Assembly (NCBI GenBank): GCA_028708425.1
Contig: JAQVYY010000001.1
Span: 149,634 to 213,633 of the forward strand
Direction of reading: 5' to 3'
Source of the DNA: Bacteroidales bacterium
GTDB taxonomy: Bacteria; Bacteroidota; Bacteroidia; Bacteroidales; Tenuifilaceae
DNA length: 64,000 nucleotides
Numbering within the stretch: the stretch's first letter is position 1; the number at the start of each line of letters is the position of its first letter. The position numbers and the translations under genes are program-made. This document shows positions 1 through 64,000 of the stretch, in pieces. The notes under the pieces were generated by a model. It was not told the origin of the DNA and did not search any database. It saw only the letters and a program-made list of their open reading frames with translations.

Positions 1-830
1 TTACGTTCACATCGGTACGTGGGTTGGCGGTTACCCCGTCGCTCCACTGTACGAAGTGGTGGCCATCGTTCGGCACGGCGGTAACGGCGGTTCCATCAGC
101 CCCATGATCCACGGTTTGGGTTGCGTTGCCTTCTAAAGAACCGTTTGCACCAGAGGTGTAGGTTAACGTGTAGCTGTTAATGGCAAATTCAGCCTCTACA
201 GCTACATCCTCAATTACATTCAAATCGGTGCGAGGATTGGCAGTTACGCCATCGCTCCACTGTGCGAAGTGGTAATTTATATCAGCAACAGCGGTTACGG
301 TGGTTCCATCGGAGCCGTGATTAACAGTCTGGATTGCTTCACCTATGAGTGAGCCATTTGCACCTGCTGTGTATGTTAATGTGTAGGAGTTGATGGCAAA
401 CTGTGCCACAACAGTTACATCAGCAATTACATTCACATCGGTACGTGGGTTAGCGGTTACCCCGTCGCTCCACTGTGCGAAGTGGTAGCCATCGTTCGCC
501 ACGGCGGTAACGGCTGCTCCATCAGTCCCATGATCCACGGTTTGGGTTGCGTTACCTTCTAAAGAACCGTTTGCACCAGAGGTGTAGGTTAACGTGTAGC
601 TATTAATGGCAAATTCAGCCTCTACAGCTACATCCTCAATTACATTCAAATCGGTGCGAGGATTGGCAGTTACGCCATCGCTCCACTGTACGAAGTGGTA
701 ATTTATATCAGCAACAGCGGTTACGGTGGTTCCATCGGAGCCGTGATTAACAGTCTGGATTGCTTCACCTATGAGTGAGCCATTTGCACCTGCTGTGTAG
801 TTTAATGTATAGGTGTTGATTTCAAATGCG
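1..830 (-). repeat. 426-bp near-identical tandem repeat inside the giant gene
   Basis: The sequence from base 1 recurs from base 427 with few differences; for example both contain the motif CATCGGTACGTGGGTT. One unit is 426 bp, or 142 codons, and holds two consecutive 71-residue InlB-type repeats. Near identity at the DNA level points to recent duplication or gene conversion, and makes the gene prone to copy-number change and assembly collapse. Confidence 0.8.
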
Positions 831-3800
831 CCCGTAAGCGTAACGCCATAAGCAGGCATAATGAAGGTTCGATTGCCTTCGGCATCAACATTAACGGTAA
901 CAACAACGCTGTCGGCATCCGTTTTATAAGCTCGCAAGCTATCCACGCTTAGGTTGTAACCTACGTCAGGTGTATCAACAATGGTTATTTCGCTACCAGT
1001 AACAATTCCCTCGCTTGGTGTAGTACTTAGCATTCCGTTGGCAAGGGTGGCAATGGTTAACACTTGGGGCAACCCTTCGAACTGTGCTTCGATGGCCATA
1101 TCTCCAGTGATATTAACATCGATCCGTGGATTAGCCGTTACGTCATCGCTCCACTGTGCAAATTGATAACCATCGTTAGCAACTGCGGTTACTAATGTTC
1201 CATCGGTTCCGTACTCAACAATTTGAGTTGCTTCGCCTGTGATTGAACCATTGGCATCGGCCGTGTAGCTAATCGTGTACATATTGGAAAACGCAGCCGT
1301 AAGGGTAACACCAAATGCTGGCATAATGAATGTTCTATTGCCTTCGGCATCAAAATTAATTGCGACCACAGCGCTTTCATCATTCGTCTTATAAGCTCGT
1401 AGGCTATCTTGGGCTAATCTGTAGCCTAAGTCGGGAGTATCAGTAATGGTTATTTCGTTTCCTGCAATCATTCCCTCGGCTGGTGTGGCATGTATTGTTC
1501 CGTTTGCCACGGTTGCTACGGTAAGAGTTTGAGTGGAGGTATTGTATCCATACACCCAGTTTGAAGTAATTCCCGTTAAACCAAGGTTGTTTAACGTGCC
1601 ATTACGACCTAAAGAAGAGGAATCGCTTAGCGTGGTTTCACTGCTATTATTGCTACTTACTACTCCTTGATTGAATTTGTAGTATCCAAACAATTCGGTT
1701 TCATCATTGGCAACATTCGTTAACATTGTATTTACGATATCATTCTTTGTAAGGGTTTTATTCCAAAACGAAACTTCGTCCATACGGCCCTTGAAATACT
1801 TATCCTCATTCCAATGGCTTTTGCCCAACCAAACATTGCCTCTTGCTACATTTCGGGGATTATGAATAATCTGATTTTTAACTGGTACACCATTTATATA
1901 CAGAGTGACGTCTCCTTTTGTAGTATTCGCCATGGGATTGATTGTCATAGCAACATGATACCATGTATTGGTTGTAACCACTGCGGCATCGGTTCGCAAA
2001 TTACTGTTACTTGAGCTCCTTGCAATTTCAACTTCAAGTGCACCTGTTCCATCTACGGTACGTAGAACTATATCATTGGAATGGCCATTTACTCCATTCC
2101 CCATATCCAAAATACGGGCATTGCCTGTAAATTCATCCCATTTAACCCAAGCCGCAAAGCTAAATCCTTGTGAAAGGTCGATGTCAGTTGACAGCTCGGG
2201 TAGGGCTACGTAGTCGTCTGTTCCGTCAAAATGGAGGGCATTGTTCGTTAAAGAAAACTCGGCCGTAATAGTAACGCCATAAGCAGGCATGGTAATCGTT
2301 GGCTTGCCATCGGTATTAACATTAACAGCAACAACAACGCTTTCGTTGTCCGTTTTATAAGCGCGCACGCTACCCTGGGTTAGATTGTAACCATATGCGG
2401 GCGTTGCCGTGATAATTATTTCGCTACCAGAAACGATACCCTCAGTTGGTGTAGCACTTAGCGTTCCGTTTGGAACGGTGGCTATGGTTAACACTTGTGG
2501 CAACCCTTCGAACTGTGCCTCAAACGTCACATCTCCAGTTATATTAACATCGGTACGCGGATTGGCAGTTACGCTGTCACTCCACTGTGCAAATTGGTAT
2601 CCATCGTTAGCCACTGCGGTTACAGGTGTTCCATCGGTATTGTACTCCACAGTTTGAGTTGCTTCACCTGTGATTGAACCATTGCCATCGGTGGTGTAGG
2701 CAAGCGTGTACAAATTGGAAAACGTAGCAGTAAGGGTTACGCCAAATGCTGGCATAATGAAACTCTGGTTGCCTTCGGGGTCAACATTAATTACAACCTC
2801 AACGCTTTCGTCATCCGTTTTGTATGCTCTAACGCTGCCTTCGGTTAGTCTGTAACCTAAGTCGGGTGTATAGGTAAATGTTATTTCGTTCCCTGCAATC
2901 ATTCCCTCGGTTGGTGTGGCAGTTATTGTTCCATTTGCAACGGATGTCGTAAGAATTTGAATGGAGTTGTCGTAACCATCCACCCAGTTCGAGGTGGTTC
3001 CCGTTAAAGAAAAGTATCTTAACGTACCGTTGCGACCTAAAGCTGAATAATCGCTTAGCGTGCTTACACCACTATTATTGCCATTCGGTATTCCGTGGTT
3101 GAATTTGTAGTATCCAATCAGCCCTGTTTCTTCGTTGGCAATATCAATTAACATACTATTTAAGACCTCGTTGTTTGTAAGGGCTTTATTCCAGAACGAT
3201 ACCTCATCCATGCTGCCTTTGAAGTATGGATCAGCAGAAAATTTACTCTTACCCAACCAAACGTTTCCTCTTGTTGTATTTACGGGAGTAGGAAGCGTGT
3301 CGTTTTTCACAGGAACGCCATTTACATAAATAGTAATATCACTGTTTGTGCTATTGGCAATGGGATTGATTGTTAACGCAACATGATACCATGAATTGGC
3401 GGTAACTACTTCGGTATCGGTTGTAAACTCATAGTTGGTAGAAAAATATGATATTTGAGCTACTAATTTACCCGTCCCGTCATGGGTACGTAGGAGTATA
3501 TCATTATACGTAGATGCTCTACTGTACCCTATTTCCATAACACGGGCATTACCTGTAAACTCATCCCATTTCACCCAAGCAGCAAAGCTAAACCCTTGCG
3601 ATAGGTCGATGGAAGTTGGCATTGTGGGCAAAGCCACATAGTCGTTTATTCCGTCAAAATGTAGGGCGTTGATTGTTAAAGCAAATTCAGCCACAACAGT
3701 TATATCCGCAATTACACTTACATCGGTACGTGGGTTGTCAATTACACCATCGCTCCACTGTGCAAAATGGTAGCCATCGTTTGCCACAGCGGTAACGGCG

Positions 3801-6800
3801 GTTCCATCAGTACCATGATTCACGGTTTGGATTGCTTCACCTTCTAATGTGCCGTTTGCGCCTGCAGTGTAACTTAAATTAAAGGTACTAACTGCAAACT
3901 CAGCCGCAATTGTATGTGTAGCTGCAACGTTCTCAAAGGTGTAAGTTAAAACACTTCCTACGCTAACACCATCAACAAAAACATCGGATACGCTGTATCC
4001 ATAATCTGGTAAAATGGTGAAAGTCATATTTTCGTTCTGAACAACATGAATTTCTCCATTTGGAGATATTGAACCATTTAAGCCAGCATTTGCCGTAATG
4101 GCGATAGTTGTTGGCTGGGTTGTACTAAAGGTTGCGCTAATTGTATGGTTGTTAGTAATGTTGTTAAAGGTATATGTGTTTCGAATTCCAACACTCATAC
4201 CATCAACATAAACCGATGAGACATAGAAACCTGCACTTGGAGTAATGGTATAGGTATGATTTGAACCATACTCAACCGTTTGCTCACCTGCGGGGGTGAT
4301 TTCTCCATTTGCACCCGATGTTGCAGTGATGGTATAGGTGTTTATGGCAAACTCAGCCGTATAGCTAAGATTTTCGGTTACATTAACATCGGTACGTGGG
4401 TTACTGGTTGAACCATGCTTCCCTTTCCCAATATAGTCATCGCTCCACTGCACAAAATGATAGCCAACGTTAGCCACAGCGGTAACAGGCGTTCCATCGG
4501 AACCATGATTCACAGTTTGAGATGTTTCACCAGTAAGTGAACCGTTTGCACCTGCATTATAAATTACTGTATAGGCGTTTATGGCAAACTCAGCCGTAAG
4601 GGTAACGTCAAATGCGGGCATGATGATGGTCTGGTTGCCTTCGGCATCCACATTAATTCGAACCACAACGCTTTCATCGTCTGTTTTGTAAGCTTTTAAG
4701 CCCCCTACAACTAGATGGTAACCATACTCGGGCGTAGTGGTAATGGCAATTTCGCTACCGGCAACGATTCCTTCGGTTGGTGTAGCACTTAGCGTTCCGT
4801 TAGCAACGGGCGGTGTAACCGTAAGCGTTTGAATGGAGGCATCGTAACCATCCACCCAGTTCGAGGAGGTTCCCGTTAATGCAAAATTATTTAACGTGCC
4901 GTTACGGATTGAGGTTGAAAGATCGCTTAACGAGATTTCGTCTCCATTATTACCACCCTTAATTCCCTGGTTGAATTTGTAGTATCCAAACAGCTCGGTT
5001 TCAGTACCGGCAATATCCGTTTTCATACTATTTAGGATATCGTTCTTTGTAAGGGCTTTATTCCAAAACGATACTTCGTCCATACTGCCCTTGAAATAGA
5101 CATCGGCATTCCATTTGCTCTTGCCCAACCAAACGTTTTCCCTCTCTACATTATTGGGAGTTGGAACAGTGCCATTTTTAACGGATACCCCATTTACATA
5201 AATAGTAACATCGCTGTTCGAACTACTTTCAATGGGATTAATTGTTAAAGCAACATGATACCATATATTGGCAACAACAACCTGATTATCAGTTGATAAT
5301 CTAGAGGAACTTGTATTGTTAGCAACTTGAGCCACTAATTTACCAGTCCCTCTGTCGATACGTAGGTAAATATCATCGGAAATAACATTTTCCCCATTCC
5401 CTATTTCCATAATACGAGCATCGCCTGTAAATGCGTCCCATTTTACCCAAGCAGCAAAACTAAATCCTTGCGATAGGTCGGTGGTAGTTGGCAACGTGGG
5501 CATAGCTACATAGTCGTTTATTCCATCAAAATGCAGCGCATTGACAAATGGGGTAAACTCTGCCTCAATTGTATGCACAGCTGTAGCATTTGCAAATGTG
5601 TAGGATGAAACATTTCCAACACTTACACCATCAACCAAAACATCCTTGATATTATGGTACTTATTGGCTGTAATGGTGAATGTAATATCGCCGTTTTCAA
5701 CCACTGGAACAACGCCGCTTGGCGAAATTGAACCATTTAATCCAGCTGTTGCTGTAATAGCATGGGTTGTTGGTGCTGCATTACTAAAGGTAGCACTAAT
5801 GGTGTGGTTGTCAGAAATCCCCTTAAAACTATATGAAGTGGGTAGTCCAACACTTACACTGTCCACCAGAACCGATGCAATAAAGAAACCTGCATTTGGG
5901 GTAATGGCAAAAGTAGCATTTGAACCATGCTCAAAAGTTTGCTTGGTTACGAGGGCTATTGTTCCATTATCGCCCGCTGTTGCGGCAATGGTGTATGTAT
6001 TTATGGCAAACTCGGCGGTAACGTCAACATCAGCAATTACATTGACATCGGTACGTGGATTTTCAGTTACACCATCGCTCCATTGCACAAAGTGGTAACC
6101 ATTGGCAGCCACAGCGGTAACAGGAGTTCCATTGGTGTCGTAATTCACAGTTTGGGTTGTCTCACCGATAAGTGAGCCGTTTGCACCTGCCGTGTAGTTT
6201 AGGGTATAGGTGTTTATGGTAAACTCGGCCGTAAGGGTAACATCAAATGCAGGCATAATGATGGTCTGGTTGCCTTCGGCATCCACATTAATCCGAACCA
6301 CGGTGCTTGTGCTACCCGTTTTGTAGGCTTGTATGCTGGTTAGCGTAGATCCTAAATCGGGTGTTACGATAATTGCTATTTCGCTACCGGTAACAATTCC
6401 TTCGGATGGTATAGCACTTAGCGTTCCGTTTGCAACGGTTTCAATAGTAAGCGTTTGTATGGTGGCATCGTAACCATCCACCCAATTCGAGGTGGCTCCT
6501 GTTAGAGCAAAGTTTTTCAATGCGCCGTTACGGTTAAAGGTTGAAGAATCGCTTAGCGAGGTTTCACCGGCATTACTACCGTCCTTGATTCCTTGGTTGA
6601 ATTTGTAATATCCAAACAACTCGGTTTCAGTGCCGGTAATATCCGTTTTCATACTATGTAGGATATCGTTCTTTGTAAGGGCTTTATTCCAAAACGAAAC
6701 TTCGTCCATTCTGCCCTTAAAGTACTTATCACCAGTCCATTTGCTCTTGCCCAAGTTAACGTTTTCTCTTTCTACATTTCGGGGTGTAGCAAGTGTGCCA

Positions 6801-9148
6801 CTTTTAACTGCTACGCCATCTATATAAATAGTGCCATGGTTGTTATCGAGCGTAAGGGCAACATGATGCCATACATTGGGAGTAACCACTGCGCCATCGG
6901 TTGCCAATCTATAGTTAGTAGTGTTGTTTGCAACTTCTGCCAACAGCCTACCTGTCCCATTATCGGTACGTAAGAGAATATCGTCGGAGTGACCATTTGC
7001 TCCGTTCCCTATTTCCATAATACGAGCGTTGCCAGTAAATGCGTCCCATTTAACCCAAGCCGCAAAACTAAATCCTTGCGATAGATCGATGGTCGTTGGC
7101 ATTGTAGGAAAGGCTACATAGTCGTTTGTTCCATCAAAATGCAGCGCATTGACAAATGGAGTAAACTCTGCCTCAATTGTATGCGCAGCTGTAGCATTCT
7201 CAAAAGTATAGGTTGAAACATTTCCAACACTTACCCCATCAACCAATACATCCTTGATATTATGGTACTTATTGGCTGTAATGGTGAATGTAATATCTCC
7301 GTTTTCAAACACAGGAACTACGCCGCTTGGCGAAATTGATCCATTTAATCCAGCAGTTGCTGTAATTGCATGGGTTGTTGCCGCCGCATTGCTAAAAGTA
7401 GTGCTAATGGTATGGTTATCAGATATATTACTAAAAGTATATGTAGTTGGAAGTCCAACACTTACACTGTCCACCAGAACCGAAGCGATATAGAAACCTG
7501 TATTTGGGGTAATGGCAAAGGTGGCATTTGACCCATGCTCAACCGTTTGCTCGCTTGCAGGAGTTATTTCTCCATTTGCGCCCGATGTTACTCCAATGGT
7601 ATAGGTATCTATGGCAAACTCAGCCGTAACTTCAATATTGGCATTAACATTGGCATCGGTACGTGGGTTCTCCGTTGAGCCATCGCTCCACTGTACAAAG
7701 TGGTAATGATCGTTCGCCACGGCAGTAACGGGTGTTCCATCACCACTAGGGTCAACTATTTGGAACGCTTCTCCAGTTATAGTCCCATTGCCATCGGCGA
7801 TATAGTTTAGGGAGTGTACGATACGTATGGAAATATCATCGATGGATAAATACATAGGCGAATATCCAATATCACCCTTTATACCGATATAATAAAAACC
7901 TGTTTCAGCAGGACTAAATGCTGCTATAATTTTCTGGTAATCGCCGTTGATAATCGCCGTTGTGGGGACAATCGTATTTACCATAGCACCGTCGTGAGGT
8001 TCCGTACCATAAGCAACGGTAATGGCAGCCTCCTCTGAGTGGTTCTGCCTGGCGTACATGGAAAACCCATAGGTTTTATCCGCTTTTAAAAGTATCGCTT
8101 TTGGGGTAAACATCCAATCCGTATTCGCATACCTTAAGTATGCGTTCCAATTGCCCGTATGCGGTGTCCTATTGTTACTGGTATTTGTATTGTTAGCAGT
8201 CCAGAAACCGTTGCCCTTTATTGACTGTTGCGACCAACCGGTGATGGCATTACCGTTCACATGTGCCTCCTCGAAACCTTCAAAATAAGGAAGCGGCAGT
8301 GGATTAGAATAGGCAACTGTTTTCGACCGTGTATTGTTACCAAGATGCTGATCTCCTTCAAGAACAACAGTTGCTTCAATAATATAATCGCCTTGGGTAG
8401 TGAAATCGTAGTCCGTGGCAATAGTTACCTGCTCACTGGTATTCTTGGCAAGCGTGCCTGTCCAGGTGTATGTAGATGGGGTGCTCCCATTGATTGAATA
8501 ATTGATATCACACGCTGTTAAATCCGTAGTGCCATAATTCATCAATGTTACCACTATATCGTGATTGCTAACATAGCCTGCTGTGTTCTCAATAGATGCG
8601 ATTCCAGCATCTAAGGCAGGTGAAAAGACCGAAGGACCGGCAAAATCATCTATGATTAAGTTTAATTGAATGGTTGAAACATCCTGTATAGCAACATATA
8701 CCTTTTGTCCATTATACGCCGACAGGTCATATTCATATTTTGTTGCCACTCTAGGCGGATTAATGTTTTCTGCCAATACCACAGTAAAGTCCTCTTCTGC
8801 AGTGCCAGTAGTGGATAGCTTGACGTTAAAAATGTTTCTGACGATAGCGTAATTCTTCGCATAAAAAGAGATTGTATAATTCCCTTCCGTAGGAGCAAGA
8901 AGGGGTGTAATTAGCCAATCATTGTGCGCAGCTTCGCTAGCGTGAATACAAGCTGAGGCATCTCCATTAATTGTATAGATGTAGTTTGTGGTTCTTTCCC
9001 AGCCTTTGGAATCACCCTTATTAATAACCGTCCAGCCCTCGGGCGGGAATAGTTCATCCTCGAAGCCCTCGCTCAGGTTCTGCGCGAACAGGTTTAAAGG
9101 GATTTGAGCAATGAGGAACATTGCCAGAAAAAGAAAAAGTTTGTTCAT
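1..9148 (-). CDS. Giant modular secreted/surface protein (InlB-type repeats, LamG modules), 3' end outside window
   Basis: The reading frame is open for 3,049 codons from ATG at 9146-9148 to the left window edge; the frame was checked at both ends. A signal peptide (MNKLFLFLAMFLIAQ...LFAQ) leads into two adhesin/choice-of-anchor-J-like domains (motifs EGFEDELFPPEGW and YFEGFEE), with a CARDB-like Ig domain between them. After about residue 440 come alternating modules: about ten InlB B-type repeats (signature HFVQWSDGxTxNPRTDVNV), divergent repeats (signature HAITATAGLNGSISP), and four LamG/concanavalin-like modules starting LHFDGTNDYVAFP, at roughly 7150-6570, 5540-4900, 3665-3010 and 2240-1570. 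Such proteins in Bacteroidota are usually exported and surface-anchored, often by type IX secretion; the sorting domain would lie off the left edge. Adhesion or glycan binding is inferred. No stop codon or frameshift was noticed. Confidence 0.88.
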   Translation of the reverse strand, partial: MNKLFLFLAMFLIAQIPLNLFAQNLSEGFEDELFPPEGWTVINKGDSKGWERTTNYIYTINGDASACIHASEAAHNDWLITPLLAPTEGNYTISFYAKNYAIVRNIFNVKLSTTGTAEEDFTVVLAENINPPRVATKYEYDLSAYNGQKVYVAIQDVSTIQLNLIIDDFAGPSVFSPALDAGIASIENTAGYVSNHDIVVTLMNYGTTDLTACDINYSINGSTPSTYTWTGTLAKNTSEQVTIATDYDFTTQGDYIIEATVVLEGDQHLGNNTRSKTVAYSNPLPLPYFEGFEEAHVNGNAITGWSQQSIKGNGFWTANNTNTSNNRTPHTGNWNAYLRYANTDWMFTPKAILLKADKTYGFSMYARQNHSEEAAITVAYGTEPHDGAMVNTIVPTTAIINGDYQKIIAAFSPAETGFYYIGIKGDIGYSPMYLSIDDISIRIVHSLNYIADGNGTITGEAFQIVDPSGDGTPVTAVANDHYHFVQWSDGSTENPRTDANVNANIEVTAEFAIDTYTIGVTSGANGEITPASEQTVEHGSNATFAITPNTGFYIASVLVDSVSVGLPTTYTFSNISDNHTISTTFSNAAATTHAITATAGLNGSISPSGVVPVFENGDITFTITANKYHNIKDVLVDGVSVGNVSTYTFENATAAHTIEAEFTPFVNALHFDGTNDYVAFPTMPTTIDLSQGFSFAAWVKWDAFTGNARIMEIGNGANGHSDDILLRTDNGTGRLLAEVANNTTNYRLATDGAVVTPNVWHHVALTLDNNHGTIYIDGVAVKSGTLATPRNVERENVNLGKSKWTGDKYFKGRMDEVSFWNKALTKNDILHSMKTDITGTETELFGYYKFNQGIKDGSNAGETSLSDSSTFNRNGALKNFALTGATSNWVDGYDATIQTLTIETVANGTLSAIPSEGIVTGSEIAIIVTPDLGSTLTSIQAYKTGSTSTVVRINVDAEGNQTIIMPAFDVTLTAEFTINTYTLNYTAGANGSLIGETTQTVNYDTNGTPVTAVAANGYHFVQWSDGVTENPRTDVNVIADVDVTAEFAINTYTIAATAGDNGTIALVTKQTFEHGSNATFAITPNAGFFIASVLVDSVSVGLPTSYSFKGISDNHTISATFSNAAPTTHAITATAGLNGSISPSGVVPVVENGDITFTITANKYHNIKDVLVDGVSVGNVSSYTFANATAVHTIEAEFTPFVNALHFDGINDYVAMPTLPTTTDLSQGFSFAAWVKWDAFTGDARIMEIGNGENVISDDIYLRIDRGTGKLVAQVANNTSSSRLSTDNQVVVANIWYHVALTINPIESSSNSDVTIYVNGVSVKNGTVPTPNNVERENVWLGKSKWNADVYFKGSMDEVSFWNKALTKNDILNSMKTDIAGTETELFGYYKFNQGIKGGNNGDEISLSDLSTSIRNGTLNNFALTGTSSNWVDGYDASIQTLTVTPPVANGTLSATPTEGIVAGSEIAITTTPEYGYHLVVGGLKAYKTDDESVVVRINVDAEGNQTIIMPAFDVTLTAEFAINAYTVIYNAGANGSLTGETSQTVNHGSDGTPVTAVANVGYHFVQWSDDYIGKGKHGSTSNPRTDVNVTENLSYTAEFAINTYTITATSGANGEITPAGEQTVEYGSNHTYTITPSAGFYVSSVYVDGMSVGIRNTYTFNNITNNHTISATFSTTQPTTIAITANAGLNGSISPNGEIHVVQNENMTFTILPDYGYSVSDVFVDGVSVGSVLTYTFENVAATHTIAAEFAVSTFNLSYTAGANGTLEGEAIQTVNHGTDGTAVTAVANDGYHFAQWSDGVIDNPRTDVSVIADITVVAEFALTINALHFDGINDYVALPTMPTSIDLSQGFSFAAWVKWDEFTGNARVMEIGYSRASTYNDILLRTHDGTGKLVAQISYFSTNYEFTTDTEVVTANSWYHVALTINPIANSTNSDITIYVNGVPVKNDTLPTPVNTTRGNVWLGKSKFSADPYFKGSMDEVSFWNKALTNNEVLNSMLIDIANEETGLIGYYKFNHGIPNGNNSGVSTLSDYSALGRNGTLRYFSLTGTTSNWVDGYDNSIQILTTSVANGTITATPTEGMIAGNEITFTYTPDLGYRLTEGSVRAYKTDDESVEVVINVDPEGNQSFIMPAFGVTLTATFSNLYTLAYTTDGNGSITGEATQTVEYNTDGTPVTAVANDGYQFAQWSDSVTANPRTDVNITGDVTFEAQFEGLPQVLTIATVPNGTLSATPTEGIVSGSEIIITATPAYGYNLTQGSVRAYKTDNESVVVAVNVNTDGKPTITMPAYGVTITAEFSLTNNALHFDGTDDYVALPELSTDIDLSQGFSFAAWVKWDEFTGNARILDMGNGVNGHSNDIVLRTVDGTGALEVEIARSSSNSNLRTDAAVVTTNTWYHVAMTINPMANTTKGDVTLYINGVPVKNQIIHNPRNVARGNVWLGKSHWNEDKYFKGRMDEVSFWNKTLTKNDIVNTMLTNVANDETELFGYYKFNQGVVSSNNSSETTLSDSSSLGRNGTLNNLGLTGITSNWVYGYNTSTQTLTVATVANGTIHATPAEGMIAGNEITITDTPDLGYRLAQDSLRAYKTNDESAVVAINFDAEGNRTFIMPAFGVTLTAAFSNMYTISYTADANGSITGEATQIVEYGTDGTLVTAVANDGYQFAQWSDDVTANPRIDVNITGDMAIEAQFEGLPQVLTIATLANGMLSTTPSEGIVTGSEITIVDTPDVGYNLSVDSLRAYKTDADSVVVTVNVDAEGNRTFIMPAYGVTLTGAFEINTYTLNYTAGANGSLIGEAIQTVNHGSDGTTVTAVADINYHFVQWSDGVTANPRTDLNVIEDVAVEAEFAINSYTLTYTSGANGSLEGNATQTVDHGTDGAAVTAVANDGYHFAQWSDGVTANPRTDVNVIADVTVVAQFAINSYTLTYTAGANGSLIGEAIQTVNHGSDGTTVTAVADINYHFAQWSDGVTANPRTDLNVIEDVAVEAEFAINSYTLTYTSGANGSLEGNATQTVDHGADGTAVTAVPNDGHHFVQWSDGVTANPRTDVNV

Positions 9149-9314
9149 AATTGTTTTAGTTTATTAAATTAAGTTGATATTAGTTAGAAAGTTCATAAAG
9201 TGGAAAGTGGAATGTTTAAAAACCTCTCGATCCCCTAAAGGGGAGGGGCTGCGCGCTGTTCCTTTAGGGAAGAAAAGGGTGTGCGGTAACAAAAAAATGT
9301 TATCATAAGCCATG
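9149..9314. other. Intergenic leader of the giant gene
   Basis: This AT-rich stretch lies between the giant gene's start and the next small gene. It contains a short C-rich palindrome, CCCCTAAAGGGG near 9234-9245, of a kind often scattered in Bacteroidota intergenic DNA. No clear promoter was identified. Confidence 0.4.
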
Positions 9315-9617
9315 TTAATTACTGATTTCATATGTTAAACTACTTAGTGTTGGGTTTGTCTGTTTAATGTTGTGCATTATCGATTTTCCCGAGATACTCT
9401 CCAAAAGGAATTTGTGCGCCAACGCATCGAATGGGTTGCTAAAGCTTCGGTAGTAAACCAGCTTTTCTATCCGATCAAGATTGCTAAATCGATTAAGCAG
9501 ATTAAAGGATAATCCAATATTTATCTCTTGCGATTTAATATTATATAGAATATAAACCCAGCTTAATGCGGTGGGATTTTCTAAATTTTTGGTTTGTGTA
9601 AAAATTTTGTTTTTCAT
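9315..9617 (-). CDS. Small protein with degenerate GIY-YIG nuclease-like fold
   Basis: This 100-residue protein aligns by eye with the small single-domain GIY-YIG (UPF0213/YhbQ-type) family. WVYILYN corresponds to the YVYIL strand, NIGLSFNLLNRF to the YIGxTxxLxxRL segment including the conserved arginine, and LVYYRSF plus the helix DALAHKF...TNP to the C-terminal part. The GIY half is not recognisable, YIG has become NIG, and the position of the catalytic glutamate (AxxE in the family) is occupied by lysine. If the alignment is right, the protein is not an active nuclease. It lies just upstream of the giant surface gene on the same strand. It could also be an unrelated small protein. Confidence 0.5.
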   Translation of the reverse strand: MKNKIFTQTKNLENPTALSWVYILYNIKSQEINIGLSFNLLNRFSNLDRIEKLVYYRSFSNPFDALAHKFLLESISGKSIMHNIKQTNPTLSSLTYEISN

Positions 9618-9849
9618 GAAGATAAATTATGCCGCAAGTGTACCGTTTAATTCATAAATCCATGTCCCACTGGCGATATATTTAGTCCCACTGGAGTAAT
9701 TGCTTGATATAAAATGGGTTGCAGGGGTGTTTTTTTAGCTATTTTATTTTGGGGTGGTGCTTCTGTATGGGTTTGTTGCGTGGGAACGAAGAAAATAAAG
9801 GGCTAATAGTACTAAAGCCATACGACAAAGTCGTGCGGCAGCGGGGAGG
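9618..9849. other. Intergenic stretch ending in a palindromic repeat
   Basis: A 10-bp word, GTCCCACTGG, occurs twice within about 35 bp around 9665-9700. From about 9779 the sequence belongs to the palindromic repeat family described separately. No gene is seen. Confidence 0.4.
9779..9849 (+). repeat. Palindromic repeat family 2, copy a
   Basis: The order GGGCTAATAGTACTAAAGCC, then an imperfect hairpin (CATACGA...TCGTGCGG), then CAGCGG matches the copies at 13690-13760 and 13797-13881. It abuts the truncated transposase at 9850. The family is probably REP-like; whether it is transcribed is unknown. Confidence 0.65.
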
Positions 9850-10338
9850 GACAATATTCGGATCGCGAATTCAAAACTAATCCAAGGGGCAGTTTACCGT
9901 GGTAAAAAGGCATCCATGAGGAGATACTTCTATGGTTACAATATCCATTTGCTATGGACTGCTGATGGGATACCAGTTGAATACACCTTCCTTCCTAGCA
10001 GCAGACATGACTCAAATGCTTTGAAACAAATGCCTTTACTTTTACCACCAGAAAGTATCGTATATGCTGATAGTGCTTACACAAACTACTCCATTGAGCA
10101 AATGCTGAAAGACGCCGAAGATATTGACTTACTGGTACAAAGGAAGTCAAACTCAACAAAAAAGCACGAGCCATATGTGGACTATTTGATAACATCAATG
10201 AGAAAAAGAATCGAGACAACCTTTAGTGGAATATCCTATTTTCTTCCAAAGAAAATCCACGCTGTGAAAGAGCTTGGGTTCTTATTGAAAGTAGACATAT
10301 TCATTTTTGGTTATGCGATTTCGAGAACATTATTTTAA
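9850..10338 (+). pseudogene. IS982-family transposase remnant (C-terminal part)
   Basis: The open frame gives a C-terminal transposase fragment of about 160 residues. The first ATG is at 9916, but recognisable homology starts earlier (ANSKLIQGAVYRGKK). IS982 hallmarks are visible: RRYFYGYNIHLL, DGIPVEYTFLP, VYADSAYTNY with the second acidic residue of the DDE triad, and RKRIETTFSGI with the catalytic glutamate. The N-terminal half is missing because copy a of a palindromic repeat abuts the fragment. No intact terminal inverted repeats were found. It is a decayed insertion sequence, not an active element. Confidence 0.8.
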
Positions 10339-10925
10339 ATAGCACCTTGAGTTAATTACTGCAAAACAATTTTGTATATTATCTAAATTTCATTTATACT
10401 TGTGTAGTAAATGCCAGTTTATGAAATTATACCGTTTTTTTAGTTCAATTCTAACCGTAATCTTTAGGCTGTGTACTTTTAAGCGTACACATCTGGCATG
10501 CCTACTATACCACCCTGATTATTACGCTTTTACCCCCACCCCGAAAAGGCAGGGATGTGTTGGTATTGCCCCGCTAGAAGCCTTTGTTGTGGGTATTACC
10601 ATGAGTTTTATAGCACACTTTTATTTGATAGACAGTTTGTGCCGTATTGCACAACAAAATATATCTTTAAATTAGGGAAGAATAAGTTTGACTGAGGCGT
10701 GGTTGTACAATTCTTGCAATTGCAAGTTATGTACAACCTTTTCAACAAACCATTCTAATGAAGTTCTGCTATAAGAGTTTGTAGAACAGCAGATAATTGT
10801 AGTTTAAAAGTTCAGCAAATTCCGGATAAAACATGATATTAACTCCAAATAAGTTCATAATGCACTAATAACATGTGCTTAATAGATGTTAGTTTTATTC
10901 TCTAACACAACCTCTAATATTAATT
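10339..10925. other. Non-coding stretch after the IS remnant
   Basis: This AT-rich stretch may contain the right end of the IS copy just after 10338 (GCACCTTGAGTTAA). An open frame at 10400-10675 was judged non-coding. The 50-100 bases before 10926 should contain the promoter of the small secreted genes, but no convincing box was found. Confidence 0.4.
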
Positions 10926-11279
10926 GTGCAAATAAAAACAATCAAAGAAACGAAGAAAATAATCAAAAACATAGCAACTATAGCTATTATGGCTATTACA
11001 TTTCATATAGCTCATACAACCGAAGCTGCAGAATTAACAGTTTATGGTAAAGGTGGTGTTATTTATGGGGAAGGTACTGTTCAAGTTTGCCCTGAACAAA
11101 GTACTGACGCATGCGCAACCCTATCAGTTAACCTGCAGGAGATAAAAATAAGAGGAGCTGATGGTAAGGTCATTACAATTGACAAAGATGATGTTTGTGT
11201 TCTTATAATATCCAACAAAACCTCTGATACACATTTTATTCAAGGCGAGTCTATTCAAATTAAATTAATTGAACGATGA
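10926..11279 (+). CDS. Small secreted protein, paralogue 1 of a pair
   Basis: This 117-residue protein starts with GTG and has a basic N-terminus, then a hydrophobic segment (IATIAIMAITFHIAHT) that looks like a signal peptide. The mature part begins near ELTVYGKGG. The core motif CP-x6-CATLSVNLQE is shared with the next gene (CP-x6-CATISVTLQE), as is VYG[KR][GA]G, so the two are paralogues. The paired cysteines suggest a disulfide in the periplasm or outside the cell. The stop codon overlaps the next start (ATGA), implying translational coupling. I do not recognise the family; a role with the downstream thioredoxin-fold protein is inferred from position only. Confidence 0.7.
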   Translation: MQIKTIKETKKIIKNIATIAIMAITFHIAHTTEAAELTVYGKGGVIYGEGTVQVCPEQSTDACATLSVNLQEIKIRGADGKVITIDKDDVCVLIISNKTSDTHFIQGESIQIKLIER

Positions 11280-11653
11280 AAAAATCTGAATTATCAATAA
11301 TGAGAAAATATCTCTTGGTATTCTTGCTTGCGTTTGTTGCAAATTACTCTTACAGTATAAACATTCCTGTTTACGGAAGGGCAGGTGCTGAAGTTGTTGA
11401 TGGTAAAGTTAAGATATGCCCTGGCTTTGCATTCAATAAGTGCGCTACTATTTCTGTTACCTTGCAAGAGGTATGGGACCACATTTTTAAAAGTGATGCT
11501 AGTGAACCTCCTTTTGCTACAGTCACGCTTTATGATGCCGATGGCAATGAGACCATGACAAAATTATTACAAGTGAGTGAAATAAACACTAATAAATTTC
11601 ATAAAAATCATGCGCCTCCGTTTATATTTGGTGATGATATAATTTTCAAATAG
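11276..11653 (+). CDS. Small secreted protein, paralogue 2 of a pair
   Basis: This 125-residue protein overlaps the preceding gene by four bases. The N-terminus carries a signal peptide (KYLLVFLLAFVANYSYS); translation may begin at the internal methionine of MRKYLL rather than the first. The mature protein repeats the neighbour's motifs IPVYGRAGA and CP-x6-CATISVTLQEV, followed by a divergent acidic tail containing LYDADGNET. The function is unknown. The neighbours and the cysteine pair suggest a small extracytoplasmic protein oxidised in the periplasm. Confidence 0.7.
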   Translation: MKKSELSIMRKYLLVFLLAFVANYSYSINIPVYGRAGAEVVDGKVKICPGFAFNKCATISVTLQEVWDHIFKSDASEPPFATVTLYDADGNETMTKLLQVSEINTNKFHKNHAPPFIFGDDIIFK

Positions 11654-11739
11654 GTCTCGAAAGTCTGCTGTACTTCTGATAAATAAGAAGTACAGCAGCC
11701 TTGATTAAGCATTTCTGTAATAACTAAAAAACATGTACA

Positions 11740-13536
11740 ATGAAAAGAACAATTTCATGTTTAGTCATGTCATTACTTGCCATCAATGCGTTCACACAGC
11801 AGCATGCGCTTCATCAAGTGGTACAACTTAATGAAACAGAGTTAAATTTGAGCGATTGGTTCAGCAATCACGATATTCCAGCAGGTGACCTGTATGCTGT
11901 TCTTCTCCCACTTGGCGGCTGTCCGAGATGCGAAGGGGCAATAGCTCCATTTTTTAAAGATATATCCCGTAAAAGTAGTGATGCGGAAACCTTACTGATA
12001 GTTGTTTATTCTTATAAACTTGCAGCATTGGAATATCTTAAAGAAAAGGATTATGGTGCTTCAAAGATTTTTGTACTTGATCCCAACGATGATTTTTTTG
12101 ATAATTTCCGATTTTCATCCAAAAGTATTCAGGTTCCGTACCTAATGAAGTTTTGTACTAAAAGTGGTGTTTTATTAAAATCGGATGCTTTACTTGGTTT
12201 ACATTACAAAGAGGAAACCTCTGAATCCTATTTAAAAGCCATTGAGAAACCACAACATAAAGTCAGCAGTTTTTTATTAGACGAAAAATCCGAAAAATCA
12301 AACTTAAAAAGTAAAGGTACTGGTCTTCAATTGTCAGTATCCTTAAAGGATTATCCAAATATTGATTTTGAGCCTGAGTTTATGATTAGCTTTAAACAGT
12401 ACCTCATTGACCAATCCAAATTTATTTTATCTGAAATTATGAATTTTTCCATTTCTGATAATATGCAACACATGACAATTGATGATCACCTCACCAGTAA
12501 ATCAATCCATTATATATTGAAAGATTCAGTTTTTAAAATCAACACCATCATACCTGATTCCTCTATTAACGACAGATTGTTTATTGAGGACGATATACCC
12601 TCTATGCTTGTAGATTACCTAGAGGGTACCAATGTTTTGCATACTATGTTTCTCAAATCAATAGTAAGCAGTGAAAGAATCTCCAGCACTGCATCATTAC
12701 CTCATTTATTCTGGGAAGATAAAGAAAATGAAAAAATAGGCTATAAAAATAAGCCCATAATATTTTATCGTCCAGTGGATGCTGATCAAAATAATGACGA
12801 ATGGAACATAGTGGATTTTGAAGATGAGATCATGGAACAGGTTAAAGGGTTTAGCCACACAGATTTTTTTGCTATAGGGGATTCAGTATACCTAACGGTA
12901 AAAGCAGGATGGCCCCTAACGGGGTCAGCAGATGCTCCTGATAGTGATAGCAACGACCCATTTAATGAAATATTTTATCAACAAGCTCCTGCAATGAATA
13001 TGTTCGACCTCAATGGCAACTTTGTTTCAACAGTAGGATCACTCCCTGCTTGGCACAAACAGCATAAAACCGGTTATTTCTTTTTTAAACCAATAATAAA
13101 AAAAGGTGAAGATGGTAATTTGCATTTGATGGACAGCTATATTGGCCAACTACACACATTATCGTCACAATTGAAAGAGAATAGCGAGATAACATCAGTT
13201 TTTGAAGCTTGGCGTCTCCCTGAAGATTCCATTAAATTACAAGAACTCTCTCTGGAGTATTTTACAAAATTGGGGTCGGAATTGAATAAGAGAATCGTAG
13301 ATTTCTTAGTAAAAGATGATTTGGTCTATAGTATTCTTTTTGACGAGGATTATTACTATATTTCTGAAACATCTCTTGGAACAAGCAATACTAAATTAAT
13401 AAAAGTTTTTCCTGGAGAATTTAATACACTCAAGATAGCCCCTTATAGTATTAGTAAAAATGATTCAGGAGAAATTATAATTTTCAGCATCCTAAGGGAT
13501 AGTAAAACTGCTTATCTTGGAGTCTCAAAACTCTAG
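11740..13536 (+). CDS. Secreted protein with thioredoxin-like CPRC domain and propeller-like C-terminal region
   Basis: This 598-residue protein has a signal peptide (MKRTISCLVMSLLAINAFTQ). Residues about 45-150 resemble a thioredoxin fold: strand YAVLLPLGG, then the CxxC motif C61-P-R-C64 at a helix start, then TLLIVVYSY and KIFVLDPNDDFF. Residues about 350-598 contain repeated beta-strand patterns (MFDLNGNFVSTVG, NLHLMDSYIGQL, EIIIFSILRD) like the 6-bladed propellers common in Bacteroidota secreted proteins. It lies 86 bp downstream of two small cysteine-containing secreted proteins and is probably co-transcribed with them. A redox or binding role toward them is inferred. The cassette looks more AT-rich than its neighbours, consistent with transfer. 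Confidence 0.65.
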   Translation: MKRTISCLVMSLLAINAFTQQHALHQVVQLNETELNLSDWFSNHDIPAGDLYAVLLPLGGCPRCEGAIAPFFKDISRKSSDAETLLIVVYSYKLAALEYLKEKDYGASKIFVLDPNDDFFDNFRFSSKSIQVPYLMKFCTKSGVLLKSDALLGLHYKEETSESYLKAIEKPQHKVSSFLLDEKSEKSNLKSKGTGLQLSVSLKDYPNIDFEPEFMISFKQYLIDQSKFILSEIMNFSISDNMQHMTIDDHLTSKSIHYILKDSVFKINTIIPDSSINDRLFIEDDIPSMLVDYLEGTNVLHTMFLKSIVSSERISSTASLPHLFWEDKENEKIGYKNKPIIFYRPVDADQNNDEWNIVDFEDEIMEQVKGFSHTDFFAIGDSVYLTVKAGWPLTGSADAPDSDSNDPFNEIFYQQAPAMNMFDLNGNFVSTVGSLPAWHKQHKTGYFFFKPIIKKGEDGNLHLMDSYIGQLHTLSSQLKENSEITSVFEAWRLPEDSIKLQELSLEYFTKLGSELNKRIVDFLVKDDLVYSILFDEDYYYISETSLGTSNTKLIKVFPGEFNTLKIAPYSISKNDSGEIIIFSILRDSKTAYLGVSKL

Positions 13537-13619
13537 TATGAGCTTTAGTTATTATTCATGTTCACTAACATTCTGTGTGAGTTGGTATATAAATATGTAC
13601 GCACTCCGCTACCGCACGA

Positions 13620-13683
13620 TTAGCTTCGCTGAGCTCGTCCTTTGTCCTCGGTTAGCTACGCTGAGCTCGTCCTTCGTCCTCGG
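13620..13683 (+). repeat. Tandem duplication of a 32-bp unit
   Basis: Two 32-bp units (13620-13651 and 13652-13683) differ at two bases. Both contain GCTGAGCTCGTCC, and the copies end in TTTGTCCTCGG and TTCGTCCTCGG. Confidence 0.85.
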
Positions 13684-13689
13684 TTGCAT

Positions 13690-13760
13690 AGTGTGGTAAC
13701 CAAGAAAAGGGAGGGTTATTAGTACTTAAGCCACACGATAAAATTGTGTGGCAGCGGCGG
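13690..13760 (+). repeat. Palindromic repeat family 2, copy b
   Basis: It contains GTGTGGTAACCAAGAAAAGG, a spacer, and the hairpin CCACACGA...TTGTGTGG, followed by CAGCGGCGG. It matches copy c about 110 bp further on and copy a at 9779. Confidence 0.75.
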
Positions 13761-13796
13761 TACGATAAAACTTTAGTGTTTTGTATTATCGCTGGT

Positions 13797-13881
13797 GCTA
13801 CCGCACGACTCTGTCGTGTGGTAACCAAGAAAAGAAAGGACTAATAGTAGTAAAGCCACACGATATAATCGTGCGGCAGCG
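13797..13881 (+). repeat. Palindromic repeat family 2, copy c
   Basis: It carries two hairpins, CCGCACGAC/GTCGTGTGG at the left and CCACACGAT/ATCGTGCGG at the right, separated by TAACCAAGAAAAGAAAGG. It ends a few bases short of the stop codon of the convergent regulator gene. Confidence 0.8.
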
Positions 13882-13886
13882 GCGAC

Positions 13887-15632
13887 TTACGATATAATTT
13901 TTTTGCTCTTCTGCTTGGATATATTGCGGAATTCGGTGGGCGACATACCGTAGTAGTTGCGGAAAAGACGATAGTAGGTAGAGCGGGAATTAAATCCCGA
14001 CTCTTCGCCAACAACATCAACTGGAAGCTGTGGAGCCTCAATAAGCAAATTACCAGCGTGCATTAACCTAATTCTATTAATATATTCGGTAATAGTCATT
14101 CCCTTTGCACACTCCTTAATGGCAATGCCCAGGTAGGTGGCATTGGTTCCCAGCAACTCGGAGAGTTCCTTGCGACCTAGCTTATGGTCGGTAAAACATT
14201 TTTTCTCGGTAAGCAGCCTGTTGAGCTCACGGAAAAGTGTTTGCTCCTTACTTAATTCGTTTTCTGGAACACGCTCAAGAACTTTCTCAACCTGACTTTC
14301 GGCTTGTTGAGCTCTTCTGATTTTTTCGTACAGAACCCTGTTCTTGCGGTTTAATCGGATGGAATAAAATATGTACCCTATAAGTAACAAGACTAAAGAG
14401 AGGCTTACTAGTAATAAAATAGTTACCTGTGATTTTGAAATTTTCTTTTCTAGTATCAATTGGTCCACTTCATATATAGTGCGCAGCTCGTCTAGCTGGG
14501 CAGCCATATCGAGGTTGCGAAGCGAATCTTTAGCTGCCATTACATGCTCGTACACAAGAGCGGCTTCAATCCCTTTACCAGCTTTACGCAGTATGCGGGC
14601 TTTGTTTTCCAGCACGGTTAGCGCGCTTACACTATCGCCAAAATCAATTACCCTTTGGTAGTTTGTATCGGCGCAAGCAATGGCTTTATCATAATCTCCT
14701 AAATGCTCATAAAATCGAGTTTGAATATGCAGCAGCTTAAATTGTGATATCATACCACGTCCTTTGGCAAGCTTCTCAGCAATATCCATATACTGCTCTG
14801 CTTGGGCGGTGTTACCTGTTTGAAAGTGAGCAACGGTAAGGGCCAAGTAGCAGTACATATAGCGTCCGTTGAGCATAGGCGTTATACCACGCTCTTCGGC
14901 TCCGCGTTTGTAATCGTCAATAGTGGTCTTCCACTGCTCAGCCACGGCGAGCATTTGGGTATATTCTTGTTTGGCATCGAGCGTTTCGCATAAAACGTTG
15001 TAGGTACTCAGTAGCAGGCTAATATCCTCCTCCTTGGTTAGCCGCTCAACTGCCTCATTAAACGATTCTATGGCCAACTCGTAACGCTGCAGCGTTTGGT
15101 ATATTATGCCAAGCGAGTGAGCCGACACGCCCAAACCGTAATTGTTGTTACGAGTTTTGGCATCGGCGTACATAAGCTGGGTCTCCTTTAGTGCGGTTTG
15201 GGTTCTATCGGCATACAGCAAGCTCTCAATTTTAGCCTCCCAGCTGTTGTAGTAGTAATCCCATTGCTCGTGCTGTGCCATAAACTTTAGATGGTTTGGC
15301 AATACCTTTTCAAGACTATCGAGCTTATTGTAATTGTAGAAGCAAAAAACTTGCTTTACACGAGCCTGCCCTTCAAAATCGGCATTGCCTTGCCGAGCAG
15401 CCTCGGTGCGTAAATCTTCAAGTGCTGCAAGTTCTCCATGAAAATCATCACCCATGGAAATAAGGGTGTAAATATCCATTAATGCCTGTAAACGAGCCTC
15501 ACCTTTTAGGGAGGAAAAATTTTTTTTAATGGAATCTTTACGGGTTTGTACTCCTGCGCTTGTGCTATTTATGCCAAGAGAGAGAAACAAAAAAAGCAGG
15601 AAAATACTTCTTGCAAATATTTTTTTATTCAT
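13887..15632 (-). CDS. Membrane TPR-AraC hybrid transcription regulator
   Basis: The ATG at 15632 (MNKKIFARSIFLL) gives a 581-residue protein with an N-terminal signal peptide; a longer TTG-initiated form is less likely because it would include a promoter-like box. Residues about 40-390 are TPR-like helical repeats (for example YQTLQRYELAIESFNEAV). A transmembrane helix lies near 400-424 (ILLLVSLSLVLLLIGYIFY), and after a coiled coil a C-terminal AraC-type double HTH occupies about 475-575 (ITEYINRIRLMHAGNLL, GFNSRSTYYRLFRNYYGMSP). The architecture implies a periplasmic sensor and a cytoplasmic DNA-binding end on one polypeptide. The divergent lipoprotein/barrel operon is a likely target. Confidence 0.85.
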   Translation of the reverse strand: MNKKIFARSIFLLFLFLSLGINSTSAGVQTRKDSIKKNFSSLKGEARLQALMDIYTLISMGDDFHGELAALEDLRTEAARQGNADFEGQARVKQVFCFYNYNKLDSLEKVLPNHLKFMAQHEQWDYYYNSWEAKIESLLYADRTQTALKETQLMYADAKTRNNNYGLGVSAHSLGIIYQTLQRYELAIESFNEAVERLTKEEDISLLLSTYNVLCETLDAKQEYTQMLAVAEQWKTTIDDYKRGAEERGITPMLNGRYMYCYLALTVAHFQTGNTAQAEQYMDIAEKLAKGRGMISQFKLLHIQTRFYEHLGDYDKAIACADTNYQRVIDFGDSVSALTVLENKARILRKAGKGIEAALVYEHVMAAKDSLRNLDMAAQLDELRTIYEVDQLILEKKISKSQVTILLLVSLSLVLLLIGYIFYSIRLNRKNRVLYEKIRRAQQAESQVEKVLERVPENELSKEQTLFRELNRLLTEKKCFTDHKLGRKELSELLGTNATYLGIAIKECAKGMTITEYINRIRLMHAGNLLIEAPQLPVDVVGEESGFNSRSTYYRLFRNYYGMSPTEFRNISKQKSKKIIS

Positions 15633-15643
15633 GTATTTTATAT

Positions 15644-15651
15644 CAAATATA
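15644..15651 (-). promoter_or_regulatory. Candidate -7 promoter box for the TPR-AraC gene
   Basis: On the minus strand this reads TATATTTG, an exact match to the Bacteroidota -7 consensus TAnnTTTG, 11 bases before the chosen ATG. No good -33 TTG was found, and the leader would be very short. Confidence 0.35.
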
Positions 15652-15725
15652 ATGGCCAAAGATAGGTAAACGATGTGATAAACATAATGTGAATAATGGA
15701 AAACAAGGGCAAAACTTTAAAACAC

Positions 15726-15805
15726 ATCAAAATAAATAAAACCTCTGTTATTTATCAGCCGCACATGTTTACTTATCAATAAAATCTACTTATACATCAA
15801 TAAAA
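15726..15805 (+). promoter_or_regulatory. Direct-repeat operator candidate between divergent genes
   Basis: ATCAATAAAA occurs at 15775-15784 and again at 15796-15805, exactly 21 bp (two helical turns) apart. A related word, ATCAAAATAAATAAAA, starts at 15726. Helically phased direct repeats are typical of AraC-family operators, and the adjacent gene encodes an AraC-type regulator. Binding is inferred. Confidence 0.4.
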
Positions 15806-15962
15806 ATTAATGAAGCCTTGTTTTATTCTTTCTTCATTTCTATTTTAGCGATATAAAACGAGTAGAAAATGATTATACCTCCAGTTTAAAAGTGTACCTT
15901 TTGCTCGTTATCACACTAAATCGATATATATATTACACTTTCTACAACTAATACATATTATT

Positions 15963-16955
15963 ATGAAAGGAAAAATTTGGGTAGCACTAATTTTGATGCT
16001 AAGCTTTGCCTGCTCGCCAAGGGTACTGGTAAACTACATGGTGGTAGCAGTTCCTGAAGAGGGAAGCTTAACATTAACACAATATACACGCGACGATGAA
16101 CGGGTGCTTCACCCCTGGGTGGGTATAGACTCGGAAACCAAGATAATTAGATGGTATGCACCACCACTAATTGCGGTTTCGCCCGATGGTGAGAAAGTCG
16201 CCTATATCGCATCGGATAACGAGTTTAATAACCTTTACCTGAAAAATATTAGTGGTGGACGAGCAACCGTTCAGCGTACATTCAACCGTAATATTATGGA
16301 TATGAGCTACTCGCCCGATGGTAAGTATATTGCGTTTACCGAGCGGAAATCGGGTAACGATAATATTTTTATGATTAATGCTACCGAGGGGGTAGCAACT
16401 CAGCAGCTGGTTAACAGCCCCGCTGCCGAGCTATCGCCATCATTCGGCCCCGATGGCGAAACGGTTTTTTACACCAAATCGGAGGGTAGCCGATACTTTA
16501 TTTGGAGCTATAATATTGAAACATCGCTGGCAACCCAATACACCGAGGGTTTTACTCCCAACCTTGCGCCCAATGGCGAGGACCTAATTGTTACCCGCAA
16601 CAGCCGCGAGGGTAATAGGGGTGAAATTTGGATGATTAATATTCGTAAGGGGTCGGAAACACTTATTCTTAACGACCCCAAAAAAGGGTACTCAAGCCCT
16701 CAAATTTCGCCCGATGGGAAACGTATAGTATGCGTTGGCACAACCGAAGGCGACAAGACCAAACCTCAGAACCTCGATTTGTTCGTAGTAAATGTTGATG
16801 GCACCAGACTGACGCAGCTTACGTTTCACGGTGGGCACGATGTGTCGCCCGTTTGGGCTCCCGACGGAAAGTCAATATTCTTTCTATCCCAGCGCGGAAA
16901 TAAGCAGGGGAAGTACAATGTTTGGAAAATGGATTTGAATAATACCCTAAACTAG
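15963..16955 (+). CDS. PD40/TolB-like beta-propeller lipoprotein
   Basis: This 330-residue protein has a lipoprotein signal (MKGKIWVALILMLSFAC, lipidated Cys17). At least five WD40-like PD40 blades follow, marked by SPDGEKVAYIA, SPDGKYIAF, GPDGETVFY, SPDGKRIVC and APDGKSIFFLS. The family folds as a TolB-type propeller and binds partners in the periplasm or outer membrane. The next gene, an outer-membrane barrel, starts 7 bp downstream, so the two probably form an operon. The divergent AraC/TPR regulator may control it. No substrate can be named. Confidence 0.8.
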   Translation: MKGKIWVALILMLSFACSPRVLVNYMVVAVPEEGSLTLTQYTRDDERVLHPWVGIDSETKIIRWYAPPLIAVSPDGEKVAYIASDNEFNNLYLKNISGGRATVQRTFNRNIMDMSYSPDGKYIAFTERKSGNDNIFMINATEGVATQQLVNSPAAELSPSFGPDGETVFYTKSEGSRYFIWSYNIETSLATQYTEGFTPNLAPNGEDLIVTRNSREGNRGEIWMINIRKGSETLILNDPKKGYSSPQISPDGKRIVCVGTTEGDKTKPQNLDLFVVNVDGTRLTQLTFHGGHDVSPVWAPDGKSIFFLSQRGNKQGKYNVWKMDLNNTLN

Positions 16956-16962
16956 CATACCC

Positions 16963-17676
16963 ATGAAAAAAATTATAACAATACTTTTTTTATCCGCTGT
17001 AGCCCTATCGTTACAAGCGCAAATAACGGGTGGACAAGTAAATACGGAAAAACCCAAACCCTCAAACAATGTGTTTAAGAAATACACCAACGTGCATCTT
17101 CATTTTTCTAAGCCGCTGGGTCAGTTTGGCGATATAATTAAAAATGCTACTCCGGGCTACGATCCCATGAATGTTGGGCTAGGTATAGGTGTCACGATTG
17201 GTCAGGGTTTCTATTTTAACAACCTTAACATCTCCCAAAAATCGAGGCTAGGTATGGAGGTAACCTACCTGGATATTGTGTATCAGCTGCCTAAAACATA
17301 CTCTACTGCTTCAGTTGATATATCCTCCTTAGCAGGAACAATCTCGGCTGGGCTGGGCTTAACCTACAGCTACAACCCCAAGGATAATTTGATTATGGGT
17401 GTAAAATTTAATCTACTTCCCACTGTATTTGATTTCGAACGTACCTATACCTATGCTTATAGTAATAACGATGAGGATGAGTATATAGGCTGGGCAGCTA
17501 TGCTTCGCAGCTCGGCTGGCGTTTTTGTGCGCAATAACCCCTTTTATGTTGGGTTTGATATCAGCTTTGGAACAAAGAAGGATATGACAATTAAAAACTC
17601 TTATGCCACACCATCAGAGTACAGTTTCCTAGCTAAAACAACAAGGCTAGATATTGTTGTGGGCTTCTCATTCTAG
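16963..17676 (+). CDS. Outer-membrane beta-barrel protein, family unknown
   Basis: This 237-residue protein has a signal peptide ending ALSLQAQ. Alternating-residue beta strands follow (VGLGIGVTIGQGFYF, AGLGLTYSYN, LIMGVKFNLLP), and it ends in a terminal phenylalanine (VVGFSF), the usual outer-membrane assembly signal. It follows the PD40 lipoprotein by 7 bp and probably forms a complex or pathway with it. The size suggests an 8-10 strand barrel; the function is unknown. Confidence 0.75.
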   Translation: MKKIITILFLSAVALSLQAQITGGQVNTEKPKPSNNVFKKYTNVHLHFSKPLGQFGDIIKNATPGYDPMNVGLGIGVTIGQGFYFNNLNISQKSRLGMEVTYLDIVYQLPKTYSTASVDISSLAGTISAGLGLTYSYNPKDNLIMGVKFNLLPTVFDFERTYTYAYSNNDEDEYIGWAAMLRSSAGVFVRNNPFYVGFDISFGTKKDMTIKNSYATPSEYSFLAKTTRLDIVVGFSF

Positions 17677-17690
17677 CCGCTATATATTTT

Positions 17691-17722
17691 TTGTTGAGAC
17701 GCACGGCTGTGCGTCTCAACAA
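17691..17722. repeat. Perfect 14-bp-stem palindrome
   Basis: TTGTTGAGACGCAC and its exact reverse complement flank the loop GGCT, 14 bp after the barrel gene's stop codon. A strong RNA hairpin is expected, but no T-run follows on either strand. It may block 3' exonuclease or be a REP-type palindrome rather than a classic terminator. Confidence 0.8.
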
Positions 17723-17984
17723 GTAAAAATAAATTCGATTTTATTATATATACAGCGCAGCTGAACCGCATTAGGGGATTTGAATCTAAACTCGACACAG
17801 TAGAAGTTGCTAAGAAGCCATATAAAACTTTTTCTTTACAAAATGTACGCCTTTTCATCGACATGAAGTTATAGGTTTTTATTTATAGCTTGGCCCGATG
17901 ATTTATGGAGTTAATACAATTTTTTGTTCACTTGTTGATGTACAAGAAAAGTTTTTGTATCCAACCCCACAGAAAGGCTCTGAT

Positions 17985-18135
17985 TTAACCCCAATTATTC
18001 GTTCGAATAATTGCTGTATCCAAAAGCAAATAGGCCTCATAACCAATTTTGTTTCCCGAAATCGGGTTCAACTAGGTCGGGATAGCCCGCATTCGCATTC
18101 ATCTTTATATCAAATTGATGAATAATGCGGGTTAA
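17985..18135 (-). repeat. Dispersed A/B hairpin repeat, copy 1 (full, B then A on +)
   Basis: It starts TTAACCCCAATTATTCG (hairpin B) and ends GATGAATAATGCGGGTTAA (hairpin A), with the linker between. It lies upstream of the chemoreceptor gene. Confidence 0.85.
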
Positions 18136-18387
18136 ATTCTTAACGGCATTGGGTTGTGATGATTAATTTGTTGCCAACATTGCTTGCATTCGCCCTATTA
18201 AATTTTTTCACGAAGAATATTTACAGTGAACTACCAAGTAAGAAGCACAAAAAATGTGGTCGCAAATCTGTTAGCTACCCCAACTTAAAGGCATATTTTG
18301 CCATGTTAATTTGCATAACGATAGTTAAATACCTAAATTTAAAACACCATTATGGGAGTTTTTAATCCAAACTAAAACTTTTCGGAC

Positions 18388-20259
18388 ATGAATCTATTAA
18401 ACCTTAAAATCAAAACCAAACTAGCGCTGTTATTCACCTCTTTGTCGATTATTACTCTACTGGCAGCCGGTGCTACACTTCTGAGCTTTAATCAGATTAA
18501 CAACCTAAGAGCCAATGTCCTAGATCTTCATTTGGCTGATAAGGCAAAAATTTCTGTTGATAATAATTTATTGCTCTACACTCTAAACCCCGATGCCAAT
18601 ACCCTTGTTCAGCTCGATAAGAGCGTAAAAACGATTGAAACGATTCTGGCCAATTGTAAGGAAAATTCCATCGAAAAAAAGAATGTGGAGATAATTGACC
18701 AGATGCTTTTAGAAACAGAAGAGTATAAGAAAAGTTTAGAGTTGCTGAGTGCAATTTTTTTGCGTAAAGACCAAATTTTATCCCAAACCAAACACATCAC
18801 AAGCCGCATTAATTCAGAATACCCCGAATTTACGCACCAGGCATACGAAATGCAGCTTTTGGGTCAACGGTTTCTTATGTCAACAAAAACTGTAGATTTT
18901 AATGCATGGCATGATAGGTCGAATATCATTGCAAGCAGTATTGACGATGAAAATTTAAGCGGTATGGTTGGTAATTATATTTCGCTTGGTAACGATTATT
19001 GGAATGCAATGCAAGAGGGCAGTAAGATTTATGGTAGTATCCAAAAGGTGGCAGAGGATTTAAAGCAGAATCTCGATACCATAATTTCAGATACCACCCT
19101 AATGTTTAATGAGCAACGTAGCAAAAATATCCTGTATATTGTTGTAGCCCTAGTTGTTTTGATAGGCGCTTCGGTCACGGCATCTTTTATTTTCAGCAGA
19201 AAATTAATTGGCAACCTACAAAGAGGTTTGCAATTTAGCGAAACGATTTCATCGGGTGATCTTACCGTTGGCTTTGATAACGATTTACTCGTTAAAGCCG
19301 ATGAAATAGGTGATTTGGCTCGAAGTCTTAATAGTATGGGCGATGTGCTAAAGGGTATTACCCAAAATATTATTCAGGGTTCGCAGGGTATTGCTGATGC
19401 GAGCATACTATTTACCACAAGCAGCCAGCAGATATCCGAGAGTGCTAGTAATCAGGCATCATCAACCGAAGAAATTTCGTCGAGTATGGAGGAGATGGCG
19501 GCCAATATCGATCAAACATCTGAGAATGCTAAGCTTGCCGAAAAGGTTGCAGTCGAAACCGAAACGGGTGTTGTGCAGGGGGTCGAAGCTGCCAATAGCG
19601 CGCTAGAGCAGGTGAATAACATCACCGAAAAAATTGTTATTATTCGCGACATTGCATTCCAAACCAATATACTGGCTCTAAATGCAGCTGTTGAGGCAGC
19701 ACGTGCTGGCGAGCATGGTAAAGGGTTTGCTGTAGTGGCTGCCGAGGTTCGAAAACTTGCCGAACGCTCAGCCTCATCGGCGCAGGATATTGAGACCATG
19801 GCCAATACACTCCGTGAAGCTTCAAACGATGCCCATGGGAAGTTGACAGCGGTTATCCCTAAGGTTAAGGATAACCTAAAACTTATACAGGAAATCTCTT
19901 TGGCTAGCATTGAGCAAACCTCAGGAGCCGATCAGGTAAATAGCGCTACTCAGAGCCTAAATAAAATCGTTCAGGATAATGCATCCATGAGTCAGGAACT
20001 GGCAGCTAGTGCTCAGGAGGTTAAGACCAATTCCGACAGGTTGGTTGAAACCATATCGTTTTTTAAAGTTTCAGAAAATGATAGCAATGTTAGTAAGCCC
20101 TCCTTAAGTAGCGTTCAGCCTGAGGCGAAGGTAAGTAAGCCAGCTGTTAAGGCGCAAAAACATCAGCCCATGCATAAAGATAGCAAAGGTTTTAAGTATG
20201 TACTTCACGATGAAGGTAAAACAAAGGGAGGGGTTGATTCTGACTACACGACCTTTTAG
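18388..20259 (+). CDS. Methyl-accepting chemotaxis protein
   Basis: This 623-residue transmembrane chemoreceptor has TM1 at about 10-32, an all-helical ligand-binding domain at about 35-245 (4HB-like), TM2 at about 248-270 and HAMP to about 325. A methyl-accepting signalling domain follows with the hallmark hairpin tip ([20 protein letters not shown], then [19 protein letters not shown]). It would relay an extracytoplasmic signal to CheA/CheW, which are not in this window. No CheR-binding NWETF pentapeptide is visible at the C-terminus. The TAG stop codon lies within the first bases of a dispersed repeat copy. Confidence 0.93.
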
Positions 20260-20390
20260 CCCGCATTATTCATCAATCTTGTTAACGGTGAATGTAAATG
20301 CGGGTTACCCCGACTTTGGGTAACAAAATTGGTTGTGAAACTTAGTCGTTGTCGGAGACAGCAATTATTCGAATGAATAATTGGGGTTAG
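20257..20390 (+). repeat. Dispersed A/B hairpin repeat, copy 2 (full, A then B)
   Basis: It begins TAGCCCGCATTATTCATC and ends GAATAATTGGGGTTAG. Its first three bases are the chemoreceptor's TAG stop codon. Confidence 0.88.
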
Positions 20391-20464
20391 GTCGTGGCAG
20401 GGTGCGATACTTTACTTGTTGTTATCTTGTTGATAATGGCTGAATAATTCTTAAATTTTTTATT

Positions 20465-21241
20465 ATGCTAATAGATTACCACACACATACATTCCTTTCC
20501 GATGGGCGCGATACCCATGAGCAAATTTTGCAGTCGGCCATATTCAGAGGATTTAGTGAGATTGGTTTTTCGGATCATGTTAGCGTTAAACCCATTGATT
20601 GGGCTTTACCCGTTGATCGTATTGATGATATGGTGAGTAGGGTTAGGGCGCTAAAGGATGCCGACACCAAGGGCGTATCGGTAAAGCTGGGTGTTGAAAT
20701 GGACTATTTTCCTGATATGGAAAAATCCATTCAGCAGGTTTTGCAGAGCATGCCCCTAGATTATGCCATTGGTTCGGTGCATTTTATTGATGATTGGAAC
20801 TTCGACTCCGATATAGCACCCTACGATGCTATGGATATTGATAGGTTCTACCAGCAGTACTTTAGACTTGTTCAGCAGTCGGCAAAATCAAAACTCTTCG
20901 ATATTATTGGGCATTGCGACCTGGCCAAAAAGTTTGCGTACTATCCATCCTTTAATCTTGATGAACTATACGACCAAACAGCAAAAGTATTTAAGGAGTC
21001 CGATGTTGTTATTGAGGTTAATACCAGCGGGAAAATAAAACCCTGTGAGGAGTTTTACCCTTCGGCGCAGTTTCTCGAAAGGCTGGCACATTACAAGGTT
21101 CCCGTTACGCTGGGTTCCGATGCGCATGTTGAGCAAAATGTGGGGCAATTTTTCGATGTCGCCATCTCGGCACTAAAAGCACTTGGCTATAAAGAGATAG
21201 CTAGCTTTTCGCAACGTAAAAGGAAAATGGTTAGTATATAA
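20465..21241 (+). CDS. PHP-domain phosphatase (HisJ-type histinol-phosphatase family)
   Basis: This 258-residue protein matches the PHP superfamily along its length. Metal-binding motifs are in order: HTH near the N-terminus (DYHTHT), FSDHV, GVEMDYFP, GSVHFID, IGHCDLAKKF and LGSDAH. Family members hydrolyse histidinol phosphate (histidine biosynthesis) or related phosphoesters using a trinuclear metal centre. No other his genes are in the window, so the exact substrate is uncertain. Confidence 0.85.
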   Translation: MLIDYHTHTFLSDGRDTHEQILQSAIFRGFSEIGFSDHVSVKPIDWALPVDRIDDMVSRVRALKDADTKGVSVKLGVEMDYFPDMEKSIQQVLQSMPLDYAIGSVHFIDDWNFDSDIAPYDAMDIDRFYQQYFRLVQQSAKSKLFDIIGHCDLAKKFAYYPSFNLDELYDQTAKVFKESDVVIEVNTSGKIKPCEEFYPSAQFLERLAHYKVPVTLGSDAHVEQNVGQFFDVAISALKALGYKEIASFSQRKRKMVSI

Positions 21242-21307
21242 ATACCGTCCATCTTCTAATTTACTGACCTTTAGCCATTGGTATTAGCCTACGCAACCCC
21301 TGATTTC

Positions 21308-21342
21308 TAACCCGCATTAGTCATCTGAATAATTGGGGTTAA
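21308..21342 (+). repeat. Dispersed A/B hairpin repeat, copy 3 (35-bp minimal derivative)
   Basis: The outer end of A (TAACCCGCATTAGTCATC) is fused directly to the outer end of B (TGAATAATTGGGGTTAA). Everything between is missing, as expected for an internal-deletion derivative. Confidence 0.8.
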
Positions 21343-21361
21343 TATCAATAAATATAGACGC

Positions 21362-22456
21362 TTAGCTTTTCAACTTCTCTTCAAATGCCTTTACTGATTC
21401 ATGTAAACCAGATTTTAACTCGCTAAAAACTTCCTTAACAGTCGATATTTTTTCCGATAGGTACGCATTTGCACCCGCAAAGGCATAGCCACCCTTCATA
21501 TTGCCCTTGTAGGCGTTAAAAAGAGCGGTAATAATGCAGTACGGACTTTTGGTTACATCGCAGGTTTTAATACAGTGGAAGGGGCACTTAAGAGGCTTTT
21601 TGAGTCCATTGCGAACCTTGTCAAGGAAGTCATTACGAACAGCTCGACCTGGCATGCCTACCGGGCTCTGAATAATTTCAATATCGCCCTGCTTAGCGTT
21701 AATATACGATTCTTTAAATTTAAGCGATGCATCGCATTCTTGCGTGGTAACAAAGCGCGTACCCATTTGCACGCCGCTTGCACCGTATTGCATAATCTTA
21801 AAGATATCATCGCCTGTATAAATTCCACCAGCGGCAATTACCGAGATATGCTGATTATACTTCTCCTCATATACTGCCACTTCACGAACTACATCGGTTA
21901 CCAGCTCCTCTAGTGCAAAGTGTGTATCTTCTAGCTGGTTATTCTTAAAGCCTAAATGTCCGCCCGCTTTTGGCCCTTCAACAACTATGGCGTCGGGTAG
22001 ATAGTTATAAAGCGATTTCCATTTTTCGCATATTATCTTGGCTGCTCTACCCGACGAAACTATGGGAACCAGCTTGGTAACGCTATCGGCTTTAAGAAAC
22101 TTAGGTAGGTCGAGGGGTAGGCCTGCTCCCGAAAATATTACATCGGCTTTTTCTGATATGGCAGTTTTAACCAGCTCGGCAAAGTTCGACATGGCCACCA
22201 TTATGTTAACGCCTATCATTCCCTTTGTTCGTTCCTTGGCCGAACGAATTTCCATTTTAAGCCCCTCAATATTGGCCTGTATAAAGTCGAGTGCGGGATT
22301 TCGGTGAACTAAGCCAAGCCCTGCTGCCGAGATTACGCCAACGCCACCTTCGTTTGCTACGGCAACGGCTAATCCTGATAATGATATGCCAACACCCATC
22401 CCGCCTTGTACTATTGGCACTGGAATAGCAATGCCGCCAATTTTTAACTCTCTCAT
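21362..22456 (-). CDS. NAD(P)H-dependent flavin oxidoreductase / nitronate monooxygenase family
   Basis: This 364-residue TIM-barrel flavoprotein carries the family glycine motif GGMGVGIS near the N-terminus, then VISAAGLG, a phosphate-binding loop region with EGPKAGGHLGF, and AAGGIYTGDDI followed by GASGVQMGTRF. The family includes 2-nitropropane dioxygenase and FabK-type enoyl-ACP reductases; the motifs cannot separate these. Unusually, near residue 292 there is a cysteine cluster C-x3-C-x3-C-x7-C (CPFHCIKTCDVTKSPYC), which might bind a metal or an iron-sulfur cluster. It is transcribed alone. Confidence 0.85.
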   Translation of the reverse strand: MRELKIGGIAIPVPIVQGGMGVGISLSGLAVAVANEGGVGVISAAGLGLVHRNPALDFIQANIEGLKMEIRSAKERTKGMIGVNIMVAMSNFAELVKTAISEKADVIFSGAGLPLDLPKFLKADSVTKLVPIVSSGRAAKIICEKWKSLYNYLPDAIVVEGPKAGGHLGFKNNQLEDTHFALEELVTDVVREVAVYEEKYNQHISVIAAGGIYTGDDIFKIMQYGASGVQMGTRFVTTQECDASLKFKESYINAKQGDIEIIQSPVGMPGRAVRNDFLDKVRNGLKKPLKCPFHCIKTCDVTKSPYCIITALFNAYKGNMKGGYAFAGANAYLSEKISTVKEVFSELKSGLHESVKAFEEKLKS

Positions 22457-22548
22457 CTGTGTGAATTTAATTTCAGTAAAGGTATGTCAATATCTGTTCG
22501 AATGGTTGCTATTTGGAACAAAAGTGCTCTATGTTATGAATTTTTAGC

Positions 22549-22580
22549 TTTGGGAGTCTTAATGATTTTTATTATGTTTG
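22549..22580 (+). promoter_or_regulatory. Bacteroidota-type promoter for the zinc-ribbon gene
   Basis: TTTG at 22549-22552 and TATGTTTG at 22573-22580 are 20 bp apart, an exact match to the TTTG/TAnnTTTG consensus. Transcription would start near 22587, giving a leader of about 25 nt. Confidence 0.6.
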
Positions 22581-22611
22581 TAGTAACCCCTAAAAACCAA
22601 CTAAATACCTG

Positions 22612-22992
22612 ATGGATATGGATACCACAAAAAAACAGCGAGTATGCCCTGTATGTGGTGATAAAATAATTGGCAGGTCCGATAAGAAGTTTTGTTCAGA
22701 CCATTGTAGAAACGCATTTAACAATAAGTTAAATAGCGAAACCTCTAAAAACAGGCGAAATATTAACAATATATTGCGCAAAAATAGGCGTATACTCGAG
22801 GAAATAAATACCCAGTCGGGTAAAACTTTGGTTTCAAGAGAGGTGCTATTAACCAAAGGGTTTAACTTTACTTACCATACCCATACATATACCACAAAAA
22901 AAGGGTTTGTTTACACCTTCTGTTACGAGCAGGGTTACCTCTACCTAGAGGATAAAAAAATGTACCTACTGGTTACCAGTAGGGATAATTAG
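22612..22992 (+). CDS. Small zinc-ribbon protein, function unknown
   Basis: This 126-residue protein opens with a four-cysteine zinc-finger pattern (CPVCGDKI, then FCSDHC and RNAFNNK), like the DUF2116-type ribbons. A charged helical segment follows (RRNINNILRKNRRILEEIN), then a small beta-rich domain (FNFTYHTHTYTTKKG...FCYEQGYLYLEDKKMYLL). It is a cytoplasmic protein widespread in Bacteroidota, with no known function that I can state. A consensus promoter lies 32 bp upstream. Confidence 0.75.
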   Translation: MDMDTTKKQRVCPVCGDKIIGRSDKKFCSDHCRNAFNNKLNSETSKNRRNINNILRKNRRILEEINTQSGKTLVSREVLLTKGFNFTYHTHTYTTKKGFVYTFCYEQGYLYLEDKKMYLLVTSRDN

Positions 22993-23097
22993 TCGATTGG
23001 TTGATGAGCAGATGCGCTAATGGGATGATGGAATGATGAGCAAATTTGTAAATTATCACTCATCTTTAATTCCTTATGCTTATTATGATTCTTTCAT

Positions 23098-23141
23098 CCG
23101 CATTGTTCATCAAATTTTTAATGATGAATAATTTGGGGTTA
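23098..23141 (+). repeat. Dispersed A/B hairpin repeat, copy 4 (short derivative)
   Basis: It runs from CCGCATTGTTCATCAAA through GATGAATAATTTGGGGTTA, which joins hairpin A arms to the outer end of B without the linker. Confidence 0.7.
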
Positions 23142-23221
23142 TGAGTAATTTGGCATTTTCTTGCAAAGACTAATTAACAGCATAATTTATTAGTCACCAC
23201 TTTACCAAAATTACTAATTTC

Positions 23222-23470
23222 TCAGTCGTATTTCTTTAACTTTTTTCGGTGGTTGGTCCATGTTTTTATGATGTGGACTATAAACAGTACAAAAGCAACT
23301 AACCCTATGCCAATGGCAAGATAAAGTAGCCAAGGGGATGAATCTGGCGAATAAATTTTTTGATAACCCCAGAGCAATAGTGCCATTGTTGCCGCTAGAA
23401 TTAATGAGATATATTTTGAGTTAAATCCAGAGTTACGGGTATTTTTATTAACCCTGCGTAAAGAGATCAT
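23222..23470 (-). CDS. Small two-TM membrane protein
   Basis: Starting at the internal ATG of MISLRRVNKN gives 82 residues with two transmembrane helices (ISLILAATMALLLWGY and LLYLAIGIGLVAFVLFIVHII) and a basic C-terminal tail. The frame is open further upstream to 23599, but that extension has no coding look. The family is not recognised. It is topologically like small inner-membrane proteins of unknown function. Confidence 0.55.
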   Translation of the reverse strand: MISLRRVNKNTRNSGFNSKYISLILAATMALLLWGYQKIYSPDSSPWLLYLAIGIGLVAFVLFIVHIIKTWTNHRKKLKKYD

Positions 23471-23676
23471 AATTTTATCGTTTATGTATGACAAAAATAG
23501 ATAATTTCTGAATGCTAGGCAAATTAGCATAAAAGTACGAAAGTGCGAGCTTGTAAACCCGAATTCGCCAACCACTAAACCTTGTACCGAACTTGTCAAA
23601 GTGACTAAAATGCAACAGCGTCAACCCATGAGCAAATCTGTTCATCACCAAATCAGCACATCAACCCATCAAAATC

Positions 23677-24798
23677 CTAATTAAAACAAAAATTTCCTGG
23701 TATAATTCCAACATCTAGCGTGTCAATGGGGGTACCGTTGGGTTTTAGTCTGTAAACTTTGCCTTCGCTCATGTAGTCGCCAGCATCCGACAGGTAAATT
23801 TCGCCTGTTTTTGGGTCAACGCCCAGCGCTCTAAAGGTGTTGTTGTTTCGGGCTAAAATAGGTTTGTCGGGTAGGTGCGTGTCGTTAATGTGCATTGCGT
23901 ACAAATGGTTGCAAATAAAGTATATGGTATCGGCGGCAGGGTTGGTGGCAAGCTGTCCTGCCCTATCGGTGGGGCGCTCAAAATTCAGCCTTAGAGAAAC
24001 ACTGTGCGTTTTGGTATTTATTCGCATTATCGATGGGGGCTCGCTTCCTATGGCGCTACTTCCGTACCCACCATCGTTTATAACCCATATGTTATCATTT
24101 CTATCTTTTACCATGGCAAGGGGCTGAATACCTACGTCAATGCTATCGGTAACGCTAAGGTTTTGACTGTCAATTACCAGCACCTTATTGTCGTAGCTCC
24201 AACAGTTGGTGAAAATTTCGTTTCCAATTTTTATTAGGTATTCGGTGGGGTGCTGGTAAAAGGGTAAACTTTTGGTGCCAGTTTCAATGGTTCCTATAAC
24301 CTCAAATGTTTGGGGGTTAACCAGCGTTATGGCTCTAGCGTAAAGGTCGCTTACCAGCGCCAATTCATCTTCTAAAAAAAGCATATGCCGTGGCGATGGA
24401 AGGTTCTCGATGGTTCCAACTTGTAGCATGCTGTTGGCATCAACCACATGAATGCAGCTCGAGTTGTTCATCACAATATAGCCCTTGCCTTTGTGCAGCC
24501 ACATGGTAAACGCAACATCGCCAAGCGGTACACCATTGGCGGTGGAGTATATGTTGTTTATAACCTGTTTCGTATCAATATCGTAGTAGCTAAGGCTCGA
24601 ATTTCCGTAAAGGTAGTTGCCCTCGTTTATAATAAATACGCCTCGGCTTCCGTATAAATCAATTTCCGAAATGGGAAGCGCACCCTCTTTCATACAGCCA
24701 GATAGCGACACTAGAATAGCTAGCAGCAATGGCAGGGCGAACCGAGTGCTTCGGGTGGTTTTTGTATCGGTTTTTATTTTGGTTGAAGTTTTTATCAT
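23677..24798 (-). CDS. btuG: BtuG-type surface lipoprotein, B12-binding beta-propeller
   Basis: Starting at ATG 24798 gives 373 residues; a TTG seven codons earlier would overlap btuB and is less likely. The signal ends in a lipobox (LVSLSGC, lipidated Cys35). The rest is a YncE/DUF5074-like seven-bladed propeller with regularly spaced blades (GVFIINEGN, KGYIVMNNSSCIHVVDANS, LALVSDLYARAITLVNPQT, VLVIDSQNLSVTDSI, GEIYLSDAGDY). In Bacteroides, BtuG binds cobalamin tightly at the cell surface and passes it to BtuB. Position 10 bp after a riboswitch-controlled TonB receptor supports this assignment. Confidence 0.82.
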   Translation of the reverse strand: MIKTSTKIKTDTKTTRSTRFALPLLLAILVSLSGCMKEGALPISEIDLYGSRGVFIINEGNYLYGNSSLSYYDIDTKQVINNIYSTANGVPLGDVAFTMWLHKGKGYIVMNNSSCIHVVDANSMLQVGTIENLPSPRHMLFLEDELALVSDLYARAITLVNPQTFEVIGTIETGTKSLPFYQHPTEYLIKIGNEIFTNCWSYDNKVLVIDSQNLSVTDSIDVGIQPLAMVKDRNDNIWVINDGGYGSSAIGSEPPSIMRINTKTHSVSLRLNFERPTDRAGQLATNPAADTIYFICNHLYAMHINDTHLPDKPILARNNNTFRALGVDPKTGEIYLSDAGDYMSEGKVYRLKPNGTPIDTLDVGIIPGNFCFN

Positions 24799-24808
24799 CT
24801 GTGGTATT

Positions 24809-26782
24809 CTACAAATCAACTCGTAATATTAGGCTGAAATTTCTGCCAGGCATGGGGCGCCATAAAATGGTTTGGTAGCTCTCGTTTAGCAGATTGTCTG
24901 CTCTTAGCTGAATCGCCAGCGGGGTGTTTTGCACCTTAAAATCGAAGCCAATTGCGGCGCTACTCATGTAGTAGGGGTAAAGCCTACGCATTGAGTTCGG
25001 ATTGTTGCTGGTTGTGGTGTATCGCTCCGAAAAATGGGTAAACGAGTAAACCGCATGCAAGTTTTTCCACAGTGCGTTTACTACCAGTCCGCCCGAGTGC
25101 ACAGGAATAAACGGAAGCTGCTTGCCGTGCGATTCGGCTCGCATTATCCCCCCTGCATTCTCAATGGTCGATTTGGTGTAGCTGTAGTTGGCGGTGGTTT
25201 TTAGGGTAAGCCTACCCATTGTTTTCGATGCTGTTACCGACAGCTCTGTGCCTTGTGCTGTAACCTGTGTAAGGTTCACAGGCTCCCAGTATCCCTTTAG
25301 GTGAGGCAGCCACATAATCCAGCTGCGTATTTGCGATGCAAAAATATTTGTGCTTACATCAATGTGTATAAAATTATTTCGTGCCAAGTACGAAAATCCC
25401 AGCTCTTGCGAAAGAGCATCCTCAGGAAGTAGGTTTTCGTTACCGCCAGGTTGCCAGTATAGGTCGTTTAGCGATGGGTGGTGATAATTTCTTGAAATGC
25501 CCCCATTCGCATACAGTTCTTTCTTCTTAAATAATTTATAACTAGCCGATATGGACGCAGAGAGTGGCGTGATTTGGTTTTTGTGCAGCTCGTCGGAAAT
25601 TAGCAGGTTTAGCGTTAGGTTTTTTATGGGTTTGGTGGTAATGGCTGCTCTAATAGCTCCCTGAAGTTGCTGGGTGTTGTATCCTGTGGTTAAAATATCT
25701 TCGTTTGAGTTAACCCAATGGTTATTTAGTTCTAGCTGAAGATTTGCCGAAATCCAGCTAACCGATTCCCATTTCATCATTCCCTGATTAAACCATGTCC
25801 AAGCTGTGCTATTGGAATTTAAAATTGGGATATTGTTGCCCTCGGTTGAGGTTTTGCTATAAATATAGCTGAGGTTCATATTCGAGAAACCGCTGGTTAG
25901 CCTCCACGATAGGTCACTACCCGTATTCCGAAACTCAACAATACCATTTAGGTTGGTGTCATCCTGCCTGTTTTCTTCCTTTAGGGCAAAGTTCGTCATA
26001 AGCTGCGGAATTCCTCGGTTAGTTTTCTGCATCCAAAACCTTGCCGATACCATTGTGTTGGTGCTGTGCCTGTAGTAGAACTCTTGCAGCAAGCCTTGTT
26101 TGGTAAAGTCGGCATTTTTCTGCACTTCAGTGGGACTACCAATTTTGGCGGTGTTTTTAAATGAAAAATCGTTTGCCGACGATTCGTGGTAAAGGCGTGT
26201 TTGCCCCGTTACCTTACCGTTCGAGTAGGATGAAGCTACTGCTGTGGATAGTGATTGGAAGCTACCTAACGATTGGTAAATTTTTGCCCCAAATTTCTCA
26301 TTCCAGTTGGGTTGGCTTTTTAAGCTTATGGCACCGCCCAGCCCGCCGCTCCCTAATCCCATGGATGCCTGCCCGAAGTGAATAGCCACATCGTCAACAA
26401 AATAGAGTGGTATTAGCGAAAAATCGGCTTCGCCAGTCATGGGCGAGTTTATTTTAATACCATTCCAATACACATTGGTATGCGAAGCGCTGGTACCCCG
26501 CATAGATGCGGTGGCTGTCGCCCCTTGTCCATAGGTTTTTATAAATATTGATGTATTTTCCTGTAGAAGTTCCGAAAGGCTAAGCGTCTTTTTTTGTGTA
26601 ATGGCGAGCGTATCAATCGATATGGATTTTAGTCCCGATTGCCCCCCCTTATGCTTTGCCCTGTACACGGTTACGCTGCCAACATCAATGGTATCGTTGG
26701 TAACGTACTGCGCATAACCGCTGTGCACCAGTAGCATTACAATTACAGTTGTTAAAAGTCGATATAAAAATTTACTTAGCAT
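24809..26782 (-). CDS. btuB: TonB-dependent outer-membrane cobalamin receptor BtuB
   Basis: This 657-residue protein has a signal peptide ending VHSGYAQ, a plug domain at about 40-160 (SLSELLQENTSIFIKTYGQG, MRGTSASHTNVYWNGI, GLGSGGLGGAISLKS) and a barrel of beta strands to the C-terminal strand (RNFSLILRVDL). The plug motifs are those of TonB-dependent receptors. The cobalamin riboswitch directly upstream and the BtuG-like lipoprotein downstream identify the ligand as vitamin B12 or related corrinoids. It moves B12 across the outer membrane using TonB energy. The length matches BtuB proteins. Confidence 0.9.
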   Translation of the reverse strand: MLSKFLYRLLTTVIVMLLVHSGYAQYVTNDTIDVGSVTVYRAKHKGGQSGLKSISIDTLAITQKKTLSLSELLQENTSIFIKTYGQGATATASMRGTSASHTNVYWNGIKINSPMTGEADFSLIPLYFVDDVAIHFGQASMGLGSGGLGGAISLKSQPNWNEKFGAKIYQSLGSFQSLSTAVASSYSNGKVTGQTRLYHESSANDFSFKNTAKIGSPTEVQKNADFTKQGLLQEFYYRHSTNTMVSARFWMQKTNRGIPQLMTNFALKEENRQDDTNLNGIVEFRNTGSDLSWRLTSGFSNMNLSYIYSKTSTEGNNIPILNSNSTAWTWFNQGMMKWESVSWISANLQLELNNHWVNSNEDILTTGYNTQQLQGAIRAAITTKPIKNLTLNLLISDELHKNQITPLSASISASYKLFKKKELYANGGISRNYHHPSLNDLYWQPGGNENLLPEDALSQELGFSYLARNNFIHIDVSTNIFASQIRSWIMWLPHLKGYWEPVNLTQVTAQGTELSVTASKTMGRLTLKTTANYSYTKSTIENAGGIMRAESHGKQLPFIPVHSGGLVVNALWKNLHAVYSFTHFSERYTTTSNNPNSMRRLYPYYMSSAAIGFDFKVQNTPLAIQLRADNLLNESYQTILWRPMPGRNFSLILRVDL

Positions 26783-26805
26783 ACCACGTTTCTACTTCAC
26801 CTTAC

Positions 26806-26852
26806 AAAAAGGGGGCAAGGGCTATAAGTTATGGCAGACCGAAACCCTTGCC
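26806..26852 (-). terminator. Intrinsic terminator, likely riboswitch expression platform
   Basis: On the minus strand an 8-bp stem (GGCAAGGG/CCCTTGCC) is followed by CCC and TTTTT, located between the riboswitch and the btuB start. A ligand-stabilised terminator here would switch off btuB-btuG when B12 is abundant. The alternative antiterminator pairing was not resolved. Confidence 0.6.
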
Positions 26853-26957
26853 ACCTGAGCAAATACTCTGCCTTACTGATATACACCGTGGGTGTTTGGG
26901 TTGGATGTGGACTTTGTGGTTCTCATCCGCGCTTTTTCTCCCGAAAGCGTATCTGAA

Positions 26958-27172
26958 TTGAGGCAGTGAATGGCAGGTCTTCTGACTTGCTTCCCTTTTG
27001 AGCGCCTTCCCATTTCGTTTTTTTTTACCCGAAACAGTGGCTGGGGTGCTCATTAGGTTAATGAAGCTTACAGCAGCGGGAACTGTTGCCGAATTTCTTC
27101 TTATTTATAAGAAGAGCACGGCATTCCCTTTTAATCCAGTGGGTTCGAAAATCCACAGCGGAACCATTACGT
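26958..27172 (-). ncRNA. Cobalamin (adenosylcobalamin-type) riboswitch
   Basis: Read on the minus strand, the conserved blocks occur in order: GGTTCC at the 5' end, AAAAGGGAATGCCGTG, CGGCAACAGTTCCCGCTGCTG (a short variant of the canonical CGCCCGCAACTGT region), GCCACTG, GGGAAGG, and the B12 box AGTCAGAAGACCTGCC. This is the standard cobalamin riboswitch layout. It lies in the btuB-btuG leader, about 175 nt before the btuB start. Confidence 0.92.
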
Positions 27173-27257
27173 TGCAAAGATATTAAAAATTAGGGTGTAA
27201 AGATTAATAATCTGAGTAATTTGTGTTTTGTTTATCTTTCCTTTGAACTTGCTTTGT

Positions 27258-27410
27258 ATGTCATCCTTCGGCTATGCTCAGGATGACAAGGGGCTGGGTA
27301 AACTAAAGTTTAATAATTCAGGGCAACCCCTAAGTCAGGCTGAACGGAGTCGAAGCCTGAGTGAATACGAAGGGAAGACGAAGCCTGACTATCGCCAATT
27401 GATGGATTTT
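27258..27410. repeat. REP-type palindromes
   Basis: TGTCATCCT and AGGATGACA form inverted arms at about 27258-27287. A second set, GTCAGGCTGAACGGAGTCG and AAGCCTGAC, lies at about 27335-27390. These words are common extragenic repeats in Bacteroidota. They sit between the riboswitch promoter region and the RAYT unit. Confidence 0.6.
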
Positions 27411-27582
27411 CAAATTCCCTTTGATAATGATATGGTATCAATCCATCCTTTTTATATCTTCGTAACCAGTAATCATATTTTGTTTTAAAGTAATTTGATA
27501 TAACCGAAGCTAGCTTTGCAATTATTAAATTTATCTGATAGATAGTAATCAAATTTGCCGCAAAGCGGCTAAATCTCAATAA

Positions 27583-27645
27583 CCGTGGGATTTATCCCAC
27601 GGTGAGGGCATAAGACAGACTCATCAGCCCCGAAAGGGGTTGAAC
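27583..27645 (+). repeat. Left inverted repeat of the RAYT unit
   Basis: It contains the hairpin CCGTGGGAT/ATCCCACGG (27583-27602), the single-strand-like word GCATAAGACAGACTC and the hairpin CCCCGAAAGGGG with GTTGAA. The order is mirrored, inverted, at 28129-28184. Confidence 0.8.
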
Positions 27646-27672
27646 AAATGAAGGACGTTAAAAATATTTTTT

Positions 27673-28125
27673 ATGTCAAGCTATCGGCAGATATTATACC
27701 ATATTGTTTTTCGAACAAAAAACAGCAGAAAAACGATAGACCAAAGGAACGCCCATGAGCTATATGCTTATATTATGGGATACATTAAAAATAAACAAGG
27801 TTTTTTATATCGCATTAACGGCATGGAAGATCATATCCATATTTTATGTGATTTGCACCCATCGCTAGCTTTAGCTGATTTTATGCGCGATATGAAGTCT
27901 ACCTCTTCCATATGGATTAAAGAAACTAATAAATTTATTGGTTTTAATGGATGGGCTGATGGTTATGCTGCATTTACCTGTTCGTGGAAAGATAAAGATA
28001 AAGATATGATTGTTAATTATATAAAGAATCAACAAGAACATCATAAAAAGAATTCTTTCGAAGAAGAACTGAAACATTTATTAGCGGATTTCGGTATTCA
28101 GTATGATGAAAAGTATTTTCCATAA
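27673..28125 (+). CDS. REP-associated / IS200-type tyrosine (Y1-HUH) transposase
   Basis: This 150-residue protein of the TnpA_REP/IS200 family has an N-terminal strand YRQILYHIVFRTKN, the HUH metal motif HIHIL in NGMEDHIHILCDL, and a C-terminal catalytic-tyrosine helix MIVNYIKNQQEHHKK. Such enzymes nick single-stranded DNA at hairpin-flanked sites. The gene is enclosed by long imperfect inverted repeats with hairpins on both sides, forming a compact unit of about 600 bp. The gene appears intact. Without a linked tnpB or true IS200 ends, RAYT is the better label. Confidence 0.87.
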   Translation: MSSYRQILYHIVFRTKNSRKTIDQRNAHELYAYIMGYIKNKQGFLYRINGMEDHIHILCDLHPSLALADFMRDMKSTSSIWIKETNKFIGFNGWADGYAAFTCSWKDKDKDMIVNYIKNQQEHHKKNSFEEELKHLLADFGIQYDEKYFP

Positions 28126-28128
28126 GAT

Positions 28129-28184
28129 TCAACCCCATTCGGGGTTGACGTAGTCTGTATGCTTTTGCCGTGGGTTGCACCCAC
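28129..28184 (-). repeat. Right inverted repeat of the RAYT unit
   Basis: The hairpin CAACCCC/GGGGTTG (28130-28147), then AGTCTGTATGC, CCGTGGG and the hairpin GTGGGT/ACCCAC (28170-28184) mirror the left end. A further palindrome, ATGCTCC/GGAGCAT, follows near 28198-28214. Confidence 0.8.
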
Positions 28185-28310
28185 AGTTAGTGAAATAATG
28201 CTCCTTTGGAGCATTTAGGTTAAGAAAACTTATCGCTTAGTAGTGTTTTAATATACTTACTACTTCTTTTATGTCGAACTCAATTTAGTAAGAAGAAAAA
28301 CTAAACACAC

Positions 28311-29153
28311 ATGAAATTTATAGGAGCACACGTAAGCGCAGCGGGAGGGGTTGAGAACGCCCCAGTCAATGCGCATGGGATAGGCGCAAAGGCTTTCGCA
28401 TTTTTTACCAAAAACCAACGGCAGTGGGTTGCCTCACCATTAACGCAGCAGAGCATTACCGAATTTAAGAAGCGGTGCGAAAAATACGGGTTCGAACCCA
28501 AGCATATACTTCCGCACGATAGCTACCTTATAAACCTTGGGCATCCCGAAAGCGCTGCTCTCGAAAAATCTAGGGCAGCTTTCCTCGACGAGATACAGCG
28601 CTGCGAGCAGCTGGGATTGGATAGGCTAAATTTTCACCCTGGTAGTTCGCTTCGGAAAATTGACGATGAGGAGTGCCTTAGCATTATTGCGGAGAGTATT
28701 AATATTACGCTACGCAAAACCAAAGGCGTAAAAGCTGTAATTGAAAACACATCGGGACAGGGAAGCAATATGGGTTACACCTTTGAGCATTTAGCCTACA
28801 TTATTGATAGGGTTGAAGACAAGGAGCGCATTGGCGTTTGCATTGATACTTGCCACGCCTACACCGCGGGGTACGACATTAAATCGGCTGAGGGATACGA
28901 TAAAACCTGGGCGCATTTTGATAAGGTGGTAGGTTTTAGCAAGCTAATGGGCATGCACCTAAACGACAGCAAAAAGGAGCTGGGCAGCCGAGTAGACAGG
29001 CACCATAGCATTGGTCAGGGATTAATTGGCATCGACCTGTTTAAACGCATAATGAACGATTCGCGGTTCAACGATATCCCCCTAATTCTCGAAACCATCG
29101 ACCCTAGTATTTGGGCACAGGAAATACGTATGCTTTACGGAATGGTTGAGTAG
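28311..29153 (+). CDS. nfo: Deoxyribonuclease IV (AP endonuclease, endonuclease IV)
   Basis: This 280-residue protein covers the whole endonuclease IV family length. Signature metal-binding motifs are clear: GAHVSAAGG at the start, [43 protein letters not shown] and [16 protein letters not shown], ending ILETIDPS. It cleaves DNA 5' to abasic sites in base-excision repair, using a trinuclear zinc centre. It is transcribed alone, with AT-rich DNA and hairpins from the RAYT unit upstream. Confidence 0.96.
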
Positions 29154-29202
29154 GTGGGGTTTTATTATATAATGACCTTTTTAATAGCTGGTTATTTGTA
29201 AC

Positions 29203-29255
29203 TTAACCCACATTCATATTCATCATTACTAAATTTGATGAATAATGCAGGTTAA
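29203..29255 (-). repeat. Dispersed A/B hairpin repeat, copy 5 (hairpin A only)
   Basis: It runs TTAACCCACATTCATATTC to GATGAATAATGCAGGTTAA. Hairpin A is present and there is no B part. Confidence 0.75.
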
Positions 29256-29308
29256 TATGTTAATTCAGACCTATAGAGAAGTTATCAAATATATAAGTCA
29301 AGCTTAGG

Positions 29309-29956
29309 ATGAAAATAGTCAGGAAAATAGTTAAATGGATTTTATACTTTTTGCTAATTCCTGTTTTATACATACTTATTTCTTTGATTTTAACTGTAAT
29401 AACGATTGACCGAAAAGCAGATGGTAAGGTTTCTGACAAATCGATATACTTAAGTACTAACGGAGTTCATCTATATATTGTATTACCAAAGAAGGATTTG
29501 GATAGTTTATTATTGTCGGGAATAAAACATAATGCAACGGATAACTTTTTATCCTTTGGTTGGGGAGATGAGAACTTTTATATGAATACACCAGCTTGGG
29601 GTGATTTGACTTTTAATAATGCATTCAGAGCATTGTTTTTAAAAAGCACAACGCTAATACACATAACTCGACACAAACAGAAATATTCGGATTGGGTTGA
29701 GATAAAATTAAATGAGCATGAATTACAAAAATTGAATGCATATTTACTAAATACATTCGAGACTGATAAAAACGGTACCAAAGCCATACCTAAAATCAAG
29801 GGTTACTCTTCAACGGATGATTTTTACAAAGCCAACGGGAGCTACTCTTGCTTTAAAACTTGTAACAGCTGGGTGAATACAGGATTTAAGGAAAGCGGAT
29901 TAAAATCTTGCTTATGGACACCTTTTGATTTTGGCTTGCTATATAAGTATAAATAA
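29309..29956 (+). CDS. DUF2459 / TIGR02117 family membrane-anchored protein
   Basis: This 215-residue protein has one N-terminal transmembrane helix (WILYFLLIPVLYILISLILTVI) and an extracytoplasmic domain. Family-type motifs are STNGVHLYIVLP near the start, FGWGDENFYMNTP, and a late SYSCFKTCNSWVNTGFKESG, where Cys and Asn of the TCNSW motif are conserved. The pattern resembles papain-like NlpC/P60-type hydrolases, but no activity can be asserted. It appears to be monocistronic. Confidence 0.75.
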   Translation: MKIVRKIVKWILYFLLIPVLYILISLILTVITIDRKADGKVSDKSIYLSTNGVHLYIVLPKKDLDSLLLSGIKHNATDNFLSFGWGDENFYMNTPAWGDLTFNNAFRALFLKSTTLIHITRHKQKYSDWVEIKLNEHELQKLNAYLLNTFETDKNGTKAIPKIKGYSSTDDFYKANGSYSCFKTCNSWVNTGFKESGLKSCLWTPFDFGLLYKYK

Positions 29957-29975
29957 AAATATGTTTGCCAGCAAA

Positions 29976-30078
29976 GGGTTACCTCAACATAGTCGAGCCC
30001 AATTTTGGGTAACAAAATTGGTTGCGAAACTTAGTCGATGTCGGAGACAGCAATTATTTGAATAAATAATTAGGATTA
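29976..30078 (+). repeat. Dispersed A/B hairpin repeat, copy 6 (linker plus B, lacks A)
   Basis: It contains the linker AACAAAATTGGTTGCGAAAC, CGGAGACAGCAATTATTTG and a degraded B hairpin ending TTAGGATTAG. Hairpin A is missing. Confidence 0.75.
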
Positions 30079-30277
30079 GGCGAAGCCTGTCGCTGGGAGA
30101 TAAACCTAAACCGAACGAGAGCCTATGCAAGTTAGGACTTTATAGATGTATAACACAAGCTAAAAAGATTGAGGTTGTATAGGCGCTGGTCATTCATTGT
30201 GTAAAAAAGCTGGCTTGATGTTATTCGTTTTACCAAAAACAGATATTTTTTCGCTTATTTAAAAAAATGCAGGAACT

Positions 30278-30886
30278 ATGTTTATTAAGCTAGGAATTTT
30301 ATTGGTAGGATTTACCTATGCTGGGGCGTTGCCCTATACTGTAAAACAAAGCATTCAGCATATTAATTTTGATCTGGAAAAATATACGCTGAGCTTTTTA
30401 AGTAATAAAACCCTTTACGGCAAATCCTCTGTGAGAAAGTATAAACGACTGCTTTTTGCCACTGCCATATTAAACTATCTTTTTTTCTGGCTGCTTTCAT
30501 CGTTTTACGATTTGGGAGAAAACGAGCGTTTTATGCAACAGATTGACTACAGCTTTGCTTTCCTAACATTGTTGGCTTTTGTGCCCCACAATCTTTCCCC
30601 TTACAGCCTCAGGAACTTGGCTGCAAATATTCAGCGCTTATTACATAACTTATTGGCCGTTATAGTTTTTATAACCTTGCCTATTCTAATCGTTCTATTT
30701 CAGGTTGCTGTTTTGCCCGACCTGCATTTCCTTGGTCTTTCGGGTTTGATAATCATAGGTTGTGTGGTCCTGGTAGTAGCTGCTTCAATTATTAAAAATG
30801 GGATAAATGGTGTAACCGAAATGCTGTTTATTAATGGGATTAGTGTGTGGAGTATTTTTATATCAATTCTCACTTTAATAAAGTAG
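30278..30886 (+). CDS. Multi-pass membrane protein, possibly DUF998-like
   Basis: This 202-residue protein has about six hydrophobic helices (LGILLVGFTYAGALPY, LLFATAILNYLFFWLLSS, FAFLTLLAFVPHNLSP, LLAVIVFITLPILIVLFQV, LGLSGLIIIGCVVLVVAAS, ISVWSIFISILTLI). The pattern resembles DUF998-type membrane proteins of unknown function. Its stop codon TAG is the start of a perfect 34-bp palindrome, a copy of hairpin B from the dispersed repeat. Confidence 0.6.
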   Translation: MFIKLGILLVGFTYAGALPYTVKQSIQHINFDLEKYTLSFLSNKTLYGKSSVRKYKRLLFATAILNYLFFWLLSSFYDLGENERFMQQIDYSFAFLTLLAFVPHNLSPYSLRNLAANIQRLLHNLLAVIVFITLPILIVLFQVAVLPDLHFLGLSGLIIIGCVVLVVAASIIKNGINGVTEMLFINGISVWSIFISILTLIK

Positions 30887-30917
30887 CCCCAATTATTCAT
30901 TCGAATAATTGGGGCTA
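30884..30917. repeat. Dispersed A/B hairpin repeat, copy 7 (hairpin B only, perfect palindrome)
   Basis: The arms TAGCCCCAATTATTC and GAATAATTGGGGCTA flank the loop ATTC, a 15-bp perfect stem. The first three bases are the stop codon of the membrane-protein gene. Confidence 0.9.
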
Positions 30918-30983
30918 AAGTCCCTTCACTAAATTTGGCATAAATGTAACAGGAAGAAACGGGTTTAAACCCTGACTCTTTTT

Positions 30984-32141
30984 TTAATACCTATACAAAG
31001 CGTTGATTCTTGAATTAGGGTTTGGCATCTCCTCCTTATCCAGTAAGTACACCTCGCCGCCATTTAAAAATGTTTTTATCGCCGCTACGTTCATTAATGA
31101 TATGGTGTTGCCATTTTTCTCGTCTTGGGCAACAGTTACAGCATTACCCTCTGCTTTATAGCTGCCAAAAATATCTGCCTGATTCTCACAAAATAGGGTA
31201 TCAACCTTCCCATTAATTGCTGCTGGTATAATTTTATCTATTCCGATAGCTGTTTTGCCTGTACCTTGCTCATCGAGAAAGAGGGCTATTTTATCCTTTC
31301 TTTTCTGGTCGAATATAGGTGCCATCATTTCCCAGGCCAACTCATGGGCATCATAAATATTGGTGTCGCCAAAATTGACATTTAAAAATTCTTCCATTAA
31401 GTTTGGGTAGGTATTCACTTCCCTAAAAATATCAAAAAGAGGCCTTTGAGCAGCAACTAGCATTGGCATGTTTTGTTCTCTAAAAAGTGGGGCAAGCCCA
31501 TCGTTTATTGCCCTTAAATATTTTTTGATTTCATTTTCCCTTTTTCCCGTAGCGGCCTCCTGACCATGATACATAACATGGCCAGATCCTGCTTGTCCCG
31601 TTCTGAATTGCAGGTTTTTTTGTTCATAATCGTACCCTACGTGATCCCTTTTGGATGCAGGTATCAAGTCTTCAACACTGATTTCGGCGAAGCTATGCCT
31701 GGTGCACTCGTATAGCTTTACATTTCTTCTTTCAAGCATCAATAAATAGAAATTTCCATCGCCAACAAACATTGGCATCAATGGTTTTAAATAGAAAGAA
31801 TTTGATATGTAGTTAAATTCCTTAAAATATACGGGCAGGGTGTAAATTTTCGAAAAGCCATCAGCTATAAAAATTGCCAGACCATCAGATTGCTCCCGCC
31901 AAAACGAGGAGTCATCGACTAATTGCTGAGCTGGTGCCATTAAATTATTAATAGTATCGGCCTGCAGACCTTTTTTTGCTAACTTGCTTTCAACATCTTT
32001 TAGTTGATTTTTTAGTGCAAGTGCATCCACTTGTTGCAATACCTTTTCACCTGCTCTATGTGTTGGAATAAAAATTGAGATGCAATTATCTTTATTTACA
32101 TCGTGTAATTCAACAATTTCATTTTTTGATATCAAAGTCAT
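30984..32141 (-). CDS. Bacterial archaeo-eukaryotic release factor-like (baeRF) family protein
   Basis: This 385-residue cytoplasmic protein matches by eye the baeRF families (eRF1/Pelota-related, baeRF3/7-like). It has the opening CISIFIPTHRAG, FWREQSDGLAIFIAD, a middle domain YLLMLERRNVKLYECTRHS, and a C-terminal L7Ae/eRF1-domain-3-like region with ALFLDEQGTGKTAIG and LFCENQADIFGSY. Relatives are proposed to act at ribosomes or in stress responses, but this is not well established. It stands alone between two repeat-containing gaps. Confidence 0.75.
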   Translation of the reverse strand: MTLISKNEIVELHDVNKDNCISIFIPTHRAGEKVLQQVDALALKNQLKDVESKLAKKGLQADTINNLMAPAQQLVDDSSFWREQSDGLAIFIADGFSKIYTLPVYFKEFNYISNSFYLKPLMPMFVGDGNFYLLMLERRNVKLYECTRHSFAEISVEDLIPASKRDHVGYDYEQKNLQFRTGQAGSGHVMYHGQEAATGKRENEIKKYLRAINDGLAPLFREQNMPMLVAAQRPLFDIFREVNTYPNLMEEFLNVNFGDTNIYDAHELAWEMMAPIFDQKRKDKIALFLDEQGTGKTAIGIDKIIPAAINGKVDTLFCENQADIFGSYKAEGNAVTVAQDEKNGNTISLMNVAAIKTFLNGGEVYLLDKEEMPNPNSRINALYRY

Positions 32142-32515
32142 AATTTTTTGTTTTAGATTAATGATTTAAGCAGTCTTACCACTTTTTTAATTTACACCTA
32201 ATTTATTACTGTTAATGTTAGCAAATTTATTTGAAATATACAACATTGGTTGCACATTTTTTAACCCGCATCATTCATCAATTTTGGGTAACAAAATTGG
32301 TTGTGAAACTTAGCCGCTGCGGGAGACAGCAATTATTCTAATAAATAATTTGGGTTTAATGTACCCTTGCGTTGCTATTCGTGTAATTGTTGGAAATGTT
32401 GAAAACGGCAACCCTCAATTTCGGCAATTATGATTAAATGGATGTGATTCTTGTTGACCATCCTCAAATCATAACATCAACTTTCCTCTTGCACCCTACT
32501 GTTGCTTTTGCTCCG
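32142..32515. other. Intergenic region carrying repeat copy 8
   Basis: The 374 bp between two minus-strand genes include copy 8 of the dispersed repeat (32261-32358). The rest has no clear motif. Confidence 0.5.
32261..32358 (+). repeat. Dispersed A/B hairpin repeat, copy 8 (left A end, linker, B)
   Basis: It starts TTAACCCGCATCATTCATC, jumps directly into the linker TTTTGGGTAACAAAATTGG, then CGGGAGACAGCAATTATTC and a degraded B end GGGTTTA. The right half of hairpin A is deleted. Confidence 0.8.
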
Positions 32516-35278
32516 TTAGCCCTTAACCCCAATGGCAATTATCTTTTCAACCTTGCCCTCTTTGTTAATCACGGGCGAGTAGGTTTCGTTTAGCGTAAGC
32601 CTTGATCCGCCAAGCGAGCCTTTGAAAACACGCTGGCGTATTATGCCGCGGCTTAGGTCATCCCAAAATTCATTGTACGAGGCGTCGTTATCGGCTTTGG
32701 TTTTGAAGAATTCCGAGTGGTGTTTTCCAACCATAGTGTCGACTGTTTGCCCCATGATGGTTAGCAGCGCTTGGTTAACGTGCAGAATAGTGCCATCGGT
32801 GTGGTATTCAACCATGAATGTGGTTGAATCGAGCGCCTTAATAATGGCCCGATACTCATACTCATGGGTGCCAACTATCTCCTTAGGCTGTTTCTTCCGA
32901 GTACCAGTATCCTTGGTTTTAGGCTGATCCTCTTGGGGTTGGGCAATGATTTTGCTAATACCCCATGTACCAACAACTTCGCCTGTTGTATCGATAAGCG
33001 GCATTTTGGTGGTCGATACCCATTGCGTTTTGCCATCATCAAATTTTTCGTGAACCAGATTGTCTACAATGGGAGTTTTACTCCGCATAATTTCCTGCTC
33101 TTCAGCAAAAAATGTTTCAGCATTTTCTTTTGTGTGAAAATCGAAGTCGGATTTTCCAATTAGCTCTTCGGGCGAGTTGGCACTGAATAGTTTAACCATC
33201 GATTTGCTAATACGGATAAATTGGCTTCTTTCATCCTTAAAGTATATATAGTCTGGAATATTTTCCATTAGGGCATTTAGCAGGGTTACCTCTTTCTTAA
33301 ACTCTTCCTGAATTTGTTCCCGTTCAATATTTTTACGCTCCATCTCTTCTTGTGTGGCCTGGAGTTCCTCCATATTTTGGCGCATCTCCTCCTCCTGAGC
33401 CTGCATCTCTTCGGCTTGTTGTTGCGATTTTGCCAGAAGCTCAGCGGTTTGAATATTAATTTTTACGCTCGATATGGTTGATGCAATACTCTCGGTTAGC
33501 TTCTCAATAAATTCAATTTGATACTTTTCTAAAACCTTAAAGCTTGCAATTTCGATAACGCCCAGCTTTTCGTCGTTATTCTTAAGCGGTACAAGGATAA
33601 GGCAGCGGGGTTTTTCCTGCCCCAGTCCGCTCGAAATGTTGATATAGTTCTCCGGGATATCGGTTAGAAAAATGGTTTTGCCCTCGCGGAAGCATCGGCC
33701 AACTAGCCCCTCGCCAATTTCAATTTGTTTTTCCAAATATTTTCTCCTATCGTAGGCAAAGCAGGCGGTCATTTCTAGAAATGGTTTATCCTGGTCGTTA
33801 TCGTTTAATATAAACACTCCTCCTTGGTTCGAGTCGGTATATTCAACCAGGTTGTGTATAATATTATATGACAGCTCATTGATGTTGTCGTTATTTTGCC
33901 GAAGAATTTCGCCAAATTTTGCCATTCCCTGTGTTGCCCAGCTATGTTTTGCTTCCTCAACCTTGCGCTCTTCTTCGGTACTTTGTGCCTGCTTAAGGCT
34001 TTCTTGCATATCAATTAGCGAGATGCCCAGTAAGTCCTTGTTACTAAGGGTTTCAAATTTTGCATCGAGATTGCCTTTACCAATTTCGCGGGCAAAGTTT
34101 TCGGTAAGGTTTAGCCCGTCAATTAGCTTATTTACTGAGTTGGCCATCATTTCCAACTCATCGCCGGTGGTGATGTCTAGCTTTTTCCTTTGGTCAATAT
34201 CTCCTTGGGCTAAACCATTTAGAATTTGTGTAGTAGCTACGATGGGTTTCGTAATAATTTGTGCAACGTAAAAAAGGACTAAAATCAGAATGATAAGCCC
34301 AATAATGGCTATTAATGCGCCATATAATGTCGATTTTTGTGCATCTATCAGTATTTCGTTCAGCGGAACTAGTATGCCAATTGCCCATGGCGAATTAATA
34401 TTGCCAACATAGATAGGTGCAAAGGTTAAAAGGTATTCGCCTTGTGCAAATTTCCAGAAAAAGTTTTGTGGTTTTCCTTTTTGTACCTTGCTAACAACAT
34501 TTTGCTGCATGGCAATTTCAGGGTAGGTTTCCTGAAAGCTTTTTCCTAGATTGAGCTCGTTGGTATGGGCAACAAATACGCTGTTGTTCGAAAGTAAAAA
34601 GGATTGAGAATTGGGATAGGGTTTTATTTGGGTTACCAGCTCCTGCATTTCTTCGAGCGTAATATCAACTCCTGCAATTCCCGCAAATTTACCGTTTTTT
34701 CTTATGGGCGAGCTTAAACTGGTTAGAAGAATTTCGTTTATCCCATCGAATCTGTCTAAGTAGGGGTCAGAGAGCAATTCAATATTATTTGTCTTGGCCT
34801 TATAGTAATCACTACCAACTATATCACCGGTCATATTTCGTTCCTGAACAAGGACTTGAGCGTGCCCATTCTGTAGAAAGGTTGCCACTGTTCTTCTACC
34901 GTAGTTCTTGTTATAATCTGGATCGGTGGCGGCGTACTCCAAGCTATACCAAACAGATACATACTGAGGGTTATGCTCAATTTGGTGTTTAATCATCTCA
35001 AAATAGGTGCTGTCGCGCTGTGTCTCGGTAAGCTTGTGAAAGCCATTAAGTGAGTTCGCCAAAGATCGAGAGAAGCCCAAGTCGAACTCCAGCTTTGATT
35101 TTACCACTCCAGCAGCCTTCTCGGCCGTGCTTATGGCGTAGGCCTGAGCGTCTTTTAATGCCATTCTATGTGTACGGTAAAGAACTAAAAAACCAATAAG
35201 GCTAATTACAATTACTGATGTAACCAGTATATACACCAGTAATTTTGCTTTAATACTCATTTTTTTTTGGAAAGCCAT
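32516..35278 (-). CDS. Cache-HAMP-GAF-PAS-PAS membrane sensor lacking an output domain
   Basis: This 920-residue protein has TM1 at about 12-34, an extracytoplasmic dCache domain (about 45-310), TM2 at about 317-340, HAMP and a linker to about 440. A GAF domain follows (about 469-600), a glutamate-rich coiled coil (AEEMQAQEEEMRQNMEELQ region) and two PAS domains (about 666-782 and 802-918). It ends directly after the second PAS with IIAIGVKG; no kinase, cyclase or methyl-acceptor domain follows. It is divergently transcribed from a TPR-SpoIIE phosphatase gene 311 bp away, a plausible partner. It might instead work with an unlinked kinase. Confidence 0.85.
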   Translation of the reverse strand: MAFQKKMSIKAKLLVYILVTSVIVISLIGFLVLYRTHRMALKDAQAYAISTAEKAAGVVKSKLEFDLGFSRSLANSLNGFHKLTETQRDSTYFEMIKHQIEHNPQYVSVWYSLEYAATDPDYNKNYGRRTVATFLQNGHAQVLVQERNMTGDIVGSDYYKAKTNNIELLSDPYLDRFDGINEILLTSLSSPIRKNGKFAGIAGVDITLEEMQELVTQIKPYPNSQSFLLSNNSVFVAHTNELNLGKSFQETYPEIAMQQNVVSKVQKGKPQNFFWKFAQGEYLLTFAPIYVGNINSPWAIGILVPLNEILIDAQKSTLYGALIAIIGLIILILVLFYVAQIITKPIVATTQILNGLAQGDIDQRKKLDITTGDELEMMANSVNKLIDGLNLTENFAREIGKGNLDAKFETLSNKDLLGISLIDMQESLKQAQSTEEERKVEEAKHSWATQGMAKFGEILRQNNDNINELSYNIIHNLVEYTDSNQGGVFILNDNDQDKPFLEMTACFAYDRRKYLEKQIEIGEGLVGRCFREGKTIFLTDIPENYINISSGLGQEKPRCLILVPLKNNDEKLGVIEIASFKVLEKYQIEFIEKLTESIASTISSVKINIQTAELLAKSQQQAEEMQAQEEEMRQNMEELQATQEEMERKNIEREQIQEEFKKEVTLLNALMENIPDYIYFKDERSQFIRISKSMVKLFSANSPEELIGKSDFDFHTKENAETFFAEEQEIMRSKTPIVDNLVHEKFDDGKTQWVSTTKMPLIDTTGEVVGTWGISKIIAQPQEDQPKTKDTGTRKKQPKEIVGTHEYEYRAIIKALDSTTFMVEYHTDGTILHVNQALLTIMGQTVDTMVGKHHSEFFKTKADNDASYNEFWDDLSRGIIRQRVFKGSLGGSRLTLNETYSPVINKEGKVEKIIAIGVKG

Positions 35279-35589
35279 ACTGTACCCTATTTAGTGTAAA
35301 TTCAACAACTTTTTTTAATAGCAAGGTAAGATATAAAAATCACGATACTATTCACCGTTAAAAGTACAAAATGTTTTTTTAGAAATTACTTTAACTTACC
35401 CTTTTGGGATATATTATTTAGGATAACCCCAATTATTCGTTCGAATAGTTGCTGTCTCCAACAGAGACTAACCCACATTCGCATTCATCTTTTAACAAAG
35501 TTGATGAATAATGCGGGTTAAATGAGGCTTTGGTAAGCAAAAAAGGCTAAATTAGCAACCAAAACCTTAGCTATTCAATTTTATTTTTT
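35279..35589. other. Divergent intergenic region carrying repeat copy 9
   Basis: This divergent promoter region lies between the sensor and phosphatase genes. It holds copy 9 of the dispersed repeat at 35424-35522 and AT-rich flanks. Confidence 0.5.
35424..35522 (-). repeat. Dispersed A/B hairpin repeat, copy 9 (B then A on +)
   Basis: It begins TAACCCCAATTATTCGTTCG and ends GATGAATAATGCGGGTTAA, with a shortened linker containing GCTGTCTCCAACAGAGACT. Confidence 0.85.
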
Positions 35590-37917
35590 ATGATTAACTA
35601 CGTCAGGTTGTTGTTTGTAAGCGTGTTATTGTTGCTATACGGGGTTAATGGCCACGCACAGCAACCCCAAACCCGTTTATACGAAAAAGCTGATAGCTTA
35701 ATTTCTACATCGTACGCGCTAACGCAAGGCATGCCCGATTCGTCGATAGCGGCTGTTAATGAGGCCATAGCTATTGCAAATGAAATAGCCAGTACGGAAC
35801 TTTTACAAAGGGCTTACTACCAGCTAGGGTATGTGTACTACTACCAAAATAATTTCGGCGAGGCCGATAAGCATTACAGCCTATCGTTGCAACTTGCTAA
35901 GCAGAATAATAGTGCTCAGGGTCAGGCACTTGCTCTTAACCGATTGGGTAATGTTAGCCAGCTAAAGACCAACTACCTTAAGGCACTCGACTATTACCTT
36001 GAGGCGCTGGATCTTAACACCGAGGCAGATTGTAAACCAGAAGTGGCGCGAACCCTGGTAAATCTTGCCAATGTGTATAGCGTTGTTGGACAGTATCAAC
36101 GGTCAATAGAGCATTTTTTACAGGCCATGGAAATCCACGAGGAGGTTGGCGAGAGGGAGGGCATTGCTTGGGCATCGCTCGGAATTGCTCGGCTTTTCAA
36201 ACAGCTCGACTTGCTCGACAGGGCGATGGAGTACGCCCAGAATTCGCTTAAATACTACCGTCAAATTGAACAGGAAAGTGGTAATGGCATTGGTGTAACC
36301 CTTTGCTTAAACGAAATTGGTAGTATTTACCATAAGCTTGGTAATTACCATAAGGCTTTGGAATACGCTCAGATGGTTTTGGAAATTAACCAAAAAACGG
36401 ACAATTTACATGGGCAGGCTGCAAATAATATTAGTCTTGCTATAATTTTCCTCGATCAGGGTAAGGATATACTTGCGCGCAAAAGGCTAAACGAAGCGCT
36501 GGAACTTAAGAATAGGGTTGGAGATAGTCTCGATTTGGCATCGCTACATAGGCATTTGGGCGAAATTGAGATGCGTAGCGGAAATCTTTTGCTGGCACAG
36601 CGTTACTTTTTGCAAAGTTTAAATTTTGCCAAAAATCATCGGTTAATTCCCGATATTAGTGAAGCCTATTTTAGCCTATCGAAAGTTTATGCTCAGCAGG
36701 GAAACCATAGTAAGGCTCTCGATGCTTATAAAGGCTATACAACTTTTAAGGATAGTTTGAATTCCAGCGATATATCGAGGCTCGAAATGCAGTATGAGTT
36801 CGAAAAGCGAGAAAAAGAGCAGGAACTGATTACCAAGCAGCGCGAAGCCCTTCAGCAAGCCAAAATCCAAAGGCAACGGGTGGTGCTTATCTTTTTTATT
36901 TTAGCCTTTTTGTTAACGGGTATTTTGTTGGCTTTTATTTTTTCGCTGTACCGCGAAAAGAATAGGGTAAATCGGTTACTGGTTGAGCAAAATATTGAAA
37001 TTAGCAATCAGAAAGAAGAGATTGAAACTCAGAAAGAGGAGATTGAGCAGCAGCGCGATTTTGTTACCCAGCAGCGCGACCAGATAGCCGACCAGCAACG
37101 TTTGATTACCGATAGCATAACCTATGCCAGCCGTATCCAGAATGCTGTTTTGCCGAGTAAAGAAACCTTGGCTAACCTGCCATGGGAAACTTTTGTTTTG
37201 TATAAACCCAAAAACATAGTTAGCGGCGATTTTTACTGGACAACCAACCTGGGTAACGGTAAAACGTTAATTGCCGCCGCCGATTGCACTGGGCACGGTG
37301 TTCCGGGTGCCTTTATGAGTATGCTAGGCATTACGTTGCTTAGGGATATATCTAGCCGTGAGGAGAGTGTTACCCCTGCCGATATGCTGTTACAAATGCG
37401 AGACATGGTTATCCTTTCGCTCAATCAGCAGGCCGATAAAATTGACTATGCCGATGGAATGGATATGGCTTTAGCTATTATTGATGAGAATACGCTCGAT
37501 ATGGAGTTTGCAGGGGCTTACCAGTCGGTAATTATTGTGCGCAAAAATGGGTTTTTCGATAGTGCTGAGAGTCAGGATGTAATTTCTATGCACGGCGAAA
37601 ACGAAACGCTACTACAGATTAAGGGCGATAAAATGCCCGTTGGGCATCATCTGCTTGTTGCTAATTCTTTCACCAACAGGCAATTTCAACTGCAGAAAGG
37701 CGATATGCTCTATTTCTATTCCGATGGCTATGCCGATCAGTTTGGCGGGCCCAAAACCCAAAAGTTCCTAATGCAACGGTTCCGTAAGCTGCTTATGGAT
37801 ATACATAATCTGCCCTGCAACGAGCAGAAAGAGATTCTGGATACAACCATTGAAGATTATAAAGGGAGTCAAAAACAGCTTGACGATATGCTAGTGCTTG
37901 GTCTTAGAATTAGCTAA
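35590..37917 (+). CDS. TPR-repeat membrane protein with SpoIIE-type PP2C phosphatase domain
   Basis: This 775-residue protein has a signal peptide (VSVLLLLYGVNGHAQ) and extracytoplasmic TPR repeats at about 40-400 (for example AYYQLGYVYYYQNNFGEADK). A transmembrane helix lies at about 427-452, then a glutamine/glutamate-rich coiled coil and a PP2C/SpoIIE domain from about 539. The catalytic core shows SGDFYW, the metal-binding AADCTGHGVPGAFMSM, and later YSDGYADQFGG. Such proteins dephosphorylate partner-switching anti-sigma antagonists in response to sensed stress. The divergently encoded Cache/PAS sensor, which has no output domain, is a candidate partner. Confidence 0.88.
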   Translation: MINYVRLLFVSVLLLLYGVNGHAQQPQTRLYEKADSLISTSYALTQGMPDSSIAAVNEAIAIANEIASTELLQRAYYQLGYVYYYQNNFGEADKHYSLSLQLAKQNNSAQGQALALNRLGNVSQLKTNYLKALDYYLEALDLNTEADCKPEVARTLVNLANVYSVVGQYQRSIEHFLQAMEIHEEVGEREGIAWASLGIARLFKQLDLLDRAMEYAQNSLKYYRQIEQESGNGIGVTLCLNEIGSIYHKLGNYHKALEYAQMVLEINQKTDNLHGQAANNISLAIIFLDQGKDILARKRLNEALELKNRVGDSLDLASLHRHLGEIEMRSGNLLLAQRYFLQSLNFAKNHRLIPDISEAYFSLSKVYAQQGNHSKALDAYKGYTTFKDSLNSSDISRLEMQYEFEKREKEQELITKQREALQQAKIQRQRVVLIFFILAFLLTGILLAFIFSLYREKNRVNRLLVEQNIEISNQKEEIETQKEEIEQQRDFVTQQRDQIADQQRLITDSITYASRIQNAVLPSKETLANLPWETFVLYKPKNIVSGDFYWTTNLGNGKTLIAAADCTGHGVPGAFMSMLGITLLRDISSREESVTPADMLLQMRDMVILSLNQQADKIDYADGMDMALAIIDENTLDMEFAGAYQSVIIVRKNGFFDSAESQDVISMHGENETLLQIKGDKMPVGHHLLVANSFTNRQFQLQKGDMLYFYSDGYADQFGGPKTQKFLMQRFRKLLMDIHNLPCNEQKEILDTTIEDYKGSQKQLDDMLVLGLRIS

Positions 37918-38118
37918 CTTTTCTTTCTGATATTTTTCTGTTCGCTTTTCAACATAATTGTATGATATTAAGGGGGATAGAATTTTTTTGCATTTTTGTG
38001 AAAATAATCGAATTAAAACGCACAACGGTACACTTTTGTGTTAATATTTGCAGTATAAATTGCACCTTGAATTTTAATTGCAATAAACATAAAATCAACT
38101 ATTTAGCTTAATTGAATA

Positions 38119-39582
38119 ATGCAAAACGTGCTTATTTTAATCGATAATTTATCGATATGGAAGCCTTACTATCCAACGGAGAGCATACTTACTGCTTCCG
38201 ATTATTTGGAACAAACCTTCGAAATGAATTCCAAGCTGGTTATTAATTTGTGTGACGATATGTCCTATAATTCCGAGGGATACTACTGCTCGTTGCTGGC
38301 AACTGCCCGAGGGCACAGGGTAATCCCTACGCCCGAGGTGCTAATTCAGCTTGAGTCGGGTGCTGGAACACGAATGGATTCGTCGTTGCATAAACTTTGC
38401 CATAGTTGGATTAAAAAACAGGGGATTGTTGACGATATTTGGTACCTGAATGTTTTTTTTGGTACATGTACAGAGTCAGGGCTAGAGCGTATAGCGCATT
38501 TTGTTTTCGATACCTATCCGCATCCCATGCTTAGGGTTGCACTTAATACCAAATCTAAAAATCAGATTGAATCTATTACACCGTTAAAAATCAGCAATTT
38601 AACTGACGATGAGCAAACCGGCTTTGCCAATGCGCTCGATAGGTTTAATAAGAAAGTTTGGCGTAATCCACGCACAAAGAAGATACCTAGGTACGATTTA
38701 GCCATCTATCACGATCCGAATGAGGCGGTTCCCCCTAGCAATAAGGGGGCATTGGCTAAATTTGTAGATATTTCAAAAAAGCTGAATATTAATGCCCAGC
38801 TAATTACCGAGCAGGATCTGGTTGGCCTTATGGAGTTTGATGCACTATTTATTAGACAAACAACTGCCCTTAATCATATTACGTACCAAATAGCTCAAAA
38901 AGCCAAGCAGGCCGATATGGTGGTTATTGATGATCCTCTCTCTATTATTCGGTGCACCAATAAGGTATATTTAAATGAGCTTCTTGTGCGCGAAAAGATT
39001 TCGGTACCCGAATCGTTGCTCGTATTCAAATCTAATCCCCTAAGTTTTTCGGATATTGAGAGTAGGTTGGGTGCTCCTTTTATTGTTAAAATTCCCGATG
39101 GCTCCTTTTCGCATGGCGTAAAAAAGGTTAAGCGTAACGAAGATTACCAGAACACCCTCAACGACTTTTTTAGCCGCTCAGCCATTGTTTTGGCGCAGGA
39201 GTATTTGCCAACCGATTTTGATTGGCGAATTGGTGTGCTTAATGGCGAGCCACTATACGCATGCAAATACTTTATGGCTCGAGGGCATTGGCAAATTTAC
39301 TATCATCAAAATTCGGGTAAAAGTCGAAGTGGCACGGCTGAGGCTGTCCCCATTTATAAGGTGCCTAAGGCTATTATGAAAGCTGCCATTAAGGCAACAT
39401 CGTTTATTGGTAAGGGGCTGTATGGTGTCGATTTAAAAATGATTAATGGCAAGGGGGTGGTTATAGAGATAAACGATAACCCTAGCATCGACCACGGGGT
39501 TGAGGATGCTATTTTGGGCGATGAGCTTTACCATCGCATTATTAATGAATTTGTTCGTAATCTTAATCGCAAGCATCAGTAA
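38119..39582 (+). CDS. RimK-family ATP-grasp ligase with N-terminal RLAN-like domain
   Basis: This 487-residue protein has an N-terminal region (1-200; GYYCSLLATARGHRVIPTP, WYLNVFFG) that looks like the RLAN domain associated with RimK-type ligases. The C-terminal ATP-grasp domain (about 285-480) has PFIVKIPDGSFSHGVKK, ILAQEYLPTDFDWRIGVL-like strands, and the Mg/ATP motif VVIEINDNPSIDHGVED. ATP-grasp ligases join a carboxylate to an amine. The GNAT gene starts inside its stop codon (TAATG). Coupled RimK/GNAT pairs are known in peptide-modifying clusters; the substrate here is unknown. Confidence 0.8.
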   Translation: MQNVLILIDNLSIWKPYYPTESILTASDYLEQTFEMNSKLVINLCDDMSYNSEGYYCSLLATARGHRVIPTPEVLIQLESGAGTRMDSSLHKLCHSWIKKQGIVDDIWYLNVFFGTCTESGLERIAHFVFDTYPHPMLRVALNTKSKNQIESITPLKISNLTDDEQTGFANALDRFNKKVWRNPRTKKIPRYDLAIYHDPNEAVPPSNKGALAKFVDISKKLNINAQLITEQDLVGLMEFDALFIRQTTALNHITYQIAQKAKQADMVVIDDPLSIIRCTNKVYLNELLVREKISVPESLLVFKSNPLSFSDIESRLGAPFIVKIPDGSFSHGVKKVKRNEDYQNTLNDFFSRSAIVLAQEYLPTDFDWRIGVLNGEPLYACKYFMARGHWQIYYHQNSGKSRSGTAEAVPIYKVPKAIMKAAIKATSFIGKGLYGVDLKMINGKGVVIEINDNPSIDHGVEDAILGDELYHRIINEFVRNLNRKHQ

Positions 39583-40037
39583 TGAGTAGTATACCAGCCA
39601 TACGGGTTGCCAGGAAAAGCGATTTAGAATCAATTCTTGAAATCGAGCAACAATCGTTTGCCGATGAAGCATTTAGCGCAACGCAGTTTAAGTATTTGCA
39701 ACAAACGCCAACCAGCCATTTTATTGTTGCTACAATGCGCTCTGTTATTGCTGGTTATGCGGTATTGCTATGGCGAAAAAACAGTAAAATGTTGAGGGTT
39801 TATTCTATTGCTGTTGATAAGGAGTATTGGGGTTTAGGTGTTGCCCATGCCTTGTTAAATGGGGCCAAACGTTTTGCAAAGGAGAAACAGCTACTTAGGC
39901 TGACGCTCGAGGTTAAAATCGGTAATGCCCGTGCTATTTCCCTCTACCAAAAGGAGGGTTTTTGTGTTATTGCTCAAAAAAAAAATTACTATGACTATGG
40001 AAGTCATGGTTTGATTATGCAGTATATTATTGAGTGA
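39582..40037 (+). CDS. GNAT-family N-acetyltransferase (RimI-like)
   Basis: This 151-residue GNAT domain starts on the last base of the upstream stop codon (TAATG), so it is translationally coupled to the ATP-grasp gene. Motifs are SIAVDKEYWGLGVAHALLNGA, which contains the acetyl-CoA pyrophosphate-binding loop (variant of RxxGxA), and the C-terminal LTLEVKIGNARAISLYQKEGF followed by NYYDYGSHGLIM, typical of RimI-like enzymes. It probably acetylates the amine of the product or substrate handled by the ligase; that is inferred from context. Confidence 0.85.
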   Translation: MSSIPAIRVARKSDLESILEIEQQSFADEAFSATQFKYLQQTPTSHFIVATMRSVIAGYAVLLWRKNSKMLRVYSIAVDKEYWGLGVAHALLNGAKRFAKEKQLLRLTLEVKIGNARAISLYQKEGFCVIAQKKNYYDYGSHGLIMQYIIE

Positions 40038-40052
40038 TATTTTCAACCTTTT

Positions 40053-40203
40053 TTACCCCGCATTATTCATCAAATTTGTTAACGATGAATGTAAATGCGG
40101 GTTACCCCGATGTGGTTGAGCCCAATTTTGGGTAAATAAGATTGATTGTGAGCCATAGTTGCGGCCAGAGACAGCAACTATTGGGATAAATACTTTGGGT
40201 TAA
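40053..40203 (+). repeat. Dispersed A/B hairpin repeat, copy 10 (full, A then B)
   Basis: Hairpin A is intact (CCCCGCATTATTCATC...GATGAATGTAAATGCGGG). The linker contains GAGCCCAATTTTGGGTAAAT, and B is degraded (CAACTATTGGGATAAATAC). It lies 16 bp after the GNAT stop codon. Confidence 0.85.
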
Positions 40204-40363
40204 GTGGCTGCTATCGAGAAATTAGCTGTAGCATCCTATGCAAATTTTATTATTTTTGCATAAAATGGATAATTTTTTCTATTTCGTTACCTAAGTTTTT
40301 CTCTCTAGTTTATGTTTGCTTTGTGCTAACGTATTTGCACCTACAGCATTAATAAATTTGCTT

Positions 40364-41569
40364 ATGAAACAGGATTTTACGCAGCATGTTAACTTGTTAA
40401 AATCCATAACAATTTTTAAGGATTTAGATGATAACCTGCTCAGCGATTTGGCAAGTGCGCTAACCCCCAAAACCCTCAAGGAGGATGAATTGCTGTTTAA
40501 AGAGGGTGATAAGGATTATGCGCTTTATCTAATTGTTAGCGGTAAGGTGAAAATTCATTCGGCCAATCATGTATACGCATACTCAACAAGTAATCAGTAT
40601 ATTGGCGAGTATTCTTTGGTCGACTCTACACCTCGAAGCGCATCCATAACCGCAGTTGAACCCACCAAACTTCTGCGCCTCGACCAGAAAACGTTCTACT
40701 CTTTAATCGAGAAGCGTTCAGATATTTCTATGGCAATGCTGAAGGGTTTAGTTTTACGTTTGCGCGATTATAATGAGCTGGAGGCTAAATTAACCCAGAG
40801 AAATATCGAAATAAAAAAACAGGCCGAAAAGCTTGATGAGCAGCGATCCGAGTTAGAGGCCCTTAATCACACTAAGGATAAGTTTTTTGCAATAATTGCC
40901 CACGATTTAAAAAATCCGTTTAGCTCGATTTTAGGTATAAGCGAGCTGCTGGCCAGAGAGTTCGAATCATTTGATTCCGAAAGCCTGAAAAATTTTATCA
41001 CACAAATTTACAAGAGCACAAACACCACGTTTAACCTGCTCGAGAATCTTTTGCAGTGGTCAATGCTTCAAACAGGTCGTGTACCGCTTAAGCCAGAACT
41101 TGTTGAGCTAAAAGAAATAATTAACGAGAACGTTGAGCTATTGACAGGAAATGCATCCAATAAGGGAATAGCCATTGAGTCAGAGCTAAACGATAATTCT
41201 TTTGCCTATGTAGATGCTAACCAGATTGCTACTGTGGTAAGGAACTTAATTTCGAATGCCATAAAGTTTTCCTCACATGATGGTACAATATCTGTTAAAA
41301 TTAAATCGAGAGGCGACTTCCAGGAAATTTCGGTTACCGATAGTGGAATAGGAATAAGTGAGCACGATCAAAAGAAACTTTTCTCAATTGAAACGGATCA
41401 TACCACTATTGGAGGGTCGCAAGAAAAGGGAACGGGCTTAGGCTTAATACTTTGCAAGGAGTTTATTGAGCGTAATGGCGGAAAAATTTGGGTTGAAAGC
41501 AAGTTAGGGAAAGGGTGCCGTTTTAGCTTCACGGTACCCAAAACCGATAAATCAGTAACTACAAGCTAA
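40364..41569 (+). CDS. Cyclic-nucleotide-binding-domain histidine kinase
   Basis: Starting at MKQDFTQ (40364) gives 401 residues; an earlier ATG at 40316 lies inside a promoter-like TATGTTTG. Residues about 10-120 are a CRP-type cNMP-binding domain (LYLIVSGKVKIHS, GEYSLVDSTPRSASITAVE). A coiled coil precedes the HisKA region with phosphorylated His180 (IIAHDLKNPFSS) and the HATPase domain with N box NLISNAIKF, DSGIGIS and GTGLGLILCKEF. It has no membrane segment, so it senses a cytoplasmic ligand. No response regulator is adjacent; the partner is elsewhere. A glycosyltransferase starts 3 bp downstream. Confidence 0.88.
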   Translation: MKQDFTQHVNLLKSITIFKDLDDNLLSDLASALTPKTLKEDELLFKEGDKDYALYLIVSGKVKIHSANHVYAYSTSNQYIGEYSLVDSTPRSASITAVEPTKLLRLDQKTFYSLIEKRSDISMAMLKGLVLRLRDYNELEAKLTQRNIEIKKQAEKLDEQRSELEALNHTKDKFFAIIAHDLKNPFSSILGISELLAREFESFDSESLKNFITQIYKSTNTTFNLLENLLQWSMLQTGRVPLKPELVELKEIINENVELLTGNASNKGIAIESELNDNSFAYVDANQIATVVRNLISNAIKFSSHDGTISVKIKSRGDFQEISVTDSGIGISEHDQKKLFSIETDHTTIGGSQEKGTGLGLILCKEFIERNGGKIWVESKLGKGCRFSFTVPKTDKSVTTS

Positions 41570-41572
41570 CCA

Positions 41573-42685
41573 TTGAAAATTGCAATTATTGGCACAAAGG
41601 GTATACCCAACTGTTACGGGGGGTTCGAGGCATTTGCAGAGCATCTTTCACAGGGTCTTTTGCTACAAGGCTTTAGCGTTGTAGTGTATCAACCCGTAGC
41701 TTCTAACACCAATTTCGAGCCGTTTAGGGGTGTACATAGGTTAGGGGTTAGGGTTCCCTCGTTTTTACCATCAAATATTTCGCGTGTTTTTTATAACCTA
41801 TATTCATTACGTTTGGTTAGGCAAACCATGCCCGATGTAGCTATTTGTTGTGGACACAGCCCCGCACTTTTCTTCCCTTTTTTTTCAAAAGCGATTACCC
41901 AAAAAATAATTGTAAATCTCGATGGTTTAGAGTGGAAACGGGCCAAGTGGGGTGCGTTTGCAAGGTTGCTTCTAAAGCTAACCGAGAGGCTAGCTGTAAA
42001 ATATTCAGGTGCTTTGATAGCCGATAGCGTTGCGATAAAAAATTATGTTAGCCGAACGTACCAAAAACAGGCCAATTTTATTCCGTATGGTGCTTCGGAT
42101 TTGGAGCTAAAACCCGACCATCAAATATTAGCTGCATTGGGAGTTGAGCAACAGGATTTTGTGTTGCTAATTGCTCGAGTTGAACCTGAGAATAATGTTG
42201 AGATGGCCATTATATCTGCAATAAATGCTTGTAAAACATTGGTTATTGTGGGAGCATTGACCACTCCATATGCAAAGAAGCTTACCAAGCGGTATGCTCA
42301 TTGTTCAACCATTATTTTTGCAAATTCCATATACAACTACCGGCAGCTTACCGCCCTGCGGTTGGCTTGTAACGTTTATGTTCACGGGCATTCGGTTGGC
42401 GGTACCAACCCCTCACTACTCGATGCCATGGATGCTGGTTGCCTAATTATTGCCAACGATAACGAGTTTAACCGTGAGACCCTTGCCAATGGCGGGTTTT
42501 ATTTTTCGTCGGTTGAGACGCTCCAAAATCAGATTGAGCGTGCTTGGGATTCTCCTAAAAGCGTTAGAGCCAACCTGCAAAGGGTTAACAACGATAGAAT
42601 TGCCAGTAGCTACACATGGGATGCTGTAACTAAAAAGTACGTGGATTTAATTGCTGGTGTGGCAGAGAATTTATCTAAATTGTAG
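41573..42685 (+). CDS. Glycosyltransferase family 4 (DUF1972-type)
   Basis: This 370-residue protein uses a TTG start three bases after the kinase stop, with no better ATG. It has the N-terminal GT4/DUF1972 motif MKIAIIGTKGIPNCYGGFEA, VNLDGLEWKRAKW, and a C-terminal nucleotide-sugar-binding part with HGHSVGGTNPSLLDAMDAG and the acceptor-side glutamate replaced by this aspartate-containing variant. Relatives transfer rhamnose or similar sugars to extracellular polysaccharide. Tight spacing to the cNMP kinase suggests co-transcription; a functional link is uncertain. Confidence 0.82.
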   Translation: MKIAIIGTKGIPNCYGGFEAFAEHLSQGLLLQGFSVVVYQPVASNTNFEPFRGVHRLGVRVPSFLPSNISRVFYNLYSLRLVRQTMPDVAICCGHSPALFFPFFSKAITQKIIVNLDGLEWKRAKWGAFARLLLKLTERLAVKYSGALIADSVAIKNYVSRTYQKQANFIPYGASDLELKPDHQILAALGVEQQDFVLLIARVEPENNVEMAIISAINACKTLVIVGALTTPYAKKLTKRYAHCSTIIFANSIYNYRQLTALRLACNVYVHGHSVGGTNPSLLDAMDAGCLIIANDNEFNRETLANGGFYFSSVETLQNQIERAWDSPKSVRANLQRVNNDRIASSYTWDAVTKKYVDLIAGVAENLSKL

Positions 42686-43156
42686 GGTTACGCAGTTAAA
42701 AGTTTGTAAGGTAAAAAGTATGTGTGCCCCATCGGGTAATGTAAAATCTGCAGCCCCTAGCTCGTAACATGTTCACCCTAACCCGCATTATTCATCAAAT
42801 TTAGTAAAGATGAATGCAAATGCGGGTTACCCCAACCTAGTGGAATCCGATTTTTGGAAACAAAATTGGCTGTGAGGCGTAGTCGCCGTTAGAAACCCCA
42901 ATTATTCATCCGAATAATTGGGGCTAAGTTATGCTCAGGTCATTAATTTGTTTGGGTTCTACATTTATGTGCCTTGTTGTAAAGTTGCAGCATGTTTTTA
43001 ATTACTTGAAACATTATGAATATTGCAAGTGTTAAATGTAAAACCAATTTATCTGGTAATCACACAATTTCTCAAATCTTTGGATTTGGTGAAATCAAAA
43101 GATCGTTTATAAACCTATTCGCAAAGACTAGTTAAAAAATTGAACCGGTTAGTCTA
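42686..43156. other. 471-bp gap between convergent genes carrying repeat copy 11
   Basis: This gap between convergent genes carries dispersed repeat copy 11 (42779-42926). The remainder is AT-rich and shows no recognisable motif. Confidence 0.5.
42779..42926 (+). repeat. Dispersed A/B hairpin repeat, copy 11 (full, A then B)
   Basis: It is one of the most complete copies. A has outer arms ACCCGCATT/AATGCGGGT and inner arms TTCATC/GATGAA. The linker contains GAAACAAAATTGGCTGTGAG. B is a near-perfect palindrome, CCCCAATTATTC/GAATAATTGGGG. Confidence 0.9.
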
Positions 43157-44332
43157 TTAGCTTACCCTACGTGGTGGTATTACTTCCTTACTTTGATCAA
43201 ACATATACCTGTAGGTAACATGTGTTTTTAGTACTTTAGCTCCCAGTTTTTCTGCAATCTTGCGCATGGCTGGATTAAAATCGCCAATCCAGTTTAGCTC
43301 AATATCGGTGTATGGGGAGCCCTTACTATTTGCTTGGCTTTCAAATTGCTTAATCAGTGCCCCGTCAACACCCTTGCCTTGATATTGTGGAATAATTCCA
43401 AATATTAGTCCGAGGGCTTTTGAGCATCGTTTTTTTACCTTTAAAAGGTAAATCAGTTTAAGCTTTGCAAACAGGTGAAACTTTCCGTTTAACGATTTCA
43501 CAATTTGATTTAAGTCTGGGATCATAATTAGAAAACCAATGGGTTCGTCGTTATGGTATGCAAAAACCATCAGCTTTTCGTCGAGTATGGGTTTTAACGT
43601 TTTTAGTAGCGCCATGGCTTGCGGGCGTCTCATTTTACCTACTCCTGCATACCTGCCCCATCCCTTGTTGTAAATTTCGCAAAAATCTTCGGCAAATCTT
43701 ACCAGCTCTTTCCGGTTTATGTTTACCGCGCTATATTCTGGATTCTTTGCAATTCTTTGAGCTTTTTCCCAAATTATGGGGTCAACATTTTTTGTGGAAA
43801 CGGGCATATGGTAGGTAAACTGATTAAAGTAAACCTTAAATCCGTAGGTCTCAAATAAATTTTTGTAGTACGGATGATGATAATGCATACCGTAGTTGGG
43901 CTCGTGAAAGCCATCTACCAAAAGTCCCCACCACTGATTGCGCTCACCGAAGTTTATGGGGCCATCCATAGCCTCCATTCCTCTGTCTTGCAACCATTGC
44001 TTGCATAGATTAAAAAGTGTGTTGGCCGCCTCCTGATTGTCGATACACTCAAAAAAGCCCATGCCGCCAGTAGGCTGATTAAGGTTCTTGTTGCTATTCT
44101 TATCTATAAAGGCTGCTACACGCCCAACGGTTGTACCCTCGGCATCTTTTATTACCCATCTTATGGCTTCGCCATTACGAAAGTGTTTGTTCTTTTGGGG
44201 ATTGAAAACATTCTCAATATCATTATCCAGGGGTCTAATCCAGTTTGGGGTATCACGGTATAATCTTACCGGTAGCGCAAGGAACTCTTTCCTCGTCCTT
44301 GGACTGTTCACCTCAACTATGGTAAATTTCAT
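43157..44332 (-). CDS. Large GNAT-like protein, Bacteroidota type
   Basis: This 391-residue protein has conserved blocks typical of a Bacteroidota family annotated as GNAT-fold: DTPNWIRPLDNDIENVFNP, GGMGFFECID, the central GPINFGERNQWWGLLVDGF, HYHHPYYKNLFETYGF, and a C-terminal acetyltransferase-like IIPQYQGKGVDGALIKQF plus DIELNWIGDFNPAMRKIAEKLGA. The substrate is unknown. It is monocistronic on the minus strand. Confidence 0.75.
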   Translation of the reverse strand: MKFTIVEVNSPRTRKEFLALPVRLYRDTPNWIRPLDNDIENVFNPQKNKHFRNGEAIRWVIKDAEGTTVGRVAAFIDKNSNKNLNQPTGGMGFFECIDNQEAANTLFNLCKQWLQDRGMEAMDGPINFGERNQWWGLLVDGFHEPNYGMHYHHPYYKNLFETYGFKVYFNQFTYHMPVSTKNVDPIIWEKAQRIAKNPEYSAVNINRKELVRFAEDFCEIYNKGWGRYAGVGKMRRPQAMALLKTLKPILDEKLMVFAYHNDEPIGFLIMIPDLNQIVKSLNGKFHLFAKLKLIYLLKVKKRCSKALGLIFGIIPQYQGKGVDGALIKQFESQANSKGSPYTDIELNWIGDFNPAMRKIAEKLGAKVLKTHVTYRYMFDQSKEVIPPRRVS

Positions 44333-44576
44333 GGTGCGAATTTTAATGATTGTTATTTAGTTATAAGCCTTGTAATACGTTGGATATTGAAACGGACCTC
44401 TATTCAACGACACGAAGTTACAAAAAAGGGTAAAAGTTTCCTATATATTACGGTTTTGTATACCTAAATAGAGTATTGTGTGTTTTTTGATGAGGGTGTT
44501 GCTTTCTGAATGTGTTCAACTTCAACCAGTAGCAAAAAGTAATGTTAATCTTACCAGTATTTAGGGTTTAGTATTA

Positions 44577-45023
44577 CTACTCGTTATCGCTAGCATACCA
44601 TTCGGCGAAGCTGTTTGCCGTTTCGTGAAGTTTAATGTGGTGAAGCTTAACCTCCTTTGGAAGCTCCTTTTGTATGAGGTTGGCAATGTGTTCAAGAAGG
44701 TTCTCGCAGGTTGGTTGAAAATTTACACCAACTATATTTCCAAGCGCTTTATTATCTTTTAACTTTAATATTGGGCTATTGCTATTCACTAGGAGTACAT
44801 GGTCGAACTGATTAATAACCTGCTTGTTGACAATTGCTTTTAGCTGCCCAAAATCCATTACCATTCCAAATTTAGGGCTTTTGGGGTCGTTAATGGGTTT
44901 ACCAATTACCGTTACTGCAAGTTTGTACGAGTGTCCATGCACATTTTTACAAGGCCCATCGTATCCATCTAGGATATGAGCCATCTCAAAACTGAATTCT
45001 TTGGTAAGCCTTATTGTTGCCAT
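44577..45023 (-). CDS. queD: 6-carboxytetrahydropterin synthase / 6-pyruvoyl-tetrahydropterin synthase family (QueD-like)
   Basis: This 148-residue protein has the zinc-binding histidines and the catalytic cysteine in FEMAHILDGYDGPCKNVHGHSY, then GMVMDFGQLK and, near the end, PTCENLLEHIANLI and the catalytic-site glutamate in KLHETANSFAEW. QueD makes 6-carboxy-tetrahydropterin from dihydroneopterin triphosphate in queuosine synthesis. No other queuosine genes are nearby, so a pterin role is also possible. It lies about 95 bp from the ArsR-type regulator, on the same strand. Confidence 0.88.
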   Translation of the reverse strand: MATIRLTKEFSFEMAHILDGYDGPCKNVHGHSYKLAVTVIGKPINDPKSPKFGMVMDFGQLKAIVNKQVINQFDHVLLVNSNSPILKLKDNKALGNIVGVNFQPTCENLLEHIANLIQKELPKEVKLHHIKLHETANSFAEWYASDNE

Positions 45024-45118
45024 AATTAGGATTGTATGTATTATGTGTATTTACAGTAAAATACGCTCTTGATTGTAAACAATTACGTGGCAAAATGGTT
45101 AACCCGGTTTCCGAAAAT

Positions 45119-45418
45119 TTATGGATTGCATTTTTTTATGCAGTCGGTTATTTTAGATAGCTTATCGTTTTTTAGAAAGTAGTAAGTGTTTTTGCCCTCC
45201 CTTTTTGAATCTAGTACGCCCTTATCTTTTAAAATCCTTAGGTGGTGCGATGTGGTCGACTGTTCGATATCAAGCTTTTGGTGAATTTCGGTAACAGTCA
45301 TTCGTTTGCCATCCTCTAAGTAATCTAAAATGGCAATTCGCATGGGGTGAGCAATAGCTTTAAGCATGCTGGCAGCGCGTTCAAGCTGCTCAATTTGTAA
45401 CTCATTAAGGGTGCCCAT
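45119..45418 (-). CDS. ArsR-family winged-helix regulator
   Basis: This 99-residue protein has the ArsR layout: an N-terminal helix (LERAASMLKAIAHPMRIAILDYL), the HTH recognition region (MTVTEIHQKLDIEQSTTSHHLRILKDKG) and a beta wing (LDSKREGKNTYYFL). It lacks the paired cysteines of arsenic or cadmium sensors at the usual alpha-3 position, so the effector is unknown. The gene lies on the same strand as the QueD-like gene. Confidence 0.88.
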   Translation of the reverse strand: MGTLNELQIEQLERAASMLKAIAHPMRIAILDYLEDGKRMTVTEIHQKLDIEQSTTSHHLRILKDKGVLDSKREGKNTYYFLKNDKLSKITDCIKKCNP

Positions 45419-45440
45419 TATAAATGATATTTGATTAATG

Positions 45441-45448
45441 CAAATATA
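45441..45448 (-). promoter_or_regulatory. Candidate -7 box for the ArsR gene
   Basis: On the minus strand the sequence is TATATTTG, an exact TAnnTTTG match, 22 bases upstream of the ATG. No clear -33 TTG was found. Confidence 0.4.
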
Positions 45449-45689
45449 TAAATAATTGCGAGTATTAACCTATTGTTTTGTTTCAAGGTCAATTTATGTA
45501 AAAGGTTTTTTGGGCTAAATCCAAGGCAAACTTTTTAGCGACTTTAATACAGTTCAAATTCGCTCCAAATATTTTGTTGTTTGATATGTTTAAAACCGTG
45601 TAGCCTTATAATAATTTTATATTAACAGTATTGGTTGTAAAAAAAGTAGTTAATTTGTTATAATTTAATAAATCAGAATTTTGGTATTG

Positions 45690-46658
45690 ATGTTATCTGA
45701 CATAAAAAAACCTGTTAGCAAAGAGGTTAAGGAGTTTGAACCCTATTTTAACGAGGTGATGAGTAGCAAGGTACCGTTGCTAAGCACTATTACCAACTAC
45801 ATCTATAGGCGCAAAGGGAAGCAGATACGCCCCGTTTTGGTGTTTTTGTCGGCGGGTTTAAATGGGGATATTAACAAGTCAACGTTTGTTGCAGCCGGAA
45901 TGATTGAGCTGCTGCATACCGCCACCCTAATACACGATGATGTGGTTGATGAGGCTTATGAGCGGAGAGGCTCATTCTCAATAAAGGCCCTGTGGCGCTC
46001 AAAGATTGCGGTGCTGGTAGGCGATTATCTTTTATCCAAGGGGATGTTGCTTGCGGTTGAAACAGGTGAGTTTGAACTATTGCGCAATATGAGCAATGCG
46101 GTTAAGGAGATGAGTGAAGGGGAGCTGATGCAAATTGACCGCTCACGAAAAATGAACATTGATGTGGAGGCCTATTTCGATATTATCCATAAAAAGACTG
46201 CCGCGTTAATTGCCTCGTGTTTGGTTAATGGCGCTGTATCGGCAGGTGCTTCTCCTACCAGTATCGAAAAAATGAATGAGTATGGTGTAAATCTTGGCTT
46301 GGCTTTTCAGATAAAGGATGATATATTCGATTACCAAACCAAAGGGGCTATAGGAAAGCCATTTGGTAACGATATTAAGGAGAATAAGCTAACCCTGCCA
46401 TTAATTTATGCCCTTGCGCAGGCTGATGCTGCGACCAAAAAACGGGTTTTATCCTTACTAAGGAAAAGCAAACGGGATAACGGTGTAGTTCGTCAAGTAA
46501 TTGAATTTACTGAGCAGCAAGGGGGAATAGCTTACGCGCAAGAGAAAATGCTTTATTTTGTTGATAAGGCCAAGGAAGCCATCGTATCGTACCCCGATTC
46601 GGACTATAAAAATTCACTTATTCACATGGCCGATTTTGTGGCGAACCGAACCAAGTAG
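45690..46658 (+). CDS. Polyprenyl diphosphate synthase (octaprenyl-type)
   Basis: ATG at 45690 (MLSDIKKPVSKE) gives 322 residues. Both aspartate-rich motifs are present: FARM as LIHDDVVDEA with the following RRG, and SARM as FQIKDDIFDY, plus GKQIRPVLVFLSAG and KTAALIASC. It condenses isopentenyl units onto farnesyl diphosphate to make the quinone side chain. CvpA starts 27 bp downstream. Confidence 0.93.
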   Translation: MLSDIKKPVSKEVKEFEPYFNEVMSSKVPLLSTITNYIYRRKGKQIRPVLVFLSAGLNGDINKSTFVAAGMIELLHTATLIHDDVVDEAYERRGSFSIKALWRSKIAVLVGDYLLSKGMLLAVETGEFELLRNMSNAVKEMSEGELMQIDRSRKMNIDVEAYFDIIHKKTAALIASCLVNGAVSAGASPTSIEKMNEYGVNLGLAFQIKDDIFDYQTKGAIGKPFGNDIKENKLTLPLIYALAQADAATKKRVLSLLRKSKRDNGVVRQVIEFTEQQGGIAYAQEKMLYFVDKAKEAIVSYPDSDYKNSLIHMADFVANRTK

Positions 46659-46685
46659 TGGTGTAAACCTTATAATGTATAAGTT

Positions 46686-47225
46686 ATGACTATTCTAGAT
46701 ATAGTTTTACTGGTTGTGTTTATTTTTGCTGGTTTTAATGGATATAAAAAAGGATTAATTGCTCAGGCTGCTGGTTTAATAGGATTGTTACTGGGTATTT
46801 GGGGTGCCATCCACTTTTCCGATTTCACGGCCAACCTTATGGTTGAGCAATGGTCGTTTAGCTCACCCTATCTCCCGCTAATATCATTTGCCATAACCTT
46901 TGTTATTATTCTAGTGGGAGTGTATTTTATTGGCAAGATAGCCGAAGGAATTGTTAATCTAGCGTTTTTAGGAATTATTAATAAGCTATTGGGATTAGTT
47001 TTTGGCGTGTTAAAAACAGCCCTAATTTTTAGCGTTATCCTTTTGTTATTAGGAAAGCTGAGTAGTAGGGTAAAGGTTGTTCCCGATAATTTTGGAGAAG
47101 ATTCTTTTCTGTACGGGCCCGTTGAGCGACTTGCGCCCAGCATATTCCCTTACCTTAACTTTGAGGGGATAAAGGATAAGGTTGAGGATACCTTTACTCC
47201 GGACAAACAGGAAATTGATGTTTGA
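46686..47225 (+). CDS. cvpA: CvpA-family inner-membrane protein
   Basis: This 179-residue protein has four transmembrane helices and the family's opening (DIVLLVVFIFAGFNGYKKG, then LIGLLLGIWGAI). The short hydrophilic C-terminal tail is typical. CvpA proteins are small inner-membrane proteins linked in other bacteria to colicin V production and envelope functions. It lies in a probable operon with the polyprenyl synthase. Confidence 0.85.
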   Translation: MTILDIVLLVVFIFAGFNGYKKGLIAQAAGLIGLLLGIWGAIHFSDFTANLMVEQWSFSSPYLPLISFAITFVIILVGVYFIGKIAEGIVNLAFLGIINKLLGLVFGVLKTALIFSVILLLLGKLSSRVKVVPDNFGEDSFLYGPVERLAPSIFPYLNFEGIKDKVEDTFTPDKQEIDV

Positions 47226-47251
47226 CTTAGGGTTGAATGGTAAAAATCAAA

Positions 47252-48148
47252 TTAGGTTTTCTGTTCGTCAATTGCTCCTCCCGCAAACTGCTTAATATAA
47301 ACATCGCGCTGCGGAAAGGGTAATTCTATACCCTTCTTTTTAAACTCTTTAAAAATTTCGAAATAAAGCTGACTTTTGAGTAAATGCGGTTTTCGAGTAT
47401 AATCAGTTGTAAATACCCTAAGGGTAAATTTTAAGCTGCTATCTGCATACTCATCAAAAAGCACATCGGCACCGGGCAGCTTAAGTACCCCGGGGTGCTT
47501 ATTTGCCACGTCAAGCAGAATCTCTCTAACTATCTCTGGATCCTCGTTGTACGAAACTCCTACCGGAATTTTAAACCGCACATTTGCATCGTTGTAGCTC
47601 CAGTTAATAACGGTATCGGAAACAAACTTTGAATTTGGGATAAGAATAGCAATATTATCGTTGGTAATAATGGTTGTGCTACGTGCCGATATATTTACCA
47701 CATCGCCCGCCAGGTTATCGAGCTCCGGAAGCTCAACCCTATCGCCCACCTTTATTGGGCGTTCAAAAAGAATAATTATCCCGCTAATAAAGTTATTCGT
47801 AACGCTTTGTAGGCCAAACCCAATACCTACTCCGAGTGCCCCTACCAAAACTGTTAATGTGCTCAGGTCAACCCCAGTAGATTGGACAATAATAACGAGC
47901 CCCACAAATAGAAACACGTACCTAAAAATAGACCCCACTGCATGCGAAACGCCCCTATCTGTGCCACGGCGATTGAGCAATCTTTCAATTACCCGTCGGC
48001 TAATTAGTTTTGCTAAAAAAAAGATAAGCCACGTTCCAAGAATAAGATATATGATCATGCCCAGTGAAAGGTTCGAGCTGGTTTGCGAAAAGATAGGTTT
48101 GCTCAGTAACTCGGTAACAGCTTTCCAGAAGTCTGCAAAGGTTTCCAT
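47252..48148 (-). CDS. Small-conductance mechanosensitive channel (MscS family)
   Basis: This 298-residue protein has three N-terminal transmembrane helices, of which the third carries the glycine/alanine-rich pore helix (TLTVLVGALGVGIGFGLQSVTNNFISG). The MscS beta domain follows with RPIKVGDRVE, VNISARSTTI and NIAILIPNSKFVSDTVINWS, then a C-terminal alpha/beta domain. It opens under membrane tension to release osmolytes. It is convergent with cvpA. Confidence 0.93.
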   Translation of the reverse strand: METFADFWKAVTELLSKPIFSQTSSNLSLGMIIYLILGTWLIFFLAKLISRRVIERLLNRRGTDRGVSHAVGSIFRYVFLFVGLVIIVQSTGVDLSTLTVLVGALGVGIGFGLQSVTNNFISGIIILFERPIKVGDRVELPELDNLAGDVVNISARSTTIITNDNIAILIPNSKFVSDTVINWSYNDANVRFKIPVGVSYNEDPEIVREILLDVANKHPGVLKLPGADVLFDEYADSSLKFTLRVFTTDYTRKPHLLKSQLYFEIFKEFKKKGIELPFPQRDVYIKQFAGGAIDEQKT

Positions 48149-48716
48149 GGTTATAATTTTACCCCTAAATTAATAAAAAAGATATTATGAACGATAACAT
48201 CGAGAGGGGTTTTTTGGGTTTTATTTAGAATTTTGAATGTTGCAAGAGTCTTAACCCGCATTATTCATCAAATTTGTTAAATAGGGTGATTTATTGTCCC
48301 GCTGTCTCTTTTCATTTCGCTTGGTTCAAAAATCAGCTGGTTTTTTGAGGACGGAATTGTAACAATAATTCTTTTTCTCAGGTTTAGGGTTTTTTTCAAT
48401 TATTACCCGGGCTTTCATGTCAATTTTATCGGAATCGGCATACCTTTACCATTCTCTCCAAGATTTACAATCCTGTTGTAGTGGCAGCCCTTTTTTATTC
48501 CCTGAAATATGCGAAGAAACACCACCTGTTATTAGCCTATAAAATCCTGTTTTCTTATCTTTGTACCCATAAAGATAGTTTGGTGTACTCAAAAATGGTG
48601 AAGCGTTATCTGTTCGTTTTGCAACCTTTTAAATTACGAGTTATCAGGGTATTAAGCAAGTTGTCTTTTATCTTTTTTGCACAAATCGCTCAATTTAGGT
48701 AATAAGGAGTTATAAT
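48149..48716. other. 568-bp intergenic region
   Basis: It contains a fragment of the dispersed repeat (48251-48280) and an AT-rich leader before a small HTH gene. A 73-codon open frame at 48481-48702 is not convincing. Otherwise nothing is recognised. Confidence 0.45.
48251..48280 (+). repeat. Dispersed A/B hairpin repeat, copy 12 (left half of A only)
   Basis: TTAACCCGCATTATTCATC followed by AAATTTGTTAA matches the left arm and loop of hairpin A in the full copies; then the match stops. Confidence 0.7.
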
Positions 48717-48896
48717 ATGGAATTAAAAGGCAAGGTGTTAGAAACCATTAAAAAGGCTGGTAAGCCAATGAAAGCTGGCGAGATTGCAGAGCAGGCAGGT
48801 ATTGATAAGAAAGATGTGGATAAGAGCATCAAATCTTTAGTAGCCGAGGGTGTGTTGGAGTCGCCAAAGCGTTGTTTTTACAACCTAAAAGGATAG
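48717..48896 (+). CDS. Small winged-helix DNA-binding protein (59 aa)
   Basis: A 59-residue open frame begins MELKGKVLETIKKAGKPM, continues AGEIAEQAGIDKKDVDKSIK and LVAEGVLESPKR, and ends CFYNLKG. The pattern helix, helix-turn-helix, beta wing is that of a minimal wHTH domain. An AAGGAG Shine-Dalgarno site lies about 8 bp upstream, unusually strong for this window, which supports translation. The regulatory target is unknown. Confidence 0.8.
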   Translation: MELKGKVLETIKKAGKPMKAGEIAEQAGIDKKDVDKSIKSLVAEGVLESPKRCFYNLKG

Positions 48897-48991
48897 CATA
48901 CCGCTTTTTGCGGTTGAAACCGAAAGGGGCACTGAAAAATATTTTACCCCAGAGGGAAAGAATACTTTTTTGTCCCCATGTTTTGTGTAGC

Positions 48992-50044
48992 CTATCTGTT
49001 TTCGTATTGCTGCTTATAGTAGTTGGCGTATTCGCCCGAAATAACTTCGGATACCCATTGCGAGTTGGCTAGATACCAGCTAACCGTTTTCTCAAGTCCC
49101 TCTTCGAACGAAACCTGTGGGCTCCAGCCCAGTCCGTTAGTAATCTTGCTCGAGTCAATGGCGTACCTTAGGTCGTGTCCGGCTCGGTCGGTTACAAAGG
49201 TTATAAGTTTTTCCGATTCGCCAACGTTACGGCCTAGTTTTTCGTCCATAATGCGGCATAGGAGCTTCACCAGGTCAATATTTTTCCACTCGTTATTGCC
49301 CCCAATATTGTAGGTTTCACCAAGTTTTCCCTTATGAAAAATGGTGTCGATTGCCGCCGCGTGGTCCTCAACATACAGCCAGTCGCGTACGTTTAGCCCT
49401 TTGCCGTAAACTGGGAGGGCTTTATTCTGTTTTATATTACTGATAATTAACGGAATAAGCTTCTCGGGGAATTGGTGTGAACCGTAATTATTTGAGCAGT
49501 TCGAAATAACAACGGGTAAATTATAGGTATGATGATATGCCCGCACCAAAAAATCGGCACTTGCTTTTGATGCCGAGTAGGGGCTACGTGGGTCGTAGGG
49601 TGTGCTTTCGGTAAACAGGCCCTCATCGCCCAAGCTGCCATAAACCTCATCGGTTGATATGTGATAAAATAGCTTATTCTCAAAATTATTTCCCCATTGT
49701 TTGCGGGCGGCATTCAAAAGAACAACGGTTCCCTCTATATTGGTTTTAATAAAGCTCATGGGGTCGGTAATAGACCTATCGACATGCGACTCGGCAGCCA
49801 GATGAATTACCCCATCAATTTTATGTTCTGCGAAGACTTGGTTTACCGCCTCTTCATCGCAAATATTAACCTTAACAAAGCGGTAGTTTGGTTGGCTTTC
49901 AACATCTTTTAAATTATTTAAATTGCCGGCATAGGTTAGGCAATCCATATTTATGATGTTTATTTTGGGGTATTTTGTTACAAATCGCCGAACCAGATGC
50001 GAGCCAATAAAACCCGCCCCGCCTGTTATTAGTAAATTCTTCAT
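48992..50044 (-). CDS. rfbB: dTDP-glucose 4,6-dehydratase
   Basis: This 350-residue extended SDR enzyme has the N-terminal NAD motif TGGAGFIGSHL, the catalytic region STDEVYGSL with YSASKASADFLVRAYHHTY (Tyr/Lys pair), SNNYGSHQFPEKLIP, and YGKGLNVRDWLYVEDH. These are diagnostic of RmlB/RfbB, which converts dTDP-glucose to dTDP-4-keto-6-deoxyglucose for rhamnose and related sugars. The other rml genes are not in this window. The DUF1972-type glycosyltransferase 7 kb away may use such sugars. Confidence 0.94.
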   Translation of the reverse strand: MKNLLITGGAGFIGSHLVRRFVTKYPKINIINMDCLTYAGNLNNLKDVESQPNYRFVKVNICDEEAVNQVFAEHKIDGVIHLAAESHVDRSITDPMSFIKTNIEGTVVLLNAARKQWGNNFENKLFYHISTDEVYGSLGDEGLFTESTPYDPRSPYSASKASADFLVRAYHHTYNLPVVISNCSNNYGSHQFPEKLIPLIISNIKQNKALPVYGKGLNVRDWLYVEDHAAAIDTIFHKGKLGETYNIGGNNEWKNIDLVKLLCRIMDEKLGRNVGESEKLITFVTDRAGHDLRYAIDSSKITNGLGWSPQVSFEEGLEKTVSWYLANSQWVSEVISGEYANYYKQQYENR

Positions 50045-50076
50045 ATTGTTATCCTTTCGTTAAGGGTTTGCCGTTT

Positions 50077-51012
50077 TTAGTATAGGTTTGGGTCGCTTGG
50101 TTCAGTATCAACATGCCCCGCTTTACGAACATTTTTTGCCACTTCCTGCCCACGCTCGTTGGTTTCAATGGTAAACTCAAGCATATCGCCGTTGTTTATT
50201 TCGTTAAAGTCGCCCTCAACAACATCTTGATAGTGAAAAAACAGGTTGTTGGGTGGGAACTGTATAAATCCATACCCATTATTCATGTTCATGGCGCTGC
50301 CCTCGTGTACTTCACTCTCCTCGTTGAGGCTGGTTACACGCTTGGGCTGCGAATACTCAGGTAGTTCAAAAAGATTGGTAACCAGCTGGTTGCCTGCATT
50401 CAATCCGTTGTTAATTAGCTCGTGCATGGCAATGGGGTAGGTAACCTCCTGAATTAAATCTTGCGATGTACGAGTTACCACATCGCGCCCCATGTCGTCG
50501 GTGTATTCAAAATCCCAGCTAAGCACCATAACCTTAGCGCCAAGTGAGTTCAGCTTTCTAATTAGTGGTACATAGTCGCCATCGGAGGTGATGAGCACCA
50601 CAACATTAAACCGTTTATAGAATGCTTGCTCAAAGGCCTCCAGGGCCAACCAAACATCAATCCCCTTCTCCTCTTTTTTCCCGCTACGGTTTCTAATGGG
50701 TAGGTAGTGAGTTACAACCCCTTCGGACATTAATATATCGTCGAAAACCCTATCGTTATAAAGTTGATTTCCTCGTTGGCTTGCTTCCTGAGCACTTATA
50801 CGCCCCCTAAAGTAGTGCGCCTCAATAACCTGACAAAACCTTGCGGGAACCTCCTCCTCTTTGGCTACTAAATTGCGAATAAAATCATGTAATCCTGCTA
50901 TATTCAAGCGTTTACGGCGGGCGTGAAAGTAGTTGTAATAGTTGCTAACGTGTAAAAAGTAGTTGCCATCATAAAATACTCCTATCCTTTTTAGATCTTT
51001 GGGTGTTGTCAT
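50077..51012 (-). CDS. NYN (PIN-like) domain protein fused to a C-terminal cold-shock-like domain
   Basis: ATG at 51012 (MTTPKDLKRIG) gives 311 residues. The N-terminal NYN domain is marked by GVFYDGNYFL, KGIDVWLALEAFEQAF and LITSDGDYVPLIRKLNSLGAKV, which carry the acidic residues expected to bind metal. A linker of about 60 residues leads to a cold-shock OB domain near 245-300 (NGYGFIQFPPNNLFFHYQDV and GDMLEFTIETNERG). NYN proteins are RNases or RNA-processing factors; the CSD suggests binding of single-stranded RNA. It is probably cytoplasmic. Confidence 0.82.
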   Translation of the reverse strand: MTTPKDLKRIGVFYDGNYFLHVSNYYNYFHARRKRLNIAGLHDFIRNLVAKEEEVPARFCQVIEAHYFRGRISAQEASQRGNQLYNDRVFDDILMSEGVVTHYLPIRNRSGKKEEKGIDVWLALEAFEQAFYKRFNVVVLITSDGDYVPLIRKLNSLGAKVMVLSWDFEYTDDMGRDVVTRTSQDLIQEVTYPIAMHELINNGLNAGNQLVTNLFELPEYSQPKRVTSLNEESEVHEGSAMNMNNGYGFIQFPPNNLFFHYQDVVEGDFNEINNGDMLEFTIETNERGQEVAKNVRKAGHVDTEPSDPNLY

Positions 51013-51188
51013 AAATTTTAATTTTTTTTTCAATGGTAAAGAACGAATTAATGCTATCTAATATTATATATAATTTGATACAAAGGTATGGATATTTTAG
51101 AACTTCACATAATTGTAAGGGCAAGGTTGAGCCATACCCCTGTTTTGTACACTGCATGGTCGCACATTTTGTTTGATTTTTAAATGTA

Positions 51189-51298
51189 TTAACCCCAATT
51201 ACTCATCCGTATAATTGGGGGAGACTCCGGCAACAACTGGGTCGGGGTAACCCACATTTGCATTCATCTTTAATAAATATGATGAATAATGCGGGCTA
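51189..51298 (-). repeat. Dispersed A/B hairpin repeat, copy 13 (B then A on +)
   Basis: It begins TTAACCCCAATTACTCATCC, with arm TATAATTGGGG, continues through a shortened linker, and ends GATGAATAATGCGGGCTA. Confidence 0.85.
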
Positions 51299-51582
51299 AA
51301 ATAGCCCTGCATAGCCCAAAACGCAAAAACTTAAGCCGTAAGGTTCTGACAATCAGATGCATTTTTTTTAGAGCGTTGTGAACGCCGCATGAACCAGGGT
51401 AAAAATTACACAAACGAAGCGCGAAGTTCAAAAAGCTCACAGCGGGTAAAAGTTTAACCATTCTACTTGTATTTATATAGCATTGACTAAAAGCGGTATA
51501 CGCTTTTATTATGCGTAAATAATCCCATTTGTACCAATTGTTAATGCGTAAAAAGTGCTACATGTTGCGCAAATAGTACAGC

Positions 51583-51610
51583 TTGTTTTTTTAAAAGTGC
51601 TTTATGTTTG
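51583..51610 (+). promoter_or_regulatory. Bacteroidota-type promoter for the SPFH gene
   Basis: TTG at 51583-51585 and TATGTTTG at 51603-51610 are 17 bp apart, two or three bases under the usual spacing. The 5' leader would be about 100 nt. Confidence 0.4.
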
Positions 51611-51714
51611 GACTGTGTTTACAAAGGCAAAAAAAATGGTAGTGGCCTTATCCGTATCGCTTAGCTACGAGTAGAAGGGTATCGAAAAGCATACTTATAT
51701 AATAACAGGCAAGG

Positions 51715-52890
51715 ATGAGTTTATTCAAAAGAAATAAGCACAAAAGGTTTAATAAATTTATAGACACCATTAAGTGGTACGATAACACTGACGATACCAT
51801 GATTTGGCGTTTCCCACGTTATCAAGCCAGAATTAAGAATGGTGCACAGCTCACAGTGCGTGAAAATCAGGTGGCTGTTTTGGTTAATGAGGGTCAGTTT
51901 GCCGATGTGTATCGAGAGGGGTGCTACGAGCTTACCACTAACGAAATGCCCATTCTTGCAAGGCTAAAAGGATGGGAATGCGATTTTAGCTCATCCTTTA
52001 AGGTGGATATCTATTTTGTAAACACCCAGCAGTTCTTGAATTTACGCTGGGGTACGGTAAATCCCGTTATGATATCCGATTCCGAATTTGGCCCTGTCCG
52101 TTTGTGTGCTTATGGATCGTTCTGCTTCCACGTAGCACCAAATCCCATCAACTTTGTTCGTAAGGTGGTAAAAATGGAGGGGAGCATTACTGATTTTAGC
52201 ATATCGGAGCAGTTGCGCAATTTTGCCATTGATAACTTTACCAAATATTTAGTAGAGTCGAAAATTGCTGTACTTGACCTAGCGGTAAACCTTAACGAGT
52301 TTTCGAATGAGCTAACCCTTGCCCTTAACGATAGATTCCTAGAATATGGTATCGAGCTAACACGGTTTTTAATCGAGAGCATTTCGCTGCCCGAAGCTGT
52401 GGAACAGGCACTCTATAAGCGTGCCGACAGTGGGGGTGTTGGCAACATGGCCACCTATAGGCAAAAGCAATTTACAGGACAGCTCAAGGATTTAACGAGC
52501 GGTACGTTAAAAAACGGACACCTTACCAATGTTATAAAAGAGTTAGGTACCGACTCGACCATGGTTAAGCCCATGAAACAACGAGTTACTAAATCACAGT
52601 TTGGATTAGCCGCTAGGGATAAAACTGATCCAGGACAACCTAATAGTTTTGCTGAAACTAATTTTCTCCAGGGTGAATCATCTTATATGGCCCCATACAA
52701 AATGTACTATGCAATTGTTGGTGGTGTACAGCAAGGGCCTTTCCCAATGGGGCAGCTGCAGCAGATGGTTCAGTGGGGTCAACTGACGCCCAATACCTTG
52801 GTATGGACTAAAGGGATGGTGAGTTGGTCGAAAGCCAGCTCGGTATCAACATTATCGAAATTATTTGGAGCGGTTCCACCGCCGTTATAA
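51715..52890 (+). CDS. SPFH-domain protein fused to a C-terminal GYF_2 domain
   Basis: This 391-residue protein lacks a signal peptide and TM helix. Residues about 40-250 form an SPFH domain of the YdjI/virion-core-like type (MIWRFPRYQARIKNGAQLTV, NQVAVLVNEGQFADVY, GSFCFHVAPNPINFVRKV, LNDRFLEYGIELTRFLIESI). Residues about 330-385 form a GYF_2 domain (YAIVGGVQQGPFPMGQLQQM, LTPNTLVWTKGMVSWSKAS). This type usually also has a zinc ribbon; none is seen. It is likely cytoplasmic or membrane-associated. The function is unknown. Confidence 0.82.
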   Translation: MSLFKRNKHKRFNKFIDTIKWYDNTDDTMIWRFPRYQARIKNGAQLTVRENQVAVLVNEGQFADVYREGCYELTTNEMPILARLKGWECDFSSSFKVDIYFVNTQQFLNLRWGTVNPVMISDSEFGPVRLCAYGSFCFHVAPNPINFVRKVVKMEGSITDFSISEQLRNFAIDNFTKYLVESKIAVLDLAVNLNEFSNELTLALNDRFLEYGIELTRFLIESISLPEAVEQALYKRADSGGVGNMATYRQKQFTGQLKDLTSGTLKNGHLTNVIKELGTDSTMVKPMKQRVTKSQFGLAARDKTDPGQPNSFAETNFLQGESSYMAPYKMYYAIVGGVQQGPFPMGQLQQMVQWGQLTPNTLVWTKGMVSWSKASSVSTLSKLFGAVPPPL

Positions 52891-52935
52891 TTTAATAACA
52901 CTAAAAAACACTTAAACTAAAAACAACTAAAGAGA

Positions 52936-54480
52936 ATGAAAACAAAAGTTAACAGAGTACTTGTGGCAGTAGCTTGTGTACTTGTATTCAGCTTTACTTC
53001 TGAAGCACAAATCAACGTAAAAAAATTTGGTAATATGGTAAAAAGAGCAACTGAACAGCAAGGAGAACAAAAAGAGGCGGCTGAAGTTTTAGCCACAACA
53101 GAGAAGAATACTGATCTGGACGTTTCGAATAGCAATTCTGGCGAAACTTCTTCAGTTACCAATCCCGTTAGTCAGAGCGAAATCCCTAGCGGGACAGCAA
53201 CCTTGTATGTGTCAGTAAATAGGGGTGGCAACCGCAATGATGGTAGCAAGGCATCACCCATAAAAGATCTGCAAAAGGCCATTGACAAAGCCCCCGAAGG
53301 AGCCGTTATTTGTGTTGCCGAAGGCAATTATCTTGGCGCTTTAGATCAAGGGTGGGTAAAGGTAAACAAGTATCTTTCTATTGTAGGAGGTTATTCTGAT
53401 GATTTCTCGCAGCGCGACCCCGTAAAGTTCCGCACCACAATGCGTCCGGGTGTTGCTCAAAAAATGACTTCGGGTAACCAAGGGGTGATGGATATTCGTG
53501 TAACAGGAAAACGCGATGGTGTGATACTGGTAGACGGTATCATATTCGATCGTGGACAAATAAACGCATACGTAATTCCAGCGTACGATAATCCGGTAGC
53601 ATCTGCTCCTGAAGGTTGCGAAACAGGGCGTATCGTGGGTGTAGGCGAATCTCCACAGGGAGTTCCACTGGTTCAGCCCGAAGGTATGAAAAGCGCATTT
53701 CAGCTTATTAGCGGTGAGGCCGAGGGTAATTTAACCATTCGCAACTGCGTATTCCTCAACGGGTACCACTTTGCCATACAGATGGCCTGCAAAGGCGGAC
53801 ACTTCGATATATATAATAATGTATTTGTGGCCAACCGCATGTCTGCCTGTGAAATGCGTAGTGGATTAGCTAAACCCAACGAGTCGAAAGTATCTTTTCA
53901 CAACAACACGGTGCTGTTCACCTGGTGTCGCACTAAGCATATGGAAGATATGGGCTACGGATTCCGCTATATGACCGGTATTGATGCCGATGTATATAAT
54001 AACATATTTGGCTGTAGCAACTACGGTGCGCTGGACCGAACCTATGTAGATGCCGATAAAACCAAGGAAGCCAAACGCGTAACCTCAGCCTGGGACAACC
54101 TGTTTTTTGGCAACCGAAATGGCGATATCGTACTGCCATCGGGTGGTGGTGGATGGACCTATGTGCTGGCAAAAAACTTTGAGGACGTGGACCAGCTTGT
54201 GAAGTACGAAAACAATCGCGAGATGAACGAGGCCGAGGTGAATGCCATAAGCAAAAAAATAGCTGCTCCTTATCTAAAAGGATTTATAGGAATAACGGGT
54301 ACACAAACGTCGGAGTTCAACCCCAACTCATCGTTAAATCAGTTCCGCAACGCATTGGGAATGAACATGCAGGGTACCGAAACCGTGCGCGTTTCCATGT
54401 ATGGCAACCGCTATCCGTACGAAAAAACATTTGAACTTTTTGGTGCTATAAAAGGCTACGGGGCACAGGAGGTTAAATAA
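52936..54480 (+). CDS. Secreted right-handed beta-helix protein (DUF1565-like)
   Basis: This 514-residue protein has a signal peptide ending SFTSEAQ, a low-complexity Ser/Thr/Glu-rich linker to about 90, and a DUF1565-type start (ATLYVSVNRGGNRNDGSKAS). Parallel beta-helix rungs follow (NLTIRNCVFLNGYHFAIQM, HFDIYNNVFVANRMSACEM, DADVYNNIFGCSNYGALD). It is predicted to be extracellular or surface-bound; a carbohydrate-active role is possible but no catalytic residues were identified. It leads a run of three secreted genes on the plus strand. Confidence 0.78.
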   Translation: MKTKVNRVLVAVACVLVFSFTSEAQINVKKFGNMVKRATEQQGEQKEAAEVLATTEKNTDLDVSNSNSGETSSVTNPVSQSEIPSGTATLYVSVNRGGNRNDGSKASPIKDLQKAIDKAPEGAVICVAEGNYLGALDQGWVKVNKYLSIVGGYSDDFSQRDPVKFRTTMRPGVAQKMTSGNQGVMDIRVTGKRDGVILVDGIIFDRGQINAYVIPAYDNPVASAPEGCETGRIVGVGESPQGVPLVQPEGMKSAFQLISGEAEGNLTIRNCVFLNGYHFAIQMACKGGHFDIYNNVFVANRMSACEMRSGLAKPNESKVSFHNNTVLFTWCRTKHMEDMGYGFRYMTGIDADVYNNIFGCSNYGALDRTYVDADKTKEAKRVTSAWDNLFFGNRNGDIVLPSGGGGWTYVLAKNFEDVDQLVKYENNREMNEAEVNAISKKIAAPYLKGFIGITGTQTSEFNPNSSLNQFRNALGMNMQGTETVRVSMYGNRYPYEKTFELFGAIKGYGAQEVK

Positions 54481-54508
54481 GTGAGAAGTGAGAAGTGAGA
54501 AGTGAGAA
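54481..54508 (+). repeat. Four tandem GTGAGAA heptamers
   Basis: The 7-bp unit GTGAGAA is repeated four times directly after the beta-helix gene's stop codon. It is a simple-sequence tract subject to slippage. Confidence 0.9.
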
Positions 54509-54534
54509 GTTATAAGTTAAAAGATGAAAAATAA

Positions 54535-54620
54535 CCTGGTAGGCTCGGTGTTTCAATCGGTTGATAAGCATTTTGTCGAACCAGCCAATACCAGCCTGTT
54601 AGGTTTCAAAAATCACAAAA
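54535..54620 (+). repeat. AACCTGxTAGG-type hairpin words
   Basis: AACCTGGTAGGCTCGG and CCAGCCTGTTAGGTTT occur here, and closely related words occur at 55845-55900 before the next gene. Both intergenic spaces of the secreted gene run therefore carry the same repeat, a type common in Bacteroidota. Confidence 0.55.
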
Positions 54621-54650
54621 GAAATTAATTAATCTCAAGGCAATTAAATA

Positions 54651-55814
54651 ATGAAAAAGCAATTACTACTAATTTTAACAGCACTTATGCTCAGCCTAGG
54701 TGCTAGTGCGCAGATGGTGCTACAATTCGATACCAACCTTTCCGATGGCACAACCGTTACCCTTCCGCTCTACGGGCCTGTTAATGTAACCGTTGACTGG
54801 GGCGATGGTAGTAGCAATACCTACACCACAGCAGGAAACAAAAACCACACCTATGCGACAGAGGGTGTTTATACCGTAGAAATATCGGGTAGCCTAACCC
54901 AATTTGGGAATGGTTTTACTGCAACCCCCAACATCGACAAGCTGGTAGGGGTAACAAGTTTTGGCGATATTGGATTAACCTCACTCCATGGTGCTTTTAT
55001 AGACGCAATAAATCTTATTGAGGTTCCCACCATATTTCCAGCAACAGTTAATAGCACAGCAGCAATGTTTTATGGTTGCGAAAATTTTAATTATGACATT
55101 GGCGAGTGAGATGTGAGCAACGTTGCCGACATGTCATGGATGTTTACAAATGCTACTGCATTTAATCAGGATATTGGGAATTGGGATATGAGTAGCGTAA
55201 TTGACACACGATTGATGCTAGAAAATGCTACTGCATTTAATCAGGATATTAGCCGTTGGAACGTGAGCAATGTAATAGATATGTCTAGGATGTTCTATGG
55301 CGCCACTGCATTTGATCAGAATATTGGCGAGTGGGATGTAAGTTCAGTACTGGCTATGGAAAATATGTTTGTAGGGGTAACCCTCTCAACAGCCAACTAC
55401 GATGCTTTGCTTATCGGCTGGGCAGCGCAAACCGTTAAAAACGATGTCGAGTTTCACGCTGGCAACAGCAAGTACTCGCCCGGTGCAGCAGCAGATGCAA
55501 GAGCAGTGCTTACCGGCACCTATAGCTGGACCATTACCGATGGAGGCGAATTGGATGAAACGGCCATTAACTCTACTATGGCAGATAACATTGGTGTTTA
55601 CCCCAACCCGTTCCAAAATACCATTAATATATCCAACGCCAGCAATGTAAACCGCGTTGTAATTAGCAATATTGTAGGTAAAGCTGTTATGGTTGTTGAC
55701 CTAAATCCAGTGTCCAATCAGGTAATACAAACCAACCTGCCCACGGGCATTTACCTGGTAACCATAATTGCCAACGATGGCAGTAAGGTGACAAGGAAAA
55801 TGATTAGGGAATAG
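54651..55814 (+). pseudogene. One-module BspA-like T9SS surface protein, interrupted by in-frame TGA
   Basis: The frame starts MKKQLLLILTALMLSLGASAQ (signal peptide), followed by a PKD-like head ([13 protein letters not shown]) and DUF285/BspA repeats (xFNQDIxxWDVSxV). At 55107-55109 it meets TGA, where the repeat consensus demands tryptophan: GE-stop-DVSNV versus GEWDVSSV encoded at about 55327. Beyond this the same frame runs on to 55814 and ends in a type IX secretion sorting domain (VYPNPFQNTINIS to GIYLVTI and KMIRE). Without the stop it would be 387 residues. A single G-to-A change explains it; a sequencing error or read-through cannot be excluded. Confidence 0.8.
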
Positions 55815-55935
55815 GGGGAAAGTTGAAAGTTAAAAGATGAATAACAACCTAGCAGGTTAGGTTTTTAAATAATTGCAATGCCAGCCTGTTAGGTTTTACA
55901 AACAATAATTAATTAATAACCAAAATAACGTAACC

Positions 55936-58900
55936 ATGAAAAAGCAATTGTTATTTATTTTAGCATTCCTTACACTTACCTGGAGTGCTAGTGCACAGAT
56001 GGTGTTAAAATTTAACACCAATAAATCTGCTGGCACAACCATTACCTTACCTCTTCAGGGTGATGTGGATGTTACCGTTGATTGGGGCGATGGTGCTAGT
56101 GATACTTACACCGCACCTGGAAATCAGGACCATACTTATGCAACTGAAGGGATTTATACCTTAAGTATTACCGGCAATTTAACCCAATTTGGGAATGGTA
56201 CTACTGAAACCCCCAATATCGTTAAACTGGTTGAAGTAACAAGTTTTGGCAATCTTGGGCTTACTTCGCTCAATGGTGCTTTTTATAAGGCACAGAACTT
56301 AACTAAAGTTCCAAGCACTATTCCTTCAACAGTGAGTAATACATCTTACATGTTTTTTTACACAACTAGCTTTAATCAAGATATTAGCAGCTGGGATGTG
56401 AGCAGTGTTACCGATATGAGTAATATGTTTGCATATTGCACAAATTTTAATCAGGATATTGGTAGCTGGGATGTGAGTAGTGTTACTAATATGTCCCACA
56501 TGTTTACGCAATGTCCGTCTTTTAACCAAGATATAGGTGCATGGGATGTAAGTAAAGTTACAATTATGCGCTATATGTTTTGGAAGGCATCCTCATTTAA
56601 TCAGGATATTAGCACCTGGGATGTTAGTAGTGTTACTTATATGGCTTCTATGTTTAATGACGCATCGTCTTTCAACCAAGATATTGGGAGTTGGGATGTG
56701 AGTAGTGTTATTAGTATGGGCCGCATGTTTGCAGGATGTTCTTCTTTTAACCATGATATTAGTGGCTGGGATGTAAGTGAAGTTAAAGACATGAGCGGTA
56801 TGTTTTCGGAAGCAACCTCATTTAATCAGGATATTGGTAGTTGGGATGTAGGTAATGTTACTCACATGAACGATATGTTTCAAGGTTTAACCCTTTCATC
56901 ATCTAATTATGACAATATCCTTATTGGGTGGGCAGGGCAAATTTTGAAAAGTGGAGTACGTTTTAATGGTGGAGGCAGCAAATATTCATCGGGTAAAGCG
57001 GCCGAAGCACGAGAGATATTATCAGAAACTAAGGGCTGGATAATTACCGATGGTGGGCAAATACCCGCTGATGCAATGGTGTTGGAGTTTAATACCAATC
57101 TTTCAGCAGGAACAACCATTACCCTACCTCTTCAAGGAGCTGTAAATGTAACCGTTAACTGGGGCGATGGCCTTAGTGCGACCTACACCACAGCGGGTTA
57201 TTATCAGTATACCTATGCCACAGAAGGGGTTTATACTGTAAGTATTACCGGTAATTTAGGTCAATTCGGATTTGATGTTACAACCTACGGCAACGACAAG
57301 CTGGTTGCGGTAACAAGTTTTGGAGACCTTGGGCTTACTTCACTCAAAAATGCTTTTTATAAAGCAGAAAATCTTATCCAGGTGCCAACTGTTTTTCCAT
57401 TATCAGTGGTTAGTGCAGAACATATGTTTGGATATTGCACAAATTTTAACCAGGATATTGGCAGCTGGGATGTGAGCAACGTTACCAATATGAGCGAAAT
57501 GTTTACCATGGCATCTGCATTTAACCAGGATATTGGCAGCTGGGATGTGAGTAAGGTTACTAATATGAACGCTATGTTTGGCGGTGCAACGTCATTTAAC
57601 CAGGATATTAGCAGCTGGGATGTGAGTAATGTTACCACAATGGTGTTTATGTTTATACAAGCAGCTGCCTTTAATCAGGATATCAGCGGTTGGGATGTGA
57701 GTAATGTTACCACCATGCAAAGAATGTTTGAAAAGGCAACGTCTTTTAATCAGGATATTGGTGGGTGGAATGTGAGCAAGGTTACTAGTATGACCGATAT
57801 GTTTAAGAACGTAACGCTCTCAACAGCCAACTATAATGGTTTGCTTACTGGTTGGGCAGCGCAAACCGTTAAAAATGGAGTTTCGTTTCATGGCGGAAAC
57901 AGCAAGTACTCGCCTGGTGTAGCAGCTGATGCAAAGGCAACGCTTATCAGCGATTATAATTGGACAATTACCGATGGTGGCGAGTCCAATCTGCCTGATA
58001 TTACAACTGTTGCCTTATCAGAAATTACAGGAACTACTGCAACATCAGGTGGTAATATTATGTCCGATGGTGGCAGCCCTGTTACGGCTCGCGGTGTGGT
58101 TTGGAGTACTTCAGAAAATCCAACTACAGCCGATAATAAAACTGAAGATGGAACCGGTGTGGGTACTTTTGTTAGCAATATAGCTGGGCTTACCGAGGGT
58201 ACAACCTACTACGTTCGTGCCTACGCAACCAACGCCAATGGTACAGTATACGGTTTAAATAGGGAGTTTACAACCAAAAGTCCAATGGTTTTAGAGTTTA
58301 ATACAAATCTATCGGAAGGCACAACCATTACGCTACCTCTGCAAGGTACGGTTGATGTTACCGTTGATTGGGGCGATGGCAGCAGCGATACCTATACTTC
58401 AGCCGGAAACAGAGGTCACACTTACACAGCAGAGGGAACCTATACCGTAAAAATTGTTGGGACCCTGCAGCGATTTGGAAATGGTTATGGTGGAATCCCC
58501 AATATCGATAAGCTGGTTGCGGTAACAAGTTTTGGCGATATCGGGCTTACTTCGCTCAGTGGCGCTTTTAAAGGGGCAAAAAACCTTACTCAGGTTCCTG
58601 CTAGTATTCCGTCAACAGTAAGCTACACAACCTATATGTTTTCTGGTTGTACATCTTTTAACCAGGATATTAGCGGATGGGAGGTGAGCAATGTTGTTTC
58701 TATGGAGCTAATGTTTTCTGATTGTGCTTCTTTTAATCAGGATATAAGCTCGTGGAGTATAGGCTCTGTAACTACCATGGATGGTATGTTTACAAATACA
58801 ACGCTCTCAACAGTTAACTATAACAACATCCTAATTGGGTGGGCAGCGCAAACCGTTAAAAACGGAGTTGTGTTTAGCGGCGGAAACAGCAAGTACTCAC

Positions 58901-61900
58901 TTGGTGATGCCACGGATGCAAGAAATGTTTTAACAGAAACTAATGGATGGAGTATTACCGATGGTGGGCAGATAAGCGTACCTGCTGTATCGACCTTTGC
59001 ACCATCAAAAATTACTTTAACAACCGCAAGATCAGGTGGTGATGTTGCCTTTGATGGAGGTAGTTCTGTTACAGCTTGTGGTTTGGTTTGGGGTACTTCG
59101 GCAAATCCAACCATAGGTAATAATATGGGTATTACTACTGAAGGAAGTGGATTGGGTACTTTCTCAAGTAATATCACTGGGCTAACCGAGGGTACAACCT
59201 ACTATGTTCGTGCCTACGCAACCAACGCCAATGGCACAGGATATGGTGAAAGCATAGAGTTTAAAATCAACAACCCAATGACTTTAGAGTTTAACACTAA
59301 CCTTGAGGCTGGTACAACTATTACCCTACCTCTTCGGGGTACGGTAAGTGTAACCGTTTACTGGGGCGATGGCGATAGTGATACCTATACCACAGCGGGA
59401 AGTTATAGTCATACCTATGCAGCAGAAGGAGTTTATACCGTAAAAATTTCGGGAACCCTAACTCAATTTGGGTACGGTTATAGTACTACCCCTAATATCA
59501 AAAAGTTGGTTGCGGTAACAAGTTTTGGTGACGTTGGGTTAACAACACTTTTTGGTGCTTTTTACCAGGCACATAATCTGACTCAGGTTCCAAATACTCT
59601 ACCATCAACAGTAACGGACATATCCACCATGTTTGGTTTTTGCACATCTTTTAATCAGGATATAAACTCTTGGGATGTGAGCAATGTTACCAATATGAGA
59701 GCTATGTTTTCTTCTACCCATGTATTTAATCAAGATATTGGGAGTTGGAACGTGAGCAAGGTTACCGACATGGACTTTATGTTCGCTTCTGCCAAAGCAT
59801 TTAACCAGGATATTGGTTCATGGGATGTGAGTAAAGTTACTACCATGAAAAGTATGTTCAATAACGTAACGCTTTCAAAAGCAAACTATAACAGCTTGCT
59901 TATTGGGTGGGCAGCGCAAACCGTACAAAATGGTATCGAGTTCCATGGCGGAAACAGCAAGTACTCACCTGGCGCAGCGGCTGATGCAAGGACTGTACTA
60001 ACCGATACCTATGGTTGGATAATTACCGATGGAGGTGAATCGAATACTCCTGTTGTTTCAACCTTGCCACTATCAGAAATAACATTAACAGCTGTAACCG
60101 CTGGCGGAGATATTATTGGCGATGGCGGTAGCCCTGTTACGAATAGTGGGGTAATCTGGGGTTCTTCTGACGATTTAACGCTTGACAATAAAATAGGTGT
60201 TTTATTTAGTGAGGCTGTGGAAGGTACTTTTACCTGTAACATTACCAGGCTTACCGAGAACGCAACCTACTATATTCGTGCCTTTGCAACCAATGCCAAT
60301 GGTACCGAATACGGTGAAATCATGGTGCTTACAACACAAAACCCAGTAACACTAGAGTTTAACACCAACCTATCGGTAGGCACAACCATTTCGCTACCCC
60401 TTAATGGCACAGTAAATGCAACTGTTTACTGGGGCGATGGTGCTAGCGATACTTATACCGCAGCGGGGAATCATGAGCATACCTACGCGGCAGAAGGAAC
60501 CTATACCGTAAAAATTATTGGTTCCCTCACACATTTTGGAAATGAGAATAGTGTAACCCCTAATATCGACAAGCTAGTTAAGGTTACAAATTTTGGTGAT
60601 GTTGGTTTAACTTCGCTCAGCGGTGCTTTTAAAGGGGCAACAAACCTTACCCAAGCTCCAGCGAATCTGCCATCAACAGTAACCAGCACATCCCATATGT
60701 TCTCTGGTTGTACATCCTTTAATCAGGATATTGGCGGATGGAATGTGAGCAAGGTTAACGATATGACCGATATGCTTAAAGAGGTAACGCTATCAGTAGC
60801 CAGCTATAACACTTTGCTTATCGAATGGGCAGGGCAAGCTGTGCAAAGTGGAGTTAATTTCCATGCTGGTAATAGTAAGTATTCCCCTGGGGCTGCTACT
60901 GCTGCCAGAGCTGTTCTTACAGATACCCATGGCTGGATAATTACCGATGGTGGCGAAACAAATGTTCCTGCCGTTTCAACTCTAGTTCCGTCAGGTATTA
61001 CTGCAACAGCAGCAACCTCAGGCGGAAATGTTACTGCCGATGGTGGTAGCTCCATTCTGGCTCGTGGGGTAGTTTGGGGTACTTCTCCAAATCCAACTAC
61101 TGCTACTAGTATAGGTAGTACCACTGATGGAACCGGAATGGGTACTTTTACCAGTAGCATTACTGGGCTAACCGATGGTACCACCTACTATGTGCGTGCC
61201 TATGCACTTAATGGAAATGGTACAGAGTACGGTACAAACATGGAGTTTACAACCCAACAACCAATGGTGCTTGAGTTTAATACCAACCTATCGGATGGTA
61301 CAATTATTACGTTACCTCTTCGGGGTACGGTAGATGTAACCGTTGACTGGGGTGATGGGAGTAACGATACCTATACCGCAGCAGGAGATCATAACCATAC
61401 ATATGCAGAGGAAGGAACTTATATCGTAAAAATAACTGGAACCCTAACTCAATTTGGGAAAGGTTATAGTACAACTCCTAATATCGACAAGCTGGTTGCG
61501 GTAACAAGTTTTGGTGACGTTGGTTTAACATCTCTTTATGGTGCTTTTTTCCATGCAAGTAATCTGACTCAGGTTCCAAATACTATACCAACAACAGTAA
61601 CGGACATATCTGCCATGTTTCTTTCTTGCTCTTCTTTTAATCAGGATATAAGCTCTTGGGATGTGAGTAATGTTACCAATATGAGAGGTGTGTTTTCTAA
61701 TGCAATAGTATTTAACCAAGATATTAGCAGCTGGGATGTGGGTAATGTTACCAGTATGGCACAAATGTTTTTTGGTTGTTCATCCTTTAACCAGGATATT
61801 AGCAGCTGGAACGTTAGTAAGGTTGAAGCCATGAATACTATGTTTAATGGGGCCACTGCATTTAATCAGGATATTGGCTCGTGGAGTGTAGGTTCAGTAA

Positions 61901-64000
61901 CCGATATGACTGACATGTTTAAAGGGGTTACTCTTACAACTGCAAACTATAATAGCTTGCTTACCAAATGGGCAAAGCAAAGCGTGCAAAGTGGAGTTGC
62001 TTTTAATGGAGGAAACAGCAAGTATTCGCCTGGTGCAGCTACTGATGCAAGGGCCATTTTAACCGATACTAATGGCTGGACAATTACCGATGGTGGCCAA
62101 TCGGGTGCTCCTGTGATTTCAACCCTTGCCGTTTCAGATATTACTTCAACAACAGCAGCTGTAGCTGCAGATGTTATTGACGATTGTGGCAGCTTTGTTA
62201 CCGCTCGTGGGGTGGTTTGGGGTACTTCTGCAAATCCAACCATTGATGCCAATACAGGTATTACCTCCAGTGGAACCGGAATGGGAGCTTTTACTAGCAG
62301 TATTACCGGGCTTACCGAGAATGAAACCTACTACGTGCGTGCCTATGCAACTAATGGGCATGGCGCAAATTATGGAGAAAATATCGAGTTTACAACTAAG
62401 CATGAGCTTGTAGTTACCGGTACATTTACTGCAAATAGTAAAGCCTACGATGGAACGGCTACTGCTACCATTAATACAAACAACCTTACGCTTGATGGAG
62501 TTGTTTCTGAGCTAGGCGACGTTTCAATTGGTACGGTAACCTTAGCTTTCGAAAACAACGAAGTTGCAGCAGGTAAAACCGTTAACATCACCAGTATTGA
62601 ACTTGCCGGTAGCGATGCACACAGGTACTTTGTCGACCTTTCAAGTGCGCCCACATCGTCTGCAAATATTACCGCTAAGCAGCTAACCATAGGAGGCGAT
62701 TTTACCGTAGCCGATAAGGAATACGATGGTACAACCGCTACAACCATTATGGGGAATAACCTTACGCTTACTACTCCCGTTGTTGGAGATGATATTTCTC
62801 TCATAAACGTTGAAGCTGTATTTGCAAGCCAAAATGCTGGTGAGGATATCACCGTAAGCATTACCGCTGCCCAACTCGATGGTGCTGATAAGGGGAGCTA
62901 CTCGCTTTCGCTTGCCGGTACTCCAACTTCACAGGCAAGCATTACCGCTAAGGAGCTAACCGTTACCGCCGAGAATAAGGCTGTTACTTACGGCGATGCT
63001 GTCCCCGCATTAACCTACACCATATCGGGCTTTGTAGATGGTGAGGATGAAACCGAAGTTTCGGGTGAGGCATCGTTAAGCACAACGTACACAGTGTCTA
63101 CTCCTGTTGCCACTAGCCCAGTGGTTATTACTGCGGCTTTAGGTACTCTTGAAGCCACTAACTACAGCTTCGCTTTTGTAGATGGAGAAATTTCAATAGA
63201 TAAGAGAGAGCTAACCATAGGAGGCAATTTTGTAGTGACCGATAAGGAGTATGATGGTACAACCTCTGCTACAGTTGCAGAGAGTAACCTTACCCTCATT
63301 ACTCCCGTTGCCGAAGATGATGTTTTTCTCACAAACGTTGTGGCTGAATTCGAAAGTGCTGATGCAGGTGTGGATGTTACCGTAAATATCACCGCTGCCG
63401 AGCTCGATGGTGCTGATAAGGAGAACTACACGCTTTCACTTGCTGGTTTGCCCTCTACGTCTGCAAACATCACCGCTAAGGAGCTAACCATAGGCGGCGA
63501 TTTTACCGTGGCCGATAAGGATTACGATGGCACAACTACCGCAACAATTGCGGAGAATAACCTTACGCTTATCACCCCCCTTGATGGAGATGATGTTTCT
63601 CTTACAAACGTTGTGGCTAAATTCGAAGGTAAAGATGCTGGCGTGGGTATCACCGTAAGCATCACCGCAGCCGAACTCGATGGGGCTGATACAGGGAACT
63701 ACTCGCTTTCGCTTGTTGGTGCTTCTACTTCGCTTGGAAATATCACCGCTAAGGAGCTAACCATAGGTGGCGATTTTACCGTGGCCGCTAAGGAGTACGA
63801 TGGCACAACTACCACAACAATTGCGGAGAATAACCTTACGCTTGTTATTGCTTTTGCAGGCGATGATGTTTCTCTCACAAACGTTGTGGCTGAATACGAA
63901 AGTGCAGGTGTTGGTGAGGGTATCACCGTAAGCATCACTGCTGCCGAGCTCGATGGTGTTGATAAGGAGAACTACTCGCTTTCGCTTGCTGGGGTTCCTG
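55936..64000 (+). CDS. Giant six-module BspA-like surface protein with YDG/MBG repeats, 3' end outside window
   Basis: The frame is open for 2,688 codons from ATG 55936 to the window edge. A signal peptide ([11 protein letters not shown]) is followed by six modules, whose heads start near 55987, 57075, 58287, 59275, 60343 and 61261. Each has a PKD-like head ([17 protein letters not shown]), two to eight BspA/DUF285 repeats (FNQDIxSWDVSxVTxM), and a closing block (NYNxLLxGWAx[10 protein letters not shown]). All but the first end in an Fn3-like domain ([16 protein letters not shown]). From about 62400, YDG repeats (KEYDGTTxxTI) alternate with an MBG-like domain ([18 protein letters not shown]). 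It is a likely cell-surface adhesin; T9SS export is inferred from the one-module neighbour. Confidence 0.88.

Follow-up and report, generated by a model that had tools for sequence, protein, structure and literature searches.

REP, BIME and REPIN sequences are intergenic palindromes that occur in hundreds of copies, with hairpins arranged in pairs; they go with tyrosine transposases and are not known to have target duplications, nor are IS200/IS605 elements known to make them. PiggyBac and its eukaryotic TTAA MITEs insert at TTAA, and their ends begin with CC(C). Nezha is one of the MITEs known from bacteria. Other bacterial MITEs include Chunjie in Geobacter and the QMITEs (PMC10969869), and the main text of that review mentions neither IS1380 nor Bacteroid- names. 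IS1380 appears as the prokaryotic outgroup in piggyBac trees (PMC10813416), a duplication of 5 bp is given for IS1247 (PMC3281130), and ISEcp1 (IS1380) mobilises resistance genes, apparently through misread ends (PMC9330008). In a literature search by titles, abstract openings and some passages, no IS1380-type MITE was presented, and the end sequence of the element described below, used as a literature query, gave no match.

Here, we describe a repeat of a Bacteroidales bacterium (Tenuifilaceae) that is very probably a 142-bp MITE with inverted-repeat ends and a 4-bp duplication, likely spread in trans by a transposase of the IS1380 family. The window, i.e., the whole stretch of DNA that was analysed, comprises 64,000 nucleotides of contig JAQVYY010000001.1.

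Results

Copies in the window

The 13 places listed in the initial annotation all carry the same two-hairpin element, complete or in part. A covariance model built on 27 full copies, three of them from the window, recovers 11 of these copies at an E of 0.1 or lower, two of them as weak matches; the two shortest copies, at 21311-21338 and 48255-48285, fall under the model cut and were recovered by motif scan and direct reading. Full-length copies lie at 17989-18131 (minus strand, 143 bp, flanks TTAA/TTAA, model E 1e-37), 40057-40198 (plus strand, left flank TTAC, E 1e-34) and 42782-42923 (plus strand, 142 bp, flanks CTAA/CTAA, hairpin B of the CCC type, E 1e-39). Parts of the interior are missing at 20260-20386 (plus strand, 15-bp internal deletion, flanks TTAG/TTAG, E 3e-32), 32265-32354 (plus strand, internal deletion joining a hairpin A arm to the core, E 9e-16), 35427-35517 (minus strand, core-less, E 7e-15) and 51193-51295 (minus strand, core-deleted, flanks TTAG/TTAA, E 3e-18). 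A lone hairpin-A unit of 45 bp is found at 29207-29251 (minus strand, flanks TTAA/TTAA, E 2e-9), the second unit, consisting of core and B with hairpin A gone except for its last bases, at 29976-30078 (plus strand, E 5e-24), and a lone hairpin B of 28 bp at 30887-30914 (plus strand, flanks GTAG/CTAA, motif scan, weak model E of 0.024). The left arm of A is combined with the right arm of B in two hybrids, one of 28 bp at 21311-21338 (plus strand, flanks CTAA/TTAA) and one, a deletion hybrid with a decayed left end, at 23097-23138 (plus strand, direct reading, weak model E of 0.038). At 48255-48285 (plus strand), nothing but a left end is present, with the break close to the TTAA in the loop of hairpin A. 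When up to 2 mismatches are allowed, the 15-base left end has 13 matches in the window, not one per copy; the same scan in 50 first-order Markov sequences gave a mean of 0.12 and a maximum of 1.

Anatomy of the element

As read from the full copies, the mobile unit is 142 bp long, runs from CCC to GGG between two flanking 4-mers, and is shorter than the space required for a transposase of ~447 aa. It has terminal inverted repeats, CCCGCATTATTCATC on the left and CCCCAATTATTCATY (reverse complement) on the right, mismatched at positions 4-5, and each end is then followed by its own reverse complement, so that each end is also a hairpin. Hairpin A (CCCGCATTATTCATC...GATGAAT(gca)AATGCGGG) and hairpin B (CCCCAATTATTC...GAATAATTGGGG) agree with their earlier description, to which a 3-nt bulge in A is added. 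Between the hairpin-A unit and the core-B unit stands an NTAN 4-mer, which is TTAC in 52 of 58 readable copies. Hairpin B exists in two states, with either AGC (29/60 readable copies) or CCC (23/60) preceding AATTATTC; in the AGC state, B has a stem of 8 bp, and pairing is possible between the terminal GGGG and the CCCC that follows hairpin A. The B loop is reversed in 7 of 23 CCC-type and in 1 of 34 AGC-type copies (Fisher p 0.005, copy relatedness uncorrected; six copies without a readable loop and three ties or other types left out), and the tie between loop inversion and CCC-type hairpins is suggestive only. The terminal bases are the least variable (3-5% per base), compared to 8-15% in most of the core and the left arm of B.

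Target duplication

Among 66 full copies (70 rows were found, and four starting with CCCCAA, the element's other strand, were dropped), 40 are flanked by identical 4-mers, compared to a mean of 19.2 and a maximum of 28 in 2,000 shuffles, and 26 by non-identical 4-mers. No excess of flank identity over the shuffles was detected at lengths 1-3 and 5-8 in the full copies. The duplicated 4-mer is mostly TTAA and can be written NTAN or YTAR. Both ends had been described as finishing in TTAACCC or TTAGCCC; the CCC does belong to the element, whereas TTAA or TTAG is the target duplication and lies outside, and the ends read in this way because a 4-bp target duplication adjoins the terminal CCC.

Distribution in the genome and the genus

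A genome-wide covariance-model search, proposed in the initial annotation, revealed copies beyond the window: at least 143 full-length copies span the model, none with an E above 6.5e-35, and each of the 150 candidates that were scored in this genome matches at E up to 0.01. The exact 17-base left end occurs 175 times in this genome and in none of 392 other genomes of the order, a sample without other genus members. The presence in the genus is patchy: there are eight model matches in one congener (G001) and three in another (G003), and none were found by the model search in the remaining two (G002 and G004). A comparison of empty sites in relatives had been proposed as well, and, for one of the 13 window sites and three of the four congeners, it showed that G002, G003 and G004 have no copy between the conserved flanks of the site at 35427. 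The family thus combines high copy number with insertion polymorphism at this site. The claim that copies lie only between genes holds for nearly all of them; it fails for one of 59, which is mostly inside an ORF of at least 100 aa, where random placement expects 51.6. This set consists of 60 of 297 motif clusters, minus two scraps of 12-15 bp, plus the copy at 23097 (entered as 23101-23140); 35 of its copies are in co-directional, 11 in convergent and 10 in divergent gene context, and three are at edges.

Link to IS1380

A 1,645-bp element from another phylum (L178) starts with the exact CCCGCATTATTCATC and has a near inverse at the other end; its left end is identical to that of our element at 15 bases, and its right end has two differences. 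Its gene product, 447 aa long, matches both PF13701 (E 4e-155) and NCBIfam IS1380 (E 2e-122), and the flanks of the element, TTAG/TTAA, agree at 3 of 4 bases. An ISBdi2-type IS1380 of Bradyrhizobium, whose ends CCCGTCTTATTCGT/CCCGTCCTATTCGT are a variant of this end, has a perfect duplication, CTAA/CTAA; a 4-bp NTAN duplication is thus common to the repeat and this autonomous element. In a Cyclobacteriaceae genome, a C-terminal IS1380 remnant is followed by CCCGCATTATTCATA and TTAA. Among four plasmid IS1380 loci, ends are confidently readable in one only, and the IS1247- and ISPme1-type loci showed no such ends. PF13701 matches were obtained in 4 of 12 genomes or records with the shared left end, one being a 26-bit fragment, and, in nine loci from PF13701-positive carriers, the end is near the gene in two only (the whole IS at L244 and the remnant at L251).

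PF13701 detected no IS1380 transposase in the own genome and four other genus members (0/5, draft assemblies), and a protein search of the own genome, run without a positive control, was empty. Among 27 genomes of the family, two carry an IS1380 transposase; ends are readable only in one (L239), and these, CCCAAATTAAGCAG, differ from those of our element. To look for a collapsed autonomous element, we checked where 40 of the 112 contigs of this genome start; shared starts were found, with an element end never nearer to a start than base 165. Since no IS1380 gene was found in the genome or the genus, we infer that the element was mobilised in trans or that its source disappeared; the autonomous source has probably been lost from the genome or is absent from the draft assembly.

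Small elements with the same end in other phyla

Small elements with the same end are present in KSB1, Thermodesulfobacteriota, Armatimonadetes, Nitrospira and other Bacteroidota. The cross-phylum scan yielded at least 62 places, all counts being lower bounds, and 18 of the 62, whose flanks were too short, did not enter the flank test. Among the matches listed, the 19-base left end has a partner end within 310 bp in 32 of 44 places, and the 4-bp flanks are identical in 27 of these 32, i.e., in 27 of 44 tested; the upstream control, using places with 310 upstream bases, gave one partner and no identical flanks. Three of the 27 exact-flank matches are congeners' copies (L203, L209 and L214), and two are one element seen on both strands (L227); there are at least 23 distinct exact-flank elements outside the genus. 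In KSB1, a CCCGC..GCGGG unit is joined through ATAA to a CCTGAATTATTCAC element, and, in Armatimonadetes, a tandem pair has a common CTAA.

It should be noted that one locus titled Gammaproteobacteria (L219) shares its sequence type with the Bacteroidia bin Co_bin.109 and could be a misbinned sequence. Scans of IMG/VR gave three loci and one locus, and three of these four were read and judged to be chance matches inside other sequence; blastn against plasmid and phage collections produced no match to the repeat.

Alternative explanations

The repeat had also been suggested to be a structured RNA family, and hairpins might indeed be kept in a terminator, an RNA stabiliser, a riboregulator or another cis-regulatory element. 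Copies sit between genes, both hairpins fold stably (six strands of three copies, z -3.3 to -7.6, with 0/200 shuffles as extreme), and one AGC-type copy (L019) folds into a cloverleaf-like shape, in which CCCC/GGGG closes around the core. However, in the hairpin A arms, the core hairpin and the inner 8 bp of B of 66 copies, 59 of 167 one-sided changes stay paired, compared to 54.6 under a neutral estimate, for which the substitution spectrum was taken over every column, also those of the stems, and one of 2,102 cells is compensatory. A further core stem, helix T, exceeds this neutral estimate (39 pairs kept after one-sided changes versus 27.0, with 18 of 26 double changes paired), and, in the small GCTGTC stem, the number of pairs kept is below the estimate (19 versus 31.3). 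In a 27-copy alignment, from which deletion copies, the full-length L013, L017 and L022, and L014 and L015 had been dropped, and for which we named the structure to be tested, cells changed on both sides are more frequent than in shuffles (11 versus 4.9; 2/500 as high), whereas overall pairing is near that of shuffles (91.1% versus 90.9%; 64/500 as high). RNAalifold on 37 mixed-length copies returned only four pairs, probably since truncated copies were included, and no Rfam family matches the repeat in the window at gathering score. Copies are found in every gene context, no repeat was found in two of the four congeners, and the ends are accounted for by target duplications. The main hairpin arms seem to change neutrally, so that a conserved RNA role is not supported, and we consider this explanation very improbable. 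The only Rfam match in the window is a cobalamin riboswitch at 26955-27183.

As a mobile element, the repeat could owe its spread to another transposase. Its hairpins look like REPs, and there are two Y1 transposase genes to consider, one within the window (27673-28125) and one between two copies on contig C3; these facts would fit REP/BIME-like palindromes moved by an IS200/IS605-type tyrosine transposase. Yet both Y1 genes are flanked by other palindromes, and the element ends are not beside the window gene; these transposases were rejected as cognate. Furthermore, the repeat has a 4-bp duplication, which RAYT-associated REP/BIME sequences are not expected to have, and its ends match an IS1380 element instead. 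We consider this origin extremely unlikely. A MITE moved by another DDE family with a YTAR-like target, its match to IS1380 ends being convergent, is conceivable, as IS701 and some IS5 elements duplicate a YTAR-like 4-mer and no IS1380 gene was found in the genus. Against convergence stand a 15-base left end identical to that of a whole IS1380, and similar ends on an ISBdi2-type IS1380 and on an IS1380 remnant; moreover, when DDE families were sought (PF13701 and DDE_Tnp_1), none of the DDE_Tnp_1 elements of the genus had these ends, and they were dismissed as a source. We regard such a family as a very unlikely mobiliser. One DDE_Tnp_1 element is merely inserted into a copy of the repeat.

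Discussion

The suggestion of a non-autonomous mobile unit is borne out by the 4-bp duplications, the empty site, the patchy presence in the genus and the ends shared with IS1380. For a MITE spread by IS1380, an IS1380-type DDE transposase would bind both ends and either cut the unit out or copy it; its insertion at a TTAA-like target would then duplicate this target. In the simplest scenario, the element would have originated as a composite, in which two smaller units of the CCC...GGG form, hairpin A of 45 bp and core-B of about 93 bp, were joined by one NTAN 4-mer as if one had inserted into the target duplication of the other, and internal deletions would then yield the short copies, mostly with the outer ends kept.

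Taken jointly, these observations might reflect a modular class of IS1380-ended miniature elements that extends across phyla, in which border insertions fuse composites and palindromic arms are recopied, a possibility that we put forward tentatively. Duplication of the NTAN 4-mer creates a new target, so that units could insert at the borders of resident units and thus produce composites, such as A + core-B in this genome, the ATAA-joined pair of KSB1 and the CTAA-sharing tandem of Armatimonadetes. Recopying of arms could turn AGC-type hairpins into perfect CCC-type ones and invert their loops.

If the repeat is a MITE spread by IS1380, its natural end-only copies, some of 28-45 bp and flanked by NTAN, would show with how little DNA the transposase might manage, and the swarm of copies would show its tolerance of altered ends. 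The repeat also illustrates that hairpin repeats between bacterial genes can stem from transposon ends, with no RNA role needed, and the tag CCCGCATTATTCATC beside NTAN could be used for spotting such elements across many phyla.

Like the bacterial MITEs, the repeat is short and non-coding, has inverted-repeat ends and a target duplication, and occurs in many copies with truncated derivatives; it differs from them in its IS1380-type ends, in that each end is a hairpin, and in its two-unit layout. Among the IS1380 insertion sequences (ISBdi2, IS1247, ISPme1 and ISEcp1), the ISBdi2-type element shares the end CCCGNNTTATTCRT and the 4-bp NTAN duplication with the repeat; these are autonomous elements of about 1.6 kb with a ~447-aa transposase, whereas the repeat is gene-less. 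It resembles REP, BIME and REPIN sequences as an intergenic palindrome with hundreds of copies and paired hairpins, but it has a target duplication and DDE-type ends. The TTAA target and the CC(C) start of the end are reminiscent of piggyBac, whereas the target of the element described here is a degenerate NTAN.

Copies and their distribution

All 13 places that the initial annotation had assigned to one repeat family were found to be real by direct reading, model search and motif scan, and the 15-base left end, allowing up to two mismatches, was matched 13 times in the window, compared to a mean of 0.12 in 50 Markov controls. Further copies are plentiful genome-wide. In the own genome, a 3.51-Mb draft of 112 contigs (window, C64:149634-213633), 150 of 3,016 candidates of the model search were scored, and all 150 matched the repeat model at E up to 0.01; at least 143 copies are full-length, the listed matches spanning the whole model at E of 6.5e-35 or better. 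In a 444-kb sample, comprising the window and 20 stretches of the same genome, we counted 59 copies and fragments, i.e., approximately one per 7.5 kb, which extrapolates to some 465 in the genome. Exact matches to the 17-base end number 175 in the own genome, with none in 392 other genomes of the order, sampled apart from the four congeners. In the congeners, the model search yielded eight matches in G001, three in G003, and none in G002 or G004. Full copies diverge from their consensus by 1-19% (median 9%), and nearest neighbours are 84-98% alike; the family therefore appears to have spread over some time rather than in one recent burst.

The model search found no copy in the large reading frames at 1-8000 and 54600-64000, which are built from numerous internal repeats, each about 120-300 bp long and 60-95% identical. 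On contig C3, the stretch L080 carries two nearly identical copies (531-675 and 2000-2145) inside a locally duplicated segment, in which palindromes of type AGGGGCGTAGCCCT are repeated as well.

Structure, target duplication and empty site

The aligned copies form a single 142-bp unit consisting, in order, of hairpin A (CCCGCATTATTCATC AAATTTGTTAAA GATGAAT GCA AATGCGGG), the linker TTAC, a core (CCCGACCTAGTTGAGCCCAATTTTGGGTAACAAAATTGGTTGTGAAACTTAGTCGCTGTCGGAGAC) containing the hairpin CCAATTTTG/CAAAATTGG, and hairpin B, which terminates in GAATAATTGGGG. The right end reads in reverse as CCCCAATTATTCATTC or similar; the ends therefore form imperfect inverted repeats, with the complement of each end following it. 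In hairpin B, the bases preceding AATTATTC are AGC in 29 and CCC in 23 of 60 readable copies.

Flanking 4-mers were compared in 66 full copies whose ends are clean. They are identical left and right in 40, mostly as TTAA, but also as CTAA, TTAG, TTAT, ATAA and TTAC, whereas shuffled flank partners gave a mean of 19.2 and a maximum of 28 in 2,000 trials; in the remaining 26 the 4-mers differ. The same copies and shuffles showed no excess of identity at the other lengths from 1 to 8. The matching 4-mers are target duplications. The TTAACCC and TTAGCCC ends of the initial annotation are accounted for by this duplication, which adjoins the element; TTAA and TTAG are not part of it. The comparison with relatives revealed an empty site: the copy at 35427, in the spacer that separates gene 32516-35278 from gene 35590-37917, is absent from G002, G003 and G004, where its conserved flanks lie near each other.

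Mobile element or structured RNA

The initial annotation had left two possibilities, a non-autonomous mobile unit or a structured RNA family. Pairing was assessed across the 66 copies in the arms of hairpin A, in the core hairpin and in the 8 inner bp of hairpin B. Here, 59 of 167 one-sided changes remained paired, compared to a neutral expectation of 54.6, and the compensatory changes anticipated for a structured RNA occupied one of 2,102 cells. The CCCC/GGGG closing stem is likewise near neutral (8 versus 6.3 expected), and the small GCTGTC stem falls below neutral (19 versus 31.3, with 7 of 15 double changes paired). Two results speak against neutral change: helix T of the core keeps 39 pairs compared to an estimate of 27.0, with 18 of 26 double changes paired, and in a 27-copy alignment double changes numbered 11 versus 4.9 in shuffles; subfamilies may be the source of this excess. 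Variability is lowest at the terminal bases, as expected if moving copies need intact ends. Given the duplications, the empty site and the near-neutral arms, we conclude that the repeat is a mobile element and not a maintained RNA. Separately, a Cobalamin riboswitch (Rfam RF00174, 94.7 bits) lies on the minus strand at 26955-27183.

Search for the transposase

A search for IS1380 genes (PF13701) had no match in any of the five genomes of the genus. Two other kinds of mover present in the genus, Y1 tyrosine transposases and DDE_Tnp_1 elements, lack these ends. An IS200/IS605-type tyrosine transposase gene (150 aa) with its own palindromes on both borders occupies 27673-28125, and a relative lies between two repeat copies on contig C3.

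We scanned one genome per species, about 85,000 species, for TAR followed by CCCGCATTATTCATCA, which gave at least 60 stretches. One of them (L178, record label Deltaproteobacteria) is a 1,645-bp element flanked by TTAG/TTAA, encoding a 447-aa IS1380 transposase (PF13701, E 4e-155; NCBIfam NF033539, E 2e-122). Of four IS1380 plasmid loci fetched, one had ends readable with confidence, an element annotated as ISBdi2-type with ends CCCGTCTTATTCGT/CCCGTCCTATTCGT and flanks CTAA/CTAA. In a Cyclobacteriaceae genome, a C-terminal IS1380 remnant is followed by the same end, with one difference, and TTAA. As counter-evidence, only four of 12 genomes carrying the end have any PF13701 match, and only two of nine loci fetched from those genomes have the end near such a gene.

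The scan gave at least 62 places, of which 18 had too little flank. Among the 44 tested, the partner end was present at 32 and an identical 4-mer on both sides at 27, compared to one partner end and no identical 4-mers in the upstream control. After removal of congeners and one double count, at least 23 elements remain elsewhere, by record labels in KSB1, Thermodesulfobacteriota, Armatimonadetes, Nitrospira, Cyclobacteriaceae, Jiulongibacter, Dysgonamonadaceae and another Bacteroidia bin, plus one labelled Gammaproteobacteria and possibly misbinned. The repeat end is thus an IS1380 end, and the repeat is best read as an IS1380-type MITE that would be moved in trans; which transposase acts in the own genome is among the least certain steps.

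Proposed composite layout

At L124:2983-3150, a copy is apparently inserted at the hairpin-A-loop TTAA of another copy, and the fragment at 48255 in the window breaks off close to that TTAA. A DDE IS with a 515-aa transposase (L160:1287-2927, on C64 at about 51 kb) lies within the core palindrome of a repeat copy; its second copy, at 64 kb, adjoins a repeat and is not inside it.

The 444-kb sample contains seven lone hairpin-A copies, three of them with identical 4-mers (29207, L115:549 and L121:774), one lone core-B copy (L119:9768, flanks CTAA/CTAC), two B-only copies and A/B hybrids. The two units are joined by an NTAN 4-mer, which is TTAC in 52 of 58 readable copies. In KSB1 (L185, L201), ATAA links a CCCGC..GCGGG unit to an element with CCTGAATTATTCAC ends, and in Armatimonadetes (L190) one CTAA is common to two units. 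The simplest reading is that one unit would have inserted into the duplicated target of another, giving a composite; alternatively, the lone units could have arisen by deletion from a longer ancestor. The composite origin, too, belongs to the least secure parts of the argument. The described behaviour of IS1380 (misreading of ends, 'TMos'; PMC9330008) fits the insertion of one unit beside another.
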